From the NCBI RefSeq assembly GCF_902832885.1, contig NZ_CADFDK010000003.1, forward strand, positions 124,001 through 188,000: a DNA stretch of 64,000 bases, read 5' to 3'. Position 1 is the first letter of the stretch, and each line of letters opens with the position of its first letter. A program made the translations under genes and the position numbers. Below, piece by piece: positions 1-64,000 of the stretch. The notes under the pieces are model-generated. The model made no database searches. It saw only the letters and a list, made by a program, of their open reading frames with translations, and had not been told where the DNA came from. This stretch comes from Burkholderia seminalis DSM 23518. GTDB lineage: Bacteria > Pseudomonadota > Gammaproteobacteria > Burkholderiales > Burkholderiaceae.

Positions 1-886
1 AGCGCTGCGCGAACGCGACGGCCGACGGCAGCTTGTCGAGCGCGGGGCCGGGCTCCAGATCCTGCGTGCCTTCGCCCGCGTTGCCGGCGATCTTCAGGAA
101 TGCGTTGCTTTTCAATGCGCCGGCGCCGAACAGCTGCGCACGGATGCCGAGCGAGCGCATCTGCTTGACGAGCATCGCCCCCTGTTCGTCGAGCCCGCCG
201 AAGAACAGCAGGTCGACGTTGTTGCTCTTCATCGTCGTCAGGATGCCGCGGAAATCGACGGCCTTGTCGTTCGTGTATTCGCGGCCGACGATGCTGCCGT
301 GCGCGTCCTTCACGCCTTTCTCGAATGCGTCGGCGAGGCCCTGGCCGAACGCGGTGCGATCGTCGATGATGCCGATCCGCTTCGCCTTCAACTGCTCGAC
401 CGCGAAGCGGCCGGCCACCACGCCGCCGACGCCGTCGTGCCCCATCGTGCGGAACACGTTCTTGAAGCCCTGCATCGTCAGCTGCGGATTGGTCGAGCCG
501 GGAGTGATCATCGCGACGTTCGCCTGCTTGTAGACGGCCGACGCGGGAATGCTGCAGCCGGAATTGTAGTGGCCGATCACGCCGACCACGCCGTCGTCGA
601 CGAGCTTCTGTGCGACCTGGATCGCGATGCGCGGATCGGCCTGGTCGTCCTGCACGTCGAGCACGAAGCGCACCGGCTTGCCGCCGATGGTCGGATACTT
701 TGCGTTCTCCTCGTCGAGGGCGAGCTGCGCCCCGTATTGCAGATCCTTGCCGACGCGCGCGACCGGCCCCGTCAGCGGGCCGGCGAAGCCGATCTTGACG
801 GTTTCCGGGTCGGCTGCGAGCGCCGACCCCGCGACCGTGCCGATCGAGCAGACGGCCAGCCATACCAGCCAGTGACGACGATTCAT
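1..886 (-). CDS. ABC transporter substrate-binding protein, branched-chain amino acid type (3' end cut by window)
   Basis: This is the periplasmic ligand-binding subunit of a LivK-like ABC importer (periplasmic binding protein type I fold). The protein starts with a signal peptide (two Arg, a hydrophobic stretch, then ALA-A near residue 24). It continues with the family motif KIGFAGPLTGPVARVGKD, and later shows DDRTAFGQGLADAFEKGV, typical of Leu/Ile/Val binding proteins. The start at 886 has an AAGGAG ribosome site 8 bases upstream. The C-terminus lies outside the window. The next gene on the same strand is an amino-acid oxidase-like flavoprotein, so uptake and oxidation of an amino acid or related amine is a reasonable inference. 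The actual ligand cannot be told. Confidence 0.9.
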   Translation of the reverse strand, partial: MNRRHWLVWLAVCSIGTVAGSALAADPETVKIGFAGPLTGPVARVGKDLQYGAQLALDEENAKYPTIGGKPVRFVLDVQDDQADPRIAIQVAQKLVDDGVVGVIGHYNSGCSIPASAVYKQANVAMITPGSTNPQLTMQGFKNVFRTMGHDGVGGVVAGRFAVEQLKAKRIGIIDDRTAFGQGLADAFEKGVKDAHGSIVGREYTNDKAVDFRGILTTMKSNNVDLLFFGGLDEQGAMLVKQMRSLGIRAQLFGAGALKSNAFLKIAGNAGEGTQDLEPGPALDKLPSAVAFAQR

Positions 887-927
887 GATGCTTCTCCTTG
901 CGTGGGTGGAAGGGGGCGTGGCGCGCG

Positions 928-2157
928 TCAGAATCGCGCGGCCCGGTACGGCGCGAGGTCCAGCGGCGGAGCGCGCCGGGCGACGAGGTCGGCGACGAGC
1001 TGTCCGGTGATGCCGGCGAGCGTCACGCCGAGATGCTGATGACCGAATGCATGGATCACGCGCGCACTGCCGCGTGCGTGGCCGATGACGGGCACGCCGT
1101 CGGGCAGCGTCGGCCGGAAGCCGAGCCAGTTGCGCGTCGGCGCGCCGAGCGACGGCACGGCTTCGCGCGCGGACCGCGTGAGCAGCGCGACGAGCGACGG
1201 GTTCATCGGCGCGTCGAAGCCGCCGAGCTCGACGGTGCCGGCCGCGCGCAGCCCTTCGTCGAGCGGCGTCATGTAGAAGCCGCGTTCGGCCCAGCCGACC
1301 GGCCGCGTGACGCGCTCTCCGGGCGCGCCGAACTGCACGTGATAACCGCGCTCGGTGTCGAGCGGCACCGCATCGCCGCATGCGGCCGCGAATTCGCGCG
1401 AGCGGGCGCCCGCGGCGACGACGACGTGATCGAACGCGCGGACCGTCCCGCCCGCCTGCACGTTCACGGTATCGCCGGCAGGCGTGATGCGCTCGACGCG
1501 CGCGCGATCGAGCGTCGCGCCGCCGGCGGAAAGGTGCGCGAACAACGCGCCGAGAAAGCCGTGCGGATCGGAGAAATGCCAGCTGCCGACGAACAGCACG
1601 CCGCGCGCGAAGATAGGCGCGAGCGCGGGTTCGAGCGCGCGGATCGCGCCCGCGTCGAGCGTCTCGAACGGCACGCCGAGCCGGCGTCGCAACGCGAGCG
1701 ACGGTTGCGCGGCATCGAACGACGCCTGCCGCGCGTACAGGTACAGGCATTCGCGCGGCCGCACGAACGCCGCGAGCCGCGGCGAAGCGAGCAGCGGCGC
1801 ATAACCGTCGGCGGCGCGCGACAACAGGGCGGCCAGCGCGCTCGCGCTGCGTGCGTGGCGCGCGGGCGTCGATGCGAGCAGGAACCGCGCGAGCCACGGT
1901 GCGCCGTGCAGCAGGTACGGCCAGCGGATACGCAGCGGGCTGTCGGCGGCGAACAGGAAGTGCGGCAGCTCGCGGAACACGGACGGCCCGTTCACCGGCA
2001 CGCAGCCGTACGGCGCGAACGTCGCGGCATTGCCGAACGATGCACCCTCGCCGACGCCGGCCGGATCGAACAGCGTCACGCGATGCCCGTCGCGCTGCAG
2101 CCATGCCGCCGCGCCGAGCCCGATGAAGCCCGCACCCACGATGGCGACGTTCGCCAT
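928..2157 (-). CDS. FAD-dependent oxidoreductase, D-amino acid dehydrogenase (DadA) family
   Basis: This is a 409-residue flavoprotein of the DAO/DadA family, which oxidatively deaminates D-amino acids or related amines and passes electrons to the respiratory chain. The N-terminal dinucleotide motif GAGFIG sits at residues 8-13. The C-terminal family block LGFRPTLPDGVPVIG and the FAD-contacting GHQHLGVTLAGITG follow near the end. I chose the start at 2157 because GGAGGGG lies just upstream; an in-frame ATG ten codons earlier lacks one. It is divergent from the MocR regulator at 2320 and 41 bases upstream of the binding-protein gene on the same strand, so the two are probably co-transcribed. 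The substrate is unknown; a DadA role in D-alanine use is only one option. Confidence 0.88.
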   Translation of the reverse strand: MANVAIVGAGFIGLGAAAWLQRDGHRVTLFDPAGVGEGASFGNAATFAPYGCVPVNGPSVFRELPHFLFAADSPLRIRWPYLLHGAPWLARFLLASTPARHARSASALAALLSRAADGYAPLLASPRLAAFVRPRECLYLYARQASFDAAQPSLALRRRLGVPFETLDAGAIRALEPALAPIFARGVLFVGSWHFSDPHGFLGALFAHLSAGGATLDRARVERITPAGDTVNVQAGGTVRAFDHVVVAAGARSREFAAACGDAVPLDTERGYHVQFGAPGERVTRPVGWAERGFYMTPLDEGLRAAGTVELGGFDAPMNPSLVALLTRSAREAVPSLGAPTRNWLGFRPTLPDGVPVIGHARGSARVIHAFGHQHLGVTLAGITGQLVADLVARRAPPLDLAPYRAARF

Positions 2158-2183
2158 GACGCTTCCCCTCCGGTCCACAAGGT

Positions 2184-2250
2184 TCACACAAAGTTGCGAT
2201 CAAGAATCACACAGTAATTTTTTGTGTGCAATCAAAAAGAGATTGTGTGG
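2184..2250. promoter_or_regulatory. Candidate MocR operator: repeated TTGTGTG/CACACAA elements
   Basis: The AT-rich gap between the divergent oxidase and MocR genes carries CACACAA at 2185-2191 and CACACA at 2208-2213. It also carries TTGTGTG at 2222-2228 and 2243-2249, the last pair spaced 21 bases (two helical turns). A further TTGTGTGG lies at 2368-2375, after the first possible start codon of the regulator. MocR/GntR proteins usually bind direct repeats in such divergent gaps, so this is the likely control site for both genes. Binding is inferred from pattern and position only. Confidence 0.6.
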
Positions 2251-2319
2251 TGTTGGTGTTTACCCGATTTCAACCCGCTGATTCCGCAGACTTTTCCTTA
2301 AGCGTTTGACGGGGCGGGG

Positions 2320-3801
2320 ATGTCATATACAATCGCTGGGCAAATCAAAACGGCAGACAAACGCTTTTTGTGTGGTCATGGGCGACAAATGGAATCAGAC
2401 AAACTTTCCGGCGAGCGTGACGGCGGCCTGCCGGCGCAGGCGAAGCGGCCGACTTATGTCGAGGTATCGAGCTCGATCGAGGAGGAAATCCGCAGCGGCA
2501 CGTATCCGCCGGGCAGTCGCCTGCCGCCGCAGCGCCAGCTCGCGACGGAGCTCGGCATCAACGTGTCGACCGTGTCGCGTGCGTACAAGGAACTGCAGCT
2601 GCGCGGCCTCGTGATCGGCAGCAAGCGGCGCGGCTCGCTCGTCACCGGCGGCGCGATGCCGAGCATCGCGCCGGCCCGCGCGGCGCTCGCGGCCGGCAAC
2701 GGCGTGATCGACCTGACCGTGAACCGCCCGGCGACCGGCGAGTTTCTCGCGAGCCTCGCGCAGACGTTCGGCACGCTGCCGAGCGACCCGCGGTTCGCCG
2801 CGCTGCAGGAATACCAGCCGCCGCAGGGCCCGGACTGGGCGCGGGCGGCCGGTGCGCAGTGGCTTGCCGCGCCCGGCTTCACGCCGTCGCGCGACCAGGT
2901 GGTCGTCACGAGCGGCGCGCAGCACGGGCTGTATGCGGTGCTGAACAGCCTGATCGGCACCGACGGCGTGATCGTCGCCGATCGCCTCACGTACTACGGC
3001 CTCAAGGCGCTCGCGCCGGTATTCCAGTTCGAGATCGTCAGCGCGCCGGCCGACGACGACGGCTTGCTGCCCGACGAGATCGAGCGGATCTGCCAGCGCA
3101 TGCCGGTCAAGGCGATCTTCGTCGTGCCGAACCTGCAGAACCCGACCGTGACGACGATGAGCCTCGCGCGCCGGATGGCGCTCGTCGACATCGCGCGCCG
3201 CCATCACGTGACGATCATCGAGGACGACGTGTACGGCCCGCTCGTGCGCGACCGGCTGCCGGCGATCGCGGGGCTATGTCCCGAGCTGACGTTCCATCTC
3301 GGCGCGACGTCGAAGATCCTCGCGCCGGGGCTGCGCCTCGGCTACCTGAGCTGCCCGCGCGACAGCGTCGCGCTGTGCGCGGAAGCCGTGCGCACGACCG
3401 CATGGATGCCCGCGCCGACGTCGATGCTGATCGCCACGGTGTGGATCGAGGACGGCACCGCCGAGCGGATCATGGCCGCGCAACTCGCGGAGATCCGCGC
3501 ACGTGTCGATTTCGCCCGCGAACTGCTGCCGGCCGGGCAGTTGAAGGCCGACCCGGCGTGCATGTTCGTGTGGCTGCGGCTGCCGCCGCCGTGGCGTGCC
3601 GACGACTTCGCCGCGAATGCGAAGGCGCGCGGCGTGATCGTGATGCCGTCGTCGACGTTCGCGGTCGACCGTGCGGAAATCGAGCACGGCGTGCGCATCA
3701 ACCTCGCGTGTCCGGCCACGCGCGACGAACTCGTCAACGGGCTGCGGATCCTGGCGGGCACGCTGAAGGACCGGCCGCGCGCGCTGTTCGGGTCGATCTG
3801 A
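2320..3801 (+). CDS. MocR-type transcriptional regulator (GntR HTH plus aminotransferase domain)
   Basis: This is a PLP-binding regulator of the MocR/PdxR family. A winged-helix GntR domain lies at about residues 45-110 (motif SRLPPQRQLATELGINVSTV). A class I aminotransferase-fold domain follows, with the PLP-lysine in GATSKILAPG (about K332). The total length of 493 is usual for the family. Two starts are possible. The one at 2320 follows a G-rich stretch; the ATG at 2389 gives a 470-residue protein starting just before the HTH and leaves one TTGTGTGG repeat upstream. I prefer neither strongly. It is divergent from the amino-acid oxidase and binding-protein genes, which it probably controls in response to an amino-acid ligand or PLP adduct. 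Confidence 0.88.
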   Translation: MSYTIAGQIKTADKRFLCGHGRQMESDKLSGERDGGLPAQAKRPTYVEVSSSIEEEIRSGTYPPGSRLPPQRQLATELGINVSTVSRAYKELQLRGLVIGSKRRGSLVTGGAMPSIAPARAALAAGNGVIDLTVNRPATGEFLASLAQTFGTLPSDPRFAALQEYQPPQGPDWARAAGAQWLAAPGFTPSRDQVVVTSGAQHGLYAVLNSLIGTDGVIVADRLTYYGLKALAPVFQFEIVSAPADDDGLLPDEIERICQRMPVKAIFVVPNLQNPTVTTMSLARRMALVDIARRHHVTIIEDDVYGPLVRDRLPAIAGLCPELTFHLGATSKILAPGLRLGYLSCPRDSVALCAEAVRTTAWMPAPTSMLIATVWIEDGTAERIMAAQLAEIRARVDFARELLPAGQLKADPACMFVWLRLPPPWRADDFAANAKARGVIVMPSSTFAVDRAEIEHGVRINLACPATRDELVNGLRILAGTLKDRPRALFGSI

Positions 3802-3826
3802 CGGCGGGCACGCACGTTCGCAAGGC

Positions 3827-6001
3827 CTACTCGAGCAGATGCGCGACGACGTCGACGATCCGCTGCAGCAGCGCCTCGTCGTAGGGTAGCCACGGCACCG
3901 CGCGCAGCGGCGACGGCGGCGGCTCGAGCGGGGCGTCGACAGGCTCGCCGTCGCGCGTCACGCGGCCGGTCGCGCAATGCACCGACCACGCGCCGACGTG
4001 CACGTGGCGATCGTCGATCGTGATCTTCCCTTGCGCAACCGGTTCGGCGAACACGAGCGACAGCACGTGTTTGCGATGCCGCGCCATCACGCCGAGCGGC
4101 AGCGCCGACAACCGGTTCAGGCGCTGCCGGCGTTCGGTTTCGAGGTCGCGCTGGCGGGCCGGGTCCGCCGCGAGCGAAGCGGCGGCCGCGCGTGTCGCGG
4201 GGTCGTCGAGCGCGAACGCGGCCACGCTCACCAGCAGGTCGACCGCCCGCGCCACTTCGGAGAACACGACAGCGTCGATCTCGCCGATCGGCACCGGCAC
4301 CCAGCGCCGGTCGTGCCGGCGCTCGAAGACCAGCCGGCGCGACGTGCCGTGGCCCTCCGTGCCGGGATAGAGCCGCGCATCGACGAGGAAGGTCGCGCGC
4401 ACGTCGCCGAATTCACGGGCGAGCCCGTCGTCGTACGCGCGGATCGACCAGCCTTCGCGGCGCGCGACGCCGAGCAGCGGCCGGCTCGACAGCACGTGAC
4501 CTTCGAACATCGCGGAATCGCTCGCCGACGCGTCGCCGTCGGCCGGCACGTAGTACTCGCGGAACGCCTGCCGCACCGGCTGCCGGAGCGTGCGGTCGAC
4601 GATCGCGCGCTGCCACGCGAGCCGCTCGTGCGCGTCGGCCAGCAGCGGATGCCATAGCCGGATCGTGCAGTCGTCGGCGATCTCGCATGCGTGCCCGGCC
4701 GCGTCGCGCGGCACGACCTTGCCTTTCGCGATGTCGGGGATGAACGATTGCGTCGAGCCATCGCGGCCGCACGCTTGCCAGATCATCCGCACGGAGAACG
4801 CGGCGCCGGCCGGCGTATCGACGAGACGCTCGCGCCATTCGGCATGACCTAGCGACATCGGCTGCCAGAAGCCGGCTTCCATGCAGGTGGCAAGCATCGC
4901 GAGCTGCTTCTTGTCCGGTTTCGCGTCGAGCGTCATGCGCAGCGCGGTGTGCGGCCGCTCGCCGAGCGCACGTTCGGCGGGTTTCAGGTTGCGCGCGAGC
5001 TTTTTCTGCACGCCCGCGTGACGCACCGTGGCGAGCGCGTCGCGCAGCGCGCGCACGCTCTCCGGCGTCGGGATCGTCTCGACCGCATGGCCGAGCGCAA
5101 TCGCGAGCGACTGCGACGGCACTGTTTTCGCGGTCGTCGGCGCGACGCATACGCCGGTCAGCAGCGGCCCGATCAGCGGGCGCAGCCATGCTTCGTCGCG
5201 ATAGGCGGCCACGCGCGCGGCGCGCGCGACGACCTGCGCGTCGTCGGTCGTGAACGCGCGATCTGCCTCGTACGGCACGGCGCCGGCGTGCAGCGCGGCG
5301 ACCAGTCGCGCGGCCTCGGTCAGCGCGTCGCGCGCGAACGCGACGTACGCGGCGTCTTCCGCGAGCGTGACGGCCGGGTCGCCGAAGTCGAGCCACAGCC
5401 GTTTCGGCGCGAAATAGCCGTCGTTCGTCGCGGCCAGCGCGAGCAGCGCGGCCGGCCCGAGTTCGGGCAACACGTCGAGTTCGCGCAGGCGAAACGGCGA
5501 ATCCGCCAGCGCCTGCGCGTACGCATCGCGCCGCGCCGAGAAGTCGCGGCGGCCAGCGAACCAGTCGAGCGCATACGCGCCATACGCGGATTTCGCCCGC
5601 GGTTCGCCGTCTTCCGGTTCGCCCGCGATGCGCGCCAGTTCGGCTTGCAGCGCGGGCGACGGCAGCGCATCGAGACAGGGCAGGTCTTCCAGCGCACGTT
5701 TCCATCCGCCGGGCGGAATGTCGCGGAACAGTTCGAGCGCGGCATCGGCGTCGACGAGCGGCACGAGGCCGAGCGCGTCGATCTGCCCGCGCAGCCAGCG
5801 CGTGAATTCGGCGCGTGGGTCGTCGTACGCGTGGTCGCGCAGCATGATGTCGTGCTCGGCGCGACGCAGCGCCGGCCAGACCGTACCGAGCGTGTGCGCA
5901 TCGAGCGTCGACAGGTCGATCGGCGCGCCGGTAAAGCGCGGATGGTCGGCGCTGCCGGTCAGTCGCGCGACGAGCCGCGCGGCGAGGTCGCGATCAGTCA
6001 T
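3827..6001 (-). CDS. DUF4132 domain-containing protein
   Basis: This is a 724-residue cytoplasmic protein without signal peptide or membrane segments. The C-terminal half carries the DUF4132 signature. It includes a conserved block around residues 340-375 ending AKPDKKQLAMLATCMEAGFW and a later DDCTIRLWHPLLADAHERLAWQ. The function of the family is not known to me; members often sit in polymorphic MolR/WGR-like contexts. It converges with the MocR gene on its left (25-base gap). To its right is a 450-base gap and then another MocR regulator. Nothing in its neighbours defines a pathway. Confidence 0.8.
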   Translation of the reverse strand: MTDRDLAARLVARLTGSADHPRFTGAPIDLSTLDAHTLGTVWPALRRAEHDIMLRDHAYDDPRAEFTRWLRGQIDALGLVPLVDADAALELFRDIPPGGWKRALEDLPCLDALPSPALQAELARIAGEPEDGEPRAKSAYGAYALDWFAGRRDFSARRDAYAQALADSPFRLRELDVLPELGPAALLALAATNDGYFAPKRLWLDFGDPAVTLAEDAAYVAFARDALTEAARLVAALHAGAVPYEADRAFTTDDAQVVARAARVAAYRDEAWLRPLIGPLLTGVCVAPTTAKTVPSQSLAIALGHAVETIPTPESVRALRDALATVRHAGVQKKLARNLKPAERALGERPHTALRMTLDAKPDKKQLAMLATCMEAGFWQPMSLGHAEWRERLVDTPAGAAFSVRMIWQACGRDGSTQSFIPDIAKGKVVPRDAAGHACEIADDCTIRLWHPLLADAHERLAWQRAIVDRTLRQPVRQAFREYYVPADGDASASDSAMFEGHVLSSRPLLGVARREGWSIRAYDDGLAREFGDVRATFLVDARLYPGTEGHGTSRRLVFERRHDRRWVPVPIGEIDAVVFSEVARAVDLLVSVAAFALDDPATRAAAASLAADPARQRDLETERRQRLNRLSALPLGVMARHRKHVLSLVFAEPVAQGKITIDDRHVHVGAWSVHCATGRVTRDGEPVDAPLEPPPSPLRAVPWLPYDEALLQRIVDVVAHLLE

Positions 6002-6282
6002 CGGCGGTTTCCGGGCCGGCGGCGCGCGATGCGCGGGCAGTCGTTACGTTCTGACACCATTTCATCATCTGTACTGGTCGGGCGTTGCGGATCAAGGCGC
6101 CGGGGGCGGCGGCCCGTTCGATCGCATGCGCGGCGGGGCTGACTCCGGTCATGAAAAACCGTGCGGCCGCACAGTATTGCACTCCCGTCGAGACGGTCGG
6201 ACGAATGCCCGTGTCGCGGTCGTTCCAGGCCGATCCGGCCGCGCCGCGCGCGGTTTCCGGCCGCCAGGCCATTTCATAAGAC

Positions 6283-6323
6283 GTACAGTTCTCCCGCCAT
6301 GCGCGATTCGCGCCGAACTGTAC
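6283..6323. promoter_or_regulatory. Candidate operator: 9-base inverted repeat GTACAGTTC ... GAACTGTAC
   Basis: A perfect inverted repeat (6283-6291 and 6315-6323, 23 bases between the arms) sits in the long gap before the second MocR gene. Related half-sites follow downstream: TGTGTAC at 6344-6350 and AACTGTTCTG near 6359. CTGTACTGG lies at 6069-6077. Repeats of this kind are typical of autoregulated MocR/PdxR promoters. The rest of the 6002-6454 gap shows no convincing gene. Confidence 0.5.
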
Positions 6324-6454
6324 TCTTGTTCGCGTGGTCGATGTGTGTACTCGCCGCCAACTGTTCTGCTCTTAAGATTCCACCATCAAGTGCACAGTGC
6401 CGCGGATCCAGTCGTACCGGAACCCTGTCGGCGCATCTTCAAGAGAGAGCCGCG

Positions 6455-6583
6455 ATGGAAAAGGCAAAACCGGAGGGAAGGATCAGGAATCACGACGGCC
6501 CGGTCGGCGGGCGAAACACGTGCGTGCCGGACGCACACGGCAGGGCGGCGCGGCTGCGCATGCCGGCGGGAGACGCACGATGA
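6455..6583 (+). CDS. Putative 42-residue leader peptide overlapping the MocR start
   Basis: A short reading frame begins MEKAKPEGRIRNHDG after an AGAGAGAG stretch. It ends with a TGA that overlaps the ATG of the following MocR gene (ATGA arrangement). Such overlap often means translational coupling. The peptide has no recognisable domain, is rich in Arg and Gly, and could equally be chance in GC-rich DNA. The start and the overlap are what support it; conservation is unknown. Confidence 0.3.
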   Translation: MEKAKPEGRIRNHDGPVGGRNTCVPDAHGRAARLRMPAGDAR

Positions 6584-8004
6584 AACTCTACGAAAAACTC
6601 GCGGACGACATCGAGCGCCTGATCCGCCAGGGCGTGTACCGGCACGGCGACCGGATTCCGTCGGTGCGGCAGGCGAGCCAGCAGCACCGGATCAGCATCA
6701 CGACCGTGCTGCACGCGTATCTGCTGCTGGAAAGCCGCGGGCTGCTGGAAAGCCGGCCGCAGTCGGGCTATTTCGTGAACCTGCGCCGCGACGACGGCCA
6801 CGCGCCGGTGCGCGAGCTGCGGCCGTCGAAGCCGATCGCGATCTCGTCGTCGGTCGACGTGAGCCGGCTCGTGCTGTCGACGCTGCGTTCGATCGGCACG
6901 GACGACGCGGTGCCGCTGGGCTCGCCGTATCCGGACCCGAGCCTGTTTCCGTTCGAGAAGCTGAACCGCTACGCGTATGCGGCCGGCCGCGACAAGTCGC
7001 TGTGGGGCGTGACGGACGGGCTGCCGCCCGGCCATCCGCGCCTGATTCGGCAGATCGCGCGCCGCTACCTGGAAAACGGGATGTCGGTGGACCCGAACGA
7101 GATCATCGTGACGGTGGGCGCGACGGAGGCGATCAACCTGTGCCTGCAGGCGGTGGCGAAGCCGGGCGACACGATCGCGGTGGAATCGCCGACGTTCTAC
7201 GCGATGCTGCATGCGATCGAGCGGATGGGGATGAAGGCGATCGAGGTCGCGACGCATCCGGAGTACGGGATCGACATCGCGGCGCTGGCCGCGATCGCGA
7301 AGTCGCAGCCGATCGCGGCGTGCATGGTGATGCCGAACTTCCAGAACCCGCTCGGGTTCCAGATGCCCGACGAGCGCAAGCGCGAACTGGTTGAGTTTGC
7401 AACGAAAACCGGCATGCCGATCATCGAGAACGGCGTGTACAACGAACTGTACTTCGGCAACATGCATCCCAGCACGCTGAAATCGTTCGACCGCCATGAC
7501 ATCGTGCTGCATTGCTCGTCGTTCTCGAAGAGCCTGACGGCCGCGTACCGGATCGGCTGGGCGCTGCCGGGCCGCTATCGGGAACAGGTCGAGAAGCTGA
7601 AGTTCCTGAACACGCTCGCGACGCCGTCGCTGCCGCAACTGGCGATCGCGGAGTTTCTCGAACGCGACGGCTACGAGCACCACCTGCGGCGGATTCGCAA
7701 GGCGTATGCGCAGCAGGCGAACCTGATGCGGGCGATGGTGTCGCGGTTCTTTCCGGAGGGCACGCGCATCTCGAGCCCGGCGGGCGGCTACGTGCTGTGG
7801 ATCGAGCTGCCCGCGCAGGTCGATGCGATGCGGCTGTACCAGCTCGCGCTGGAGCAGGGGATCACGATCGGCCCCGGCTACATGTTCTCGATCGCGGACA
7901 GCTACCGGAACTTCATCCGCCTGAACTACAGCAGCCCGTGGTCGCCGGAGATCGAACAGGCGGTCGTGACCGTCGGCAAGCTCGCCGCGCACTGTCTCGA
8001 CTGA
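6580..8004 (+). CDS. MocR-type transcriptional regulator (GntR HTH plus aminotransferase domain)
   Basis: This is a 474-residue PLP-dependent regulator. The GntR winged helix occupies residues 1-70 (MKLYEKLADDIERLIRQGVY, then HGDRIPSVRQASQQHRIS). The aminotransferase-like domain has the PLP-lysine in SFSKSLTAAYRIGW (about K317). The start at 6580 follows GGGAGA and begins exactly at the HTH; the open frame extends upstream without a better start. No transporter or PLP-synthesis gene is next to it, so its target may be distant or itself. It converges with formate dehydrogenase, 34 bases away. Confidence 0.88.
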   Translation: MKLYEKLADDIERLIRQGVYRHGDRIPSVRQASQQHRISITTVLHAYLLLESRGLLESRPQSGYFVNLRRDDGHAPVRELRPSKPIAISSSVDVSRLVLSTLRSIGTDDAVPLGSPYPDPSLFPFEKLNRYAYAAGRDKSLWGVTDGLPPGHPRLIRQIARRYLENGMSVDPNEIIVTVGATEAINLCLQAVAKPGDTIAVESPTFYAMLHAIERMGMKAIEVATHPEYGIDIAALAAIAKSQPIAACMVMPNFQNPLGFQMPDERKRELVEFATKTGMPIIENGVYNELYFGNMHPSTLKSFDRHDIVLHCSSFSKSLTAAYRIGWALPGRYREQVEKLKFLNTLATPSLPQLAIAEFLERDGYEHHLRRIRKAYAQQANLMRAMVSRFFPEGTRISSPAGGYVLWIELPAQVDAMRLYQLALEQGITIGPGYMFSIADSYRNFIRLNYSSPWSPEIEQAVVTVGKLAAHCLD

Positions 8005-8038
8005 CCGTACCGCCGTGCGTTGCGCGCCGCGCCCGGCG

Positions 8039-9199
8039 TCATGTCAGGCGGTACGACTGCGCGCCCGTGCCCGCGAGCGTGCCGCCGTCGACGATCAGGT
8101 ATTCATTGCGGATCGGCTTGCCGTCGAACCAGCATTGCAGGATTTCCAGCGTGCCGGCCGCATAACGCGCCTGCGCGGACAGCGACGTGCCCGAGATATG
8201 CGGCGTCATCCCGTTGAAGGGCATCGCGCGCCACGGATGGTCGGCCGGCGCCGGCTGCGGAAACCACACGTCGCCGCCGTAGCCGGCGAGATGCCCGGAC
8301 GTGACGGCATTCACGACCGCGTCGCGGTCGACCAGCTTCGCGCGCGCGGTGTTGATCAGGTACGCGCCGCGTTTCATCCGCGCGATCATCGCCGCGTCGA
8401 ACAGGTGCTCGGTCGACGGGTACAGCGGGATTTGCAGGTTGACGATGTCGACGGCGCTCGCCAGCGACGCGGGATCGGCGTGATACGTGAGCGCGAGTTC
8501 CTGTTCGATCGACGGGTCGAGCCGGTGGCGCTGCGTGTAGTGCAACTGCAGGCCGAACGGCTTCAGCCTGCGCAGTACCGCAAGCCCGATGCGCCCGGCG
8601 CCGACCGTGCCGAACTGCATCCCCTCGACGTCGTAGCTGCGCGACACGCAATCGGCGATGTTCCAGCCGCCTTGCTGCGCGACTGCGTGCGACGGCAGGT
8701 AGTTGCGCACCAGCGCGAGCGTCGTCATCACCACGTGTTCGGCCACGCTGATGCTGTTCGAGCCGGTGACTTCGGCGACGGTGATGTGCGCGCGCGCCGC
8801 GGCGTCCAGGTCGACATGATCGGAGCCGATCCCGGCCGTCAGCGCCAGCTTCAGCTTCGGCGCGCGGGCGATCCGGTCGGCCGTCAGGTACGCGGGCCAG
8901 AACGGCTGCGAAATCACCACGTCGGCTTCGGGGAGCCGGCGCTCGAATTCGGAATCGGGGCCGTCCTTGTCGCTCGTGACGATCAGCGTGTGACCGTGCG
9001 CTTCCATGTAATCGCGCAACCCGAGCGCGCCCGATACCGAACCGACGAGTTCGCCGGGCCGGAAGCCGAGCGGGCCGGCCGGCGTTGGCGCGGTCTGGCC
9101 GTCCGCGTACCGCGTCACGACCGGAATCGTGTCGCGCACGTAGCGCGGCGGATAGCCGTCGACGGGATCGGGGTAGAGCACGCACAGAACGGTGGCCAT
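8039..9199 (-). CDS. NAD-dependent formate dehydrogenase
   Basis: This is a 386-residue, single-subunit, metal-independent formate dehydrogenase of the D-2-hydroxyacid dehydrogenase superfamily, oxidising formate to CO2 with NAD+. The nucleotide motif GAGRIG lies at residues 200-205. Catalytic landmarks of the family are visible: QPFWPAYLT (about 98-106), TGSNSISVAEH with the formate-binding Asn (about 148), the Arg in NTARAKLVDR and the His in TPHISGTS. Length and sequence fit the Pseudomonas/plant type rather than phosphoglycerate dehydrogenases. AGGAGC precedes the start. It is divergent from the Rieske-reductase gene. It likely supplies NADH from formate or detoxifies C1 products. Confidence 0.93.
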   Translation of the reverse strand: MATVLCVLYPDPVDGYPPRYVRDTIPVVTRYADGQTAPTPAGPLGFRPGELVGSVSGALGLRDYMEAHGHTLIVTSDKDGPDSEFERRLPEADVVISQPFWPAYLTADRIARAPKLKLALTAGIGSDHVDLDAAARAHITVAEVTGSNSISVAEHVVMTTLALVRNYLPSHAVAQQGGWNIADCVSRSYDVEGMQFGTVGAGRIGLAVLRRLKPFGLQLHYTQRHRLDPSIEQELALTYHADPASLASAVDIVNLQIPLYPSTEHLFDAAMIARMKRGAYLINTARAKLVDRDAVVNAVTSGHLAGYGGDVWFPQPAPADHPWRAMPFNGMTPHISGTSLSAQARYAAGTLEILQCWFDGKPIRNEYLIVDGGTLAGTGAQSYRLT

Positions 9200-9229
9200 C
9201 GGGAGCGCTCCTGATGAGGAAAGAGAGGC

Positions 9230-9243
9230 GGCACGCGGATTGC
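9230..9243 (+). promoter_or_regulatory. Candidate sigma-54 promoter (GGCACGCGGATTGC) before the Rieske reductase
   Basis: The -24 GG (9230-9231) and -12 GC (9242-9243) have canonical N10 spacing with GGCAC and TTGC elements. Predicted transcription start is about 9255, leaving a leader of about 180 bases. A weaker match (GGCGGATGTGTTGC) lies at 9271-9284. It is the only good candidate left of the main sigma-54 cluster. Confidence 0.45.
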
Positions 9244-9433
9244 GCAGGTGGCGCGACGCGTGTGCGGCGTGGCGGATGTGTTGCGCCGCAACGTGGGTGA
9301 CGTTCTACGCCCGTCATGGATCGCGCACAAGCTACAGTCCGCGTTTGCGTGCGCTGCGAGGTCGTCTGTACCTGTTATTTTCAGGAGGGATGTCGATAAT
9401 GGGATCGTTACCTGACTTTCCGGGAGCCACGTC

Positions 9434-10966
9434 ATGAGCGCAAGCGACGATTCGTCTTCGCGCCCCGATCTCGCGGCAGGCATCGCGCTCGACGATATCG
9501 CCGACGGCGCGATGATCGAGGGCCATGTCGGCGATGCGGCGGTGCTGCTCGTGCGCCGTGCCGACGAACTGTATGCCGTGGGGGCGCAATGCCCGCACTA
9601 CGGCGCCCCGCTGGCCGACGGCCTGCTGGTGGGCGACACGATCCGCTGCCCGTGGCATCACGCGGCGTTCTGCCTGCGCACGGGCGAGCTGCAGCGCGCA
9701 CCGGCGCTCGACGGGTTGCCGTGCTGGCGCGTCGAACGCCGCGATGGCCGCGCCGTCGTGCTCGATGCACGGCCGGCACCGGTGCCGCCTGCGCCGGAAG
9801 CGGCCGGGCTGCCGGCGTCGGTCGTGATCGTCGGCGGCGGCGCCGCCGCGATCGCGGCGGCCGTGACGCTGCGGCAGGAAGGCTATCCGCATCCCGTCAC
9901 GCTGTTGAGCGCCGATCGCGATCCGCCGTACGACCGGCCGAATCTGTCGAAGGATTACCTCGCGGGCACGGCCGATGCCGACTGGCTGCCGCTGCGCGCG
10001 CCGTCGTTCTATACCGACCGGCGCATCGACGTGCGGTGCGGCACGCGCGTCGCGCGGATCGATCCCGCGCGGCACGCGGTCGAGCTGGCCGACGGCAGCC
10101 GCGTCGAATACGGTGCGCTGCTGCTCGCGACGGGCGCCGAGCCAAACCGGCTGACGGTGCCGGGCGCCGACCTGCCGCACGTGTGCGTGCTGCGCTCGCG
10201 TGCCGATTGCGACGCGCTGATCGGCAGGCTGAAAACGGCGCGCCGCTGCGTGGTGGTCGGCGCGAGCTTCATTGGTCTCGAGGCGGCCGCCGCGTTGCGC
10301 ACGCGCGGGCTCGACGTGCAGGTCGTCGCGCCCGATGCGCGTCCGATGGCGCGTGTGCTCGGCGACGCGCTCGGCGATACGATCAAGGCGCTGCACGAAT
10401 CGCACGGCGTCGTGTTCCATCTCGGCGCGACACCCGCGCGGATCACGCAGGACAGCGTGACGCTGTCGACCGGCGACGTGCTGCCGGCCGATGTCGTCGT
10501 GATCGGCATCGGCGTGCATCCGAACGTGGCGCTGGCGCAGGACGCCGGGCTCGCCGTCGAACGCGGCGTGACGGTCGACCGGTTCCTTCGGACGAGCGCG
10601 CCCGGCATCTACGCGGCCGGCGATATCGCGCGCTGGCCCGATCCGCTGACCGGCGAGCGGATTCGCGTCGAGCACTGGGTCGTGGCCGAGCGGCAGGGGA
10701 TCGTCGCCGCGCGCAACATGCTCGGCCAGCAACGGCCGTTCGACGCGGTGCCGTTCTTCTGGAGCCAGCATTACGACCTGACGATTCGCTATGTCGGGCA
10801 TGCGGAGCAATGGGACCGCGTCGAGATCGACGGCGACCTCGGCGCGCACGACTGCTCGATCGCGTACTGGCGCGGCAACACGCGGCTCGCGGTCGTGACG
10901 GTCGGCCGCGATCTCGACAGCCTGAAGGCGGAAGCGGCATTCGAGCAGCAGATTGCAGCCGCGTGA
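9434..10966 (+). CDS. Rieske [2Fe-2S] / FAD-dependent pyridine nucleotide-disulfide oxidoreductase (AIFM3-like)
   Basis: This 510-residue fusion has an N-terminal Rieske domain (CPHYGAPLADG at about 52 and CPWHHAAF at about 72, giving the Cys-X-His pairs for the 2Fe-2S cluster). An FAD/NAD reductase follows, with its first dinucleotide fold at about 130 (VVIVGGGAAAIAA) and a second in CVVVGASFIGLEAAA. The last FAD-binding motif is GIYAAGDIARW. This order is that of AIFM3-like reductases, which pass electrons from NAD(P)H to a ferredoxin-like centre. GGGAG lies before the ATG. It is divergent from formate dehydrogenase, a possible NADH source. The electron acceptor is unknown. Confidence 0.9.
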   Translation: MSASDDSSSRPDLAAGIALDDIADGAMIEGHVGDAAVLLVRRADELYAVGAQCPHYGAPLADGLLVGDTIRCPWHHAAFCLRTGELQRAPALDGLPCWRVERRDGRAVVLDARPAPVPPAPEAAGLPASVVIVGGGAAAIAAAVTLRQEGYPHPVTLLSADRDPPYDRPNLSKDYLAGTADADWLPLRAPSFYTDRRIDVRCGTRVARIDPARHAVELADGSRVEYGALLLATGAEPNRLTVPGADLPHVCVLRSRADCDALIGRLKTARRCVVVGASFIGLEAAAALRTRGLDVQVVAPDARPMARVLGDALGDTIKALHESHGVVFHLGATPARITQDSVTLSTGDVLPADVVVIGIGVHPNVALAQDAGLAVERGVTVDRFLRTSAPGIYAAGDIARWPDPLTGERIRVEHWVVAERQGIVAARNMLGQQRPFDAVPFFWSQHYDLTIRYVGHAEQWDRVEIDGDLGAHDCSIAYWRGNTRLAVVTVGRDLDSLKAEAAFEQQIAAA

Positions 10967-11007
10967 CGGCGGCGTGACGACACGAACCAACCTGGAGTGG
11001 AGAAGAG

Positions 11008-11385
11008 ATGAATTCCGATGTCCGTGCCCGTTTCGAAACCGAGTTCGCGCCGCGCATCGCCGCGCGCCTGCGCGGCCTGTACTCGCCCGGCGACGTGAAG
11101 GTCGACGTCGTGCCGCATGACGGGCAGGGCAGCCCGACCTGCGTCGACGTCGTCGGCCTCACGTCGACGGTGGGGCTGCCGAACCGGCTGAATGCGCGGC
11201 TCGCGTGGCGCGACGATGCGATCGCCGGTCTGCTCGCCGAGCCCGACCACGGCCGCTTCGACCGTTATCTCGCGGCGCTGCCGGTCACGATCGAGCGCTG
11301 GCAGATGGAACTGCCGGTCGATTTCAGCTCACGGACCCAGCGCGATCGCGAGATCCTGATCGGCGACCTCGATTTCGATGCGTGA
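11008..11385 (+). CDS. Conserved hypothetical protein, small Burkholderia-type family
   Basis: This is a 125-residue soluble protein, beginning MNSDVRARFETEFAPRIAAR, with a ribosome site (GGAGAAGAG) directly upstream. It has no signal peptide, membrane segment or catalytic motif. I recall a similar Burkholderia-restricted family (DUF5594) but cannot confirm the assignment. It lies 41 bases after the Rieske reductase, so may share its transcript. Confidence 0.7.
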   Translation: MNSDVRARFETEFAPRIAARLRGLYSPGDVKVDVVPHDGQGSPTCVDVVGLTSTVGLPNRLNARLAWRDDAIAGLLAEPDHGRFDRYLAALPVTIERWQMELPVDFSSRTQRDREILIGDLDFDA

Positions 11386-11434
11386 CCCGCGCGGTGCGAT
11401 GCCGGCCGACGACGCGCCGGCGAACCGCGCACCG

Positions 11435-11653
11435 TTACCGGTCGCGCGTCTTGACGATCACGCGGCCCTGGTCGATGCCGCCGCGCAGCGCCTCGTCGCA
11501 CGTGAGCCATTCGGGCGTGACGAGCTCGGGCGCGGGCAGGTCGACCGGCGCGCCGTCGCGGAAGATCCGCACCTGCGCGACCCACGCGCCGTTTGCGTTG
11601 CGCGTCGCTTCGACGCGTATCTCGTGATCCATGAAGGTATCGGTGGCTTGCAT
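11435..11653 (-). CDS. Small hypothetical protein (72 residues)
   Basis: It begins MQATDTFMDHEIRVEATRN and looks like a compact beta-rich domain (WVAQVRIFRDGAPVDLPAPE). GGAGGG lies upstream of the ATG at 11653; a second Met at residue 8 is an alternative start. I do not recognise the family, though the pattern resembles small Burkholderia proteins of unknown function. It is convergent with the gene on its left and divergent from marC. Confidence 0.65.
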   Translation of the reverse strand: MQATDTFMDHEIRVEATRNANGAWVAQVRIFRDGAPVDLPAPELVTPEWLTCDEALRGGIDQGRVIVKTRDR

Positions 11654-11775
11654 CGGTCGGGGCCCTCCGTCGTGCGTGAACGCGGTGCGTCGATCGTATC
11701 AGCATGGCGCGCGCCGCGCACTGGAAACCGGCCGGATTCCGCATTCGATTCGGCCTGCGAAACGGGAGCAAGCCT

Positions 11776-12414
11776 GTGGGCTTCGATCTGACCTTTTCCA
11801 TCAAGGTGTTCGCGGCGCTGTTCGCGATCATGAACCCGATCGCGAACATTCCGGTGTTCCTGTCGCTGACCGAGGGCTCGGCGGACGGCGTGCGCCGCAA
11901 GGTCGCGCTGACGGCCGCGATCGGCGTGTCGATCGGCTGCATCGTGTCGGCCGTCGCGGGCGGCGCGATCCTGCACGTGTTCGGTCTGACGATCGACGAT
12001 TTCCGCCTCGCGGGCGGGCTGCTGGTGCTGCTGATCGCGCTGTCGATGCTGCATGGTTCGCCGAGCCGCCAGCATGCGCCGGGCGACGACGAAGGCGCAG
12101 ATCCGGCGGCAGCCGAGCGCGTCGCGATCTATCCGCTGACGATCCCGCTGCTGGTCGGCCCCGGCACGATCGCGACGATGATCGTGCTCGGGCACAGCGC
12201 GTTCACGACCGGACAAGAGCTTGCATTCGCGCTCGGGCTGGCCGCGTTTCTCGTGCTGCTGGCCGTCTCGCTGCTGTCGGCGCCGCTGATCGGCCATTAC
12301 CTGTCGCCGCGCGTGACGGCCGTCACGCAGCGGCTGATGGGGATGATCCTCGCGGCGATCGCGATGCAGATGATCGTCGCGAGCCTGAAGGCCGCGTTCG
12401 GGCTGCCGCATTGA
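11776..12414 (+). CDS. marC: MarC-family integral membrane protein
   Basis: This is a 212-residue inner-membrane protein of the MarC/UPF0056 family with about six hydrophobic segments. Family blocks include FAALFAIMNPIANIPVFLSL near the N-terminus and AIYPLTIPLLVGPGTIATMI in the middle. Despite the name, no clear role in multidrug resistance is established for the family. I chose the GTG at 11776 because GGGAG lies 7 bases before it and the family N-terminus begins there. An ATG at 11704 would add 24 Arg-rich residues without a ribosome site. Confidence 0.85.
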   Translation: MGFDLTFSIKVFAALFAIMNPIANIPVFLSLTEGSADGVRRKVALTAAIGVSIGCIVSAVAGGAILHVFGLTIDDFRLAGGLLVLLIALSMLHGSPSRQHAPGDDEGADPAAAERVAIYPLTIPLLVGPGTIATMIVLGHSAFTTGQELAFALGLAAFLVLLAVSLLSAPLIGHYLSPRVTAVTQRLMGMILAAIAMQMIVASLKAAFGLPH

Positions 12415-12459
12415 GCGCGGGCTGCCGGCACGCGACCGTTTGATTGCATGGAGTTGTCG

Positions 12460-12924
12460 ATGAACACGCTGATCGTGTTGTCCTATCCCGACCTGGAGGC
12501 CGCCCGTCGCGCGCTGGCGGAACTCGGCACGTTGCGCGACCGGCACGTCGTCGCGCTGTCGGGCGTCGTGATCGTCGAATGTACGACCGACGGACAGTTG
12601 CGCGCGCATTCGGTCGATCCCGGCCGCGTGTCGTCCGGATCGCTGCTCGACAGCGTGGTCGGACACATCGAATCGTCGCTCGCCGCGTGGCGCGAGCGGC
12701 CGGTGGACGACGCGCTGACCGATCGCGTCGCGCGCAAGGCGCGCCCCGGCGCCGTCTCGCTCGGGCTCGCCGCGACGCAGCTCGACATCTATGCGCTGAG
12801 TGCGGCGCTGGCGCCATTCGGCGGCGAAGTGACCGACACGACGCTGTCGATCGACGACGAACTGAAACTCGTCGAAGCGATCTCGAACGCGCGCGACGGC
12901 GGCCGCGGCGCGGCGACGGACTGA
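12460..12924 (+). CDS. DUF1269-like protein
   Basis: This is a 154-residue protein whose first 45 residues (MNTLIVLSYPDLEAARRALA, then VALSGVVIVECTTDGQLRAH) follow the DUF1269 pattern. Most family members have a central Gly-rich hydrophobic segment; here that part is polar, so it is probably soluble. The start at 12460 has GGAG five to six bases upstream; an ATG four codons earlier is less likely. The function is unknown. Confidence 0.7.
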   Translation: MNTLIVLSYPDLEAARRALAELGTLRDRHVVALSGVVIVECTTDGQLRAHSVDPGRVSSGSLLDSVVGHIESSLAAWRERPVDDALTDRVARKARPGAVSLGLAATQLDIYALSAALAPFGGEVTDTTLSIDDELKLVEAISNARDGGRGAATD

Positions 12925-12946
12925 AGGTGAAGCCGACGCCGGCGCC

Positions 12947-13054
12947 ATGAAGACGCGAAGAACCGAAACCGGGAGCACGGCGCTGGACGATCGGTGCGAC
13001 AACGGCATGGCCGCGTGCGACGCCTGCGCGGCGATGTGCCGCGCGATGGCCTGA
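12947..13054 (+). CDS. Putative 35-residue Cys-rich peptide
   Basis: A short frame reads MKTRRTETGSTALDDRCDNG and then a Cys cluster (CDACAAMC, giving CxxCxxxC, with one more Cys upstream). It lies between the DUF1269-like gene and the kinase gene on the opposite strand. There is no clear ribosome site. The clustered cysteines suggest metal or redox binding, but the frame is short enough to be chance. Confidence 0.3.
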   Translation: MKTRRTETGSTALDDRCDNGMAACDACAAMCRAMA

Positions 13055-13064
13055 GCACGGGCGG

Positions 13065-14657
13065 CTACGGCGTACGCTGAAGCCGGCGGGCGACGCGCTG
13101 CAGCAGCGCGTCGAGCACGGCCATCTCGACAGGCTTCACGAGATGGTCGTCGAAGCCCGCGCGTTCGGTCCGCGCGAGATCCGACGCGCGCGCATGGCCG
13201 GACAGCGCGACGCAGGTCGTGTCGCGCAACGCGTCGATCGCGCGCAGTTCGTACAGCAGCGTGAAGCCGTCGATGTCGGGCATCGTCAGGTCGAGGATCA
13301 TCAGATGCGGGACGTAGTCGCGGGCGAGCGCCAGCGCTTCGTCCGCCCGGTAGGCGACGCGCGGCGCGTGTCCCTTCATCTGCAGGAGCACGGCGAGCGT
13401 GTCGGCGGAATCGCGGTTGTCGTCGACGACGACGATGCGCAGCGGCGTGGTGACCGGCTGCGCGGGTGCGGCCGGCTCGGGCTCGCCGACGCGTTCCGTG
13501 CGTCCCATCCGGTCGATCGGCAAGCGCACCGTGAACGTCGCGCCGCGGCCGGGCCCGGCGCTCTCGGCCGAAATGCGCCCGCCATGCAGCTCGACGAACG
13601 TCCGGCAGATCGCGAGACCCAGCCCGAAACCGTCGGACGGCCGGCGCCCCGGCGCGCCTTCCTGCTCGAACAGGTCGAAGATCGTTTCAAGCGCGCCCTG
13701 CGCGATGCCGACACCGTGATCGGTGACGCGGATCGCGACCACTGGCCCTTCCGTGCGCGCACCGACGTCGATTCGTCCGCCGGGCGGCGAGAACTTCGAC
13801 GCGTTGTCGAGCAGGTTGTGCAGCACCTGGACGAGCCGTGCATCGTCGCCGTGCAGCACCACGGCATCGGACGGCAGGTCGACGTGGATGTGTTGCCCGC
13901 GCGCGGCCAGTTTCGGCTGGATGCTTTCGACACCGCGACACACGATATCGCGCACGGTGACGGGGCGATCGTCAAGCTCGACCTTGCCGGCCGTGATACG
14001 TCCGACGTCGAGCAGATCGTCGACGAGCCGCGTCAGTTGTCCGACCTGACGATCCACGGCGTCGCGGCACTGTGCCAGCGTGGGCGCCGGATCGGGCAGG
14101 TTCTGCAATATGCCGACCGAATGACGCAGCGGCGCGAGATGGTTGCGCAGTTCGTGCGCGAGCATCGCGATGAACACGCTGAGCCGGTGTGTCGACGCTT
14201 CGAGTTCCTCGAGCCGCTTGCGCTCCGTCATGTCGCGCGTGATCTTGATGAAGCCGCACAGCTGGTTACCGTGATCGTGCACGGGGGTGATCGTCACGCT
14301 CGCCCAGAACTGCGAGCCGTCCTTGCGCACGCGCCAGTCCTCGTCTTCGAAGCGACCCTGCGTGGCCGCCTCGTCGAGCGCGTGCGACGGCCGGCCCGCC
14401 GCGATCGCGTCGGGAGGATAGAAGCGCGAGAAGTGCTGGCCGACGATCTCGGCGGCGCGATAGCCCTTGATGCGCTCGGCGCCCGCGTTCCAGGTCGCGA
14501 CGTTGCCGTACGGATCGAGCATGAACACCGCGTAATCGGTGATCGAGCCGACGACCGTCTGGAAACGGAACTCGGCGAAGCGATGCAGCAGGTCGCGCGC
14601 GTCGGGCAAGCCGGGCGGCGAGGGGTGCGGGAGAGGATCGGCGTCGTCTCTATTCAT
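13065..14657 (-). CDS. Hybrid sensor histidine kinase (PAS - HisKA - HATPase - receiver)
   Basis: This is a 530-residue cytoplasmic hybrid kinase. A PAS domain occupies about residues 30-145, with a PAC-like end (GFIKITRDMTERKRLEELEA). The phospho-His is H168 in AMLAHELRNHLAPL. The ATPase domain has FGLGLAICRTFVELHGG. A C-terminal receiver domain has VVVDDNRDSAD and phospho-acceptor D456 in LDLTMPDIDG. There is no transmembrane segment, so it senses a cytoplasmic signal, perhaps redox or energy. It sits at the left border of the sigma-54 cluster and could feed the activator at 28489 through a phosphorelay; that link is inferred from location. Confidence 0.9.
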   Translation of the reverse strand: MNRDDADPLPHPSPPGLPDARDLLHRFAEFRFQTVVGSITDYAVFMLDPYGNVATWNAGAERIKGYRAAEIVGQHFSRFYPPDAIAAGRPSHALDEAATQGRFEDEDWRVRKDGSQFWASVTITPVHDHGNQLCGFIKITRDMTERKRLEELEASTHRLSVFIAMLAHELRNHLAPLRHSVGILQNLPDPAPTLAQCRDAVDRQVGQLTRLVDDLLDVGRITAGKVELDDRPVTVRDIVCRGVESIQPKLAARGQHIHVDLPSDAVVLHGDDARLVQVLHNLLDNASKFSPPGGRIDVGARTEGPVVAIRVTDHGVGIAQGALETIFDLFEQEGAPGRRPSDGFGLGLAICRTFVELHGGRISAESAGPGRGATFTVRLPIDRMGRTERVGEPEPAAPAQPVTTPLRIVVVDDNRDSADTLAVLLQMKGHAPRVAYRADEALALARDYVPHLMILDLTMPDIDGFTLLYELRAIDALRDTTCVALSGHARASDLARTERAGFDDHLVKPVEMAVLDALLQRVARRLQRTP

Positions 14658-14851
14658 CGTTGCGTTACGGCGGATCGAAGGCGGGCAGGCAAACGCTGCC
14701 CGGCCGCCGCCGGGCGAACCGGCGGCGGCGACAGGAATCGGATTGGCACCCCGGAAAGCATAAGGGAACTCGATTCACCTGATCAATGGGCGCGCATCCG
14801 CTGTGCCATCCGCCGCCGCGGCGGCCGGAACGATGGCCGGCCGCCCGACGC

Positions 14852-14865
14852 GGCACGCCGGTTGC
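14852..14865 (+). promoter_or_regulatory. Candidate sigma-54 promoter (GGCACGCCGGTTGC)
   Basis: It has exact GG-N10-GC spacing and matches GGCAY-N5-TTGC. Predicted start is about 14877, 63 bases before the ATG of the acidic-protein gene. It lies in non-coding DNA. Confidence 0.65.
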
Positions 14866-14939
14866 ACGACCGTTCCGTCTGCCGGTTGGCCGGCGGCCGG
14901 GTGGCCGCACGCGACGGCAAGCCATGCAAGGAGATCGAC

Positions 14940-15308
14940 ATGAACAGCACGCTGAACCCCGACAACGAACCGGCCGGCCCGGACGACGACAACGCCACCC
15001 GCGGCCGCGACGGCCGCGCGCTGGGGCCGAGCGACTCGTCCGACAGCGGCAGCGACACGGCCGGCGCGCGGCGCCATCCGTTCGACATCGATTCGCCGCT
15101 CGACGAGCATGCGCTTGAACGCGGCGACGCGTCGCTCGACAGCGACACGGACCGCGCAGGCACCGGCGAGCGTGCGTCGGCCGACGGCGATTCGACGTTC
15201 GACGACGGTGCCGACATCGAGCCCGACCGCACCGAGCGGCTGAGCGAGCCCGGCGGCACCCGGGAAGCGGACGATCCCGCCGAACCGGACGACGGCGGCG
15301 CGTCGTGA
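14940..15308 (+). CDS. Acidic, low-complexity hypothetical protein
   Basis: This is a 122-residue, strongly acidic protein made almost only of Asp, Glu, Ser, Gly, Ala and Arg (start MNSTLNPDNEPAGPDDDN). It is predicted to be disordered, with no hydrophobic core. AAGGAG precedes the ATG. Base use matches the neighbours. Such hydrophilic proteins are often stress-related, but no function can be assigned. It is transcribed from its own candidate sigma-54 promoter. Confidence 0.7.
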   Translation: MNSTLNPDNEPAGPDDDNATRGRDGRALGPSDSSDSGSDTAGARRHPFDIDSPLDEHALERGDASLDSDTDRAGTGERASADGDSTFDDGADIEPDRTERLSEPGGTREADDPAEPDDGGAS

Positions 15309-15325
15309 TGCCCGGCGCGCAAAAA

Positions 15326-15342
15326 CTGCAATCGCGTTGCAG
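15326..15342. promoter_or_regulatory. Candidate activator site: dyad CTGCAA-N5-TTGCAG
   Basis: This is a perfect inverted repeat lying 88 bases upstream of the -24 element at 15430, the usual distance for an upstream site of a sigma-54 activator. Related dyads occur before several other sigma-54 promoters in this window. Confidence 0.5.
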
Positions 15343-15429
15343 ATTGGCGCGCCCGCATGCGTCCGGTCGCGGCGTCCGGCGGCAGGGCGGCGATGCGGCA
15401 TGGATGCATCGGGCATCGGCGGCGATACC

Positions 15430-15443
15430 GGCACGCGACTTGC
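15430..15443 (+). promoter_or_regulatory. Candidate sigma-54 promoter (GGCACGCGACTTGC)
   Basis: It matches GGCAY-N5-TTGC exactly. Predicted start is about 15455, 64 bases before the BON gene. The same 14-mer recurs at 45624. Confidence 0.7.
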
Positions 15444-15518
15444 GTTCGACCCGGACGACGCGCGCCGCGACCCGGCATGGGGCCGTGCGCGGCGCAGGCG
15501 CGATCAAGGAGGGACACG

Positions 15519-16298
15519 ATGCAACGACGATATCCCGGACGGTACGGCGCGCGCGGCATCCCGGACGACCCGGCGCGCTGGCCGGAGGAAGACCATGAAT
15601 CGGCCTCCCGCCGCTTGGCGAGCGAGGACGTCGGCCCCGAAGACTGGGGCAGCGCATGGACCGAGCGCGCCGCGCGGCCGGCCGACCAGCGGCGCGGCGC
15701 GGCCGACGCGGACTGGCCGGGCGGCGCGCGCCCGCCGGCGCGGGGCGGCGAACCCGGCTACGGCGAACCGGGCCCCCGCGCGGAGGGCCGCGAAGGCCGC
15801 TACGGCGGCGAACGTGCCGATTTCCGCGGCCGTGACCGGATCGGCGGGTACGGCGACGAGCGCGACCCGCGCGCTGGCGGCGCGCCGGACCGGTCGCGTG
15901 CCGGCAGCGCGGCCGAACGCGATGCGTTGCGACACTGCCGCGGGCCGAAAGGCTATACGCGCTCCGACGAGCGGATCCGCGAGGACGTCTGCGAGCGGCT
16001 GGCGCATGCGCTCGACATCGACGTGAGCGATGTCACCGTGCAGGTGCAGGACGGCTGCGTCATCCTGGACGGCACGGTCCCGGCGCGCTGGATGAAGCAC
16101 GACATCGAGGATCTGGCTGACGGCTGCATGAGCGTGCGCGACGTCGATAATCGCGTGCGCGTGCGCCGCGAAGGCGAGCACGATACGGGCATGGTGCTGC
16201 ATCCCGACCAGCGGACCGTCACGCCGACGCTGCCGGCCGCACGCGATCCCGAACCGGGCGCCGTCGTGCCCGGCCGCGAGCGCAAGCCGCACCATTGA
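15519..16298 (+). CDS. BON domain protein with Arg/Gly-rich N-terminus
   Basis: This is a 259-residue protein. The first 140 residues are low-complexity (Arg, Gly, Asp, Glu). A BON domain follows at about residues 150-210 (YTRSDERIREDVCERLAHAL, then VTVQVQDGCVILDGTVPARW). BON domains bind phospholipid or other envelope ligands in proteins such as OsmY. No signal peptide is visible, so it may act in the cytoplasm. AAGGAGGG precedes the ATG. It belongs to the same family type as the secreted BON protein at 36535. Confidence 0.82.
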   Translation: MQRRYPGRYGARGIPDDPARWPEEDHESASRRLASEDVGPEDWGSAWTERAARPADQRRGAADADWPGGARPPARGGEPGYGEPGPRAEGREGRYGGERADFRGRDRIGGYGDERDPRAGGAPDRSRAGSAAERDALRHCRGPKGYTRSDERIREDVCERLAHALDIDVSDVTVQVQDGCVILDGTVPARWMKHDIEDLADGCMSVRDVDNRVRVRREGEHDTGMVLHPDQRTVTPTLPAARDPEPGAVVPGRERKPHH

Positions 16299-16344
16299 CG
16301 GCCGTGCACGCCGCGCCGCGATCCCGACCGCGAGCCGCTTACGC

Positions 16345-19122
16345 ATGACGGCCGGCATCGACGATACGCGGCCCGCGCGGCGCGGCAGCACCGCGGGCCG
16401 CGACCGTCGCGACGAGCGCGGCCTGCGGCTGCGGATTGCGGCCGAACTGGGGCGCGCGATCTGGCATTACCGTGCCCGCGTTCTGGCGGCGATCGCGCTG
16501 CTGATGCTCGCGAAGGCGGCGGCCGTCGCGGTGCCGCTGCTGCTCAAGGACATCGTCGACGGCTTCGGCCGCGCGGCCGGCCAGCCTGTCGCGTGGCCGG
16601 TGCTGCTGCTGTTCGCGTACGCGGTCGTGCGCTTTGCGTCGAATGCGCTGAACGAAGTGCGCGACATGACCTTCGTGCAGGTCACGCAGCATACGGTCGT
16701 ATCGTTTACCGTACGCACGTTCGGCCACCTGCACCGGCTCGGCGCGCGTTTTCATGCGCAGCGCGAGACGGGCGCGGTCGTGCGCGACCTCGAGAAAGGC
16801 ACGGCCGGCATCGGCTATCTGCTCGGTGTCGCGGTGTTTACGGTCGTGCCGACGGCCATCGAGATCGGCTCGGTGATCGCGATCGTGATCGGCAAGTACG
16901 GCAGCGGCTTTACCGCGATCATCGTCGTCACGTTCGGCGTCTACGCGGCCTGTACGGTTGTGTTTACGCGCCGGCGGATGCGTGTCCAGCGGCGCGTGAA
17001 CGCGCTCGAGGCCGAGTCGAACGCACGCGTGGTGGACAGCCTGCTGAACGTCGATACGGTCAAGTACTTCGCGCGCGAGGACGTCGAGCGCGACCGGCTC
17101 GAGCGCGTGCTCGACGCGTGGCGCGAGGCGGGCATCGACAACCAGTACGCGCTGTCGACGCTGCATATCGGCCAGAGCGCCTGCATCGGCGCGGGGATCG
17201 CCGCGGTGATGCTGCTCGCCGGCCAGCAGGTGGCGCGCGGCGCGATGACGGTCGGCGATCTCGTGCTGATCAACGCATACATCATCCAGATCAGCCTGCC
17301 GCTGAACGCGCTCGGTTTCGTGTTCCGCGAGGCGAACGACGCGATGACGAACGTCGAGCGGCTGTTCGGGCTGCTCGATGCACGCGGCAAGCCGGGCGAG
17401 GACGGCGACGCGCCAGGGGCGCAGCCGCTCGCGGTGCGCGGCGGCGCGATCGAGTTCGCGCATGTCGACTTCGGCTACGAGCCGGGCCGGCAGATCCTGT
17501 CGGACGTGTCGTTTCGCATCGAGCCCGGGCAGACGGTCGCGGTGGTCGGCGGCAGCGGCTCGGGCAAGTCGACGCTCGCGCGGCTGCTGTTCCGGCTGTA
17601 CCAGCCCGACGCGGGCACGATCCGGATCGATGGCCAGGACCTGCGGCTCGTCACCGAACGCAGCCTGCGCGACGCGCTCGGCATCGTCCCGCAGGACACG
17701 ATCCTGTTCAACGACACGCTCGCCTACAACATCGCGTACGGCAAGCGCGATGCGACGCGCGGCGACGTGATCGCGGCCGCGCGCGGCGCGCAACTCGACG
17801 CGTTCATCGAACGGCTGCCCGACGCGTACGACACGCGCGTCGGCGAGCGCGGCGTGCGGCTGTCGGGCGGCGAGCGGCAGCGGGTCGCGATCGCGCGCGC
17901 ACTGTTGAAGGCACCGCCGATCGTCGTGTTCGACGAGGCGACCTCCGCGCTCGACACGCGCGCGGAGCGCGCGATCCAGCAGGAGCTGATGCGCGTCGCC
18001 CGGCACCGCACGACGCTCATCATCGCGCACCGGCTGTCGACGATCGTCGACGCCGACCGCATTCTCGTGATGGAGCACGGCCGCCTCGTCGAACACGGCA
18101 CGCACGACGCACTGCTCGCCAGCGGCGGCGTCTATGCGCAGATGTGGTCGCTGCAGGCGAAGCAGCGCGAACTGGCGCGCACGGAGGCGAAGTTCGCGCG
18201 GCAGCCGGTCAGGATCAACCCGCTCGTGTCGCAGGTGCTCGATTCGCTGGCGGACGACGCCGCGCGGCGCGGCGTGCCGGTGTTTCGCCACCTGTCGGAC
18301 GAGGACCTCGTCGTCAACGCCGATCCGGCCGCGTTGCGGCGTTTCGTATGGGAACTGTGCCGCGGCGGGATCGACGCGAGCGGCGGCGGGCACCTCGAGG
18401 TGCGTACCGCGCGTCACGATCCGGAGGCGCGGATCACGATCGCGTGCGCGGACGCCGACGCGCTCGAGCTGTCGCTGCTCGACCTCGAACGGTTGCAGGG
18501 TGCGATCGAGGAAGCCGGCGGCTACGTGGTGCGCGAACGCGACGATACGGGCGTGACGCTGCACCTGTCGCTGCCGATGTACGTGGTGGCGCCCGAGCCC
18601 GTGCAACCGGCCGGCGGCATGCCACCCTCCGATGCGCCGGCCAGGCCGCTCGACGGCCTCGTCATCGCGTGCGTGGACGATCACGACGAGGCGCGCGACG
18701 CGCTCGCCGCGCTGCTGCAGCTCGCAGGCGCTCACGTGCATGCGTACGCGTCCGGGCAGGCCTTGCTCGACGACCTGTGGCGCGCGCGCCGGGCGGACTG
18801 GCCGGCGCTGCTCGTCTGCGACATCGATCTCGGCGACGACGAGGATGACGGCTATGCGGTGATGTCGCGCGTGCGCCAGCTCGATGCCGCGCGCGACCGC
18901 GCGGGCCGTGCGCCGCTCGAGGCGCTCGCGCTGTCCGGCCACGCGCGCGAACGCGACCGCACGCGCGCGGTCGAGGCCGGTTTCCATGCCTACCTGACCA
19001 AGCCCGCGGTAGCGGCCGACCTGATCGCGGCGTTGCGTGCGCTCGCGTTTTCCTCTGGAGAATCCCATGCCGAACCTTCCCCGCCCGATGCCCGACACAC
19101 TGATCGACCGACGCGCGGGTAG
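16345..19122 (+). CDS. Atm1/HMT1-type ABC exporter fused to a degenerate kinase ATPase segment and a receiver domain
   Basis: This is a 925-residue multidomain protein. Residues 25-340 form an ABC type-1 membrane domain with Atm1-like features (HAQRETGAVVRDLEKGT). The nucleotide-binding domain at about 370-605 has Walker A GGSGSGKS (402-409), signature LSGGERQR (506-513) and Walker B IVVFDEATSALD. Residues 630-755 resemble a histidine-kinase ATPase fold without clear catalytic boxes. Residues 770-895 are a receiver domain with DDHDEA, phospho-acceptor D826 in LVCDIDLG and K886 in YLTKP. Atm1-type exporters move glutathione-linked or metal-linked compounds. A receiver on such an exporter is very unusual and suggests control by phosphorylation. 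The ribosome site is weak; it follows the BON gene by 46 bases. Confidence 0.88.
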   Translation: MTAGIDDTRPARRGSTAGRDRRDERGLRLRIAAELGRAIWHYRARVLAAIALLMLAKAAAVAVPLLLKDIVDGFGRAAGQPVAWPVLLLFAYAVVRFASNALNEVRDMTFVQVTQHTVVSFTVRTFGHLHRLGARFHAQRETGAVVRDLEKGTAGIGYLLGVAVFTVVPTAIEIGSVIAIVIGKYGSGFTAIIVVTFGVYAACTVVFTRRRMRVQRRVNALEAESNARVVDSLLNVDTVKYFAREDVERDRLERVLDAWREAGIDNQYALSTLHIGQSACIGAGIAAVMLLAGQQVARGAMTVGDLVLINAYIIQISLPLNALGFVFREANDAMTNVERLFGLLDARGKPGEDGDAPGAQPLAVRGGAIEFAHVDFGYEPGRQILSDVSFRIEPGQTVAVVGGSGSGKSTLARLLFRLYQPDAGTIRIDGQDLRLVTERSLRDALGIVPQDTILFNDTLAYNIAYGKRDATRGDVIAAARGAQLDAFIERLPDAYDTRVGERGVRLSGGERQRVAIARALLKAPPIVVFDEATSALDTRAERAIQQELMRVARHRTTLIIAHRLSTIVDADRILVMEHGRLVEHGTHDALLASGGVYAQMWSLQAKQRELARTEAKFARQPVRINPLVSQVLDSLADDAARRGVPVFRHLSDEDLVVNADPAALRRFVWELCRGGIDASGGGHLEVRTARHDPEARITIACADADALELSLLDLERLQGAIEEAGGYVVRERDDTGVTLHLSLPMYVVAPEPVQPAGGMPPSDAPARPLDGLVIACVDDHDEARDALAALLQLAGAHVHAYASGQALLDDLWRARRADWPALLVCDIDLGDDEDDGYAVMSRVRQLDAARDRAGRAPLEALALSGHARERDRTRAVEAGFHAYLTKPAVAADLIAALRALAFSSGESHAEPSPPDARHTDRPTRG

Positions 19123-19591
19123 CGCGTTCGCGGACCGCCAGGCCGCGGTGGCGGCCGTCGAGCTGCTGCTGCCGAGCCTGTCGGCCGCGCTGCAGAGCGA
19201 CTTCGTCGGCGACAGCGGCTGCCTGCACATCGTGATCATGGATCCGGCGCTCGGGCCGCACGACACGTCGTTCGAGGACGCGATTCTGTACGAGTTCTCG
19301 CTGCCCGACCCGAAGGACTGGGACGCCGACTACCGTGCCTATGCGCGCGCGAAGGCGCGGCTGTCGTGGGAGACGGGCCGCGACGGCCATGTCGTGCAGG
19401 CGCTGGAGCCGTACCGGTTACGTGCGGGCGACACGAATCTGTGGGGCGGGGTCGCGCTCGGCGGAATCGTGGTCGGCGTGTCGGGCGCGCAGCCGTGGTT
19501 CGACGAGGCGTTCGCGGGCTGCATCGCGCACTGCCTGCGCGCGCTCGCGAAGCACCGCGCGCAGGCGACGCCCGACGCGCTCGCAATCTGA
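19067..19591 (+). CDS. Hypothetical protein, weakly GlcG/HbpS-like
   Basis: This is a 174-residue protein whose start at 19067 has GGAG seven bases upstream and overlaps the end of the ABC-receiver gene by 56 bases, so the two are co-transcribed. The C-terminal part (GGVALGGIVVGVSGAQPWFD) resembles the GlcG/HbpS heme-binding fold, but the match is faint. No signal peptide. I do not assign a function; a link to the exporter is suggested only by the overlap. Confidence 0.7.
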   Translation: MPNLPRPMPDTLIDRRAGSAFADRQAAVAAVELLLPSLSAALQSDFVGDSGCLHIVIMDPALGPHDTSFEDAILYEFSLPDPKDWDADYRAYARAKARLSWETGRDGHVVQALEPYRLRAGDTNLWGGVALGGIVVGVSGAQPWFDEAFAGCIAHCLRALAKHRAQATPDALAI

Positions 19592-19594
19592 GTT

Positions 19595-19614
19595 CGGCCG
19601 CGCGGCCCGTTTTT
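19595..19614 (+). terminator. Rho-independent terminator
   Basis: A GGCCG-CG-CGGCC stem followed by CCG and five T lies directly after the stop codon at 19591. It separates the ABC-receiver transcript from the glycan operon. Confidence 0.6.
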
Positions 19615-19620
19615 ACAGCC

Positions 19621-19634
19621 GCTTATAAAAAAGC
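19621..19634. promoter_or_regulatory. AT-rich near-palindrome GCTTATAAAAAAGC
   Basis: It lies 48 bases before the -24 element at 19682. Near-identical elements occur at 47172-47185 (before the rpoN promoter) and 44000-44013. It may be an activator or IHF site; the role is inferred only from repetition and position. Confidence 0.35.
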
Positions 19635-19681
19635 CAGCGATCGCCCGCCGGCGCCCGATGCGGCGCGGGCGCACGCGGCTC

Positions 19682-19695
19682 GGCACGGTTTTCGC
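19682..19695 (+). promoter_or_regulatory. Candidate sigma-54 promoter (GGCACGGTTTTCGC) of the glycan operon
   Basis: The -24 element and N10 spacing are good; the -12 element is TCGC rather than TTGC. Predicted start is about 19707, 69 bases before the GTG of the first operon gene. Confidence 0.5.
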
Positions 19696-19775
19696 TGTAC
19701 CTCATGCACCGACGCTTGTCACGACAAGCGTCCCCCATCAGCAGCATGACGCTCGAACGTCGACAGGAGGTGCAG

Positions 19776-20525
19776 GTGAACGCGACTCACGAATCAGCCA
19801 GACCCGCGCTCGCGGGACGAACCGCGCTCGTGACCGGCGGTGGCCGCGGTCTGGGCGAAGCGATATGCGAGGACCTGGCGCGGCATGGCGCGCACGTGGT
19901 CGTCGCCGATCTCGACGGCGACCGCGCGGCGGCCGTCGCGCAGCGGCTCGAACGCCACGGCGGACAGGCGGTCGGCCGGCCGCTCGACGTGCGCGACGAG
20001 GCGTCGGTGCTGGAGGTCGTCCGCGACGCGCGCGAATCGCTGGGCGATCTGGACGTGATCGTCAACAACGCGGCGATCGACGTGACCGCGCCGATCGACG
20101 ACGTGAGCGTGGACGCCTGGCGCCAGGTGCTGATGACGAACCTGTTCGGCCCGTACCTGATGTGTCACGCGGCCGTGCCGATGATGAAGGCGCGCGGCGG
20201 CGGCCATATCGTCAATATCGCGTCGACCGCGTCGAAGCGGGCGTGGCCCAATGCGTCCGCGTACCACGCGACGAAGTGGGGGCTGCTCGGCCTGTCGCAT
20301 GCGCTGCATGCCGAACTGCGCCCGAGCGGCGTGCGCGTGTCGGCGATCGTCGCGGGCGGGATGCGCACGCCGTTCCTGCTCGACCGCTTTCCCGACATCG
20401 ACGAGGACACGCTGCAGCCGCCGGAGAACGTCGCGGCCGCCGTGCGCTTCGTGCTCGCGCAGCCGCCGGGTACCGTCGTGCCGGAAGTGATGGTGCTGCC
20501 GATGAAGGAGTCGTCATGGCCCTGA
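19776..20525 (+). CDS. Short-chain dehydrogenase/reductase, first gene of glycan operon
   Basis: This is a 249-residue classical SDR: cofactor motif TGGGRGLGEA near residue 20, NNAAID at about 95, and catalytic Ser-Tyr-Lys in ASTASKRAWPNASAYHATKW. I chose the GTG at 19776 because AGGAGG lies five bases before it; the frame extends upstream 24 codons without a ribosome site. It probably oxidises or reduces a sugar nucleotide or sugar intermediate for the glycan made by the following genes. Its stop overlaps the next gene by 10 bases. Confidence 0.85.
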   Translation: MNATHESARPALAGRTALVTGGGRGLGEAICEDLARHGAHVVVADLDGDRAAAVAQRLERHGGQAVGRPLDVRDEASVLEVVRDARESLGDLDVIVNNAAIDVTAPIDDVSVDAWRQVLMTNLFGPYLMCHAAVPMMKARGGGHIVNIASTASKRAWPNASAYHATKWGLLGLSHALHAELRPSGVRVSAIVAGGMRTPFLLDRFPDIDEDTLQPPENVAAAVRFVLAQPPGTVVPEVMVLPMKESSWP

Positions 20526-21127
20526 CGCGCGAACGGCGGCTGCCCGGCGCGGTGCTGCTCGACAAGGACGGCACGCTGCTCGACGACGTGCCGTACAACG
20601 TCGACCCCGCACGCATGCGTCTCGCGCCGGGAGCGGCCCGGGCGTTGCGCGCGCTCGGCGCGACCGGCATGCCGCTCGCGGTCGTCTCGAACCAGCCGGG
20701 CGTCGCGCTCGGCCGCTTTACCGAAAACGAGCTTGGCGCGGTCCGCCAGCGTCTCGCCGAACTGTTCGAAGCAAACGGTGCGACGCTGGCGGATTTTTTT
20801 TACTGCCCGCATCACCCGCAGGGCAGCGTGCCGCGCTATGCCTGCGACTGCCTGTGCCGCAAGCCGCGGCCCGGCATGGTGCGCCGCGCGCTGGCCGCGC
20901 TCGGCGCCGTTCCCGAATGGAGCTGGATGATCGGCGACATCCTCGACGACGTCGAGGCCGGCCGCACCGCGCGCTGCGGCACGATTCTCGTCGATTGCGG
21001 TCACGAGACCGAGTGGCGCGTCGACGCGGCGCGCACGCCGCACCATGTCGTCGACCGGATCGACCTGGCCGCCGACATCGTCGTGCGCGAAGCCGTGCGC
21101 CGGCACGGCACGTGGGGGCGGCGATGA
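20516..21127 (+). CDS. HAD-IIIA phosphatase, D-glycero-D-manno-heptose 1,7-bisphosphate phosphatase (GmhB)-like
   Basis: This is a 203-residue HAD hydrolase. The catalytic motif is LLDKDGTLLDD (nucleophile D16, acid/base D18), then SNQPGVALG. The GmhB-type zinc loop is seen in FYCPHHPQGS and CDCLCRKPRPGM. GmhB removes the C7 phosphate of heptose bisphosphate for LPS or S-layer heptose. Histidinol-phosphatase is the related alternative, but the context (two heptosyltransferase-like GT9 enzymes) favours heptose. AAGGAG precedes the ATG, which overlaps the SDR gene. Confidence 0.85.
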   Translation: MALTRERRLPGAVLLDKDGTLLDDVPYNVDPARMRLAPGAARALRALGATGMPLAVVSNQPGVALGRFTENELGAVRQRLAELFEANGATLADFFYCPHHPQGSVPRYACDCLCRKPRPGMVRRALAALGAVPEWSWMIGDILDDVEAGRTARCGTILVDCGHETEWRVDAARTPHHVVDRIDLAADIVVREAVRRHGTWGRR

Positions 21128-22326
21128 ACGCCGCCTGGCACCGCGCGCGCCGCATCCTGTGCGTGCGGCTCGACAGCCTGGGCGACGTGCTGATGACGAC
21201 GCCCGCGCTGCGGGCGCTGAAGGAGGGCGGCAGCGGCCGCCGGCTCACCCTGCTGACGTCGCGCACGGGCGCCGCGCTTGCGCCGCACCTGCCGATGGTC
21301 GACGACGTATGGTGCTACGACGCGCCGTGGGTCCGGCATCCCGACGTGCGCGGCGACCCGGTGGCCGATCTCGACATGATCGACCGGCTGCTGGCCGGCC
21401 GCTTCGACGCGGCCGTGATCTTCACCGTATACAGCCAGAACCCGCTGCCCGCCGCGATGATGTGCTGGCTCGCGGGCATCCCGCTGCGGCTCGCGCATTG
21501 CCGCGAGAATCCGTACGAGCTGCTGACCGACCGCGTGCCGGAAACCGAGCCGGACGCCCATGTGCGCCACGAGGTCGCGCGTCAGCTCGCGCTGGTGCGG
21601 GCCGTCGGCGCGACGACGTCGGACTGGCGGATGGCGTTCGAGCCGGGCGACGCGGCCCGGCGCGCGGTCCACGCGCGTTTGCGGGCCGCGCTGCAGCGCA
21701 TCGGCGGCGCGCGCCGGCCGGAGGCAGGCCGGGCGCGCTGGCTGGTCGTCCATCCGGGCGCGAGCGCGGCGTCGCGGCGTTGGCCGGCCGAGCGGTTCGG
21801 CGAAGCGGCTGCCGCCGTCGCGCCGCTGTTCGACGGCATCGCGGTGACGGGCAGTGCGGGCGAACGCGCGCTGATCGACACGGTGTGCGAACGCGCCGGG
21901 CCGCGCGCGGTGCCGCTGGCGGGCGCATTGCCGCTCGGCGAGCTCGGCGCGCTGATCGAGAGGGCCGACCTGCTGCTGTCGAACAACAGCGGCCCCGTGC
22001 ATCTCGCGGCCGCGCTCGGCACGCCGGTCGTCGACCTGTACGCGCTGACCAATCCGCAGCACACGCCGTGGCGCGTGCCGCACCGCGTGCTGAACGTCGA
22101 CGTCCCGTGCCGCAACTGCTACCGCAGCACATGCAACCAGCCGGGCCATCCATGCCTGCTCGGCGTGCGGGTCGACGATGTGGTGGCCGCCGTGCACACG
22201 CTGCTGCACGACCGCGCGCGCCATGCGCAACGCACGGCCGCACGGGCCGCCGCACGCGGCGCCGAGCCGGTCGCGATGTCCGCATCGAACGTGATTCCGT
22301 TCGCGCACGTCATCACGAGGAACTGA
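21124..22326 (+). CDS. Glycosyltransferase family 9 (heptosyltransferase-like)
   Basis: This is a 400-residue GT-B enzyme of family GT9. The N-terminal motif is RLDSLGDVLMTTPALRALKE. The donor-binding block is LSNNSGPVHLAAALGTPVVD, preceded by VVHPGASAASRRWP. A Cys-rich stretch (CRNCYRSTCNQPGHPC) near residue 325 is typical of the subfamily. It likely transfers heptose or a similar sugar to a lipid-linked or outer-core acceptor. The ATG overlaps the previous stop (ATGA), indicating coupling. Confidence 0.88.
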   Translation: MNAAWHRARRILCVRLDSLGDVLMTTPALRALKEGGSGRRLTLLTSRTGAALAPHLPMVDDVWCYDAPWVRHPDVRGDPVADLDMIDRLLAGRFDAAVIFTVYSQNPLPAAMMCWLAGIPLRLAHCRENPYELLTDRVPETEPDAHVRHEVARQLALVRAVGATTSDWRMAFEPGDAARRAVHARLRAALQRIGGARRPEAGRARWLVVHPGASAASRRWPAERFGEAAAAVAPLFDGIAVTGSAGERALIDTVCERAGPRAVPLAGALPLGELGALIERADLLLSNNSGPVHLAAALGTPVVDLYALTNPQHTPWRVPHRVLNVDVPCRNCYRSTCNQPGHPCLLGVRVDDVVAAVHTLLHDRARHAQRTAARAAARGAEPVAMSASNVIPFAHVITRN

Positions 22327-22329
22327 CGC

Positions 22330-24075
22330 ATGCCAGACCCGATCCATACGCTCGGCATCAATGCCGCGTTCCACGACAGCGCCGCGTGCATCGTGCGCGA
22401 CGGCGTCGTGATCGCGGCGGCCGAGGACGAACGCTTCACGCACGTGAAGCACGCGAAGCGCCCGGTGCCGTTCTCGACCTGGGAGCTGCCTTACCACGCG
22501 ATCGACTATTGTCTGGACGAGGCCGGCATCACGCTGGCGGACGTCGATCACGTCGCGTATTCGTACGACCCGTGGCTCGAACTCGACCGCGAGGGCGGCC
22601 CGCCGGTGCTGACGTTGCCGCTGTCGCCGTCCGCGCACGCGCCGCGCGACGACGGCGCGTCGCCTTGGCATCCGCTGTTCCTGTCGTCGATCGTCAACGC
22701 GCCGCGCCAGCTCGCGGGCGGCGCGCCGCATCATCTGCAGCGGCGTTTTCGCGGTGTCACGCACGACGGACCGTTTCGCTGGCATTTCGTCGAGCACCAT
22801 CTCGCGCACGAGGCGAGCGCGTTTCTCGCGGCGCCGTTCGGGCGCTGCGCGGTGATGACGATGGACGGGCGCGGCGAGCGGGCGACGACCAGCTACGGCG
22901 TATTCGACGGCCGCAGCTACCGGCGGCTCGGGCAGGTGAACCTGCCGCACTCGCTCGGGCTGCTGTACGAGCGCCTGACCCGCCATCTCGGCTTCCTGCA
23001 CTCGTCCGACGAATACAAGGTGATGGCGCTCGCGTCGTACGGCAAGCCGGTATTCGCCGACGCGATGCGCCAACTGGTGCGGTATCGCGGCGAAGGGCGC
23101 TACGACGTGGCCGATGCCGATCTGGTTGCGCTGTTCGGCGCGCCGCGTGAACGCGGCGGCCCGATCGAGCCGCATCATTACGACATCGCGCATGCGTTGC
23201 AGCTCGTGCTCGAGGAAACGACGCTGCAGGCGGTCGACTGGCTGGCCGCCGAGACGGGCGAGCGGCAGCTCGCGATGGCGGGCGGCGTCGCGCTGAACTG
23301 CGTGATGAACGCGAAGATCCGCGATCGCGGCCCGTTCGACGAGGTCTGGGTGCAGCCGGCCGCGGGCGATGCGGGCACGGCGCTCGGCGCGGCGTTGTGG
23401 ACCGACTTCCGGATGCGCGGCGAGCGCGGCGGCTGGCGGATGGATCACGCGTATCTCGGGCCGTCGTACGGCGACGACGCGATCGAGGCGTTCCTGAAGG
23501 ACGCGCAGTTGCCGTACCGGCGGCTCGCCGACGTCGCCGCGCAGACGGCCGCGCTGCTCGCGGAGAACCGTGTGATCGGCTGGTTCCAGGGGCGCATGGA
23601 GTTCGGCCCGCGCGCGCTCGGCGCACGCTCGATCCTCGCGTCGCCGATCGACCCGGACATGCAGCACAAGCTGAACCGGATCAAGGATCGCGAGGACTTC
23701 CGGCCGGTCGCGCCGGTGGTGCTCGAAAGCCGCGCGCATCACTGGTTCGCCGGCGGCCGGCAGACGCCGCTGCGCGCGCCGTTCATGCTGTTCGTCTACG
23801 ACGTCGTGCCCGAACGCGCCGCGCGGATTCCGGCCGTGCGTCACACCGACGGCACCGCGCGCGTGCAGACCGTCGACGAGCGGCAGCATCCGCTGCTGCA
23901 TGCGCTGCTGACCGAGTTCGATGCGCTCACCGGCGTGCCGGTGCTCGTCAACACGTCGTTCAATACGCGCGGCGAGCCGATCGTCTGCACGCCGCGCGAT
24001 GCGATCGAATGCTTCTGGACGTCGCCGCTCGACGCGCTCGTGATCGGCCCGTTCCTGCTGGAGAAGCCGAGATGA
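22330..24075 (+). CDS. Carbamoyltransferase (NodU/CmcH family)
   Basis: This is a 581-residue O-carbamoyltransferase, which moves carbamoyl from carbamoyl phosphate (through ATP) to a sugar hydroxyl. Family motifs are NAAFHDSAACIV near the start, EHHLAHEASAFLAAPFG, and the C-terminal FGPRALGARSILASP and LVNTSFNTRGEPIVCTP. Length is normal for the family. NodU decorates Nod factors; here, inside a glycosyltransferase operon, it most likely carbamoylates the exported glycan. It starts three bases after the previous stop. Confidence 0.9.
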   Translation: MPDPIHTLGINAAFHDSAACIVRDGVVIAAAEDERFTHVKHAKRPVPFSTWELPYHAIDYCLDEAGITLADVDHVAYSYDPWLELDREGGPPVLTLPLSPSAHAPRDDGASPWHPLFLSSIVNAPRQLAGGAPHHLQRRFRGVTHDGPFRWHFVEHHLAHEASAFLAAPFGRCAVMTMDGRGERATTSYGVFDGRSYRRLGQVNLPHSLGLLYERLTRHLGFLHSSDEYKVMALASYGKPVFADAMRQLVRYRGEGRYDVADADLVALFGAPRERGGPIEPHHYDIAHALQLVLEETTLQAVDWLAAETGERQLAMAGGVALNCVMNAKIRDRGPFDEVWVQPAAGDAGTALGAALWTDFRMRGERGGWRMDHAYLGPSYGDDAIEAFLKDAQLPYRRLADVAAQTAALLAENRVIGWFQGRMEFGPRALGARSILASPIDPDMQHKLNRIKDREDFRPVAPVVLESRAHHWFAGGRQTPLRAPFMLFVYDVVPERAARIPAVRHTDGTARVQTVDERQHPLLHALLTEFDALTGVPVLVNTSFNTRGEPIVCTPRDAIECFWTSPLDALVIGPFLLEKPR

Positions 24076-25073
24076 ACGCGCGCGCCACGCACCTGCCGCC
24101 CGTGGTGTCGGTCGTCGTGCCGACCTACCGGCGGCCCGACCTGCTCGAACGCTGCCTTGACGCGCTTTGCGTGCAGGTGTTCGACCCGACCACCTACGAG
24201 ATCGTCGTCGTGGACGACGATCCGGCCGGCAGCGCGCGCCCCGTCGTCGACGCGTGCCGCGCACGCGTGACCGACGTGCCGGTGATCCGCTACATGACCG
24301 CGCCAGACACGCAGGGGCCGGCCGGCGCGCGCAACGTCGGCTGGCGCAGCGCGTGCGGCGCATTGATCGCCTTCACCGACGACGACACGATTCCCGACCC
24401 GACGTGGCTGCGCCACGGTGCGGCCGCGCTGCTCGCCGAGCCGTCGGCGGCCGCCGCGGCCGGCCGCATCGACGTGCCGCTGCGGCCGTGTCCGACCGAC
24501 TACGAACGCGACGCGGCTGGCCTTGCGCACGCGGAATTCGCGACCGCGAACTGCTTCGTGCGTCGCGCGGCGCTCGAGCGGGTGGGCGGCTTCGACGAAC
24601 GCTTCACGCGCGCGTGGCGCGAGGATGCGGACCTGATGTTCGCGCTGCGCGAGCATGCGGGGCCGATCGTCGGTGCCGACGCCGCGCGCATCGTGCATCC
24701 GGTGCGTCCCGCGCACTGGGGGGCGAGCGTCGGCCAGCAGTCGAAGGTGTATTTCGACGCGCTGCTGTACAAGAAGCATCGCGCGACCTACCGGCGCCAC
24801 ATCCGGCCGGTGCCGCCGTGGCACTACTACGCGGCCGTGCTGGCGGCGCTCGCCGCGATCGCGTGTTTCGCGGCCGGATGGCCGGCGCCGGGCGCGGCGT
24901 GCGCCGTCGTCTGGGCCGTGATCACCGCGGCGTTCTGCGTGAAGCGATTGCGCGGCACGCAGCTCACGCCGTCGCACGTCGCGGAGATGATCGTCACGTC
25001 CATCGCGATTCCGCCGGTGTCGGTGTACTGGCGCATGCGAGGGGCGCTGCATTTTCGGGTGCTCTTCCTATGA
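24072..25073 (+). CDS. Glycosyltransferase family 2, membrane-anchored
   Basis: This is a 333-residue GT-A enzyme. It starts VVSVVVPTYRRPDLLERCLD and has EIVVVDDDP and the metal-binding FTDDDTIPDPTW. The later GGFDERFTRAWREDADL block is typical of family 2. Two hydrophobic segments near residues 255-300 suggest attachment to the inner membrane. The ATG overlaps the carbamoyltransferase stop (ATGA). Donor and acceptor sugars are unknown. Confidence 0.88.
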   Translation: MNARATHLPPVVSVVVPTYRRPDLLERCLDALCVQVFDPTTYEIVVVDDDPAGSARPVVDACRARVTDVPVIRYMTAPDTQGPAGARNVGWRSACGALIAFTDDDTIPDPTWLRHGAAALLAEPSAAAAAGRIDVPLRPCPTDYERDAAGLAHAEFATANCFVRRAALERVGGFDERFTRAWREDADLMFALREHAGPIVGADAARIVHPVRPAHWGASVGQQSKVYFDALLYKKHRATYRRHIRPVPPWHYYAAVLAALAAIACFAAGWPAPGAACAVVWAVITAAFCVKRLRGTQLTPSHVAEMIVTSIAIPPVSVYWRMRGALHFRVLFL

Positions 25074-26158
25074 TGCTCGACCACGGTTTCGACGCCGGCA
25101 GCGCGCGCGGCCCGAGGCGGATCGCGGTATTTCGCGCGCTGCAGCTCGGCGACATGCTGTGCGCGGTGCCCGCGTTGCGCGCGCTGCGGCACGGCGAGCC
25201 CGATGCGCGCATCACGCTGATCGGCCTGCCGTGGGCGCGCGAGTTCGCGTCGCGCTTCTCGGACTATATCGACGGCTTCATCGCGTTTCCCGGCGCGCCC
25301 GGGCTCGCCGAGCAGCCCGAACCCGACGCGGCCACGCGCGAGGCGTTCGTCGCCGAATGCCGTTCGCGCGACTTCGACCTCGCGATTCAGCTGCACGGCA
25401 GCGGCGCGCACACGAACGCGATCGTCGCGTCGCTCGGCGCGATGCGCACGGCCGGTTTCGTGCCGGCCGACGGCGGCACGACCGCGCTCGATTGCGCGCT
25501 CGCGTGGCGCGACGACGAACCGGAAGTGACGCGCTACCTGGCGCTCACCCGCAAGCTCGGCTACGCGGATCGCGGCGACCACCTCGAATTCCCGCTTGGC
25601 GGCCTCGACCATGCGCTGTGGCAGGTACTCAGCGACGAACACGCACTCGATCCGGGGCGCTACGTGATCGTCCATCCCGGCGCGCGGATGGCGTCGCGGC
25701 GCTGGCCGGTCGAACGCTTCGCGCTTGCCGCGCGGCAGCTTGCCGACGACGGCTGGCAGGTCGTGCTGACCGGCACGCGCGCGGAAATGGCGCTGGCCGG
25801 CGCATTCGCCGAGCGCCTCGCGCGGCCGTGCGTGAACCTGTGCGGGCGCACGCCGCTCGGTGCGCTCGCGGCCTTGATCGCCCGCGCGCGGCTGCTGTTG
25901 TGCAACGACACGGGCGTGTCGCATATCGCGGCGGCGCTCGGCACGCCGAGCGTCGTCGTCGCGTGCGGCAGCGATACCGCACGCTGGGCGCCGCTCGACG
26001 GCGCGCGCCATCGCGTGCTCGCCAATTATCCGGCGTGCCGGCCCTGTATGTTCGACACCTGCCCGTACGGGCACGAATGCGCGACGGCCATTGGCGTCGG
26101 CGACGTGATCGGCCAGGCGGGCGACCTGCTCGCGAAGGAGAGACGTCATGTCACGTAA
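25070..26158 (+). CDS. Glycosyltransferase family 9 (heptosyltransferase-like), second copy
   Basis: This is a 362-residue GT9 enzyme with FRALQLGDMLCAVPALRALR at the N-terminus. The donor block is VIVHPGARMASRRWP followed by LCNDTGVSHIAAALGTPS. It ends with the Cys-bearing CRPCMFDTCPYGHEC. It is only distantly similar to the GT9 at 21124, so the two probably add different residues. The ATG overlaps the previous stop, and its own 3' end overlaps the next gene by 11 bases. Confidence 0.88.
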   Translation: MMLDHGFDAGSARGPRRIAVFRALQLGDMLCAVPALRALRHGEPDARITLIGLPWAREFASRFSDYIDGFIAFPGAPGLAEQPEPDAATREAFVAECRSRDFDLAIQLHGSGAHTNAIVASLGAMRTAGFVPADGGTTALDCALAWRDDEPEVTRYLALTRKLGYADRGDHLEFPLGGLDHALWQVLSDEHALDPGRYVIVHPGARMASRRWPVERFALAARQLADDGWQVVLTGTRAEMALAGAFAERLARPCVNLCGRTPLGALAALIARARLLLCNDTGVSHIAAALGTPSVVVACGSDTARWAPLDGARHRVLANYPACRPCMFDTCPYGHECATAIGVGDVIGQAGDLLAKERRHVT

Positions 26159-27098
26159 GCGGTTGCGCGTGCTGACCTGGCACGTGCATGGCAACTACCT
26201 GTATTACCTGTCGCACGCGCCGCACGACTTCTACCTCGTGACGAAGCCACAGCATCCGCCCGGCTATGCGGGCCGGGTCGGGCACCTGCCGTGGGGCGAC
26301 AACGTGCACGAGGTGCCGGTCGAGTGCGTGCGCGACACCGAATTCGACTGCGTGCTGTACCAGCATGCGAATCATTACCGGCACGACCGCCTGCGGCTGC
26401 TGAGCGACGCGCAGCGCGCGCTGCCGACGCTGTTCGTCGAGCACGACCCGCCGCGCGAACATCCGACCGACACGCTGCACCCGGTGCAGGACCCGAACGT
26501 GTTGCTCGTGCACGTGACGGCGTTCAACGCGCTGATGTGGGACAGCGGCGTGACGCCGACCCGCGTGATCGAGCACGGCGTGCCGACGCCCGAGGGCGTC
26601 GAGTATCGCGGCACGCTGCCGAAGGGCGTGACGGTGGTGAACCATCTCGCGCGGCGCGGCCGGCGCCTCGGCGCGGACCTGTTCGAGGCCGTGCGTCACA
26701 GCGTGCCGATCGACCTGGTCGGGATGGGATCGGCCGAACTCGGCGGGATCGGCGAGGTGCCGAACCCGGCGCTGCCGCAGTTCCTGTCGCACTACCGGTT
26801 CTTCTTCAACCCGATCCGCTACACGAGCCTCGGGCTCGCGGTGATCGAGGCGATGATGATCGGGCTGCCGATCGTCGCGCTCGCGACGACCGAGATGGCG
26901 CAGCTCGTCCGGAGCGGCTTCAACGGCGTGGCCGATACGCGGTTGAGCGTGCTGGTCGATGCGATGCGCATGCTGATCCGCGAGCCGGAACTCGCGCGCG
27001 AGTGGGGCGCGGCTGCGCGCCGCGACGCCTGCGAACGCTTCGGCATCGAACGGTTCGCGCGCGACTGGGACGCGGCGCTGCGCGATGTGACCGCGTGA
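26148..27098 (+). CDS. Glycosyltransferase, GT-B fold (family 1/4-like)
   Basis: This is a 316-residue enzyme with a C-terminal donor domain (SLGLAVIEAMMIGLPIVALA, then REWGAAARRDACERFG) as in family 4 transferases. The N-terminal part (LRVLTWHVHGNYLYYLSHAP) is characteristic of a small subgroup. It is the last gene of the overlapping operon begun at 19776 and converges with the activator gene at 27109 (11-base gap). Confidence 0.85.
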   Translation: MSRKRLRVLTWHVHGNYLYYLSHAPHDFYLVTKPQHPPGYAGRVGHLPWGDNVHEVPVECVRDTEFDCVLYQHANHYRHDRLRLLSDAQRALPTLFVEHDPPREHPTDTLHPVQDPNVLLVHVTAFNALMWDSGVTPTRVIEHGVPTPEGVEYRGTLPKGVTVVNHLARRGRRLGADLFEAVRHSVPIDLVGMGSAELGGIGEVPNPALPQFLSHYRFFFNPIRYTSLGLAVIEAMMIGLPIVALATTEMAQLVRSGFNGVADTRLSVLVDAMRMLIREPELAREWGAAARRDACERFGIERFARDWDAALRDVTA

Positions 27099-27108
27099 CG
27101 CGCGCCGC

Positions 27109-28137
<1,029 letters not shown>

Positions 28138-28381
28138 GATGTGAGATCGAATTGGGAAAATATGACCGAATGCGTCGAAGCTGGATGAAAAAATGACGTG
28201 GCACACGTCGTTTTTCATGTATCGAGGATACATTTTGAGCCAATTTCGCGGCATTGAATCTGGCAATGCAGGTAGCGTCGACAGATAGATTTATTAGATG
28301 AACGACGAATGCGCAACCTCGTTCTTCTATACTGCCTAAGCACTTGTTTGTCAGTGCAGGACAGCTTGTCTGCCCGTTCGC

Positions 28382-28436
28382 GTACGGCGCAAAACGCGCC
28401 GCCGCGGCCTGCGCGGCGGCGCGTTTTGCGCCGTAC
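28382..28436. repeat. Perfect inverted repeat, 25-base arms, 5-base loop
   Basis: Arms at 28382-28406 and 28412-28436 are exactly complementary and contain GCGCAAAACGCGCC. It sits 53 bases before the ATG of the receiver-type activator, in the 351-base gap between the two activator genes. There is no T run on either side, so it is not a simple terminator. It may form a hairpin in the leader of the activator mRNA or serve as a protein site. Nothing else clear was found in the gap. Confidence 0.7.
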
Positions 28437-28488
28437 CTGTCGCGGTGCCGGCCGACGATCGCGCCGGGCCGCATTTCAAGGAGCCTCG

Positions 28489-29856
28489 ATGCCATATGTC
28501 CTGATCGTCGAAGACGATGCCGATACGCGAACGATGCTGGCCACGCTTGCGCGCACGCAGCAGCTTGCGTGCGATACGGCGGCCACGCTCGAAGAGGCGC
28601 GTACGCTGGTCTCGACGAATACGCCCGATCTCGTGCTGTGCGATCTCGTGCTGCCGGACGGCAACGGCATGGATCTGTTCGACGCGTTGCCCAAGCGCGC
28701 GCATTGCGAAATGGTGTTGACCACCGGCCACGCGAGCCTGGAAACCGCGATCGACGCATTGCGGCGCGGCGCGACCGACTATCTGGTGAAGCCGCTCAAC
28801 ATGCAGCGGCTGAACAGCATCTTTGCGCGCGTGCCGCGCACGACCGCGCTGCACGAGGAAATCGCGGAGCTGCGCTCGGAGCTGAAGCGCCTCGGCCGCT
28901 TCGGCCGCATGCTCGGCAGTTCGCCCGCGATGCAGGCCGTCTACGACGCGATCGGGCGTGTGGCGCGCACCGAGGCGTCGGTCCTGCTCACCGGCGAATC
29001 GGGCACCGGCAAGGAACTCGCCGCGCAGACCGTGCACGACCTGAGCCTGCGCCGCCGCGGTCCGTTCCTCGCGGTGAACTGCGGCGCGATCGCCGCGAAC
29101 CTCGTCGAGAGCGAGATGTTCGGCCACGACCGCGGCAGCTTCACCGGCGCGGAACGCCAGCACAAGGGCTTCTTCGAACGCGCGGACGGCGGCACGCTGT
29201 TTCTCGACGAGATCACCGAAATGCCGCTCGAATCGCAGGTCAAGCTGTTGCGCGTGCTGGAAACGGGGCGCCTCACGCGGCTCGGCTCGACGCGCGAGAT
29301 CGACGTCGACGTGCGCATCGTCGCCGCGACGAACCGCGATCCGGAAGCCGCGATGGCGGACGGCAAGCTGCGGCCCGACCTGTTCCACCGGATCAACGTG
29401 TTCCCGATTCCGCTGCCGTCGCTGCGCGAGCGCGGCGACGACATCCCGATGCTCGCGGATGCGTTCCTGCAGCGCTACAACGAGGAAAGCGGCCGCAACC
29501 TGCGTTTCGCGCCGGCCGCGCGCGAAGCGCTGAAGACCTACGAGTGGCCCGGCAACGTGCGTGAGCTGCGCAACTTCGTGCAGCGCGCGAGCATCTTCAC
29601 CGATGGCGACGTGATCGACACGCTGCCGCCGCCGATCATGGACGAGCTGTCGAACATGGTCGATTCGCACGAGGATCGCGTGACGGTGCCGTTCGGCACG
29701 CCGCTCGAGGAAGTCGACCGCAAGCTGATCCTCGGCACGATCGCCCAGTGCGGCGGCGTGAAGGCGCAGGCGGCCGAGGTGCTCGACGTCAGCCTGAAGA
29801 CGATCTACAACCGGCTCGCGCAACTGGAAGACGAAGCGGAAAAACCGGATTCCTGA
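28489..29856 (+). CDS. Sigma-54-dependent response regulator (receiver - AAA+ - Fis HTH)
   Basis: This is a 455-residue NtrC-family activator. The receiver domain has VEDDAD, phospho-acceptor D52 in LCDLVLPDG and Lys in YLVKPLN. The AAA+ domain has GESGTGKE at about 169 and GSFTGA as the sigma-54 loop. The C-terminal HTH reads QAAEVLDVSLKTIYNRL, nearly the same recognition helix as the activator on the other strand. AAGGAG precedes the ATG at 28489. It likely drives the sigma-54 promoters in this window when phosphorylated by one of the nearby kinases; this is inferred from context. Confidence 0.92.
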   Translation: MPYVLIVEDDADTRTMLATLARTQQLACDTAATLEEARTLVSTNTPDLVLCDLVLPDGNGMDLFDALPKRAHCEMVLTTGHASLETAIDALRRGATDYLVKPLNMQRLNSIFARVPRTTALHEEIAELRSELKRLGRFGRMLGSSPAMQAVYDAIGRVARTEASVLLTGESGTGKELAAQTVHDLSLRRRGPFLAVNCGAIAANLVESEMFGHDRGSFTGAERQHKGFFERADGGTLFLDEITEMPLESQVKLLRVLETGRLTRLGSTREIDVDVRIVAATNRDPEAAMADGKLRPDLFHRINVFPIPLPSLRERGDDIPMLADAFLQRYNEESGRNLRFAPAAREALKTYEWPGNVRELRNFVQRASIFTDGDVIDTLPPPIMDELSNMVDSHEDRVTVPFGTPLEEVDRKLILGTIAQCGGVKAQAAEVLDVSLKTIYNRLAQLEDEAEKPDS

Positions 29857-29873
29857 TGCCGTCGCGATCGCGC

Positions 29874-30797
29874 TCATGCTCCCGTTCCCGTATCACGACG
29901 CGTCTCGCGATCGAGACGGCGGCGCATGCGTTCGATCTGCGGCGCGATCGCACGCCGTTCGCGCAGGATCCACGGCAGGCCGGCGAACGTGCGCGCGATC
30001 GCGCGTTCGCGGCGCAGCAGCGGCAGCCGGCGCACGGTGTGCAGCCATGCTGGCGCGGCCGGCCACCGGAGCCATGCGGTCCACACCGCGTTGCGGGCGG
30101 CGACGCTGGCGCGTGCCGGCCCGTCCCGGCGCGGCGACGGGTAGTGATGCACCGTGAGATGAGACGCATACACGAGCCAGTGGCCGGCACCGTACAGGTC
30201 GAACGCGAGCAGCGCTTCCTCGCCGCCGAGGAAGTAGCGCGGGTGATAGCCGCCTGCTTGCACGAACGCGTCGCGCCGGAATGCGGTCGCGCCGGCCAGC
30301 AGCCCGAGGATCGGGCGGCCGGGGAGCGCGACGGGGGCGTCGAGTGGGCTGTCGGCCATCGTCCGACAGGTCGGGTCCTCGCGCTGTGCGGGGCCAACCA
30401 GCACGCGCGCCGTGACGGCCGCGACGTGCGGATACGCATCGAGCAGGTTCGCGGCTTCGGCGATCGAACCGGGCGCCCACCACGTGTCGTCGTCGCAGAA
30501 CGCGACGTGGCGCGTGCGCGCGACGGCCGCGCCGAGATTGCGGCCGGCGGCCCCGAGATTGGCCGGCGCATGCACGAGCGTCGCGTGCGCGAAGCGGTCG
30601 CGAATCAGCGCGGCCGTCTCGTGGTCCGATGCATTGTCGACGACGACGATCGCCGGCCGGTCGGGCAGCGAGGTGAGTCGCGCCAGCGTGCGCGCGAGTT
30701 CGGCCGTGCGCCGGCAGGTCAGCACGACGGCGGTCACGCGCGGCTCGGCCGGCGGCAGCGCGACGCGCGCGGGCGTTACGCGGATGTGACGTCGCAT
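29874..30797 (-). CDS. Glycosyltransferase family 2
   Basis: This is a 307-residue GT-A transferase with VTAVVLTCRRTAELARTLAR, AIVVVDNASD and the metal site VAFCDDDTWWAPGS. A later block (AFRRDAFVQAGGYHPRYFLG, then GEEALLAFDLY) is typical of GT2 enzymes acting on polysaccharide or glycolipid. The start at 30797 overlaps the end of the PIG-L gene by 22 bases, so they form one transcript. Sugar specificity is unknown. Confidence 0.85.
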   Translation of the reverse strand: MRRHIRVTPARVALPPAEPRVTAVVLTCRRTAELARTLARLTSLPDRPAIVVVDNASDHETAALIRDRFAHATLVHAPANLGAAGRNLGAAVARTRHVAFCDDDTWWAPGSIAEAANLLDAYPHVAAVTARVLVGPAQREDPTCRTMADSPLDAPVALPGRPILGLLAGATAFRRDAFVQAGGYHPRYFLGGEEALLAFDLYGAGHWLVYASHLTVHHYPSPRRDGPARASVAARNAVWTAWLRWPAAPAWLHTVRRLPLLRRERAIARTFAGLPWILRERRAIAPQIERMRRRLDRETRRDTGTGA

Positions 30798-31486
30798 GTG
30801 AGCCGCCAGTACATTTCGGGTTCGTGGAGATCGGCGCGCATATGAGGCTCGAACAGCGCAACCTGGCTCGCGTACGCGGCGACGGCGGCGGCTTTCGCGG
30901 CGGCGCCGCGCGACTGGCTGCCGGCCGGTGCGCCGACCGGATGCGCGATCCAGCCGCGTTCGCGCCAGTCGATCACGCGTTGGGCCATCAGGCCGCGGAT
31001 ACGGCGATACGGCACGTCTTCGTAGAAGCGCCAGACGCGCGACGCGTGCTCCGGCATGTCCGCGTTGTGCGGCAGCAGCGACAGCACGGCCTGCTGCACC
31101 TTCAGGTGATCGCGATGGAACAGGCCAACCGGCGCAAGCACGCCGAAGCCGTCGTGGGTATCGATCGCATCGGCCACGCGCGCGGCGATGGCGGTCGAGG
31201 CGGCCGGCACGCCGTACTGGTCGTCGAGGAAGTCGAGCCAGACGGGGTGCGCGCCGAGCAGTGCGAGCGCGCGGGCGTCCTCGGCGCGGCGCGCGCGCAC
31301 GGCTTCGTCGGCGAAGTCGAAGCCGGCGCGGCGATCCCAGGGCGGTGCGGGCGTGCCGCGCGGCGGAATGCCCGCGAAGACGGTGACGACGATCGAACCG
31401 GGCGCTTGCGCGAGCAGTTGACCGCAACTGAAGACGGCATCGTCGAGATGCGGCGAGACGACGAGCCAGCGTGTCGGAATGTTCAT
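30776..31486 (-). CDS. PIG-L family N-acetylglucosaminyl deacetylase-like protein
   Basis: This is a 236-residue zinc-dependent deacetylase of the PIG-L/LmbE family. The metal motif SPHLDDAVFSCG lies near residue 10 and the distal FHRDHLKVQ carries the third ligand. Enzymes of this family deacetylate GlcNAc-linked substrates in glycolipid or thiol biosynthesis. The start at 31486 begins just before the conserved strand; the ribosome site (GGGAAC) is weak. Paired with a GT2, it probably modifies an envelope glycan. Confidence 0.87.
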   Translation of the reverse strand: MNIPTRWLVVSPHLDDAVFSCGQLLAQAPGSIVVTVFAGIPPRGTPAPPWDRRAGFDFADEAVRARRAEDARALALLGAHPVWLDFLDDQYGVPAASTAIAARVADAIDTHDGFGVLAPVGLFHRDHLKVQQAVLSLLPHNADMPEHASRVWRFYEDVPYRRIRGLMAQRVIDWRERGWIAHPVGAPAGSQSRGAAAKAAAVAAYASQVALFEPHMRADLHEPEMYWRLTCDVTSA

Positions 31487-31537
31487 GACGTGACGGTTCC
31501 CGTGGTGGGCGGCTGCGCCGCGGGTTCCGACGGGCCC

Positions 31538-31551
31538 GCACGCGCCGTGCC
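31538..31551 (-). promoter_or_regulatory. Candidate sigma-54 promoter (GGCACGGCGCGTGC), minus strand
   Basis: It has correct N10 spacing with a good -24 element, but a GTGC rather than TTGC -12 element. Predicted start is about 31526, 40 bases before the PIG-L gene. Confidence 0.4.
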
Positions 31552-31587
31552 TGCCCGCCGCCGGTGTTCCCGCGAGGAGCGTATCCG

Positions 31588-33900
31588 ATGATCGACTTGA
31601 TCCGGCCGCCGGCCGGAAACTACGCAACGGCGGTGATGCTGGTCGCGATCGCGACCGTGCTGCAGGCGCTCGCGATCCGTTTCGGCGGCGTGAACCTGCC
31701 GTTCGCTCTGTACTACCCGCTGCTCGCCGGCGCCGCATGGGCGACGTCGTTCCTGTTCGGCGTCGTGTCGACCGTCGTGAGTGGATTGCTCGTGTGGACG
31801 CTGTTCCTGTCCGATCCGGCTGCCTATCCCGCTCCGCTGCCCGAACGGCTTGTGCAGCTTGGTACCTTCTTGCTCGTCGGTGCGCTGGTTTGCGCGATCG
31901 CGTCGATGTTGCGACACACTCGGGTCGCGAACGACCGCGTGCGCCGCCACGAGGCCGCCGCGCGCCGGCAGCTCGAAGCGGTGCTGCGCGCGCTGCCGCA
32001 CGGCGTGATCGCGACCGATACGAAAGGGCGGGTGACCTACATCAACGCAGCGGCGGCCGAACTCGCCGGCTGCCGGCCGGACGACGCGGCGGGGCGGCCC
32101 GTGCGCGACGTGCTGAAAATCGTCGACCGTGACGGGCGCCGCGTGCAGACGACGCCGCTCGACCGCGCGCTCGATGGCGCGGACGCCGTGTCCGACCGGC
32201 ACTGGCTGCAACCGGATGGCGCTGGCGAGCCGGTACCGATCGTCGAGGTGGCGTCGCCGCTCGGCGACGCGGACGGCAACGTCGGCGGCGCGGTGCTGCT
32301 GCTGCGCGACGCCGGCGCGGATCGCGCGCGCGTCGACGCGTCGCGGTTGCAGCATGCGGTCGTCGACGCGTCGCCGGATGCGATCGTCGGCATCGACGCG
32401 AGCGGTCGCATTGCCAGCTGGAATGCAGCTGCTCAGCGGATCTTCGGCTACGACGAGGCGGACGCGCGCGGCCGCATGTTCGACACGTTGATCGCGATGC
32501 GCTGGTTGCGGCGCAATCCGCTGACCGCATCGTTCGACGCGATGCGCGAACCGGTCGGGCCGCTCGAGTTGCTGTGCGTGCGGCGCGACGGCCGGCGTTT
32601 TCGCGCGACCATGTCGGCGTGCCCGGTACGCGGCAACGCGCGCGAATGCGTCGCGCTGTCGCTGACATTGCGCGAAACCGGTGCGCAGCGCCGTCGCGAC
32701 CTCCGCGCACAGCGTTCGCTGCAGGGCGCGCGCGATGCGCGCGACCAGGCTGACACGTCGAACCGGCTGAAGGACGAACTGCTGGCGACGGTATCGCACG
32801 AACTGCGCACGCCGCTGAACGTGATCTACGGCTGGATCGAGGTGCTGCGCAATTCCGGCGATCACGCGCTGCAGCACCAGGCCGTCGACGCGATCGACCG
32901 CAGCGCGCGCTCGCTCACGCGGATGGTCGGCGACATTCTCGATGCATCGTCGCTCGCGACCGGCAAGCTGCGGCTCGACACGACGCCAGTCGACCTCGTG
33001 CGGCTGTTTTCCGATTCGGTAGGCACGTTCCAGACGGCCGCGTCGTCGGCCGGCATCGCGCTCGAATTCGATTGCGACGCCGCGTCGTGCATCGTGTCGG
33101 GCGACGCCGAGCGCTTGCGGCAGATGCTGTCGAACCTCACGTCGAATGCGCTGAAATTCACGCCGGGCGGCGGCAGCGTGACGGTCCGGCTCGCGCGCGA
33201 CGACACGCGCGCGGTGTTGACCGTCGCCGATACCGGGCAGGGCGTCGCGCCGGAATTCGTCCCGTACGTTTTCGACATGTTCCGCCGCGCGGACGATTCG
33301 CCCGCATCGTCGCGGCGCGGGCTTGGGCTTGGCCTGTCGATCGTGCGGCATATCGCCGAACTGCACGGCGGCCGCGTGACCGTGGCGAGCGCGGGCCGCA
33401 ATCGCGGCACGACCTTCACGGTGACGCTGCCTGCCGGCTGGCAACCCGCAGGCGCGATGGCGTGGGGCATCGCGCAGGCGGTCAGGGAGCCGCGCGAGCC
33501 GTTCGCGCTCGATGCGCAGCGGATCCTGATCGTCGACGACGATGCGACGACGCGCGCGAGCCTCACGGCCGCGCTGACCACCTTCGGCGCGGCCGTCGCG
33601 ATCGCGTCGTCGGGCCGCGAAGCGCTCGCGGTGGCCGCCGACATGCGGCCGACCGTGGTGCTGTCCGATCTCGCGATGCCCGACGGCGACGGCTTCTGGC
33701 TGCTCGACGCGTTGCGGCGCGGGTCGACGAACGGCAGCGGCGGCCAGGCCGACGTGTGCGTGCTGGCCGTCACCGCGCACGCGGGCCCCGCCGACGAACG
33801 TCGCGCGCTGGAGGCGGGGTTCGACGGTTACCTGTGCAAGCCGGTCGACGTACGCGAGCTGGCAAGCAAGATCGCGCACGCGACGAAGCGCGACGGCTGA
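31588..33900 (+). CDS. Membrane hybrid histidine kinase (DUF4118-like - PAS - PAS - HisKA - HATPase - receiver)
   Basis: This is a 770-residue hybrid kinase. Residues 10-115 hold several transmembrane helices of the KdpD/DUF4118 type (VLQALAIRFGGVNLPFALYY). Two PAS domains follow at about 135-240 and 255-370. H404 lies in TVSHELRTPLNVIYGW; the ATPase G-box is RRGLGLGLSIVRHIAELHGG. The receiver has ILIVDDDATTR and D694 in LSDLAMPDGDG. GAGGAG precedes the ATG at 31588. It lies next to glycan genes and 1.7 kb from the receiver-type activator, making it a candidate partner. Confidence 0.9.
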   Translation: MIDLIRPPAGNYATAVMLVAIATVLQALAIRFGGVNLPFALYYPLLAGAAWATSFLFGVVSTVVSGLLVWTLFLSDPAAYPAPLPERLVQLGTFLLVGALVCAIASMLRHTRVANDRVRRHEAAARRQLEAVLRALPHGVIATDTKGRVTYINAAAAELAGCRPDDAAGRPVRDVLKIVDRDGRRVQTTPLDRALDGADAVSDRHWLQPDGAGEPVPIVEVASPLGDADGNVGGAVLLLRDAGADRARVDASRLQHAVVDASPDAIVGIDASGRIASWNAAAQRIFGYDEADARGRMFDTLIAMRWLRRNPLTASFDAMREPVGPLELLCVRRDGRRFRATMSACPVRGNARECVALSLTLRETGAQRRRDLRAQRSLQGARDARDQADTSNRLKDELLATVSHELRTPLNVIYGWIEVLRNSGDHALQHQAVDAIDRSARSLTRMVGDILDASSLATGKLRLDTTPVDLVRLFSDSVGTFQTAASSAGIALEFDCDAASCIVSGDAERLRQMLSNLTSNALKFTPGGGSVTVRLARDDTRAVLTVADTGQGVAPEFVPYVFDMFRRADDSPASSRRGLGLGLSIVRHIAELHGGRVTVASAGRNRGTTFTVTLPAGWQPAGAMAWGIAQAVREPREPFALDAQRILIVDDDATTRASLTAALTTFGAAVAIASSGREALAVAADMRPTVVLSDLAMPDGDGFWLLDALRRGSTNGSGGQADVCVLAVTAHAGPADERRALEAGFDGYLCKPVDVRELASKIAHATKRDG

Positions 33901-33925
33901 CGCGCCGGCCGGGGCCGACAAGGCG

Positions 33926-34972
33926 TCACGTCGCGGGAGCCGGCCGGTTCTGCGTATGCACCTGCGCGAGCAGGTGCGACGCGATCCGCGTGCTGCGCAC
34001 GAGGTCGCCGGGCGCATGGTGCGTGACCTGGCGCTGGATGAAATACCGGGCGGTGTGCGCGAGCCCGTTCGCCAGCGGCGTCGTCGCACGCCAGCCGAGC
34101 CGCCGATGCGCGGCGTCCAGGTTCGGCCGCCGCTGGCGCGGATCGTCGGACGGCAGCGGCCGGAACTCGATCGGCACCGTCGTGCCGACGATCCGCACGA
34201 CCTCGCGCGCGACGTCGATCATCGCGATCTCGACGTCGCTGCCGAGATTGACCGGCTCGCACGCATCTCCCGGCTCCGCCATCAGCCGCATCAGCGCATC
34301 GACCATGTCGTCCACGTAGCAGAACGAGCGCGTCTGCCGGCCGTCGCCATACACGGTCAGCGGCGCTTCGGCGAGCGCCTGCGTGACGAAGTTCGACACG
34401 ACGCGTCCGTCGGCCGGATGCATGCGCGGGCCGTAAGTGTTGAAGATCCGCGCGATCCGCACGTCGACGCCGTACTGGCGGTGATAGTCCATGAACAGCG
34501 TTTCCGCGCAGCGCTTGCCTTCGTCGTAGCACGCACGGACACCGGTCGGGTTCACGCGGCCGCAATACCCTTCGTCCTGCGGATGGACATCGGGGTCGCC
34601 GTACACCTCGCTCGTCGACGCCTGCAGGATGCGCGCCTTCACGCGCTTCGCGAGGCCAAGCAGGTTGATCGCGCCGTGTACGCTGGTTTTCGTCGTCTGC
34701 ACGGGGTCGCGCTGGTAGTGGACGGGCGACGCGGGGCACGCGAGGTTGTAGATCTCGTCGACCTCGACATAGAGCGGAAACGTCACGTCGTGCCGCATCA
34801 GTTCGAAGTTGGGGGCGTCGAGCAGGTGCGCGATGTTGTCGCGGGTGCCCGTGTAGAAGTTGTCGACGCACAGCACGTCGTCGCCGGCCGTCACGAGGCG
34901 TTCGCACAGATGCGAACCGAGAAAGCCGGCGCCGCCGGTCACGAGCACGCGTTTTCGATCGTGGCCCTTCAT
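33926..34972 (-). CDS. UDP-glucuronate decarboxylase (UDP-xylose synthase), extended SDR
   Basis: This is a 348-residue extended SDR with [15 protein letters not shown] at the N-terminus, the family block [20 protein letters not shown], and catalytic YDEGK in [12 protein letters not shown]. This combination is the UDP-glucuronate decarboxylase signature, giving UDP-xylose. AAGGAG lies upstream, and the start overlaps the previous stop as TAATG, so translation is coupled to the glycosyltransferase. It probably makes the donor for a xylose-containing polymer. Confidence 0.9.
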
Positions 34973-36291
34973 TACGTATTCTCCTTGCGGTGGGCGAGTA
35001 AGCCCGGCGTGGCGGCCACGGGCGTGCGCCGGCCGGTGCCGGCCGAGGTGCCGGCGCGCTGCGGGTGCGCGACGTCGCGGTAGATGTCGACGAGCCGGTC
35101 GGCCACGCCTTGCCACGTGTAGTGCCGGTGCGCGCGCAGGTAGGCGGCGCGCCCGAGGGCCTCGCACAGATCCGGTTGCGCACGCAACTGCACGAGGCGT
35201 GCGGCTAGCGCAGCCGGGTCGCGCGGCGGCACCAGGTAGCCGGTCGTGCCGTCGTCGACCGTCGTGCGGATGCCGCCCACGTCGCTGCCGATCACCGGCG
35301 TCGCGCAGGCCATCGCCTCGACCGGGGTGATGCCGAACGGCTCGTACCACGGCGTCGTCACGAACACGTCGGCGGCGCTGTAGTACAGGTGCAGCGCGTC
35401 GCGCTCGCGCCGGCCGACGAAGGTCACGCGGTTGGCGATCCCCAGTTCGTGCGCGAACGCGGCGAGCCGTGCGAGTTCCGGATCGCGCGCGGGGTCGGGC
35501 GTCGCCTGGCTGCCGCCGACGACATAGAGGTGCGTCGGCCGCCGCGGATCGCGCGGCATGCGCGCGAGCGCGTCGATCACCGTGTCGATACCCTTGCGCG
35601 GCACGAGGCGGCCGAGCTGCAGCACGACGAACGCGTCCTGCCGCCAGCCGAGCCGCGCGCGCGCGTCGACGCGCGGCACCGGCCGGAATTCCTGAAGATC
35701 GAAGCCGCACGGCACGATCTCGATGCGGGTCTTGTCGGCGCGATAGTGCGTGATCAGGTCGAGCGCGTCCTGCGGGCATTCGGCGATCAGGCGATCCGAG
35801 CGCCGCGCGAGCGTGTCCTCGATCGCGAAACGCGCGTCCGGGAACCCGTCGGCCGCGCCCTGGTGCAGGCGCCGCACGCGGCCGAGCGCGTGGAACGTGG
35901 TGACGAACGGAATGCCGAGCTGCCGCTTCACGCGCAGCGCGACGTCGCCCGACATGAAGAAGTTCGCGTGCATCACGTCGACCGGGTGGGGTTCGCGCCG
36001 CATGCGCGCGATCATCGCGTCCGCGAACGCGACCATGTACGGCAACAGCTTCTCCTTGGGCACGTCCGACGGCGGTCCGGCCCGCACGTGGATCACGCGC
36101 ATGCGCGTGCCGATCGGCACGACGTCCGGCAGGTGCGGATTGTCGCAACGCGTGTAGACGTCGACGTCGAGCCCGCGCTCGGCCAGTTGCTTCGCGACGT
36201 TCGCGACATAGATGTTCTGGCCGCCGGCGTCGACACCGCCGATCACCCCCAGCGGCGACGCATGTTCACTGATCAACGCGATTCTTTGCAT
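34972..36291 (-). CDS. Glycosyltransferase family 4 (sucrose-phosphate synthase-like)
   Basis: This is a 439-residue retaining GT-B enzyme. The N-terminus [20 protein letters not shown] is typical of the group that includes sucrose-phosphate synthase and MshA. The donor motif is [26 protein letters not shown] precedes the ATG at 36291. It forms a two-gene unit with the UDP-xylose synthase, so it may use UDP-xylose or a related sugar. The exact product is not known. Confidence 0.87.
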
Positions 36292-36346
36292 GGCATTGCT
36301 CCCGGTATCGGGGCCGCGCAGACGGGCCGCCGTTGTCGCTCGTTCG

Positions 36347-36360
36347 GCAAACGGCATGCC
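36347..36360 (-). promoter_or_regulatory. Candidate sigma-54 promoter (GGCATGCCGTTTGC), minus strand
   Basis: It matches GGCAY-N5-TTGC on the minus strand. Predicted start is about 36335, 44 bases before the glycosyltransferase. It is divergent from the promoter at 36470. Confidence 0.6.
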
Positions 36361-36403
36361 CGGTGCATTGCCGGGGAAACCGCTTCCCGGCGTGCCGAAA
36401 AAA

Positions 36404-36418
36404 TTACAACGCGTTGGA
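36404..36418. promoter_or_regulatory. Candidate shared activator site TTACAA-CGCG-TTGGA
   Basis: This imperfect dyad lies between two divergent sigma-54 promoters, 44 bases from one -24 element and 52 from the other. It resembles the TTGCAA-type dyads at other promoters here. It could serve both directions. Confidence 0.35.
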
Positions 36419-36469
36419 TGAAAGGGCGTCCGATCGCGGTTTCCCGCGTACTTGCGCCGCTGCCGGCAC

Positions 36470-36483
36470 GGCACACGACTTGC
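36470..36483 (+). promoter_or_regulatory. Candidate sigma-54 promoter (GGCACACGACTTGC)
   Basis: It matches GGCAY-N5-TTGC. Predicted start is about 36495, 40 bases before the BON gene at 36535. Confidence 0.7.
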
Positions 36484-36534
36484 GCGGGGGATACGCACCC
36501 GCCGGCCAGGCCGGCCTGACAAAAGGAGGTCACG

Positions 36535-36930
36535 ATGAAGTCATTCCCGCTGCAAGCCCGCTCTCCCCGAAACCGCCGTCGGCACGCGTTGCGCGCCGGC
36601 ATGGCGGTCGCGATCGCCGCCGCCGCGGCGTGCGCGGTGATCGCGCCGAACGCGAGCGCGGCAGGCGACGACGCCGCCGCCTCGTCGTCATCGCAATCGA
36701 GCACGGGCACGAAGATTCGCGACGCGACGATCACGACCAAGGCGAAAGCCGAACTCGTCGGCACGAGCGGCCTGTCGGCCGGCGACATCCACGTGAAGAC
36801 GCGGCACGGCACGGTGACGCTCACCGGCAGCGTGCCGGACGAGCAGCAGCGCACGCAGGCCGTGAGCGTCGTGAAGCAGGTCGACGGCGTGCAGGGCGTG
36901 CGCGATCAATTGACCATCCGGCCCAAGTAA
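36535..36930 (+). CDS. Secreted BON domain protein (OsmY-like)
   Basis: This is a 131-residue protein with an Arg-rich N-terminus, hydrophobic segment (MAVAIAAAAACAVIAPNASA) and likely signal cleavage near residue 43. One BON domain follows (IRDATITTKAKAELVGTSG, then VKTRHGTVTLTGSVPDEQ). OsmY-type proteins act in the periplasm in osmotic and envelope stress. AAAAGGAGG precedes the ATG. It leads a likely four-gene unit with the SDR, DUF2795 and membrane proteins downstream. Confidence 0.88.
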   Translation: MKSFPLQARSPRNRRRHALRAGMAVAIAAAAACAVIAPNASAAGDDAAASSSSQSSTGTKIRDATITTKAKAELVGTSGLSAGDIHVKTRHGTVTLTGSVPDEQQRTQAVSVVKQVDGVQGVRDQLTIRPK

Positions 36931-36957
36931 CGGGCGCCGCGCCCAGGGAGTCCAGTG

Positions 36958-37986
36958 ATGAACTGCATGCTCAAACCGGTCGGCGAACAGACGATCGTGA
37001 TCACCGGCGCGACGAGCGGCATCGGCCTCGTCACCGCGCGCAAGGCGGCACGGCGCGGCGCGAAGCTCGTGCTGTTCGCGCGCAACGAGGACGCGCTGAA
37101 CACGCTGTGCGAGGAAATCCGCCAGCACGGCGGCCTGGCGGTGCCGGTCGCCGGCGACGTCGGCAACGTCGAGGATCTGCAGCGCGCGGCCGCGAAAGCG
37201 GCCGACACTTACGGCGGCTTCGACACGTGGGTCAACAACGCGGGCGTGTCGATCTTCGGCACGGCGGCCGCGGTGCCGCTCGAGGACCAGCGGCGGCTGT
37301 TCGACACCAACTACTGGGGCGTCGTGCACGGCTCGCTCGTCGCGGCCGATCATTTCCGGCGCAAAAGCGATTTCCACGGCGGCGCGATCATCAACATGGG
37401 CAGCGAGGCGTCCGATGCGCCGGTGCCGCTGCAGAGCGCGTACGTCGCATCGAAGCATGCGGTGAAGGGCTTCACCGATTCGCTGCGGCTCGAGATGGAG
37501 TCGGACCGTCTGCCGGTGTCGATCACGCTGATCAAGCCGGCCGCGATCGACACGATGTTCGTGATGCACGCGAAGAACTACATGAACGTCGAGGCGAAGC
37601 TGCCGCCGCCGATCTACGACCCCGATCTCGTCGCCGACGCGATCCTGTTCGCGGCCGCGCACCCGCGCCGCACGCTGTTCGTCGGCGGTGCCGCGAAATT
37701 CACGTCGGCGAGCGCGTATCACGCGCCGCGCCTGTTCGATCGCGTGGCGGCCACGCTGTTCTCGCGCGGCCAGCGCACGGTGCGGCCGGCACGGCCGCGC
37801 GACGACAACGCGTTGTACGAGTCGCGCCACGCGCTGCACGAGCGCGAAGGGATGGACGGCCCGGTGCTGCGCGGCTGCGCGTACAACGCGGTGGTGCAGC
37901 GGCCGAAGGTGGCCGGCGCGGTCGCGCTGGGCGCGGCGGCGCTGGTGTTCGCCGCGCTGGCGCGTTCGCGCCGGACATCCACGTGA
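36958..37986 (+). CDS. Short-chain dehydrogenase/reductase with C-terminal membrane segment
   Basis: This is a 342-residue SDR: cofactor motif TGATSGIGLVTA, NNAGVS, and catalytic YVASK in LQSAYVASKHAVKGF. An extra C-terminal part ends in a hydrophobic helix (AGAVALGAAALVFAALA), suggesting membrane attachment. The start at 36958 is preceded by AGGGAG. It follows the BON gene by 27 bases. The substrate is unknown; the fused tail fits a membrane-lipid or quinone-linked substrate, which is a guess. Confidence 0.85.
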   Translation: MNCMLKPVGEQTIVITGATSGIGLVTARKAARRGAKLVLFARNEDALNTLCEEIRQHGGLAVPVAGDVGNVEDLQRAAAKAADTYGGFDTWVNNAGVSIFGTAAAVPLEDQRRLFDTNYWGVVHGSLVAADHFRRKSDFHGGAIINMGSEASDAPVPLQSAYVASKHAVKGFTDSLRLEMESDRLPVSITLIKPAAIDTMFVMHAKNYMNVEAKLPPPIYDPDLVADAILFAAAHPRRTLFVGGAAKFTSASAYHAPRLFDRVAATLFSRGQRTVRPARPRDDNALYESRHALHEREGMDGPVLRGCAYNAVVQRPKVAGAVALGAAALVFAALARSRRTST

Positions 37987-38013
37987 TTTCATTCATTTGC
38001 AAAGGAGTTCGAC

Positions 38014-38313
38014 ATGACATCCCGACAACACACGGGCCACGAATACAGCCATTCGCGCGCGCACGAAGGCGAGCGCGTGCAGCAGGACCACGACAAGGGC
38101 GGCCACCAGACTGGGCACGGCAAGGCGCCGAGCCCGGTCGACGTGCAGAAGGCGCTGAAGGGCATGGACTATCCCGCGAGCAAGGCGGAAGTCGTCCAGT
38201 GCGCGGAACGTTCGCACGCGGACGCCGGTGTGCTCGACATGCTGCGCCGGATTCCCGATCGCGAGTACGCGACGCCGGCATCGGTATCGAAGGAACTCGG
38301 GCGGCTGATGTAA
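38014..38313 (+). CDS. DUF2795 domain-containing protein
   Basis: This is a 99-residue soluble protein. The N-terminal 35 residues are His-rich and polar; the DUF2795 part is VQKALKGMDYPASKAEVVQC, ending in an Asp/Arg-rich helix (MLRRIPDREY). AAAGGAG precedes the ATG. The family has no known function but is common in stress-related gene clusters of Burkholderia. Confidence 0.82.
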   Translation: MTSRQHTGHEYSHSRAHEGERVQQDHDKGGHQTGHGKAPSPVDVQKALKGMDYPASKAEVVQCAERSHADAGVLDMLRRIPDREYATPASVSKELGRLM

Positions 38314-38379
38314 GTGCCGCCGCGTCGCGCCGCGCGGGTTGCCGCGCGCGGCGCCTGACCCGTCACGAGGAGGACGAGC

Positions 38380-38946
38380 ATGGCGATGATCGTCGCAGGC
38401 CGCTTCACGACGTTCGATGAAGCGGAAGGTGGGGCGCGCCACCTTTACGAGCGCGCGTTCGGCCCGGACGACGTATCGATCTTCTTTCTGAATCCGGGCG
38501 GCCAGCATGCGCGCTTTCCGATCGGCGGCGACGTGTATGCCGATACGGCGGCGAAGCCGGGCGGCCGCGGCGCGATGATCGGTGCGATGCGCGGGTTGCT
38601 GATCGGCGCCGCGGTGGGGCTGGTCGTCTATGCGGTCGGCGTGCGCTACTGGTTCGTGCCCGCGGCCGGCGCGCTGGCCGGCGCGTATCTCGGCGCGTTC
38701 GGCGGTGCGCTCGGCCGGATGCGCGGCGAGCCGGCCGAAGGCAAGGGCACGCTCGAGCGGAGCGAAACGGGCGTGATTCTCGCCGCGCGCGTGACGCCCG
38801 ACACGGCGAGCACGGCCGAAGACGTGCTGCGCGCGACTGGCGCGCGCTCGATCGAGCGCGTCGAAGGCGACTGGCAGGACGGCGAATGGCGCGATTTCGA
38901 CCCGGTCCGCCGGCCGGACGAACCCGCGTCGGGCGGCCCGCGCTGA
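38380..38946 (+). CDS. Conserved hypothetical membrane protein
   Basis: This is a 188-residue protein. A soluble N-terminal ferredoxin-like part (MIVAGRFTTFDEAEGGARHL) is followed by two Gly-rich membrane helices (AMRGLLIGAAVGLVVYAVG and FVPAAGALAGAYLGAFGG) and a soluble tail. This layout is like general-stress 17M or DUF1269-type glycine-zipper proteins. GAGGAGG precedes the start. Confidence 0.75.
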   Translation: MAMIVAGRFTTFDEAEGGARHLYERAFGPDDVSIFFLNPGGQHARFPIGGDVYADTAAKPGGRGAMIGAMRGLLIGAAVGLVVYAVGVRYWFVPAAGALAGAYLGAFGGALGRMRGEPAEGKGTLERSETGVILAARVTPDTASTAEDVLRATGARSIERVEGDWQDGEWRDFDPVRRPDEPASGGPR

Positions 38947-38958
38947 GTACGCGCTTTC

Positions 38959-38974
38959 CTGCATGCGCTTGCAA
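38959..38974. promoter_or_regulatory. Candidate activator site CTGCAT-GCGC-TTGCAA
   Basis: This dyad lies 52 bases upstream of the -24 element at 39026 and resembles the perfect dyad at 15326-15342. Confidence 0.4.
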
Positions 38975-39025
38975 CGCCGACCGGGAAAACGCGGCAGCAG
39001 CGCCGCGCGCCCGCGGGTCGCGCGC

Positions 39026-39039
39026 GGCATGCCGCTTGC
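39026..39039 (+). promoter_or_regulatory. Candidate sigma-54 promoter (GGCATGCCGCTTGC)
   Basis: It matches GGCAY-N5-TTGC. Predicted start is about 39051, 23 bases before the SDR gene at 39074. Confidence 0.6.
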
Positions 39040-39073
39040 GCAACAGGAATGGCACCCGTTCAAGGAGGAACCG

Positions 39074-39931
39074 ATGACTACCGCACAGACGCCCCCGCCC
39101 CAGCAGCAACGCCATCAACCGGGCACCGAACGCGACATGCATCCGAAGCCGCGCGACGACGCGGCCGACTACGTCGGCAGCGGCAAGCTGGCCGGCAAGG
39201 TCGCGCTCGTGACGGGCGGCGACAGCGGGATCGGCCGCGCGGTCGCGGTCGGTTTCGCGAAGGAAGGCGCGGATGTCGCGATCGTTTATCTGAAGGAGTC
39301 CGACGATGCGGCGCACACGAAGCGGCTGGTCGAGCAGGCCGGCCGGCGTTGCGAGGCGATCGCGTGCGACGTCGGCGAGCGCCGGCAGGCACGCGACGCG
39401 GTGGCGCGCACGGTCGAGCGGCTCGGCCGGCTCGACGTGCTGGTCAACAACGCGGGCGAGCAGCATCCGCAACCGGGCATCGAGGACGTGACCGAGGAAC
39501 AGCTCGAACGCACCTTCCGCACGAACGTGTACGGCATGTTCTTCTGCACGCAGGCCGCGCTGCCGCATATGCAGCATGGCGGGCGGATCGTCAACACGGC
39601 GTCGGTGACGGCCTATCACGGCAGCCCGAGGCTGCCCGACTACTCGGCGACCAAGGGCGCGATCGTCGCGTTCACGCGTTCGCTGGCGATCGAGCTGGCC
39701 GAACGCGACATCCGCGTCAACGCAGTTGCGCCGGGGCCGATCTGGACGCCGCTGATCCCGTCGACCTTCACCGCCGAACAGGTCGCGAAGTTCGGCTCGA
39801 ACGTGCCGCTCAAGCGGCCGGGGCAGCCGGACGAACTGATCGACTGCTACGTACTGCTCGCGTCGGACGGCGCGAGCTACATGACGGGGCAGACGCTGCA
39901 CCCGAACGGCGGCTCGATCGTCGGTGGCTGA
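39074..39931 (+). CDS. Short-chain dehydrogenase/reductase, YghA-like
   Basis: This is a 285-residue SDR with a polar 40-residue N-terminal extension, cofactor motif TGGDSGIGRAVA, NNAGEQHP and catalytic LPDYSATKGAI. Its closest recognisable group is YghA/GsiB-like general-stress reductases (HPNGGSIVGG at the end). AAGGAGG precedes the ATG. It heads a unit with the DUF4142 gene and ends before a terminator at 40597. Confidence 0.87.
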   Translation: MTTAQTPPPQQQRHQPGTERDMHPKPRDDAADYVGSGKLAGKVALVTGGDSGIGRAVAVGFAKEGADVAIVYLKESDDAAHTKRLVEQAGRRCEAIACDVGERRQARDAVARTVERLGRLDVLVNNAGEQHPQPGIEDVTEEQLERTFRTNVYGMFFCTQAALPHMQHGGRIVNTASVTAYHGSPRLPDYSATKGAIVAFTRSLAIELAERDIRVNAVAPGPIWTPLIPSTFTAEQVAKFGSNVPLKRPGQPDELIDCYVLLASDGASYMTGQTLHPNGGSIVGG

Positions 39932-39972
39932 CGGCCGCCGGCGGCTTCCACGCAAGCACTAGGAGAAAGCAG

Positions 39973-40578
39973 ATGAGACATCCGGACTGGACGATCGCGA
40001 TGCTCGCCGCAGGCGCGTTCGCCGTGTCGGGGCTCGCCCGCGCGCAGGCGCCGAGCGAGCCGCCCGCTTCGAATTCGCACGTGCCGGGCGGCGTGATCAA
40101 TCCGTCGTCGGGCGCGGGCGATGCGCGGATCGCGAAGGCGCCGCAAGGCGGCGACGCGGAATTCATCGACAAGGCCGCGCTCGCCGGCAAGGCCGAGGTG
40201 CAGGCGAGCCAGCTCGCGCTGAAGCAGGCGCAGTCGCCGGACGTGCGCGCATTCGCGAAGCGGATGGTGAGCGATCACGGCAAGGCGAATGCACGGCTCA
40301 CCGAGCTCGCCGCGAGCAAGGGCATGAAGCCGCAGGTCGAACAGATTTCGGACCCCGACGTCGAGGCGCTGCGCGGCAAGAACGGCCACGACTTCGACGT
40401 CGCGTATGTCGCGGCGGTCGGCCCCGACGCGCACCGCAAGGCGGTCGCTTTGTTCGAAAGCGAGGCGCGCGACGGCAGGGATCCGCAGTTGCGCGAATTC
40501 GCGAGCGCCACGCTGCCGACGCTCCGGCATCACCTGAGCATGGCGCAGGCGCTCGAACGCAAGGTGGGCGCGCGATAA
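39973..40578 (+). CDS. DUF4142 exported protein (ferritin-like fold)
   Basis: This is a 201-residue protein with a signal peptide (MLAAGAFAVSGLARAQA). The DUF4142 four-helix part includes FIDKAALAGKAEVQASQLAL and VRAFAKRMVSDHGKANARL. Family members are periplasmic or outer-membrane proteins of unknown function with a ferritin-like bundle. AGGAGA precedes the start. Confidence 0.85.
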   Translation: MRHPDWTIAMLAAGAFAVSGLARAQAPSEPPASNSHVPGGVINPSSGAGDARIAKAPQGGDAEFIDKAALAGKAEVQASQLALKQAQSPDVRAFAKRMVSDHGKANARLTELAASKGMKPQVEQISDPDVEALRGKNGHDFDVAYVAAVGPDAHRKAVALFESEARDGRDPQLREFASATLPTLRHHLSMAQALERKVGAR

Positions 40579-40596
40579 CGCGTGCCCGTTCAACCC

Positions 40597-40622
40597 CGGG
40601 CCGCATGCGCGGCCCGTTTTTT
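40597..40622 (+). terminator. Rho-independent terminator
   Basis: An 8-base stem CGGGCCGC / GCGGCCCG with loop ATGC is followed by six T. It lies just 15 bases before the next ATG on the same strand, so it may also attenuate read-through into the ferritin-like gene. Confidence 0.85.
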
Positions 40623-40636
40623 CCGGAGAGAGAGTC

Positions 40637-41245
40637 ATGGCCCATCGGCAACCGAAACACGAAGGCATCCGCGAATTACTCTGTCAGGCCTACGAAACCG
40701 AGCTTGGCGGCGCGAAGATCTACGAGGCCGCGCTGCAGTGCGCGACCGACGACGATCTGCACAAGGAGTGGGAGAAGTACCATCGCGAGACGCTGCATCA
40801 CCAGGAGGTGCTGCGCAAGGTGTTCGAGACGTTCGGCATGGACCTCGACGCGCAGTCGCCCGGACGCAGCGCGGTCGCGGCCACCGGCCAGTCGCTGGTC
40901 CACGTGATCGAGCAGGCGCAGAAGCACGCCGATCCTGCCGTCGCGCAGGTCGTCGCGGCGGAATGCGTGGTGCTCGCCGAAACCAAGGACCACCTGAACT
41001 GGGAGCTGATCGGCTACGCGGCCGACCAGTTGTCGGGCGATGCGGCGAAGACGCTGAAGGACGCGCACGACGAGGTCGAGGCCGACGAGGATCACCACCT
41101 GTATCACACGCGCGGCTGGGCGCGCGAGATGTGGATCGAGTCGATGGGCTTCAAGGCCGTGCTGCCGCCGCCGGAGGAAGTGAAGAAGGTCGAATCGGCG
41201 GCCGAGGCGGCGCGCGCCGAACGCTCGCGCGGCAAGATGATGTGA
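40637..41245 (+). CDS. Ferritin-like domain protein (possible iron binding)
   Basis: This is a 202-residue helical protein. Helix-borne metal-ligand candidates are visible: YETELGGAKIYEAAL, HRETLHHQEVLRKVFE, and EVEADEDHHLYHTRG. The pattern of Glu and His is that of ferritin-like/rubrerythrin-type bundles. GGAGAGAG precedes the ATG. It could store iron or protect against peroxide, consistent with the nearby NRAMP-like transporter and catalase, but this is inferred. Confidence 0.8.
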   Translation: MAHRQPKHEGIRELLCQAYETELGGAKIYEAALQCATDDDLHKEWEKYHRETLHHQEVLRKVFETFGMDLDAQSPGRSAVAATGQSLVHVIEQAQKHADPAVAQVVAAECVVLAETKDHLNWELIGYAADQLSGDAAKTLKDAHDEVEADEDHHLYHTRGWAREMWIESMGFKAVLPPPEEVKKVESAAEAARAERSRGKMM

Positions 41246-41257
41246 CGCGCGATGCGG

Positions 41258-41287
41258 ACCGGGCAGCCGTTCGCGCGGCTGCCCGGT
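41258..41287. terminator. Hairpin between convergent genes
   Basis: A 12-base perfect stem (41258-41269 / 41276-41287) with a 6-base loop lies between the ferritin-like gene and the transporter gene. No T run follows on either strand; it is likely a bidirectional transcript end. Confidence 0.5.
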
Positions 41288-41312
41288 TGCCGACGCAACC
41301 GTCTCGTGACGC

Positions 41313-42623
41313 TCAGGTGAGCAGGTCGACGATCATCGTGGCCACGGCCGCGGCCATCAACGCGACCGCGAGCCAGCCGAACGCTTGCGCTGCCGGACCG
41401 CTCCCGGACTGCCCGGCAGCGTCGCGCTGCCTTGCGAGCAGCATCACGAGCACGAGCATCGGCAACGCCGCGACGCCGTTGAGCACGGCGCTCCAGTACA
41501 GCGCCCGGATCGGATCGATCGGGCCGACGCAAATCGCGATGCCGACGATCACACATAGCACCAGTACCGCGTAGAACGCGGGCGCGCGCCGCACGGGTTC
41601 GTTCAGCCCTTCGCGAAACCGCCAGGCTTCCGCGCAGCCATACGCGGCGCTGCCGGCGAACGCCGGAATCGCGAGCAGCCCGCAGCCGACGATGCCGAAC
41701 GCGAACACGACGAACGCGGCTTCGCCGGCGATCGGCCGCAGCGCCTCGGCCGCTTGCGCGGTGGTGCCGATATCGTGCCGGCCGTGCGCGAAGAACACGG
41801 CCGCACCGATCACCATGATGCAGAACGACACCGCATTGGTGACGATCATGCCCGTCCACGTGTCGAGCGTGACGCGCCGCTCGGTGCCGGCCTGCGTATC
41901 GGTCTGCGTGCCGGTCCCCTCGTCGCGCTGTTCGGCCGCGGTTTCCTCGACTTCGAGCGCGGCCTGCCACACGAACAGGTACGGGCTCAGCGTCGTGCCG
42001 AGCACGGCGACCGCGGTCGTCGCATACGCGTGCGTGAACGCGATCTGCGGCAGCACGAGCGCATGCAGCACGCCGCGCCAGTCGACATGAACGAGGCCGA
42101 GTTCGAGCACGTACGCGATCAGCCCGAGCGTCATCCATTTCAGCCAGCGCGCATAGCGTTCGTACGACAGCGTCACCTGCAGCGCGAGCGAGGCGATTCC
42201 GTAGAGCGGCGCATACCAGTAGCCGCGGCCGCCGGCGACGAGCGCCGTCGCGTCACCCATCGCCGCGAGATCGGCGCCGACGTTCACGACGTTGACCACC
42301 GCGACCATCACGATCAGCGCCTTCGCGAGACGGTCGGAGAAGTGCGTGCGAATGCCGGCGACGAGGCCTTCGCGGTTGCGGCGTCCGACGAAGGCCGCCG
42401 CGAGCTGCACGGCGACCATCATCGGCAGCGTGACGACGATCATCCAAAGCATGTTGAAACCGAACTGGCTGCCGGCCTGCGCGTAGACCGCGATGTTGCT
42501 CGGATCGGCATCGGATGCGCCCGCGAGCAGTCCTGGGCCGAGCCGCTTGTACCAGGGTTTCGCCGTGGCGGCGGCGGGCGAGGTCACGGCCGCCGGCCCT
42601 GCGCCTGGGTCCGGCGCACTCAT
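41313..42623 (-). CDS. NRAMP-related divalent metal transporter
   Basis: This is a 436-residue inner-membrane protein with about eleven helices. TM1 reads GASDADPSNIAVYAQAGSQF (canonical NRAMP DPGN replaced by DPSN). TM6 reads LGTTLSPYLFVWQAALEVEE, where canonical Mn/Fe transporters have MPHN. These changes place it in the NRAMP-related branch whose substrate is uncertain (Mg or other ions). The start overlaps the stop of the upstream glycosylase gene (ATGA). Confidence 0.85.
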   Translation of the reverse strand: MSAPDPGAGPAAVTSPAAATAKPWYKRLGPGLLAGASDADPSNIAVYAQAGSQFGFNMLWMIVVTLPMMVAVQLAAAFVGRRNREGLVAGIRTHFSDRLAKALIVMVAVVNVVNVGADLAAMGDATALVAGGRGYWYAPLYGIASLALQVTLSYERYARWLKWMTLGLIAYVLELGLVHVDWRGVLHALVLPQIAFTHAYATTAVAVLGTTLSPYLFVWQAALEVEETAAEQRDEGTGTQTDTQAGTERRVTLDTWTGMIVTNAVSFCIMVIGAAVFFAHGRHDIGTTAQAAEALRPIAGEAAFVVFAFGIVGCGLLAIPAFAGSAAYGCAEAWRFREGLNEPVRRAPAFYAVLVLCVIVGIAICVGPIDPIRALYWSAVLNGVAALPMLVLVMLLARQRDAAGQSGSGPAAQAFGWLAVALMAAAVATMIVDLLT

Positions 42624-43327
42624 CCGGCGTTGCCGTGCGCGCCGCGCGTGCCGCCGCGGCGTGCGTCGCGCGCGAGGTCCGATGCGGTGCGCAGCGCGTC
42701 GACGAGCGTCCGGTACGCGTGCTCGCGCGAATCGGCGCCGCGCGTGCGCAGCACGTACGACGGATGATAGGTCGCGACGACGAGCTGCCCGCCGGCGGTA
42801 CGCACCGGCGCGCGCGTGCGCTCGAGCGTCGCGTCGTGGTCCTGCAGCACCGCGCGCAGCGCCGTGGCGCCGAGCGCGACGACCACCCGCGGGCGCACCG
42901 CATCGAGTTCGCGTTCGAGCCAGTAGCGGCACGCGGCCACCTCCCGCTGCGCGGGCGTCTTGTGCAGCCGCCGCTTGCCGCGCGGTTCCCATTTGAAGTG
43001 CTTGACCGCGTTGGTCAGGTACACATGCGTGCGTTCGATCCCGGCTTCGTCGAGCGCGCGGTCGAGCAGGCGGCCGGCCGCGCCGACGAACGGCAGGCCC
43101 GCGCGGTCTTCCTGGTCGCCCGGCTGCTCGCCGACCAGCATGATCGACGCGTCGCGCGGTCCCGCGCCGGGCACCGGCTGCGTCGCGTGTTCCCACAGCG
43201 TGCAGCGGCGGCACGCGTCGAGCGTCGGCGGCGCGTCGTCTTCGGCGGACGACGGTGTTGAGCGGCCCGGCGGCTGGCGGGTCACGCGGCGCGCCCCGCG
43301 CGAGTCGACGCCGGATCGCGCCGCCAT
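42620..43327 (-). CDS. UdgX-type uracil-DNA glycosylase
   Basis: This is a 235-residue glycosylase of the family 4/UdgX group. Visible are the catalytic block VGEQPGDQEDRAGLPFVGAA, Cys ligands (CRRCTLWEHA) for a [4Fe-4S] cluster, and the UdgX-specific loop RGKRRLHKTP whose His forms a covalent bond with DNA in the studied mycobacterial enzyme. The motif YHPSYVLR completes the fold. The start is uncertain: 43327 is an ATG without a good ribosome site. It probably repairs uracil in DNA. Confidence 0.85.
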   Translation of the reverse strand: MAARSGVDSRGARRVTRQPPGRSTPSSAEDDAPPTLDACRRCTLWEHATQPVPGAGPRDASIMLVGEQPGDQEDRAGLPFVGAAGRLLDRALDEAGIERTHVYLTNAVKHFKWEPRGKRRLHKTPAQREVAACRYWLERELDAVRPRVVVALGATALRAVLQDHDATLERTRAPVRTAGGQLVVATYHPSYVLRTRGADSREHAYRTLVDALRTASDLARDARRGGTRGAHGNAG

Positions 43328-43447
43328 CGGGGGGAACGGTCTGGCGCTCGGCCTGTCGCCCGCGCAGCGGGGTGCAGACCGGACGGAGAAAGCCGCATCG
43401 CTCGCATCAAGGACTCCCGTGTCGACGATGCGAACGACGCAGCAACC

Positions 43448-43461
43448 GGCATGCCGCGTGC
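43448..43461 (+). promoter_or_regulatory. Candidate sigma-54 promoter (GGCATGCCGCGTGC)
   Basis: The spacing is exact; the -12 element is GTGC. Predicted start is about 43473, 46 bases before the receiver gene. Confidence 0.45.
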
Positions 43462-43518
43462 GGTCGTGACGGGTGCGCGGCTTGCGGGGCCGTCCGGTCC
43501 AACGACAGGAGAAACGCG

Positions 43519-44007
43519 ATGCAACCCGATCCCGGCGACGATCCGGCCGCCGCCGACGTGCTGCTGTGGCGCGCGCCCGACAGCGTGCCGCGCCGCCCGC
43601 GCCGCGTGCTGGTCGTCGACGACTATCGCGACGCGGCCGACGCGTTGCGCCTGCTGCTCGAGGCGCGCGGCTTCGAATGCCGCATCGCCGACGATCCGTT
43701 CGCCGTGTGCGACGTCGCACGCGACTGGCAACCGTTCGCGGTGCTGCTCGACATCGCGATGCCGGGCCTCGACGGGCTGCAGCTCGCGACGCGGCTGCGC
43801 GCCGATCCGCGCACGGCCGACATGCTGCTCGTCGCGTGCAGCGGGTTCGCGTCGCGACGCGATTGCGAGGAGGCGAAGGCTGCGGGTTTCGACGCGCATT
43901 GCGCGAAACCGCTGACGCCGCACCGGTTGCTGGGCTATCTGGAATCGGCGAGCGGCGCTGGCGGTGGCGCTGCGAGCCCCGACGAGGACGTTACACGGCG
44001 CTTGTAA
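43519..44007 (+). CDS. Stand-alone response-regulator receiver protein
   Basis: This is a 162-residue protein with one receiver domain at about residues 28-145: VLVVDDYRDAAD, phospho-acceptor D78 in LLDIAMPGLDG, and Lys in HCAKPLTPHRL. There is no output domain. It may act as a phosphate sink or as a shuttle between the hybrid kinases and the activator. ACAGGAGA precedes the ATG. Confidence 0.88.
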   Translation: MQPDPGDDPAAADVLLWRAPDSVPRRPRRVLVVDDYRDAADALRLLLEARGFECRIADDPFAVCDVARDWQPFAVLLDIAMPGLDGLQLATRLRADPRTADMLLVACSGFASRRDCEEAKAAGFDAHCAKPLTPHRLLGYLESASGAGGGAASPDEDVTRRL

Positions 44008-44013
44008 AAAGGC
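44000..44013. promoter_or_regulatory. AT-rich element GCTTGTAAAAAGGC
   Basis: It is similar to elements at 19621 and 47172, but overlaps the end of the receiver gene and has no evident promoter after it. The 44014-44149 gap shows no gene. Confidence 0.2.
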
Positions 44014-44149
44014 GGCCGGATCGCCTGCCGCATGCAGCCGGACCGGGCGCCAGGCGGCGCTCGACGGGTTCGGCATCACATGGGTCGAGGACGTCGGCCG
44101 AGGCTGCCGCGCGTTCACGCGTGCGTCCGGCGCGGCCGCGGCCCGCACG

Positions 44150-44176
44150 AAAACGCCCCGCGCGGGGCGGGGCGTG
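44150..44176 (-). terminator. Terminator of the PRC-barrel/CBS transcript (minus strand)
   Basis: Read on the minus strand, a GC-rich stem (ACGCCCC pairing with GGGGCGT) ends in TTTTCGT. It lies 44 bases after the PRC-barrel stop. Confidence 0.65.
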
Positions 44177-44219
44177 TCGCAAGCGGATGCGCCGGCGAAC
44201 CGGCGCCGCATCGTTGCGA

Positions 44220-44702
44220 TCAGTGACGGCCGCGCGTGCGCGGATCGTCCAGTTCCTCGGTCGGGTCGGTCAGCCCGAGTTCGTCGCCGGCGCTCCAGTA
44301 CGGCGCGCTGCCGTAGAACTCGTGCAGCGGCTCGGCCCATTGCGGGTCGGCCATCGCCGGCCAGTGGTCCTTGTCGAACCCCGGCGCGTTGCGGATCCGC
44401 TCGGACGATACCGACAGCAGGAAGCACTTGCGCTCGGTGTCGAGCGTGAGCGCGCTCCACGGAATCGCGTGCAGCTTGTCGCCGATGCCGAGGATGCCGC
44501 CGCTCGACAGCACCGCGTAGGCGATCCGGCCCGAGCGCACGTCGAGCATGATGTCCTTGATCTTGCCGACGTCGTCGCCGTCGGTCGTATAGACCTTGTT
44601 GCCTTCCAGCGTATCGGCCGCCATCACGTCGGGGCCGGGGCCGGCCGCGGTCGCGGCGCCCTTGCCGATGATGCGGGTCTGACCTTGATCGGAAGTCTGC
44701 AT
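44220..44702 (-). CDS. PRC-barrel domain protein
   Basis: This is a 160-residue protein with a PRC-barrel at about residues 25-100 (DTLEGNKVYTTDGDDVGKIK, then GILGIGDKLHAIPWSALTLD). PRC-barrels are small beta-barrels found in RimM and photosynthetic reaction-centre H subunits and in many stress proteins. GGAGG precedes the ATG. It follows the CBS gene by 89 bases on the same strand and ends at a terminator. Confidence 0.87.
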   Translation of the reverse strand: MQTSDQGQTRIIGKGAATAAGPGPDVMAADTLEGNKVYTTDGDDVGKIKDIMLDVRSGRIAYAVLSSGGILGIGDKLHAIPWSALTLDTERKCFLLSVSSERIRNAPGFDKDHWPAMADPQWAEPLHEFYGSAPYWSAGDELGLTDPTEELDDPRTRGRH

Positions 44703-44791
44703 GGTTTCCTCCAGGCTGCGTGGGGCGCGACCGTGCCCGGGGCGGGCCCTGCGGGTCGCGCGGGTTGTCGGGACGGGCGAGGATCGCGCCG

Positions 44792-45223
44792 TCACGTCTG
44801 CTTCGGTTGCGACACGCTTTCGAGCGTGTTCGCGACGTCGTCGCGCTCGGGGCTCGCGGAGCGCGTCGCGATGTCCGCGAGCGACAGCATGCCGACCAGC
44901 CGCTTGTCGTGATCGACGACGGGCAGGCGGCGCAGTTGCGCGTCGGCCATGTAGTGCTGGATCTCCTCCAGCGAATCGTCGTCGAAGCACCATTCGATCG
45001 GGCCGGACGCGACCTCGTGGATCCGCGTCTCCGGCGGCTTGCCGGCCGAGATCGCGCGCACCGCCAGATCGCGGTCCGTCACCATCCCGATCAGCCGGTT
45101 GTTGTCGCATACGGGCAGCGCGCCGATGTCGTAGCGCTCCATCAGTTGCGCGGCATGACGGATCGAATCGGTCGGCGCGATGCGCACGACGTCCTGCGAC
45201 ATGATTTCGTTGACGCGATGCAT
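44792..45223 (-). CDS. CBS domain-pair protein
   Basis: This is a 143-residue protein made of two CBS motifs (VNEIMSQDVVRIAPTDSIRH, then LIGMVTDRDLAVRAI; second LRRLPVVDHDKRLVGMLSLA). Such pairs bind adenosyl ligands such as ATP, AMP or NAD and act as energy sensors. AAGGAGG precedes the start. It is transcribed with the PRC-barrel gene from a candidate sigma-54 promoter. Confidence 0.9.
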   Translation of the reverse strand: MHRVNEIMSQDVVRIAPTDSIRHAAQLMERYDIGALPVCDNNRLIGMVTDRDLAVRAISAGKPPETRIHEVASGPIEWCFDDDSLEEIQHYMADAQLRRLPVVDHDKRLVGMLSLADIATRSASPERDDVANTLESVSQPKQT

Positions 45224-45269
45224 GAAGTCCTCCTTGCGGGTGGGTACGGTGTGTCGGTCATCCGAACCA

Positions 45270-45283
45270 GCAAGCCGTGTGCC
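45270..45283 (-). promoter_or_regulatory. Candidate sigma-54 promoter (GGCACACGGCTTGC), minus strand
   Basis: It matches GGCAY-N5-TTGC. Predicted start is about 45258, 35 bases before the CBS gene. Confidence 0.7.
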
Positions 45284-45302
45284 GCACGGCGCGCGCGGCC
45301 GC

Positions 45303-45557
45303 TCACGTGTCGCCGCGTTCGCGCTTGTCCTGCCGCGGCGCGTCGTCGTGCGTGCCGGGCGGCGTGTCGGGTTCGATACGCGTGACGCCGCCGGTCGCCG
45401 GCGGGTCGCTCGCCGGAAAGGTGTCCTCGAGCTGTTTGTCGATATGGCGTTCCGAGTGGCGCGTGTGCGTGCGGTCCTGGTGTTTCAGCGGCGGCGACGG
45501 GTCGTCGTGCCGCTCGTGGGCCGGCGCGTCGTGGCCGGACCGGGTCGAATCCTTCAT
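45303..45557 (-). CDS. Small polar protein with DTFPASDPP motif
   Basis: This is an 84-residue hydrophilic protein, His- and Asp-rich, with the motif HIDKQLEDTFPASDPPA in the middle. This motif recurs in small stress-related proteins of proteobacteria, but I know of no function. GGAGCC lies before the ATG at 45557. The rest appears disordered. Confidence 0.72.
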   Translation of the reverse strand: MKDSTRSGHDAPAHERHDDPSPPLKHQDRTHTRHSERHIDKQLEDTFPASDPPATGGVTRIEPDTPPGTHDDAPRQDKRERGDT

Positions 45558-45597
45558 CGCGAGGCTCCGTATCGGTGACGATGACGCGGGTCTTCCC

Positions 45598-45611
45598 GCA
45601 ACGGACGTTCC
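45598..45611 (-). promoter_or_regulatory. Candidate sigma-54 promoter (GGAACGTCCGTTGC), minus strand
   Basis: The -12 TTGC and spacing are good; the -24 element is GGAAC. Predicted start is about 45586, 29 bases before the small-protein gene. It is 12 bases from a divergent promoter. Confidence 0.45.
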
Positions 45612-45623
45612 CGGCGCGCGCGA

Positions 45624-45637
45624 GGCACGCGACTTGC
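45624..45637 (+). promoter_or_regulatory. Candidate sigma-54 promoter (GGCACGCGACTTGC)
   Basis: This is the identical 14-mer found at 15430. Predicted start is about 45649, 75 bases before the ATG at 45724. Confidence 0.7.
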
Positions 45638-45723
45638 CGCGTGAACGGCGACGGCGAACACGACACGACGACGATGCGCGGCGCAACCGGTGCCTGCCGT
45701 GCGCGTGTCCAGCGGGAGGCACG

Positions 45724-46029
45724 ATGACGATTCCGAAACGACGACCTGGCGTGCGCTACGAGGTCAACGTATGCGGCGGCGCATTCGATTCGGTGAAGCA
45801 CCATTTCAACGAATGGAAGCATGAACCGCTGATTTACCGGCCCGAGCGCCGGATGTTCGAAGGCAAGGCCGACGTGCGGCCGCTCGGCGACGAGACGTTC
45901 GGCGCGACCGAGCCCGCGCGCTTCGCGCTGCAGCGCGCGTGCGAGCCGTCGGACCCGTATGCGCTCGCGGCACGCGTGACGGACGACGGCCGCGAGCTGT
46001 GGCTCGTGATGGCCGCGTATGACGCGTAG
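45724..46029 (+). CDS. Hypothetical protein (101 residues)
   Basis: This is a small soluble protein starting MTIPKRRPGVRYEVNVCGGA, with a compact mixed composition (one internal Cys near residue 17 and another in QRACEPSD) and no recognised domain. GGGAGGC precedes the ATG. It has its own strong candidate sigma-54 promoter, which is the main clue to its role. Confidence 0.7.
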   Translation: MTIPKRRPGVRYEVNVCGGAFDSVKHHFNEWKHEPLIYRPERRMFEGKADVRPLGDETFGATEPARFALQRACEPSDPYALAARVTDDGRELWLVMAAYDA

Positions 46030-46036
46030 CGTGGCG

Positions 46037-46052
46037 CTTGCAAGTTTTGCAG
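46037..46052. promoter_or_regulatory. Candidate activator site CTTGCAA-GTT-TTGCAG
   Basis: This dyad lies 84 bases upstream of the -24 element at 46136, close to the distance seen at 15326, 59003 and 60110. Confidence 0.45.
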
Positions 46053-46135
46053 TGGACGGTGTAGCGAAGGCACGGCGTGTCGGGGGGAGCCGCTCGCATG
46101 CGCGTTCATGCCGGTCCGCGGGCGACGCGCGCGAC

Positions 46136-46149
46136 GGCATGCGCATTGC
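46136..46149 (+). promoter_or_regulatory. Candidate sigma-54 promoter (GGCATGCGCATTGC)
   Basis: It matches GGCAY-N5-TTGC. Predicted start is about 46161, 56 bases before the Pro-rich gene. Confidence 0.6.
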
Positions 46150-46216
46150 GCGACCGCTGTACCCGAATGCCGCCGCTACCCGCAGTACGGTCCGAACCCG
46201 CAACGATGGAATGCCG

Positions 46217-46459
46217 ATGAAACACGATCCCGTGCAGTGGCTGCAGCGACCCGAGCCGCCGCTTCCCGACATCGAGCCCGACCCCGAACCGCCCGATCCG
46301 GACGACCTGCCGCCCGACATGCCGGAACCGCACCGTCAGCCCGCGGGCGACCCGCCCGGGACCGCGCCGCCGGAACGCGACCCGCCGTCGCGCGAGCCGC
46401 CGGTGCGTGCTTGGGCGGTGAGCAGGGTGCGACGAACCCATCGGGAGGCACCGCGATGA
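46217..46459 (+). CDS. Pro/Asp/Glu-rich small protein
   Basis: This is an 80-residue protein, MKHDPVQWLQRPEPPLPDIE then repeated Pro-Asp/Glu, likely disordered. An ATG two codons earlier is possible. The last 18 residues change to Arg-rich composition, and the stop overlaps the next ATG (ATGA). Low complexity makes it weak as a prediction, but it follows a good candidate sigma-54 promoter. Confidence 0.5.
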   Translation: MKHDPVQWLQRPEPPLPDIEPDPEPPDPDDLPPDMPEPHRQPAGDPPGTAPPERDPPSREPPVRAWAVSRVRRTHREAPR

Positions 46460-46765
46460 GCCTCCGCGTGAAACCCGGCATGCTGCGCGAGATCGCCGAG
46501 ACGCTCGGCCGCCATTTCGAGGCGCGCGCTGCCGTTCCATGTCGAGGAACAGCCGGCGGGCGCGTTGCATATCGGCTTCCGGGTCGACAGCCATCCGGCA
46601 TCGTTGACCGTGACGTTCGACGCGCGCGCATTCGCGGCGCTCGAACGGGCCGGCATCGAGCGGCAGCGCGGCACGCTCATGCGGGTCGCGGCCGAATTCG
46701 ACGCGATGATGGCGCGCCGCGCACCGACCGCCTATGCGGGCGATTTCCATTTCAACCGGCTTTGA
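46456..46765 (+). pseudogene. Small hypothetical gene broken by a frameshift in a GC repeat
   Basis: The frame starts MSLRVKPGMLREIAETLGRH after GGGAGG, but the sensible continuation is in another frame. A one-base shift at about 46528 (in the GC dinucleotide run at 46521-46529) joins it to LPFHVEEQPAG and then the open stretch LHIGFRVDSHPASLTVTFDA, ending HFNRL at 46765. The joined product would be about 102 residues. This is either a true frameshift mutation, a phase-variable tract or a sequencing error. The family is not recognised. Confidence 0.6.
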
Positions 46766-46790
46766 GCCGCCGATCCGAGGGAGGATTTCG

Positions 46791-47105
46791 ATGAACACGA
46801 TCCAGACGATCCGCGCGGGCGCCTGTGCGTTCGCCGCCGTGTGCGCGCTGGGCGCCTGCACGCAGCCGACAAACGGTCCGTACGGCGCCCATGCGGCGCC
46901 GCCCGCGCCGCCGGACGGCCGCGGCGCGCAGTCGACCACGACGATGCCCGATGCGAATACGCGCTACGACACGCGTCCGTCGCCGGGCAACATGATGCCG
47001 CAAGGCGCGGCCGGCGGTGAACCGGCCGACGTGCCGCCGCCGGGGCCGAACGGCGCGCAGGGCGACCAGCCGTTGCCGGGCACGCCGCCGCCGATGCAGT
47101 ACTGA
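46791..47105 (+). CDS. Putative lipoprotein, Pro/Gly-rich
   Basis: This is a 104-residue protein with a lipoprotein signal (hydrophobic stretch then ALGAC, lipid Cys at about residue 23) and a disordered Pro/Gly-rich mature part ending GTPPPMQY. GGGAGG precedes the ATG. It is likely anchored in the outer membrane; the function is unknown. Confidence 0.75.
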   Translation: MNTIQTIRAGACAFAAVCALGACTQPTNGPYGAHAAPPAPPDGRGAQSTTTMPDANTRYDTRPSPGNMMPQGAAGGEPADVPPPGPNGAQGDQPLPGTPPPMQY

Positions 47106-47171
47106 ACCGGCGACGCATGACGTGAGGCAGGGGGCGGCATGAGCGAAATGCGTGCCCCAAACTTGCCGCCG

Positions 47172-47185
47172 GCTTGTAAAAAAGC
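47172..47185. promoter_or_regulatory. AT-rich near-palindrome GCTTGTAAAAAAGC before the rpoN promoter
   Basis: It lies 69 bases upstream of the -24 element at 47254 and differs from the element at 19621 by one base. It may be a binding site for the activators or IHF. Confidence 0.4.
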
Positions 47186-47253
47186 GGCCCCGAGCGGCGG
47201 CGACCCGGGGTAGGAACCCGCGAGAGCCGCGGCGCCACGCGCTTTGCCGGATT

Positions 47254-47267
47254 GGCACGAAAGCTGC
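47254..47267 (+). promoter_or_regulatory. Candidate sigma-54 promoter (GGCACGAAAGCTGC) of rpoN
   Basis: In context TTGGCACGAAAGCTGCA it is very close to the classic consensus TGGCACG-N4-TTGCA. Predicted start is about 47279, 39 bases before the ATG of rpoN, suggesting autoregulation. Confidence 0.75.
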
Positions 47268-47317
47268 ATGAATCCTGGACACGATTGAACACGAACCGAA
47301 CCGTCAGGAGGCTTTCG

Positions 47318-48751
47318 ATGCCCGTCTCGCTTGCGCTGCAGATGCGACAGCATCTCGCACTTACGCCGAGGCTTCAGCAGTCGCTGCGGCTGCTGCAGTT
47401 GTCCTCGCTCGAATTTCAACAGGAACTGCGGCAGGCGCTCGACATGAATCCGTTTCTCGAAGACGGACAAGGCGACGACGAACCTGCCGCCGATACGGCG
47501 GCGCAGCCGGCCGAAACGGCCGCGCCCGACCCGGCGCCCGAACCCGACGAAGGGCGCCCGCCGGACGGCGAGGTGCCCTTTACGGCCGCGCCCGCGCCGC
47601 GCGGCACCAATCGTCAGGGCGACGACGGGGGCGGCCTGTCGCCCGGCGAATGGATCGCCGCCGAACCGTCGCTGCATCAGCAACTCCACGATGCGCTGCG
47701 GCTCTATCCGTTGAACAGGCGCGACCGTGAAGCCGCGCGCATGGTGATCGACGCGCTCGACGACGACGGTTACCTGCGCCAGGAGCTGGCCGAGCTGCTG
47801 GCCGCGGCCGATCCCGCGCTGCTGTTGTCCGAACAGGATCTCATGGTCGCGTTGCGGCTCGTGCAGATGCTCGACCGCCCGGGGATTGCCGCGCGTTCGC
47901 TGTCCGAATGCCTCGTGCTGCAGCTCGAGGCGATTCCGGCCGGCACGCCGGCCCTGGCGGAAGCAAAAGCGATCGCGCGCGAGCATCTCGAGCGGCTCGC
48001 CCGCCGCGAGACGGCCGAAATCCAGCGGCGCCTGGGCTGCAATCAGGAGACGCTGCACACGGCATGCGCACTGGTGCGCGGGCTCGACCCGCGCCCTGGC
48101 AATCACTACGGCAGCACGCGCGGCGACTACGTGGTGCCCGACGTGATCGTGCGCCAGGTGCGCGACGAGTGGATCGTGACGATCAACCCGGCCGTGCTGC
48201 CGCGCGCGCGCCTGCACGAGCGCTACGCGACGCTGTTCGCGCAGTCGAGCGGCGAGCGCGATTCGCCGCTCGGCCAGCAGCTGCAGGAAGCGCGCTGGCT
48301 GATCCGCAACGTGCAGAAGCGCTTCGACACGATCCAGCGCGTCGGCGAATGCATCGTCGCGCGGCAGCGCGATTTCTTCCGCTACGGCGAGATCGCGATG
48401 AAGCCGCTCGTGCTGCGCGACATCGCCGAGGAACTCGACCTGCACGAATCGACCGTGTCGCGGGCGACGGGCAACAAGTACATGGCCACGCCGCATGGCA
48501 CGTTCGAATTCAAGCATTTCTTCCCGCGCAAGCTCGAGGCGGCCGGCCGCGGCGTGTGTTCGGCATCGGCGGCGAAGGTGCTGATCCGCGACATGATCGC
48601 GGCCGAGCGGCGTACCGATCCGCTGTCCGACGTCGCGCTCGCGGCGTACCTCGCGGGGCGCGGCATTCTTCTTGCGCGTCGCACGGTGACGAAGTATCGC
48701 CAGGCGATGAAGATTCCGCCGGCCGACCTGCGGCGTCGCGATGCCGCGTGA
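47318..48751 (+). CDS. rpoN: RNA polymerase sigma-54 factor (probable second copy)
   Basis: This is a 477-residue sigma-54. Region I, the activator-responsive Q/L-rich part, is seen in HLALTPRLQQSLRLLQLSSL. An acidic Pro-rich region II follows (about 50-110), then the core-binding domain. The HTH is near residue 370 (LHESTVSRATGNKYMATPHG) and the RpoN box is ARRTVTKYR at 453-461. The start at 47318 has CAGGAGG. It is not beside lptB, hpf or ptsN, the usual neighbours of the housekeeping gene, so I take it as a second, dedicated copy. A sigma-54 promoter in front implies positive autoregulation. Confidence 0.93.
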   Translation: MPVSLALQMRQHLALTPRLQQSLRLLQLSSLEFQQELRQALDMNPFLEDGQGDDEPAADTAAQPAETAAPDPAPEPDEGRPPDGEVPFTAAPAPRGTNRQGDDGGGLSPGEWIAAEPSLHQQLHDALRLYPLNRRDREAARMVIDALDDDGYLRQELAELLAAADPALLLSEQDLMVALRLVQMLDRPGIAARSLSECLVLQLEAIPAGTPALAEAKAIAREHLERLARRETAEIQRRLGCNQETLHTACALVRGLDPRPGNHYGSTRGDYVVPDVIVRQVRDEWIVTINPAVLPRARLHERYATLFAQSSGERDSPLGQQLQEARWLIRNVQKRFDTIQRVGECIVARQRDFFRYGEIAMKPLVLRDIAEELDLHESTVSRATGNKYMATPHGTFEFKHFFPRKLEAAGRGVCSASAAKVLIRDMIAAERRTDPLSDVALAAYLAGRGILLARRTVTKYRQAMKIPPADLRRRDAA

Positions 48752-48825
48752 CGGCTTGCCTGACGAATCCACCGCGCGAGGCTGCCCGTCGTAGCGGCCC
48801 GCGCACTCACGACAGGAGCGCAACC

Positions 48826-49014
48826 ATGCCAGCAAAATCCCAGGCCCAGCAGCGTGCCGCAGGCGCCGCGCTGTCCGCCAAGCGCGGCGAAACGAAAATG
48901 AAGGATCTCAAGCCGCCGTCGAAGTCGATGGCCAAATCGATGAGCGAGAAAGAGCTCGAGAAAATGGCTTCCACGCCCGTGCGCGGCAAACCGAAACACA
49001 AGCACGATGCGTGA
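48826..49014 (+). CDS. DUF3008 family small protein
   Basis: This is a 62-residue Lys-rich protein, [20 protein letters not shown] then [13 protein letters not shown] and a basic tail. This is the DUF3008 pattern (small stress-associated proteins of unknown role). ACAGGAG precedes the ATG. It follows rpoN by 74 bases in the same direction. Confidence 0.85.
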
Positions 49015-49060
49015 CCGACGACGACGTTTGGTGACGACCGCTGTCCTTCAGGAGGGTTCC

Positions 49061-49222
49061 ATGCTTCGATACGCCATCATCTTCTTCATCATCGCGATCG
49101 TCGCCGCCGTGTTCGGCTTCGGCGGCATCGCGGCCGGCGCGGCCGAGATCGCGAAGATCCTGTTCTACATCTTCGTCGTGATCTTCCTGGTCACGCTGCT
49201 GCTGGGTGTCGTGCGCCGATGA
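49061..49222 (+). CDS. DUF1328 small membrane protein (YtjA-like)
   Basis: This is a 53-residue protein with two membrane helices: [32 protein letters not shown] and a second hydrophobic stretch. This is the DUF1328/YtjA pattern. AGGAGGG precedes the start. Its stop overlaps the next ATG. Confidence 0.88.
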
Positions 49223-49605
49223 GCGATGCACCCGACCGTTCGCAGCGCGTGGCCGAACTCGAACACGCGCTCGCGATCGGTTTTCCGTCGCAGTCGACCG
49301 TCGTCGTGCAGGCGGACGACGCGTCCGGCCGGCTGACGATCCACGTGTCGTGGGTGCGCGTGCCGTCCGACCAGGACGCGCGCGAATGGCGCTGCGCGGT
49401 CGACCTGCGGTTCGATCCGGACGTGATCGCGCGCTATGCGTCGCTCGACGCGGCCGACCGGCTGCGCGTGCGCACGCAGCTGTGCGATCGCGCTCGGCGC
49501 GCGGTCGACGAGTACAAGCCGCGCGTCGAGGATGCCGCGATCGAATGCAGCGTGACGCTCGACGTGACACGCACCGAATTCGACGCGGCGCTGCGCGCGC
49601 CCTGA
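49219..49605 (+). CDS. DUF3022-like protein
   Basis: This is a 128-residue soluble protein starting [20 protein letters not shown], with a conserved end block [21 protein letters not shown] similar block occurs in the protein at 58600 (ERYADLDDGARMRVHAML), so the two are paralogues. The family seems confined to Burkholderia-like bacteria; I recall it as DUF3022. The ATG overlaps the previous stop (ATGA). Confidence 0.72.
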
Positions 49606-49727
49606 CCCTTCGCGGCCGGTCGCGGGTGCGGTTCCGCCCGCGCCGGCTTTCGCCGCTGTCCGCACGCGCGCGCCGTAGCGCGAGGGCGCGTGTCGCGGCG
49701 GCCTCACACATGCCACGAGGACTCTCG

Positions 49728-51833
49728 ATGACCCATTCCCCCTCCGCCGGCAAGACACCGCCCGCACCGTCGCCCGACAGCGCGAAGTCGCGCCAGCTCG
49801 AAGAAAACCGTTCGCGGCCCGACCGCGAGGCGTTGCGCACCAACCAGGGCGTGCGGATCGCCGACAACCAGAACACGCTGCGCGGCGGCGCGCGCGGCCC
49901 GTCGTTGCTCGAAGACTTCATCATGCGCGAGAAGATCACGCACTTCGATCACGAGCGCATTCCGGAGCGCGTGGTGCACGCGCGCGGCTCGGCCGCGCAC
50001 GGCGTGTTCCGCGTCTACGAGCCGATGGCCGACTACACGAAGGCCGCGTTCCTGCAGGATCCGGCCGCCGAGACGCCGGTATACGTGCGCTTCTCGACGG
50101 TGCAGGGACCACGCGGGTCGGCCGACACCGTGCGCGACGTGCGCGGCTTCGCGGTGAAGTTCTATACGGAGGAAGGCAACTACGACCTCGTCGGCAACAA
50201 CATGCCGGTGTTCTTCATCCAGGACGCGATCAAGTTTCCCGACTTCGTGCATGCGGTGAAGCCCGAGGCGCCGAACGAGATGCCGACCGGCGCATCCGCG
50301 CACGACACGTTCTGGGATTTCGTGTCGCTGGTGCCGGAAGCCACGCACATGGTGCTGTGGCTGATGTCGGACCGCGCGCTGCCCGCGAGCTTTCGCGCGA
50401 TGGACGGCTTCGGCGTGCACACGTTCCGCTTCGTGAACGCGGCCGGCGACGTGCGTTTCGTGAAGTTCCACTGGCGCCCCGTGAGCGGCGCGTATTCGCT
50501 GCTGTGGGACGAAGCGCAGCGGATTGCCGGTCACGACCCGGATTTCAACCGGCGCGACCTGTGGACTGCGATCGAGCGCGGCGACTATCCGGAGTTCGAG
50601 CTCGGCGTGCAGATGATCGATCCGGCCGATGCGGACCAGTTCGACTTCGATCTGCTCGACCCGACCAAGCTGGTGCCCGAAGAGCGCGTGCCGGTGCGGC
50701 CGATCGGCCGGATGACGCTGAACCGCAATCCCGACAACTTCTTCGCGGAAACCGAACAGGTCGCGTTTCACCCGGGCCACGTGGTGCCGGGCATCGACTT
50801 CACCAACGACCCGCTGTTGCAGGGGCGCCTGTTCTCGTACACCGATACGCAACTGAGCCGGCTCGGCGGCCCGAATTTCCATGAAATTCCGATCAACCGT
50901 CCGGTGTGCCCGTTCGCGAACAACCAGCGCGACGCGATGCACCGGCAGACGATCAACGTCGGGCAGGCGTCGTACGAGCCGAATTCGACGAGCGGCGGCT
51001 GGCCGCGCGAGACGCCGCCCGCGCCGTCCGGCGGCGGCTTCGAGACCGTGCACGAGCCGCTCGAGGGCGAGAAGGTGCGCGTGCGCAGCGAATCGTTCGC
51101 CGATCATTTCTCGCAGGCCGCGCTGTTCTACCAGAGCATGACCGGGATCGAGCAGCGGCACATCCGCGACGCGTACTGCTTCGAGCTGGGCAAGGTGACG
51201 CAGCCGCGGATTCGCGAGCGGGTGGTCAACGACATCATCGCGCGCTTCGATGGCGGGCTCGCCGCGCAGGTCGCGGAACGGCTCGGGCTGCCCGCGCCGC
51301 ACGCGGCCGCGACGCCGGCCGTCGCGCAGCGCTCGCCGGCACTGAGCCTGATCGGCCGCGCGAAGCCGGGCGTCCGCTCGCGCAAGATCGCGCTGATCGC
51401 GACGCCGGGTACGAGCCAGGCGCTCGTCGAGCAGGTGCGCGACACGCTGCAGGCCGCGCACGCGGTGCCGACGATCGTCGCGCCGACGCTCGCGCCGATC
51501 GGCGGCATCGTGCCGGGGGCGACGCTGGCCGGCATGCCGTCGGTGATGTTCGACGCGGTATTCGTCTGCGGCGGCGACGACGATGGCGGCGATCTCGCGC
51601 ACAGCGCCGACGCACGGCACTTCGTGCGCGAGGCGTTCAAGCACCTGAAGCCGATCGCGGCCGTCGGGTCGGGGCGGCAACTGCTGCGCGCCGCGCACCT
51701 GCCGGACCCGGCCGAAGGCGTGTGCGTCGGGCAGGCCGTCGATCTCGACGCCGTCCTGAAGGCGCTGTCGGACCACCTCGGCCAGCATCGCGTCTGGGCG
51801 CGCGAGCAGCAGGCGGCCGAGTTGCCGGCCTAG
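49728..51833 (+). CDS. katE: Catalase HPII, large-subunit clade
   Basis: This is a 701-residue heme catalase. Residues 1-75 are the clade-2 N-terminal extension. The catalytic His lies in [17 protein letters not shown], the Asn in the VGNNMPVFF block, and the heme Tyr in [18 protein letters not shown]. The C-terminal 150 residues form the flavodoxin/DJ-1-like domain ([12 protein letters not shown]). Large catalases of this type protect stationary cells from peroxide. CGAGGA precedes the ATG. It lies 122 bases after the DUF3022-like gene, in the direction of rpoN. Confidence 0.95.
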
Positions 51834-51848
51834 CGCCGCCGCGCGATC

Positions 51849-52352
51849 ATGGACGTCGTCGTCGCGCTGTTCGGACAGGGCCGGATGCTCGGCCCCGGGC
51901 AGATGGCGCTGCGCGCGGTCGTCGTGTCCGCGATCGCGCTCGTGCTGATCCGCGTCGCCGGGCGGCGCGCGTTCGGCCAGCGTTCGCCGTTCGATTACGT
52001 GGTCGGGATCCTGCTCGGCGCGATCCTGAGCCGCGCGGTGGTCGGCGCGTCGCCGTTCGTGGCGACCGTCGCGGCGTCGTTCGCGATCGCGCTGCTGCAT
52101 CGCGCGATCGGCTGGGCCTGCGTGCGCTCGCGCCGGCTCGAGCGGCTGCTGGTCGGCGCCGAGCGCGAGGTGTATCGCAACGGCCGCTTCGACGACGCGC
52201 AGATGCGTGCCGCGCTGCTCACGCCGACCGACATTCGAGAGAGCGTGCGGCAGGCGCTCGGCGCGAACGACCTGTCCGACGTCGACGCGGCGATCCTGGA
52301 GCGCAACGGCCACGTCAGCATCGTGCGGCGCAGCCGCCGCCGCAGGCCGTGA
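51849..52352 (+). CDS. DUF421 membrane protein (YetF-like)
   Basis: This is a 167-residue protein with three N-terminal membrane helices and the DUF421 block RVAGRRAFGQRSPFDYVVGI. A soluble C-terminal domain follows (REVYRNGRFDDAQMRAAL, then SDVDAAILERNGHVSIV). YetF-type proteins are linked to spore or envelope functions in Bacillus; the role here is unknown. It starts 15 bases after katE. Confidence 0.87.
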   Translation: MDVVVALFGQGRMLGPGQMALRAVVVSAIALVLIRVAGRRAFGQRSPFDYVVGILLGAILSRAVVGASPFVATVAASFAIALLHRAIGWACVRSRRLERLLVGAEREVYRNGRFDDAQMRAALLTPTDIRESVRQALGANDLSDVDAAILERNGHVSIVRRSRRRRP

Positions 52353-52389
52353 CTTGAGCCGGACCCCACACGCGGCAAGGAGGACATCG

Positions 52390-53385
52390 ATGGCACGGAT
52401 GATCTGGAAAGGCGCGATCAGCTTCGGGCTCGTTCACGTGCCGGTGCAGCTGTTCCCGGCCACGCGCACCGTGAAGCCGTCGTTCCGGCTGCTCGACAAG
52501 CGCTCGATGGACCCGGTCGGCTACCGGCAGATCAACAAGCGCACCGGCAAGGAAGTCACGCGCGAGGACATCGTGCGCGGCTACGAGTACGAGAAGGAGC
52601 GCTACGTCGTGCTGACCGACGACGAGATCCGCGCGGCGAACCCCGAATCGACGCAGACGGTCGACATCGTCACGTTCGTCGACGAGGACGCCGTGTCGTT
52701 CCTGTATCTCGACACGCCGTACTACCTCGTGCCGGACCGCAAGGGCGAGAAGGTCTATGCGCTGCTGCGCGACGCGCTGAAGGACAGCGGCAAGATCGGC
52801 ATCGCGCACGTCGTGATGCGCGACCGCCAGCATCTCGGCGCGCTGATTCCGGTCGGGCCGCTGCTGGCGCTCGACACGCTGCGCTGGCAGGAGGAGCTGC
52901 GCCCGCTCGACGAACTGTCGGTGCCGGCCGACGACGCGAAACGTGCCGGTGTCAGCGCGCGCGAACTCGCGATGGCGAAGAAGCTGATCGAAGACATGTC
53001 CGGATCGTGGTCGCCCGACGCGTATCACGACACGTTCCGCGACGACATCCTCGAGCTGGTCGAGCGCAAGGTCCGCGCGGGCCGGATCGAGGAGATCGAG
53101 GACCGGCCCGCGCAGACGGGGCGTGCGGCGTCCAACGTCGTCGATCTGACCGAATTGCTCAAGCGCAGCCTGAAGGGTGGCGGGCGCGCGGGCGGTGGGG
53201 ACGACGATGCGGATACTGAAGCATCGGCGCCTTCGCGTGCGGCCGGCGCGCGCCGCAAACCGGCGGCGAAAGCGCCCGCCAAAGGAGCGGCGAAGGCGCC
53301 CGCGAAACGTACGGCCGCGAAGCGCGGCGCCACCGGTGCGCACTCGGCGAAGAAGGCCGCCGCGCGCCGCAAGCACGCCGCATGA
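52390..53385 (+). CDS. ku: Ku protein, DNA end-binding factor of non-homologous end joining
   Basis: This is a 331-residue bacterial Ku homodimer subunit. The family core is complete: MARMIWKGAISFGLVHVPVQ at the start, YEYEKERYVVLTDDEIRAA, and PYYLVPDRKGEKVYALLRDA. The C-terminal 80 residues are a Lys/Ala/Pro-rich tail, as in Ku proteins that bind DNA and recruit LigD. AAGGAGG precedes the ATG. It is directly followed by ligD. Confidence 0.95.
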   Translation: MARMIWKGAISFGLVHVPVQLFPATRTVKPSFRLLDKRSMDPVGYRQINKRTGKEVTREDIVRGYEYEKERYVVLTDDEIRAANPESTQTVDIVTFVDEDAVSFLYLDTPYYLVPDRKGEKVYALLRDALKDSGKIGIAHVVMRDRQHLGALIPVGPLLALDTLRWQEELRPLDELSVPADDAKRAGVSARELAMAKKLIEDMSGSWSPDAYHDTFRDDILELVERKVRAGRIEEIEDRPAQTGRAASNVVDLTELLKRSLKGGGRAGGGDDDADTEASAPSRAAGARRKPAAKAPAKGAAKAPAKRTAAKRGATGAHSAKKAAARRKHAA

Positions 53386-53409
53386 CGCCGCGTGACGGAG
53401 GATGACGCG

Positions 53410-56205
53410 ATGGCTGGCAAGCTCGATCCGTATCGCCGCAAACGCCGCTTCGACGCGAGCCCGGAACCCGAGGGCGCGCACGGGCGGCGGCGCGCTTCCG
53501 CCGATGCGACTACGCGCACGGGGCGCAACGCGCGACCGTCCGCGCGCGCGGCCAGGCCGCTGCGTTTCGTGATCCAGGAACACCACGCACGGCGCCTGCA
53601 TTACGACTTCCGTCTCGAACTCGACGGCACGCTGAAGTCGTGGGCCGTGCCGAAGGGGCCGAGCGTCGACCCGTCGGTGAAACGGCTGGCCGTGCACGTC
53701 GAGGATCATCCGCTCGAATACGCGTCGTTCGAAGGCGAGATTCCGGCCGGCCATTACGGCGCGGGTTCGGTCGTCGTCTGGGACGAAGGCACGTGGACGC
53801 CCGACGGCGGCGTCGCACAGGCACGCGCCGGCTATCGTGCCGGCAAGCTGACGTTCCGGCTCGACGGCGCGAAGCTGCACGGCGGCTGGGCGCTCGTGCG
53901 CAGCGGGCGGCAGCAGGGCCGCCAGGCGCAATGGCTGTTGATCAAGGAACGCGACGACGACGCGCGCGACGCCGAGACGTTCGATGTCGTTGCCCAGCGG
54001 CCGGGCAGCGTGCATGACGGACACACGCGGGCCGCGCGCGATCCGGCACCGGCCGACGCGGCGCCTTCCGTGCGTGCATCGCGCCGCGCCCGGCGCAACG
54101 CGTCGGACACGCGCGGCGCGGCGCACGACGACGGGCTGGAAAGGCCGCCCACCGACCTGTCGCAGGTAGACGGCGCCGTGCGTGCGGCGTTGCCCGAGCG
54201 CGTCGCGCCGCAACTCGCGACGCTGGTCGATGCGCCGCCGACGCACGGCGACTGGCGCTACGAGGTGAAATTCGACGGCTACCGGATCCTCGCGCGGATC
54301 GCGGGCCGCGGCGCGCGGCGGCACGTCACGCTGATGACGCGCGAAGGCCGCGACTGGACCGCGAAGCTGCGCTTGCAGCGCGATGCGCTCGCGGCGCTCG
54401 ACGTCGACAACGCGTGGCTCGACGGCGAGGCCGTCGTGCTCCGCGACACCGGCCTGCCGGATTTCCAGGCGCTGCAGAACGCGCTCGGCGCCGGGCGCTC
54501 GGACGCGGTGACGCTGTTCGTGTTCGACCTGCCGTTTCTGGACGGATACGACCTGCGCGACGCGCCGCTCACCGCGCGTCGCAGGCTGCTCGAACCGCTG
54601 CTCGCCGGCAGCGACCCCGCGCGGCTGCGCTACTCGCCCGATCTCGGCGACGATATCGCGTCGCTGATCGCGAGCGCGTGCGACACGGGGCTCGAGGGGC
54701 TGATCGGCAAGCGCGCGGATGCGCGCTATCGCGGCGGCCGCTCGCCCGCGTGGATCAAGCTGAAATGCAGGCGGCGACAGGAGTTCGTGATCGGCGGTTA
54801 TACCGAGCCGTCGGGCAGCCGGCATGGCTTCGGCGCGCTGCTGCTCGGCGTCCACGAGCCCGCCGCGGGCGGCAGGCGGTCGCACGGCACGCCGCCACTG
54901 CGTTATGTCGGCCGTGTCGGCACCGGGTTCGATACGCGCCTGCTCGACCGGCTCGCGGCCACCTTGCGCGAGCACGAACGCGCCACGACGCCGTTCGACC
55001 CGCCGCCGCGCGAACGTTCGCGCACGCGCGTGCATTGGGTCGAGCCGATGCTCGTCGCCGAATGCGAATTCGCGGAATGGACCGGCGACGGGATCGTGCG
55101 GCAGGCGGCGTTCGTTGCGCTGCGCGAAGACAAGCCGGCGCGGCAGATCGTCCGCGAGGTGCCGCGCCACACCGACACGGAGACGACGATGGATGGACCC
55201 CGCACCACGCACGACCCGCACCCGCCCGCCGCGCCTGCCGAATCCGCGCACGGCCGCCCGCCGCGCACGCGCTCCGATGCGTCGGCGGGCCGCACGCACG
55301 GCGAATCCGGTGCCGCCCAGGTTGGTCGGGTCCGCATCACTCACCCCGATCGCGTACTCGATCCGCAAAGCGGCACGCGCAAGATCGACCTCGCGCATTA
55401 CTGGCAACGTGTCGCGCCGTGGCTGCTGCCCGACCTGAAAGGGCGGCCCGTATCGCTCGTGCGCGCGCCGGGCGACATCGCCGGCGAACTGTTCTTCCAG
55501 AAGCATGCGGAGCGACGCGAGATCCCGTTCGTCACGCAGCACGAAGGACTGGATCCCGGCCACGGGCCGCTGCTGTCGATCGACAGCGTCGACGCGCTGC
55601 TCGGCGCCGCGCAGATGGGCACGATCGAGCTGCATACCTGGAACGCGCATGCGTCGAACATCGAGCGGCCGGACCGCATCGTGTTCGACCTCGATCCCGA
55701 TCCGGCGCTGCCGTGGCGCGAGATGATCGACGCCGCGCAGCTCGTGCGCGGGCTGCTCGACGCGCTGGGACTCGTGTCCTTCTGCAAGACCAGCGGCGGC
55801 AAGGGGCTGCACGTGGTCGTGCCGCTCACGCGGCACGCGGGCTGGGACGACGTGAAGGCGTTCTCGCGCGCCGTCGCGCAGCACGTCGCCGGCACGTTGC
55901 CCGAGCGCTTCACCGCGACGATGGGGCCGCGCCACCGGCGCGGCAAGATCTTCGTCGACTACTTGCGCAACGGCCGCGGCGCGAGCACGATCGCCGCGTA
56001 CTCGGTGCGCGCGCGGCCCGGCATGGGCGTGTCGGTGCCGCTCGACTGGGACGAGGTGCCCGCGACGACGGGTGGCGCGCAATGGACGATTGACACGCTG
56101 CACGAACGGCTCGATACGCTGAAGCGCGATCCGTGGGAAGACTATGCGAAGACGCGCCAGCGCGTCACCGCCGCGATGCGTGCGCGGCTCGGCGTGCAAA
56201 CGTGA
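53410..56205 (+). CDS. ligD: Multifunctional ATP-dependent DNA ligase D
   Basis: This is a 931-residue protein with the phosphoesterase - ligase - polymerase order. The phosphoesterase lies at about 60-200 (QEHHARRLHYDFRLELDGTL; EGEIPAGHYGAGSVVVWDEG). The ligase at about 265-560 has its AMP-lysine in YEVKFDGYRILARI and the OB part RYVGRVGTGFDTRLL. The polymerase at about 640-930 has THPDRVLDPQSGTRKIDLAH, FDLDPDP and KTSGGKGLHVVVPL. I chose the ATG at 53410 (GGAGG upstream); a GTG six codons earlier is possible. With Ku it performs non-homologous end joining. Confidence 0.95.
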   Translation: MAGKLDPYRRKRRFDASPEPEGAHGRRRASADATTRTGRNARPSARAARPLRFVIQEHHARRLHYDFRLELDGTLKSWAVPKGPSVDPSVKRLAVHVEDHPLEYASFEGEIPAGHYGAGSVVVWDEGTWTPDGGVAQARAGYRAGKLTFRLDGAKLHGGWALVRSGRQQGRQAQWLLIKERDDDARDAETFDVVAQRPGSVHDGHTRAARDPAPADAAPSVRASRRARRNASDTRGAAHDDGLERPPTDLSQVDGAVRAALPERVAPQLATLVDAPPTHGDWRYEVKFDGYRILARIAGRGARRHVTLMTREGRDWTAKLRLQRDALAALDVDNAWLDGEAVVLRDTGLPDFQALQNALGAGRSDAVTLFVFDLPFLDGYDLRDAPLTARRRLLEPLLAGSDPARLRYSPDLGDDIASLIASACDTGLEGLIGKRADARYRGGRSPAWIKLKCRRRQEFVIGGYTEPSGSRHGFGALLLGVHEPAAGGRRSHGTPPLRYVGRVGTGFDTRLLDRLAATLREHERATTPFDPPPRERSRTRVHWVEPMLVAECEFAEWTGDGIVRQAAFVALREDKPARQIVREVPRHTDTETTMDGPRTTHDPHPPAAPAESAHGRPPRTRSDASAGRTHGESGAAQVGRVRITHPDRVLDPQSGTRKIDLAHYWQRVAPWLLPDLKGRPVSLVRAPGDIAGELFFQKHAERREIPFVTQHEGLDPGHGPLLSIDSVDALLGAAQMGTIELHTWNAHASNIERPDRIVFDLDPDPALPWREMIDAAQLVRGLLDALGLVSFCKTSGGKGLHVVVPLTRHAGWDDVKAFSRAVAQHVAGTLPERFTATMGPRHRRGKIFVDYLRNGRGASTIAAYSVRARPGMGVSVPLDWDEVPATTGGAQWTIDTLHERLDTLKRDPWEDYAKTRQRVTAAMRARLGVQT

Positions 56206-56210
56206 ACGCG

Positions 56211-57530
56211 TCAGCGCCGGTGCTGCAGCCGGTAGTACCAGTTCATCAGCGGCGTCGCGGAGATCCCATGCGCGACCACCGATGCGCAGACGACGGCCAG
56301 CACCGGCGCGGCGAGCGGGCGCACCGCATCGGACGGCCCGTGCTCGAGCGCGAACAGCAGGTAGTAGAACGAGCCGATTCCGCGAATGCCGAACCATGCC
56401 ATCAGGCGCCGCTGCGCGTGCGTCGCGGGTGAACCGGCGAGCGTGAGCAGCACCGCGAGCGGCCGCACGGCGACGAACAGCACGGCGGCCAGCGCGGCGG
56501 CGCCCCAGGTGAACAGCGCGCCCGGCAACGTCGCGAGCACGCTGCCGACCATCGTCATCACGACGGCTTCCGCGATCCGTTCGAGTTCGATCGTGAAGCC
56601 GAGCACCGATTCGGCCATGAACGCGTGGGCCTTCTCCGGATGCTTTTCGGTCGCGACGACGTCCTCCGAATCGATCTGGCCGATGACTTCGCGCGGCTTG
56701 CGGTCGCCGCTCGCGCGATGCTCGACGCGCCGCATCGCGACGCCGGCCGCGAACGTCGCGATGAAGCCGAACGTGTGCGCGAGCTGCGCGGCGCCGAACG
56801 ACAGCACGATCAGCGCGAGCGCGAAGAAGCCTTCGAGGCCGAGTGCCTGCGCATGGCGCGTGCGCAGCCAGCCGATCGTCCAGGTCGTCGCCCAGCCGAG
56901 GCCGCCGCCGATCGCGGCCGCACCCGCGATGCCCCACAGCGCGGCGAGCGCGAACGTGCCGGACAGCGGCGCGATGCCATGCGTCGCGTTGCTTGCGCCG
57001 CACAGCGCGAGCCCCGCGAGCGCGAACGGCAGCGCGATGCCGTCGTTCATTCCGCCTTCGCCCGACAGCGCGAAGCGGACGAGATCGCGATCGCCCGGAT
57101 CGTGCACCTGCACGTCGTGCGCGAGCACGGGGTCGGTCGGCGCGAGGATCGCCGCGAGCAGCAACGCGGGGCCCCAGCCGAGCCCGAGCGCGAGCACCGC
57201 GCAGGCGGCGAGCAGCGGCACGGTGACGACCATCGCGAGCAGGCCGAGGCGGCACGGCACGAGCCACAGCCGGTCGGACAGCGGCACGCGCAGCCGCAGC
57301 CCGATCGCGAACAGCGACACGAGCAGCGCGATTTCGACGATTTCACGCAGCAGCCGGCCGTCGCGTTCCAGGTCCAGATGCAGCAGGCCGGCGCCGGCCG
57401 GGCCGAGCGCGACGCCGAGGATGAGATAGACCATCGCGGTGCTGCAGGGCAGGTGGCGCAACGCGGACGTCGCGAGGCCCATGCCCAGCAGCACGGCGCC
57501 GATGATCAGGTACCAGAGCGTCTCGTGCAT
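56211..57530 (-). CDS. Cation:proton antiporter (CPA family)
   Basis: This is a 439-residue membrane protein with about twelve helices. Family blocks include YLILGVALGPAGAG, ALLLAAILAPTDPVLAHDVQ (the conserved Asp region) and SGEGGMNDGIALPFALAGLA. This is the Na+/H+ exchanger CPA1/CPA2 type. The ribosome site is weak. It follows the DUF3175 gene by 42 bases and is probably co-transcribed. It ends 5 bases from ligD, convergent. Confidence 0.88.
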   Translation of the reverse strand: MHETLWYLIIGAVLLGMGLATSALRHLPCSTAMVYLILGVALGPAGAGLLHLDLERDGRLLREIVEIALLVSLFAIGLRLRVPLSDRLWLVPCRLGLLAMVVTVPLLAACAVLALGLGWGPALLLAAILAPTDPVLAHDVQVHDPGDRDLVRFALSGEGGMNDGIALPFALAGLALCGASNATHGIAPLSGTFALAALWGIAGAAAIGGGLGWATTWTIGWLRTRHAQALGLEGFFALALIVLSFGAAQLAHTFGFIATFAAGVAMRRVEHRASGDRKPREVIGQIDSEDVVATEKHPEKAHAFMAESVLGFTIELERIAEAVVMTMVGSVLATLPGALFTWGAAALAAVLFVAVRPLAVLLTLAGSPATHAQRRLMAWFGIRGIGSFYYLLFALEHGPSDAVRPLAAPVLAVVCASVVAHGISATPLMNWYYRLQHRR

Positions 57531-57572
57531 GGGTGCGCTCGTGGCTGGCGGGCAACGCAGGCGCGCAAGCCG

Positions 57573-57929
57573 TCAGGGCTTGCGGCCGAACGCCTCGCGC
57601 AGTTTCCGCTTCGCGCGTTCGAGCGTCGTGCGGCGCGTTTTCGGGAGGTTGCGGCCCGCGCGGTTCACGTAGAAGTTCAGCATCGACATCGCCGACTGGA
57701 ACGGCGATGCCTTGCGGCGGCGGCTGTGCTCGGCCGAACGCTTCAGCGAGGCGGCGATCGCGGCCGGATCGTCGGATTTGAAGATGTCGGGCTCGAGGTC
57801 GAGCGCATCGCTTTTTTGCGTGACTTCGCCCGACCAGCGCTTGCGGTGTTTCGGGTCGGCGCTGCGGGCGCGGCCGGCGCGGCGCGTGAGGCGCTTGCCG
57901 TGCGCATGGGAAGCGGAGGCGGAAGGCAT
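57573..57929 (-). CDS. DUF3175 basic protein
   Basis: This is a 118-residue Arg/Lys-rich protein: KRWSGEVTQKSDALDLEPDI, SLKRSAEHSRRRKASPFQSA and MSMLNFYVNRAGRNLP. These are the DUF3175 hallmarks. The strong positive charge suggests nucleic-acid binding, but no function is known to me. GGAGCC precedes the ATG at 57929. Confidence 0.85.
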   Translation of the reverse strand: MPSASASHAHGKRLTRRAGRARSADPKHRKRWSGEVTQKSDALDLEPDIFKSDDPAAIAASLKRSAEHSRRRKASPFQSAMSMLNFYVNRAGRNLPKTRRTTLERAKRKLREAFGRKP

Positions 57930-57979
57930 GAAGGCGGCTCCATATGGGGTCGGGGGAGGGTCGTACGGTGAGAGGCGCC

Positions 57980-57993
57980 GCAAACCGCGTGCC
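57980..57993 (-). promoter_or_regulatory. Candidate sigma-54 promoter (GGCACGCGGTTTGC), minus strand
   Basis: It matches GGCAY-N5-TTGC. Predicted start is about 57968, 39 bases before the DUF3175 gene. It is divergent from the promoter at 58018. Confidence 0.7.
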
Positions 57994-58017
57994 GCGCGGC
58001 GCGCCGGTGCCGGTGAC

Positions 58018-58031
58018 GGCATGGGCCTTGC
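58018..58031 (+). promoter_or_regulatory. Candidate sigma-54 promoter (GGCATGGGCCTTGC)
   Basis: It matches GGCAY-N5-TTGC. Predicted start is about 58043, 44 bases before the Gly-rich secreted protein. Confidence 0.6.
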
Positions 58032-58086
58032 TGAAAGGTACGGGCAGGCTTTTCCATGACCGCATCACCACCAGGGAGACAACACC

Positions 58087-58503
58087 ATGGAGTCAGTATT
58101 GGAATCGATGTGCGTCGCGCGGCGCGTGCTCACTTGCGCGGCTGTCGCGATCGTTGCGGCCGCGCCGGCCGCATGGGCCCAGAACACGCAGCGTCCGGAC
58201 GAAGGAACGGGCGCACCGAATCCGTCGATGGACATGTCGACGCCGGACACCAACGGCAATACGGCCGCGCCGCCTCCGCCCGCCAGCCCGAAGCGGCACG
58301 GCGCGAAGCACGGCATGCCGTCGCACAGCGGGGCGGCAGGCCACGTGAAGCCGGGCGGCGGCCCCAACGGTGCGGGTGCGGGCGGCAGCGGTGCCGCGGG
58401 GGGCGGTGTCGGTGGCGGTACGGGCGCGGGCAACGGCGGCTCGCCGGGGGCGACGGGCTCGGGCGGCGGCGGGGCCGGCGGCGCGGGTTCGAGCGGATAT
58501 TGA
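58087..58503 (+). CDS. Exported Gly-rich protein
   Basis: This is a 138-residue protein with a signal peptide (VLTCAAVAIVAAAPAAWAQN, cleavage after WAQ or AWA). A His/Lys-rich middle (KRHGAKHGMPSHSG) and about 55 residues of Gly-rich repeats (GGG, GAG, GSG) ending SSGY follow. It is likely secreted or periplasmic and disordered, possibly structural. The function is unknown. Confidence 0.72.
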   Translation: MESVLESMCVARRVLTCAAVAIVAAAPAAWAQNTQRPDEGTGAPNPSMDMSTPDTNGNTAAPPPPASPKRHGAKHGMPSHSGAAGHVKPGGGPNGAGAGGSGAAGGGVGGGTGAGNGGSPGATGSGGGGAGGAGSSGY

Positions 58504-58599
58504 GGCGGTAATCGACGGTGTCGTGCCGGCGCGGCCGGCACGGCGCGATGGCGGCGCGGTTTCCAGGACCGGCGCACCGCCACCACGCAGGAGGACATC

Positions 58600-58965
58600 A
58601 TGCAATCGAATTCCCGGATTTTGCTGGAGAACGAAGAGATCGACGGCGACGCGATCGACGCGGACGATCTCGACACGACCGTCCAGGTCGATGTCGAAAC
58701 GGGCCGGATCATGTTCCATGCGGCATGGGCGCTCACGCCCGAAGCGCCGCCCGAGGCCGCGCGGCATGCGGTCGTGCTCGCACTCGACTGCGACACGATG
58801 GAGCGTTACGCGGATCTCGACGACGGCGCACGGATGCGCGTGCACGCGATGCTGCACGAGGCCGTGCAGCAGACGCTCGACCAGTTGCCCGACACCGACG
58901 AGCACCTGACGCTGACGGTCGAACTGACCGACGCGATGCTCGACGCCGCGCGCCATCTGCAGTAG
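58600..58965 (+). CDS. DUF3022-like protein, paralogue of the one at 49219
   Basis: This is a 121-residue acidic soluble protein (MQSNSRILLENEEIDGDAID) with the block MERYADLDDGARMRVHAMLH that parallels the protein at 49219. AGGAGG precedes the start. It follows the Gly-rich gene by 96 bases in the same direction without a clear promoter of its own. Confidence 0.72.
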   Translation: MQSNSRILLENEEIDGDAIDADDLDTTVQVDVETGRIMFHAAWALTPEAPPEAARHAVVLALDCDTMERYADLDDGARMRVHAMLHEAVQQTLDQLPDTDEHLTLTVELTDAMLDAARHLQ

Positions 58966-59002
58966 CCGTGGCGGATCGCCCTGCCGCATCGGATTACATC
59001 CC

Positions 59003-59018
59003 GTTGAAATCTTTGCAG
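59003..59018. promoter_or_regulatory. Candidate activator site GTTGAAATCTTTGCAG
   Basis: It lies 82 bases upstream of the -24 element at 59100. Read in reverse it is CTGCAA-AGA-TTTCAA, close to the dyads at 46037 and 60110. Confidence 0.45.
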
Positions 59019-59099
59019 CCGGTACGTGGCGACGTCGAATGGCCGGCCGCGCGCACGCGCGCGGCGGCCTTCGCGTGATTGCGGGGTGGTTCCCCGGCC

Positions 59100-59113
59100 G
59101 GTACGCCGATTGC
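59100..59113 (+). promoter_or_regulatory. Candidate sigma-54 promoter (GGTACGCCGATTGC)
   Basis: The -12 element and spacing are good; -24 is GGTAC. Predicted start is about 59125, 39 bases before the DJ-1/PfpI gene. Confidence 0.55.
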
Positions 59114-59163
59114 GGCGCAATCGACGCGGCACGACGTGTGCCGCCATTCCGACGGAGGCATTC

Positions 59164-59712
59164 ATGAGCGGCAGGCTGGATCATTGCAGGGTAGCCATTC
59201 TCGCGGTCGACGGTTTCGAGGAAGCCGAACTCGTCGAGCCGCAGCGCGCGCTCGCGGCCGAAGGCGCGCAGGTCGACGTGATTTCGCAGCAGCGCGGCGA
59301 GATCCAGGGTTTCCGGCACGTCGACAAGGGCGAGCGCGTGAAGGTCGACCGCACGTTCGACGAAGCGCGCGAAGGCGACTACGACGCGGTCGTGCTGCCC
59401 GGCGGCGTCGTAAACGGCGACGCGATCCGGATGCTGCCGGCCGCGCGTGAATTCGTGACGGCGGCCGTCGGCGCCGGCAAGCCGATCGCGGCGATCTGCC
59501 ACGGCGGCTGGCTGCTCGTGTCGGCCGAACTCGTCGTGGGCCGCACGATGACGAGCTGGCCGAGCCTGCAGGACGATATCCGGCACGCGGGCGGCAAGTG
59601 GGTCGACGAGGAGGTGGTGCGCGACGGCAACCTGATCACGAGCCGCAAGCCGGCCGACCTTCCCGCGTTCAACGGCGCATTGGTCGATCGCCTCGCGGCG
59701 CGGGGCGCATAG
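59164..59712 (+). CDS. DJ-1/PfpI family protein
   Basis: This is a 182-residue class I glutamine amidotransferase-like protein with VAILAVDGFEEAELVEPQRA at the start and the nucleophile Cys in PIAAICHGGWLLVSAELVVG. The YhbO/PfpI subgroup shares these features and is linked to stress protection and deglycase or protease activity, which is debated. GGAGG precedes the ATG. Confidence 0.9.
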   Translation: MSGRLDHCRVAILAVDGFEEAELVEPQRALAAEGAQVDVISQQRGEIQGFRHVDKGERVKVDRTFDEAREGDYDAVVLPGGVVNGDAIRMLPAAREFVTAAVGAGKPIAAICHGGWLLVSAELVVGRTMTSWPSLQDDIRHAGGKWVDEEVVRDGNLITSRKPADLPAFNGALVDRLAARGA

Positions 59713-59716
59713 CGCG

Positions 59717-60049
59717 ATGCCCGCCGATTCCGCCCGCCACGTGACGCTGACCGCCGCGCCGCCCGTGTTCGACGGGGCGGCGCTGCAGTTGCGTTTCGTC
59801 GTCGAGGTCGATGGCACGCCGCAGACCTGGGCGATCACGGTCGAAGCGCTGGAAGATCATTTCGGCGCGCGCTCCGCGCTGGAGGCCGACCTGCGCGACG
59901 CGTTCGAACGCGGCCGTGCGCGCATCGAGGCGGCATGTGCGGACCTGCTGGCGAACGGCAATGACGGTGATGTCGTGCTGCACAGCGGGTATTTCCGGGC
60001 GCCGGCGGGCCGCGCGCGGGCAGGGCTGTTCCCTTCCGGGCGGCGCTGA
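59717..60049 (+). CDS. DUF1488 protein
   Basis: This is a 110-residue soluble protein: PPVFDGAALQLRFVVEVDGT then ITVEALEDHFGARSALEADL. This is the DUF1488 pattern. It starts 4 bases after the PfpI stop, so it is co-transcribed. The function is unknown. Confidence 0.8.
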   Translation: MPADSARHVTLTAAPPVFDGAALQLRFVVEVDGTPQTWAITVEALEDHFGARSALEADLRDAFERGRARIEAACADLLANGNDGDVVLHSGYFRAPAGRARAGLFPSGRR

Positions 60050-60109
60050 CCCGCGTGCCGTTCCCGTGCCGGGATTCGGGCGCACCCGGGCCGCCGGCCT
60101 TACACGCAA

Positions 60110-60125
60110 TTGAAAACTTTTCCAG
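60110..60125. promoter_or_regulatory. Candidate activator site TTGAAAACTTTTCCAG
   Basis: It lies 76 bases upstream of the -24 element at 60201 and resembles the site at 59003-59018. Confidence 0.4.
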
Positions 60126-60200
60126 CCGGGCGCACCCGCCGTCCGGTGCCACATCGCGGGGCAGGCACGCCGCCCGGACATCGATCGCCTCACGCCGGCT

Positions 60201-60214
60201 GGCACGGACCCTGC
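60201..60214 (+). promoter_or_regulatory. Candidate sigma-54 promoter (GGCACGGACCCTGC)
   Basis: In context CTGGCACGGACCCTGCA, it is a close match to the classic consensus. Predicted start is about 60226, 80 bases before the ATG at 60306. Confidence 0.7.
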
Positions 60215-60305
60215 ATGTTCATCCCGTTGCCGGCGCACGATGCGCGCCGCACGCCGATGCGGCGCCGGGAGCGCGTCGCGCGCAGCCGTCAACGGGGAAA
60301 CGAGC

Positions 60306-60551
60306 ATGCTGACCGCCCATGAATTTGCCGCGCTGTTCCTGGCGCATCACGCGCCGGAACAGATCCAGATCGATCGCGACGACATCGTCGCCCTCGTCGA
60401 ACAACACCTGATCGTGATGCAGCACGACGACGCGTCGGGCGAGCACCGTCCCGCGCTGACGGCCGACGGGCTGTCGGTGCTGCGCAGCGTGCAGCGGCAT
60501 GACGCGGCCGAATCCGGCGCGATCGGCCTGAGCGACACCGCCGACGCGTAA
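60306..60551 (+). CDS. Small hypothetical protein (81 residues)
   Basis: This is a soluble protein, MLTAHEFAALFLAHHAPEQI then VALVEQHLIVMQHDDASGEH, with an overall helical, HTH-like look but no recognised domain. The ribosome site is weak (GGGGAAACGAGC). A very good sigma-54 candidate precedes it. Confidence 0.65.
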   Translation: MLTAHEFAALFLAHHAPEQIQIDRDDIVALVEQHLIVMQHDDASGEHRPALTADGLSVLRSVQRHDAAESGAIGLSDTADA

Positions 60552-60581
60552 TGTTTCGCGCTTGCGCGCTGCGCGCGCCGC

Positions 60582-61832
60582 TCACCGCGCAATCGCCACG
60601 GCCGCGTTGACCCGCACGACGGGCGCCGGGCCATCGTGCGGCGGCGCATGCAGGAAGCGGTCGATCACGCCGGCTTCGAACAGCAGGCAGTACGTCGACC
60701 CGCCGAACTGGAAATAACCGATCTCGTCGCCCTTGTCGACGCGCTGCCCCGGCACGACCTCGATCACGCACGACGACACGTCGCCCATCCCGACGAACAC
60801 GGCCGCCACGGTGCCGATACCGGGGTCGTCGCAGGAAAAGGCGACCACCGCACGCGCGGCGACGGACGTCATGTAGCCTTGCGAATCGTTGAGTCCGGCA
60901 GGATCCGGGCCTTCGGCTTCGGCGACCGAGTAGTAGGCGCCGTCGACCCGGTACGCATGCGTGACGACACCACGCACCGGCGCATGCCAGCGATGGTAGT
61001 TGTAGGCGCTGAGATAGGCCTGGTAGACGTCGCCGCCGACGAAGCGTTCGGCCAGCGACAGCCGCGCGGGCGTGAAGAGATCGCGCAGCGAATACGGCTG
61101 CGCCTTGATCCAGAACGTGTCGCGCAGCTTCACGTGCGTTTCGGTGTGATACGGCGCGGCCTCGCACGCGCTGACGATCACGTGCGGATCGTCGGGCGCC
61201 GCGACCGGCCGCGCGCCGTCGCGAAAGCGTCGCGTGAAGAAATCGTTCCACGAATCGAACCCCCAGTGCGGCTGGTCGTCGCGATACCGGAATTGCGACA
61301 GGCCGAGGCGCTCGTACGCTTCGTCGCAGAACCAGCCGTCGGGCGCCGACGTGTCGAGATGCGCGCGCGAGTGCGGGCCGCCGAGGAAGTCGCACCACAC
61401 GGTCAGCATGCGCTTCAGGTGGGCGTTGACGGTCTGGTCGCGAAACACCGCGTGGCCGGACGGCATGCACATCGGCCAGTCCAGGAACGCATTGATCGGG
61501 CAGACGATCAGGCTCGCTTCGCTGAACGGCGGCGTGTAGGTCATCAGGTGGTCGAGCACCGTCATCAGTTCGCCGATCGACGCATAGCCCAGCCGGCGGC
61601 CCGATTCGACCGCTTCGTCGATCGCGCGGGTCAGGCCCATGCGCAACACCGCGTGATCGTCGAACAGCCGCGCGAGGTCCTGCACGGCCGGCGTGCGCAG
61701 CCGGTCGCCGGCATGCGCGCGCGCTTGCGCCGCGACTTTCTCGCGGAACGCGGCCATATGAGCCTCTTCGCGCGCCATCCAGTCGCCGAGCCGGCGGCGC
61801 GTGGCGGGCGGCGGGTTGGAATGGGTGGACAT
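60582..61832 (-). CDS. Phosphatidylserine decarboxylase family protein
   Basis: This is a 416-residue decarboxylase of the larger (fungal-like) type. The catalytic-site region GYFQFGGSTYCLLFEAGVID near the C-terminus contains GGST, where self-cleavage would make the pyruvoyl group. Other family blocks are WNDFFTRRFRDGARPVA, WHAPVRGVV and DVSSCVIEV. It would convert phosphatidylserine to phosphatidylethanolamine or act on a related compound. The N-terminal 120 residues are an extra helical part. The start at 61832 has GGAGGAGA upstream. Confidence 0.88.
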   Translation of the reverse strand: MSTHSNPPPATRRRLGDWMAREEAHMAAFREKVAAQARAHAGDRLRTPAVQDLARLFDDHAVLRMGLTRAIDEAVESGRRLGYASIGELMTVLDHLMTYTPPFSEASLIVCPINAFLDWPMCMPSGHAVFRDQTVNAHLKRMLTVWCDFLGGPHSRAHLDTSAPDGWFCDEAYERLGLSQFRYRDDQPHWGFDSWNDFFTRRFRDGARPVAAPDDPHVIVSACEAAPYHTETHVKLRDTFWIKAQPYSLRDLFTPARLSLAERFVGGDVYQAYLSAYNYHRWHAPVRGVVTHAYRVDGAYYSVAEAEGPDPAGLNDSQGYMTSVAARAVVAFSCDDPGIGTVAAVFVGMGDVSSCVIEVVPGQRVDKGDEIGYFQFGGSTYCLLFEAGVIDRFLHAPPHDGPAPVVRVNAAVAIAR

Positions 61833-61866
61833 TGTCTCCTCCGGACGTCGGTTCGCGTGAAGCGCA

Positions 61867-61880
61867 GCAAGATGCCTGCC
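61867..61880 (-). promoter_or_regulatory. Candidate sigma-54 promoter (GGCAGGCATCTTGC), minus strand
   Basis: The -12 TTGC and spacing are good; -24 is GGCAG. Predicted start is about 61855, 23 bases before the decarboxylase gene. It nearly abuts the divergent promoter at 61888. Confidence 0.5.
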
Positions 61881-61887
61881 CGGCGGC

Positions 61888-61901
61888 GGCACCGGAATTG
61901 C
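61888..61901 (+). promoter_or_regulatory. Candidate sigma-54 promoter (GGCACCGGAATTGC)
   Basis: It matches GGCAY-N5-TTGC. Predicted start is about 61913, 30 bases before the ATG at 61943. Confidence 0.6.
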
Positions 61902-61942
61902 GACGCTCGTTCGACGACTGTTTCATGACACGGGAGAGCAAG

Positions 61943-62191
61943 ATGAACACGACTTCGAAGGCACGACAAACGAAGGAGGCCGAGGCGACCGACACGCGCC
62001 GCGGCGGCGGACAGCGTACGGTGACGCCGACGCGCCGGCGGGTGCGTGCCAGCCGGGCCGCGCCGCGCGATGCGCGACGGCCGACGGAGCACGACGCGAG
62101 CGGGCCGGTGGCGGCGCACGACGGCCACGGCGAGGACAAGCCGTTATGGGAAGACGACCGCGGGGCGATGCCGCCGGAAGAAGGGTCGTGA
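61943..62191 (+). CDS. Small basic-to-acidic hypothetical protein (82 residues)
   Basis: This is a protein with an Arg/Thr-rich first half (MNTTSKARQTKEAEATDTRR) and an acidic tail (GEDKPLWEDDRGAMPPEEGS), probably disordered. GGGAGAG precedes the ATG at 61943; an in-frame ATG at 61925 is possible. The function is unknown. Confidence 0.6.
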   Translation: MNTTSKARQTKEAEATDTRRGGGQRTVTPTRRRVRASRAAPRDARRPTEHDASGPVAAHDGHGEDKPLWEDDRGAMPPEEGS

Positions 62192-62254
62192 GGCCGTCAT
62201 CGCGCAGCGGCTGCGGCACGGCGGGGCCGGCGATCGGCCGTTGACGATCGTGTG

Positions 62255-62281
62255 CTGCCGGCGCGCGGCACGCGCCGGCAG
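62255..62281. terminator. Hairpin between convergent genes
   Basis: An 11-base perfect stem (62255-62265 / 62271-62281) with loop CGGCA lies 13 bases from the treY stop. It is a likely transcript end, without a T run. Confidence 0.5.
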
Positions 62282-62293
62282 GGTGGATCGGCT

Positions 62294-64000
62294 TCAGCGT
62301 CCGGCACGCGCCGCAACGAGCACCGCGACCGGCAACCCGCTCAGGCAGCGCTCGAGCGCCAGCACGCCGTCCGTCGCGTCGATCTCGGCGCGCCCGTCGA
62401 GCCAGTCCGTCCACGGCCCTTCCATCGCGCGCGGCAGCACGACCGCCGTATCGCCCCACCGCGCGGGTTCCACGCGCGGCAAGCCGGGCGTTTCGCCGAG
62501 CAACCGGCACGCGAGCCGCGTCGCGATCACCACCACGGCGGCCGTGTCGTCGCACCGCGCGAACGCGATAGCGTGACGTGCGAGCCTGCCGCGCACGCGC
62601 AGCGGCGCGTACGCGCCCTCCGCGAAGGTCGCCGGCCAGCGCGCACGCAGCGCGAGCATCCGCTCGACCAGCGCCCGCTTCACGCGCGCATCGGGCCACG
62701 CCGGCAGGTACGACGCGACCGGTCCGTCAACGCGCTCGGCCGCCAGCGTGGCGAACGGCACGTCGCGCCGGTTGTCCGGATCGACGAGCGAGTGATCCCA
62801 GGATTCGGTGCCTTGGTACAGGTCCGGCACGCCGGGCGACGCGATCCGCAGCGCCGTCTGCGTCAGGCTGTTGACGACACCGGCCGGCGCGATCCGCGCG
62901 ACGAACGCATGCAGCCGGTGCGCGAAATCGCCGGGGCCGCGCGGCGTCAGGATCGCGCGGACGAACGCGTCGCAGTCCCGTTCGTAGCGCTGCTCGGGCG
63001 CCAGCCAGTCGGTATGCCGCTTCGCTTCGCGCAGCGCCTTCGTCTGCCACTGCGCGACGCGTGCGGCGAGCGCGTCGAGACCGGCCGCATCGTCGGGGGC
63101 GAGTGCGGGCGGCCAGCAACCGACGAGCGTCTGATACAGCATCGCCTCGGCGGCCGGCCCCGGCGCCCACGCGAGGTCGCGATGCGCGCGGCCGCGGTGC
63201 GGCAGGTTCAGCGCCGACCAGTCGAGCGACACCGCGCGCCACGCATCGGGCAGCTCGCTGAGCACCGCGAGCCGCGCCCGCGTGTCCTCGCCGCGCTTGT
63301 GGTCGTGCGTGGCCGTCGCGACGAGCCCGTGCGGCACGGTGCGCGCGCGGCGCCGGTTGCGCGCATGGAACGCGCCGCGCGACAGGCTGAAGTCGCCGGC
63401 ATCGGCGCCGACCTCGTTGCGCGACAGCAGCCGGCCGTAGCGGTAGTGGGCCGTATCCTCGACGCCTTTCGCGGCGAGCGGCGCGGTGAGCTGCGCGAAC
63501 GCGATGCGCGCCGCATGGCGCTCGGCCGGCGCCGCCCGCGGCACGCGCACGACCGGCAAGCCCAGCCATGCGGCGACCCGGTCGAGCGCGAACCGGTCGG
63601 CCGGCTCGACGGCTGCCCGCGCGCTTTCGTAGGCTTGCGCGAGCACGCGGAGATCGGTGTCGGCCAGCCCGTTGCGCGGTGACGGATAGGTGCGGTACAC
63701 GGGCAGCCGCACCGCGAGTTCGCCAAGTACGCGCTGAATCGCGATCCGGCTGACGTCCCGCGTCGCGGGCGACGCGCGTGCGACGCCGTGCAGCAGCCGC
63801 GCGACCCGCGCATGCTCGGCGGCGAGCTGGCGCATCAGCACGCGCCGCTTGCCGTCGAGCACCTCTTGCGCGAACGTGCGCGATGCGCCCGACACGGCGG
63901 CCCAGTGCGCGGCGAGCGGCTCGGCGCCGGCGGGGTCGTGCAGCAGCGCGCCGACATCGTTCATGAAGTCGTAGCCGGTCGTGCCGGCGACGGGCCAGTC
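62294..64000 (-). CDS. treY: Malto-oligosyltrehalose synthase (N-terminal part outside window)
   Basis: The visible 569 residues are the C-terminal part of TreY, a GH13 enzyme that turns the reducing end of maltodextrin into a trehalosyl unit; TreZ then frees trehalose. Family motifs are VAGTTGYDFMNDVG (crossing to the window edge), TATHDHKRGEDTRARLAVLS, KGVEDTAHYRYGRLLSRNEV and GVPDLYQGTESWDHSLVDPD. No frameshift is seen. Trehalose protects against osmotic and drying stress, which fits the genes to its left. The start lies beyond 64000. Confidence 0.93.
   Translation of the reverse strand, partial: DWPVAGTTGYDFMNDVGALLHDPAGAEPLAAHWAAVSGASRTFAQEVLDGKRRVLMRQLAAEHARVARLLHGVARASPATRDVSRIAIQRVLGELAVRLPVYRTYPSPRNGLADTDLRVLAQAYESARAAVEPADRFALDRVAAWLGLPVVRVPRAAPAERHAARIAFAQLTAPLAAKGVEDTAHYRYGRLLSRNEVGADAGDFSLSRGAFHARNRRRARTVPHGLVATATHDHKRGEDTRARLAVLSELPDAWRAVSLDWSALNLPHRGRAHRDLAWAPGPAAEAMLYQTLVGCWPPALAPDDAAGLDALAARVAQWQTKALREAKRHTDWLAPEQRYERDCDAFVRAILTPRGPGDFAHRLHAFVARIAPAGVVNSLTQTALRIASPGVPDLYQGTESWDHSLVDPDNRRDVPFATLAAERVDGPVASYLPAWPDARVKRALVERMLALRARWPATFAEGAYAPLRVRGRLARHAIAFARCDDTAAVVVIATRLACRLLGETPGLPRVEPARWGDTAVVLPRAMEGPWTDWLDGRAEIDATDGVLALERCLSGLPVAVLVAARAGR

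What the first reader, a model, noticed from the sequence alone, without database searches (positions are those of the whole stretch)
14852..61901. A dense sigma-54 regulon: 20 candidate -24/-12 promoters in one cluster
Scanning intergenic DNA on both strands for GG-N10-GC with TGGCAC/TTGC-like elements gives 20 sites (one at 9230, the rest between 14852 and 61901). Twelve fit GGCAY-N5-TTGC exactly and two others fit the classic TGGCACG form with CTGC. Nearly all lie 20-80 bases before a supported start codon and in its orientation. The region encodes its own sigma-54 and two activators. I infer a coordinately switched locus for envelope glycan, stress and DNA-repair genes, which I do not know as a described system.
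Basis: partly seen in the sequence, partly recalled or inferred. Interest (0 to 1): 0.95.

Follow-up and report, generated by a model that had tools for sequence, protein, structure and literature searches.

The report
Second sigma-54 running a stress island
A roughly 50-kb gene island in a Burkholderia carries its own spare copy of a transcription switch protein and a matching, largely conserved set of about sixteen promoters in front of stress and cell-envelope genes, which points to a dedicated and little-explored stress regulon.

Summary
GGCAY-N5-TTGC occurs 14 times in the window against 1.3 expected from the rest of the genome; 13 are intergenic, each 34-190 nt before a start codon. By a simple score 20 intergenic sites exist (2.84/kb) against 0.035/kb in genes and 0.11-0.17/kb in control intergenic DNA; I trust 16. 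Upstream of orthologues in Burkholderia relatives a site recurs in 80 of 84 cases, against 13 of 223 for other window genes under the same filters.

The sigma-54 here (RpoN2) is a distinct clade, present in 54 of 65 congeneric genomes. Its RpoN box reads ARRTVTKYRQ instead of ARRTVAKYRE. Its island's promoters lack the T before GG that half of the other upstream sites sampled from this genome carry; rpoN2's own promoter keeps T. I infer a two-tier sigma-54 circuit feeding a stress/envelope regulon.

Corrections: katE, Ku and LigD have no good site here or in relatives; one shared activator is not shown. Already in print: RpoN2-dependent katE in B. pseudomallei, rpoN1-dependent rpoN2 in Ralstonia, a TGG-to-CGG shift in Bradyrhizobium. 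The island regulon as a whole was not found in nine searches of an open-access library.

The parts
47318..48751 (+). rpoN2, second sigma-54 (477 aa), RpoN box ARRTVTKYRQ
   Evidence: Pfam AID/CBD/DBD; NCBIfam PRK12469 816.6 bits, cut-off 396; RpoN box; tree
47253..47267 (+). TGGCACGAAAGCTGC, sigma-54-type promoter of rpoN2 (T/CTGC class)
   Evidence: a site 38-59 nt before rpoN2 in 28 of 28 Burkholderia loci, T before GG in 27, CTGC in 23 and TTGC in 5
27109..28266 (-). enhancer-binding activator without receiver domain (GSFTGA)
   Evidence: Pfam Sigma54_activat, HTH_8; GSFTGA
28309..29856 (+). NtrC-type response regulator/activator (receiver, AAA+, HTH; GSFTGA); start may be 28489
   Evidence: within 10 kb of rpoN2 in 11 of 28 Burkholderia loci
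31564..33900 (+). hybrid histidine kinase (DUF4118, two PAS, HisKA, HATPase, receiver)
   Evidence: near rpoN2 in L006, L007, L015, L016, L028
13065..14657 (-). PAS hybrid histidine kinase
9229..9243 (+). promoter CGGCACGCGGATTGC before Rieske/pyridine nucleotide reductase (9434)
   Evidence: 6 of 6 orthologues
14851..14865 (+). promoter CGGCACGCCGGTTGC before 14940-15308 (no family)
   Evidence: no orthologue held to test
15429..15443 (+). promoter CGGCACGCGACTTGC before BON-domain gene 15519
   Evidence: 1 of 1, a 45% identical orthologue
36347..36361 (-). promoter GGGCATGCCGTTTGC before GT4 glycosyltransferase 34972-36291
   Evidence: 2 of 2
36469..36483 (+). promoter CGGCACACGACTTGC before BON-domain gene 36535
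   Evidence: 5 of 5
39025..39039 (+). promoter CGGCATGCCGCTTGC before short-chain dehydrogenase 39074
   Evidence: 5 of 6
43442..43456 (-). promoter CGGCATGCCGGTTGC before uracil-DNA glycosylase 42620-43327 and Nramp
   Evidence: 10 of 10
45270..45284 (-). promoter CGGCACACGGCTTGC before CBS-domain gene 44792-45223 and PRC-barrel gene
   Evidence: 14 of 16
45623..45637 (+). promoter AGGCACGCGACTTGC before 45724-46029 (no family)
   Evidence: 14 of 15
46135..46149 (+). promoter CGGCATGCGCATTGC before 46217-46459 (no family)
   Evidence: 4 of 4
57980..57994 (-). promoter CGGCACGCGGTTTGC before DUF3175 gene 57573-57929
   Evidence: 15 of 16
58017..58031 (+). promoter CGGCATGGGCCTTGC before 58087-58503 (no family)
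   Evidence: 6 of 6
59099..59113 (+). promoter CGGTACGCCGATTGC before DJ-1/PfpI gene 59164
   Evidence: 6 of 7 orthologues
60200..60214 (+). promoter TGGCACGGACCCTGC (T/CTGC class) before 60306-60551
   Evidence: TGG...CTGC sites seen in 6 of 11 orthologues: L004, L007, L008, L010, L011, L012; the other five not established
61887..61901 (+). promoter CGGCACCGGAATTGC before 61943-62191 (no family)
   Evidence: 0 of 2 over threshold, weaker sites at the same distance
46038..46052 (+). candidate enhancer palindrome TTGCAAGTTTTGCAG, centre 91 nt before the -24 GG of 46136+
59004..59018 (+). candidate enhancer palindrome TTGAAATCTTTGCAG, centre 89 nt before 59100+
36396..36409 (+). candidate enhancer palindrome CGAAAAAATTACAA between divergent promoters
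15326..15342 (+). candidate enhancer CTGCAATCGCGTTGCAG (longer spacer), about 96 nt before 15430+
60110..60125 (+). candidate enhancer TTGAAAACTTTTCCAG (longer spacer), about 84 nt before 60201+
49833..56205 (+). katE (HPII), YetF, Ku, LigD: same strand downstream of rpoN2; no good site seen before katE, Ku or LigD (YetF not examined)

Best explanation
The island is the regulon of a dedicated sigma-54 paralogue, RpoN2. Shown from sequence: about 16 sigma-54-type promoters, most of them conserved upstream of the same genes across Burkholderia, cluster around rpoN2, two enhancer-binding activators and hybrid kinases; RpoN2 forms a separate clade with an altered RpoN box (A to T, E to Q/N) in the element that reads the -24 region; the target promoters lack the T before GG that is common elsewhere. 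Inferred: the rpoN2 gene is itself switched on from a conventional TGGCAY-type sigma-54 promoter (by RpoN1 or by itself), RpoN2 holoenzyme then sits at the CGGCAYRC-N3-TTGC promoters, and the kinase/NtrC-type activator pair, bound at a palindrome about 90 nt upstream of some of them, fires protective genes (CBS, PRC-barrel, BON, DUF3175, DJ-1, uracil glycosylase/Nramp, SDR, GT4, perhaps dps elsewhere in the genome) on an unknown stress or starvation signal. katE-Ku-LigD could be reached only by read-through from the rpoN2 promoter.
For: Enrichment and intergenic bias; orthologous sites 88 of 96, or 80 of 84 under the filters used for the controls, against 13 of 223 control orthologues; rpoN2 promoter in 28 of 28 Burkholderia and 3 of 3 Nevskia loci; RpoN box ARRTVTKYRQ in 28 of 28 Burkholderia loci plus the window, ARRTVTKYRN in 3 of 3 Nevskia, ARRTVAKYRE in 46 of 47 other loci and in RpoN1; clade 100/99; T before GG in 0 of 13 island sites and 7 of 88 orthologous sites, against 12 of 24 upstream sites elsewhere (12 of 27 with the C3 flanks), Fisher p 0.002 (0.004); motif density 3.72/Mb in 54 RpoN2+ genomes, 2.42/Mb in 11 RpoN2-, p 8e-4, control pattern equal; the CBS target (74% identity or more) in 39 of 54 RpoN2+ and 0 of 11 RpoN2- genomes, p 9e-6; palindrome 42-200 nt upstream of a sigma-54-like site in 33 of 44 cases, 12.7% expected by position. 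Published: katE transcription lost in a B. pseudomallei rpoN2 mutant; rpoN2 expression needs rpoN1 in R. solanacearum.
Against: C is the commonest base before any GGCAY in this DNA (about 70%; T about 6%), so the island may have lost the T preference rather than gained one for C. RpoN2- genomes keep motif density above control (2.42 against 1.18/Mb). A CBS paralogue outside the island has a C-type site (CGGCAC-N5-CTGC, 33 nt before the start) in this genome and in two RpoN2- genomes, so such sites may not need RpoN2. The dps site is exact in 4 of 13 RpoN2+ and 1 of 6 RpoN2- loci examined. No enhancer motif common to all promoters. katE, Ku, LigD without good sites. Published: B. pseudomallei rpoN2 restored amino-acid use to an E. 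coli rpoN mutant, and both Bradyrhizobium RpoNs bind most tested promoters alike in vitro. Orthologue and genome counts are not phylogenetically independent, and many control genes lie inside operons.
Confidence: 0.72

Rival explanations
1. The promoters are ordinary sigma-54 promoters served by the housekeeping RpoN1 (or by both sigma factors); specificity comes only from the local activators and RpoN2 is a redundant spare.
For: A CBS paralogue has a C-type site in this genome and in RpoN2- genomes G007 and G009, and G007 keeps the dps site; B. pseudomallei RpoN2 works in an E. coli rpoN mutant; both RpoNs of Bradyrhizobium DOA9 bind most tested promoters alike; C before GG is the background base.
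Against: Signature change in the RpoN box of every Burkholderia RpoN2 locus examined (28 of 28); 0 of 13 T against 12 of 24 elsewhere; genus-wide link of RpoN2 with the motif and with the CBS target; a B. [quoted passage not shown]
Confidence: 0.2
2. The promoters are real and RpoN2-served, but the locus is a collection of separately controlled sigma-54 genes, each with its own activator elsewhere in the genome, not one coordinately switched regulon.
For: No enhancer motif common to all upstream regions; the palindrome lies near four (strict) to six (loose) of 16 window promoters; spacing from -12 to start varies 34-190 nt.
Against: The NtrC-type activator lies within 10 kb of rpoN2 in 11 of 28 Burkholderia loci, and relatives of it in the three Nevskia loci; the palindrome lies before a sigma-54-like site in 33 of 44 cases; sigma-54 activators can act from a distance, so a site per promoter is not required.
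Confidence: 0.25
3. The sites are a compositional or repeat artefact of GC-rich DNA (for instance GGCATGCC palindromes), without promoter function.
For: Some sites contain CGGCATGCCG and give overlapping matches on both strands.
Against: A mean of 0.57 in shuffled intergenic DNA against 20; 0.035/kb in genes; orientation to start codons and conservation in 80 of 84 orthologues.
Confidence: 0.02

Closest known systems
RpoN2 of Burkholderia pseudomallei (PMC4745423; abstract, outline and passages seen)
   Same: Second sigma-54 of a Burkholderia, on chromosome 2, needed for katE transcription; a potential RpoN box reported before katE.
   Different: katE and a partial proteome were studied; I saw no island, promoter class or RpoN-box signature in the passages. 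In this window katE has no good site of its own.
RpoN1/RpoN2 of Ralstonia solanacearum (PMC4371752; passages seen)
   Same: Megaplasmid rpoN2, 44% identical to RpoN1; its expression depends on rpoN1, as the T-type rpoN2 promoter suggests here.
   Different: No phenotype for rpoN2; its role called enigmatic. Whether it belongs to this clade was not tested here.
RpoNc/RpoNp of Bradyrhizobium sp. DOA9 (PMC13207237; passages and section 2.6 seen)
   Same: Megaplasmid RpoN tied to stress genes; the second set of sites shows TGG to CGG before the -24 GG.
   Different: 22 sites over the genome that either RpoN may serve, also a TGC to CGC change at -12 (our sites were chosen with T there); EMSA shows mostly alike binding.
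Rhodobacter sphaeroides RpoN paralogues (as cited in PMC3162934; passages seen)
   Same: Paralogous sigma-54s with different promoter preferences.
   Different: The reported difference lies at -11; the regulons are nitrogen fixation and flagella (recalled).
RpoS or EcfG general stress regulons (recalled)
   Same: Similar kinds of target genes (catalase, Dps, DJ-1, BON, small DUF proteins).
   Different: Sigma-70-family factors; here the factor is an activator-dependent sigma-54.

Membership tests
sigma-54 (RpoN) factor | Activator-interacting, core-binding and DNA-binding domains | tested here: met
   PF00309, PF04963, PF04552 all over cut-off; TIGR02395 and PRK12469
sigma-54 (RpoN) factor | RpoN box (ARRTVAKYRE, recalled) in the C-terminal helix | tested here: met
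   Present with two changes, ARRTVTKYRQ, shared by 28 of 28 Burkholderia RpoN2 loci
sigma-54-dependent promoter | GG-N10-GC with GGCAY/TTGC context, upstream of genes | tested here: met
sigma-54-dependent promoter | Transcription starts about 12 nt after the GC and needs sigma-54 and an activator | not testable with these tools
   No expression data held
sigma-54-dependent promoter | Upstream activator site 80-150 nt upstream | tested here: inconclusive
   Palindrome near four to six window promoters; none common to all
bacterial enhancer-binding protein | AAA+ domain with GAFTGA loop and DNA-binding helix-turn-helix | tested here: met
   Both activators: Sigma54_activat, HTH_8, GSFTGA
Burkholderia RpoN2 (PRK12469) clade | Clade apart from RpoN1, scores over the PRK12469 cut-off | tested here: met
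   816.6 bits against 396; clade with Nevskia 100/99
general stress regulon | Co-induction of the target genes by stress under one sigma factor | not testable with these tools
   Only gene content and promoters seen
pC3 megaplasmid of the B. cepacia complex | Location on the third replicon | tested here: inconclusive
   Own contig C3 is 826,882 bp and unnamed; two near relatives have the locus on records titled chromosome 3 (L003, L027)

The most novel reading that the evidence does not exclude
A two-tier sigma-54 cascade with partly private promoter codes: RpoN1 fires the T/CTGC promoter of rpoN2; RpoN2, through a re-tooled recognition helix (ARRTVTKYRQ), reads CGGCAYRC-N3-TTGC promoters that RpoN1 reads poorly; its kinase-driven activator makes this a sigma-54-based general stress response, with targets inside the island and beyond it (perhaps dps, glgE and mgtC).
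Probability: 0.35. Interest if true: 0.85.

Novelty: new variant of a known kind. Interest (0 to 1): 0.7.

Why it matters
General stress regulons are usually thought of as the business of sigma-70-family factors such as RpoS (recalled). A conserved island with its own sigma-54, matching promoters and activators would be an activator-gated alternative, would help explain a second rpoN whose role was called enigmatic in Ralstonia, offers a natural pair of paralogues for asking how sigma-54 reads the -24 element, and is a candidate basis for the stress tolerance attributed to the third replicon of the B. cepacia complex (title of Agnoli 2014, seen only as a reference).

Tried and rejected
Motif searches for an enhancer common to all promoters: dyad and word counts on 40 upstream regions (one per orthologue cluster) gave only GC-rich words about as common as in shuffles; a Markov-corrected word score pointed to AT-rich words in a few promoters; a ZOOPS EM run gave no convincing motif. 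The palindrome came from reading the upstream regions by eye; its weight matrix alone separates poorly (window 0.31/kb against 0.61/kb in flanks at score 8; 0.16 against 0.06 at 12), and genome-wide the pattern gives 62 matches against 23 for the control, so it is not specific to the island. The strict pattern found nothing tied to a promoter in Nevskia (0 of 2). An earlier distance count used a promoter pattern one base too long and is void; one search replaces it.

C before GG as a positive specificity signal was weakened by the background and is kept only as loss of T. Dps as a sign of RpoN2 dependence was not borne out (4 of 13 RpoN2+ and 1 of 6 RpoN2- loci; two RpoN2- genomes have a decayed -12, but RpoN2+ ones have lost the site too; the 70-residue query found dps in only 18 of 30 genomes). 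I first took the CBS genes of G007 and G009 (59-61% identity) for orthologues of the island gene; one search shows them to match a paralogue that RpoN2+ genomes also carry, and the counts were mended. The orthologue count used laxer filters (35% identity, 40% coverage) than the control (60%, 60%); with equal filters it is 80 of 84, which drops 12 rows and both orthologues of 61888. No site of 4 or more was found within 300 bp before katE, Ku, LigD, NhaP, DUF892 or the first DUF3022 gene, window and relatives; DUF4142 has one in one relative only, and two hits of 4.0 before DUF1328 in L010 and L015 lie where rpoN2 ends. The sites at 26179, 48662 and 20666/20673 lie in genes and were rejected. 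The test for T used 24 upstream intergenic sites among 79 matches in stretches centred on listed sites; adding three upstream sites of the C3 flanks (none T) gives p 0.004. The tool lists only the first 100 of 174 genome matches, so the outside set is partial. Agnoli 2014 and Lardi 2015 are not held. Not run: Rfam, structure prediction, fold search, PHROGs, PADLOC, a survey of RpoN2 outside the genus beyond.

Full report
What the window is. The window is bases 124001-188000 of contig C3 (826,882 bp) of a 7.97-Mb Burkholderia genome in 55 contigs. Its sigma-54 gene is 93-94% identical to those of B. anthina AZ-4-2-10 and Burkholderia sp. MS389, both on records titled chromosome 3; that C3 is the third replicon (pC3) is inference. 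The genome has two sigma-54 genes, one on C17 (RpoN1) and one in the window.

The observation. GGCAY-N5-TTGC occurs 14 times, against a mean of 1.26 in shuffles and 1.29 expected from the rest of the genome. By a simple score 20 intergenic sites stand out, at 2.84 per kb, against 0.035 per kb inside genes, 0.17 and 0.11 per kb in intergenic DNA of 240 kb around and 160 kb away from the window, and a mean of 0.57 sites in shuffled window intergenic DNA. I credit 16 sites: 13 exact intergenic ones, 59100+ (GGTAC), and two of TGGCACG...CTGC form at 47254+ (before rpoN2) and 60201+. Each of the 16 has a start codon 34-190 nt downstream, in 14 with a ribosome-binding-like sequence by my pattern.

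Conservation. In 28 Burkholderia loci (L003-L030) I looked 260 bp upstream of orthologues of the downstream genes. For the 14 promoters other than the two T/CTGC ones a site scoring 13 or more was there in 88 of 96 orthologues, or 80 of 84 with the filters used for the controls; for orthologues of other genes of the window (43 tried) in 13 of 223. One promoter had no orthologue to test (14852); one failed the threshold in both of two distant orthologues (61888), though weaker sites lie at the same place. The T/CTGC sites are counted apart because the matrix does not describe them: before rpoN2 a site lies 38-59 nt upstream in 28 of 28 Burkholderia loci, with T before GG in 27 and CTGC in 23 (TTGC in 5), and a TGGCATGG-type site with GTGC in 3 of 3 Nevskia loci. 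The loci are related, so these counts are not independent, and many control genes sit inside operons.

The sigma factor. RpoN2 is 44% identical to its own genome's RpoN1. In a tree of 54 proteins Burkholderia RpoN2 and Nevskia proteins form a clade (100/99) apart from RpoN1 (the program warns of long branches elsewhere in the tree). NCBIfam holds a subfamily model that fits it, PRK12469, named only 'RNA polymerase factor sigma-54'. Its RpoN box is ARRTVTKYRQ in the window and in 28 of 28 Burkholderia loci and ARRTVTKYRN in 3 of 3 Nevskia loci, while RpoN1 and 46 of 47 other loci have ARRTVAKYRE and one has ARRTVTKYRE. [quoted passage not shown]

A promoter class. The base before GG is T in 0 of 13 island sites and in 7 of 88 orthologous sites (C 78, A 2, G 1), but in 12 of 24 intergenic upstream sites in stretches from elsewhere in the genome (Fisher p 0.002; 12 of 27 and p 0.004 with the C3 flanks). 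Because C precedes about 70% of all GGCAY words here and T about 6%, the safe statement is that the island's promoters lost the T preference. Across 65 congeneric genomes RpoN2 (64% identity or more) is present in 54; one of the 11 without it is only 82% complete. The density of CGGCAYRC-N3-TTGC is 3.72 per Mb with and 2.42 without RpoN2 (p 8e-4), the reversed control pattern being equal, 1.11 and 1.18. Genomes without RpoN2 still exceed the control. A TGG to CGG change was reported for a second set of sites in Bradyrhizobium DOA9, which has a megaplasmid RpoN (PMC13207237, section 2.6 seen); this makes the idea more plausible and less new.

Co-occurrence of a target. The CBS-domain gene of the island has an orthologue of 74% identity or more in 39 of 54 genomes with RpoN2 and in 0 of 11 without (p 9e-6). 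A paralogue of about 60% identity is spread over genomes of both kinds. In this genome (C6) and in G007 and G009, which lack RpoN2, the paralogue has a CGGCAC-N5-CTGC site 33 nt before its start, so a C-type site as such may not need RpoN2.

What the genes are. Directly behind sites: Rieske/reductase, BON-domain proteins (two), GT4 glycosyltransferase followed by a sugar epimerase, short-chain dehydrogenase, uracil-DNA glycosylase with Nramp, CBS-domain and PRC-barrel proteins, DUF3175, DJ-1/PfpI, rpoN2 itself, and six small proteins without a family. Without a good site: katE (HPII), Ku, LigD, Na/H exchanger, DUF4142, DUF892. Beyond the window, candidate members by a similar motif and a plausible start are a Dps-like ferritin (C5:327931), MgtC (C3:209074), GlgE (C3:204379, A before GG) and a small lipoprotein (C13:90691); the dps site holds in only 5 of 19 loci examined.

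Control. The NtrC-type activator lies within 10 kb of rpoN2 in 11 of 28 Burkholderia loci. In the three Nevskia loci (11.6-21.4 kb) proteins 51-59% identical to the activators and a kinase 30-36% identical lie near rpoN2, and apart from a gene like 62294 in two of them and a receiver-domain hit in one I found no relatives of other window genes there. Upstream of some promoters lies a palindrome, consensus YGVAA-N3-TTNCAR: 44 cases in window, Burkholderia and Nevskia loci, 33 of them 42-200 nt upstream of a sigma-54-like site in the right orientation, where 12.7% would be expected by position. By eye they are mostly four orthologous families (those of 36402, 46045, 59011 and 60117), and the pattern is only mildly enriched genome-wide (62 against 23). 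It is a fair candidate for the activator site, no more.

Mechanism proposed. RpoN1 (or RpoN2 itself) transcribes rpoN2 from its T-type promoter; in R. solanacearum rpoN2 expression is abolished in an rpoN1 mutant (PMC4371752, passages). RpoN2 polymerase then binds the island promoters closed, and the NtrC-type regulator, phosphorylated by a neighbouring hybrid kinase, opens them under a signal that sequence does not reveal. Only the anatomy and conservation are shown; each regulatory arrow is inferred.

Novelty. Nine literature searches listed no description of an RpoN2 stress island, of the promoter class in Burkholderia, or of the RpoN-box signature; I saw listings and, for the papers named, passages. 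The library lacks most subscription papers, so this is weak evidence of absence. Paralogous sigma-54s with divided regulons are a known kind; a clustered, stress-oriented regulon with a shared promoter class and recognition-helix signature is a new variant.

Noticed in passing
window 16345-19122 (+): An ABC exporter (membrane and ATPase domains) with a response-regulator receiver domain at its C-terminal end, 925 aa: looks an unusual fusion.
   Followed up: no
G021:C2:2607191-2607544: Two short rpoN2-like fragments (77% and 70% identity) in a genome without a full RpoN2, perhaps remains of a lost copy.
   Followed up: no
L094 (G000:C5:327931): A Dps-like ferritin gene far from the island with the island-type promoter CGGCATGCGGATTGC 47 nt before its start; poorly conserved in relatives.
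   Followed up: partly
L141:12940-16332 (-) and L142:316-1011 (-): GlgE maltosyltransferase and MgtC genes with GGCACGC-type sites 46 and 62 nt upstream, the sites 16 and 21 kb right of the window; the regulon may extend to the right.
   Followed up: partly
L210:435-860 (-) (G000:C6:43734-44159): A paralogue of the island's CBS gene with its own CGGCACGGCATCTGC site 33 nt before the start, kept in genomes with and without RpoN2.
   Followed up: partly
L031, L032, L033: Nevskia MAGs carry an rpoN2 of the same clade with activator-like genes and a kinase; transfer or deep ancestry unresolved.
   Followed up: partly
L075: A Silanimonas sigma-54 with an intermediate RpoN box ARRTVTKYRE on a long branch.
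   Followed up: no
window 22330-24075 (+): NodU-like carbamoyltransferase (below the NodU cut-off) within a glycosyltransferase run of unknown product.
   Followed up: no
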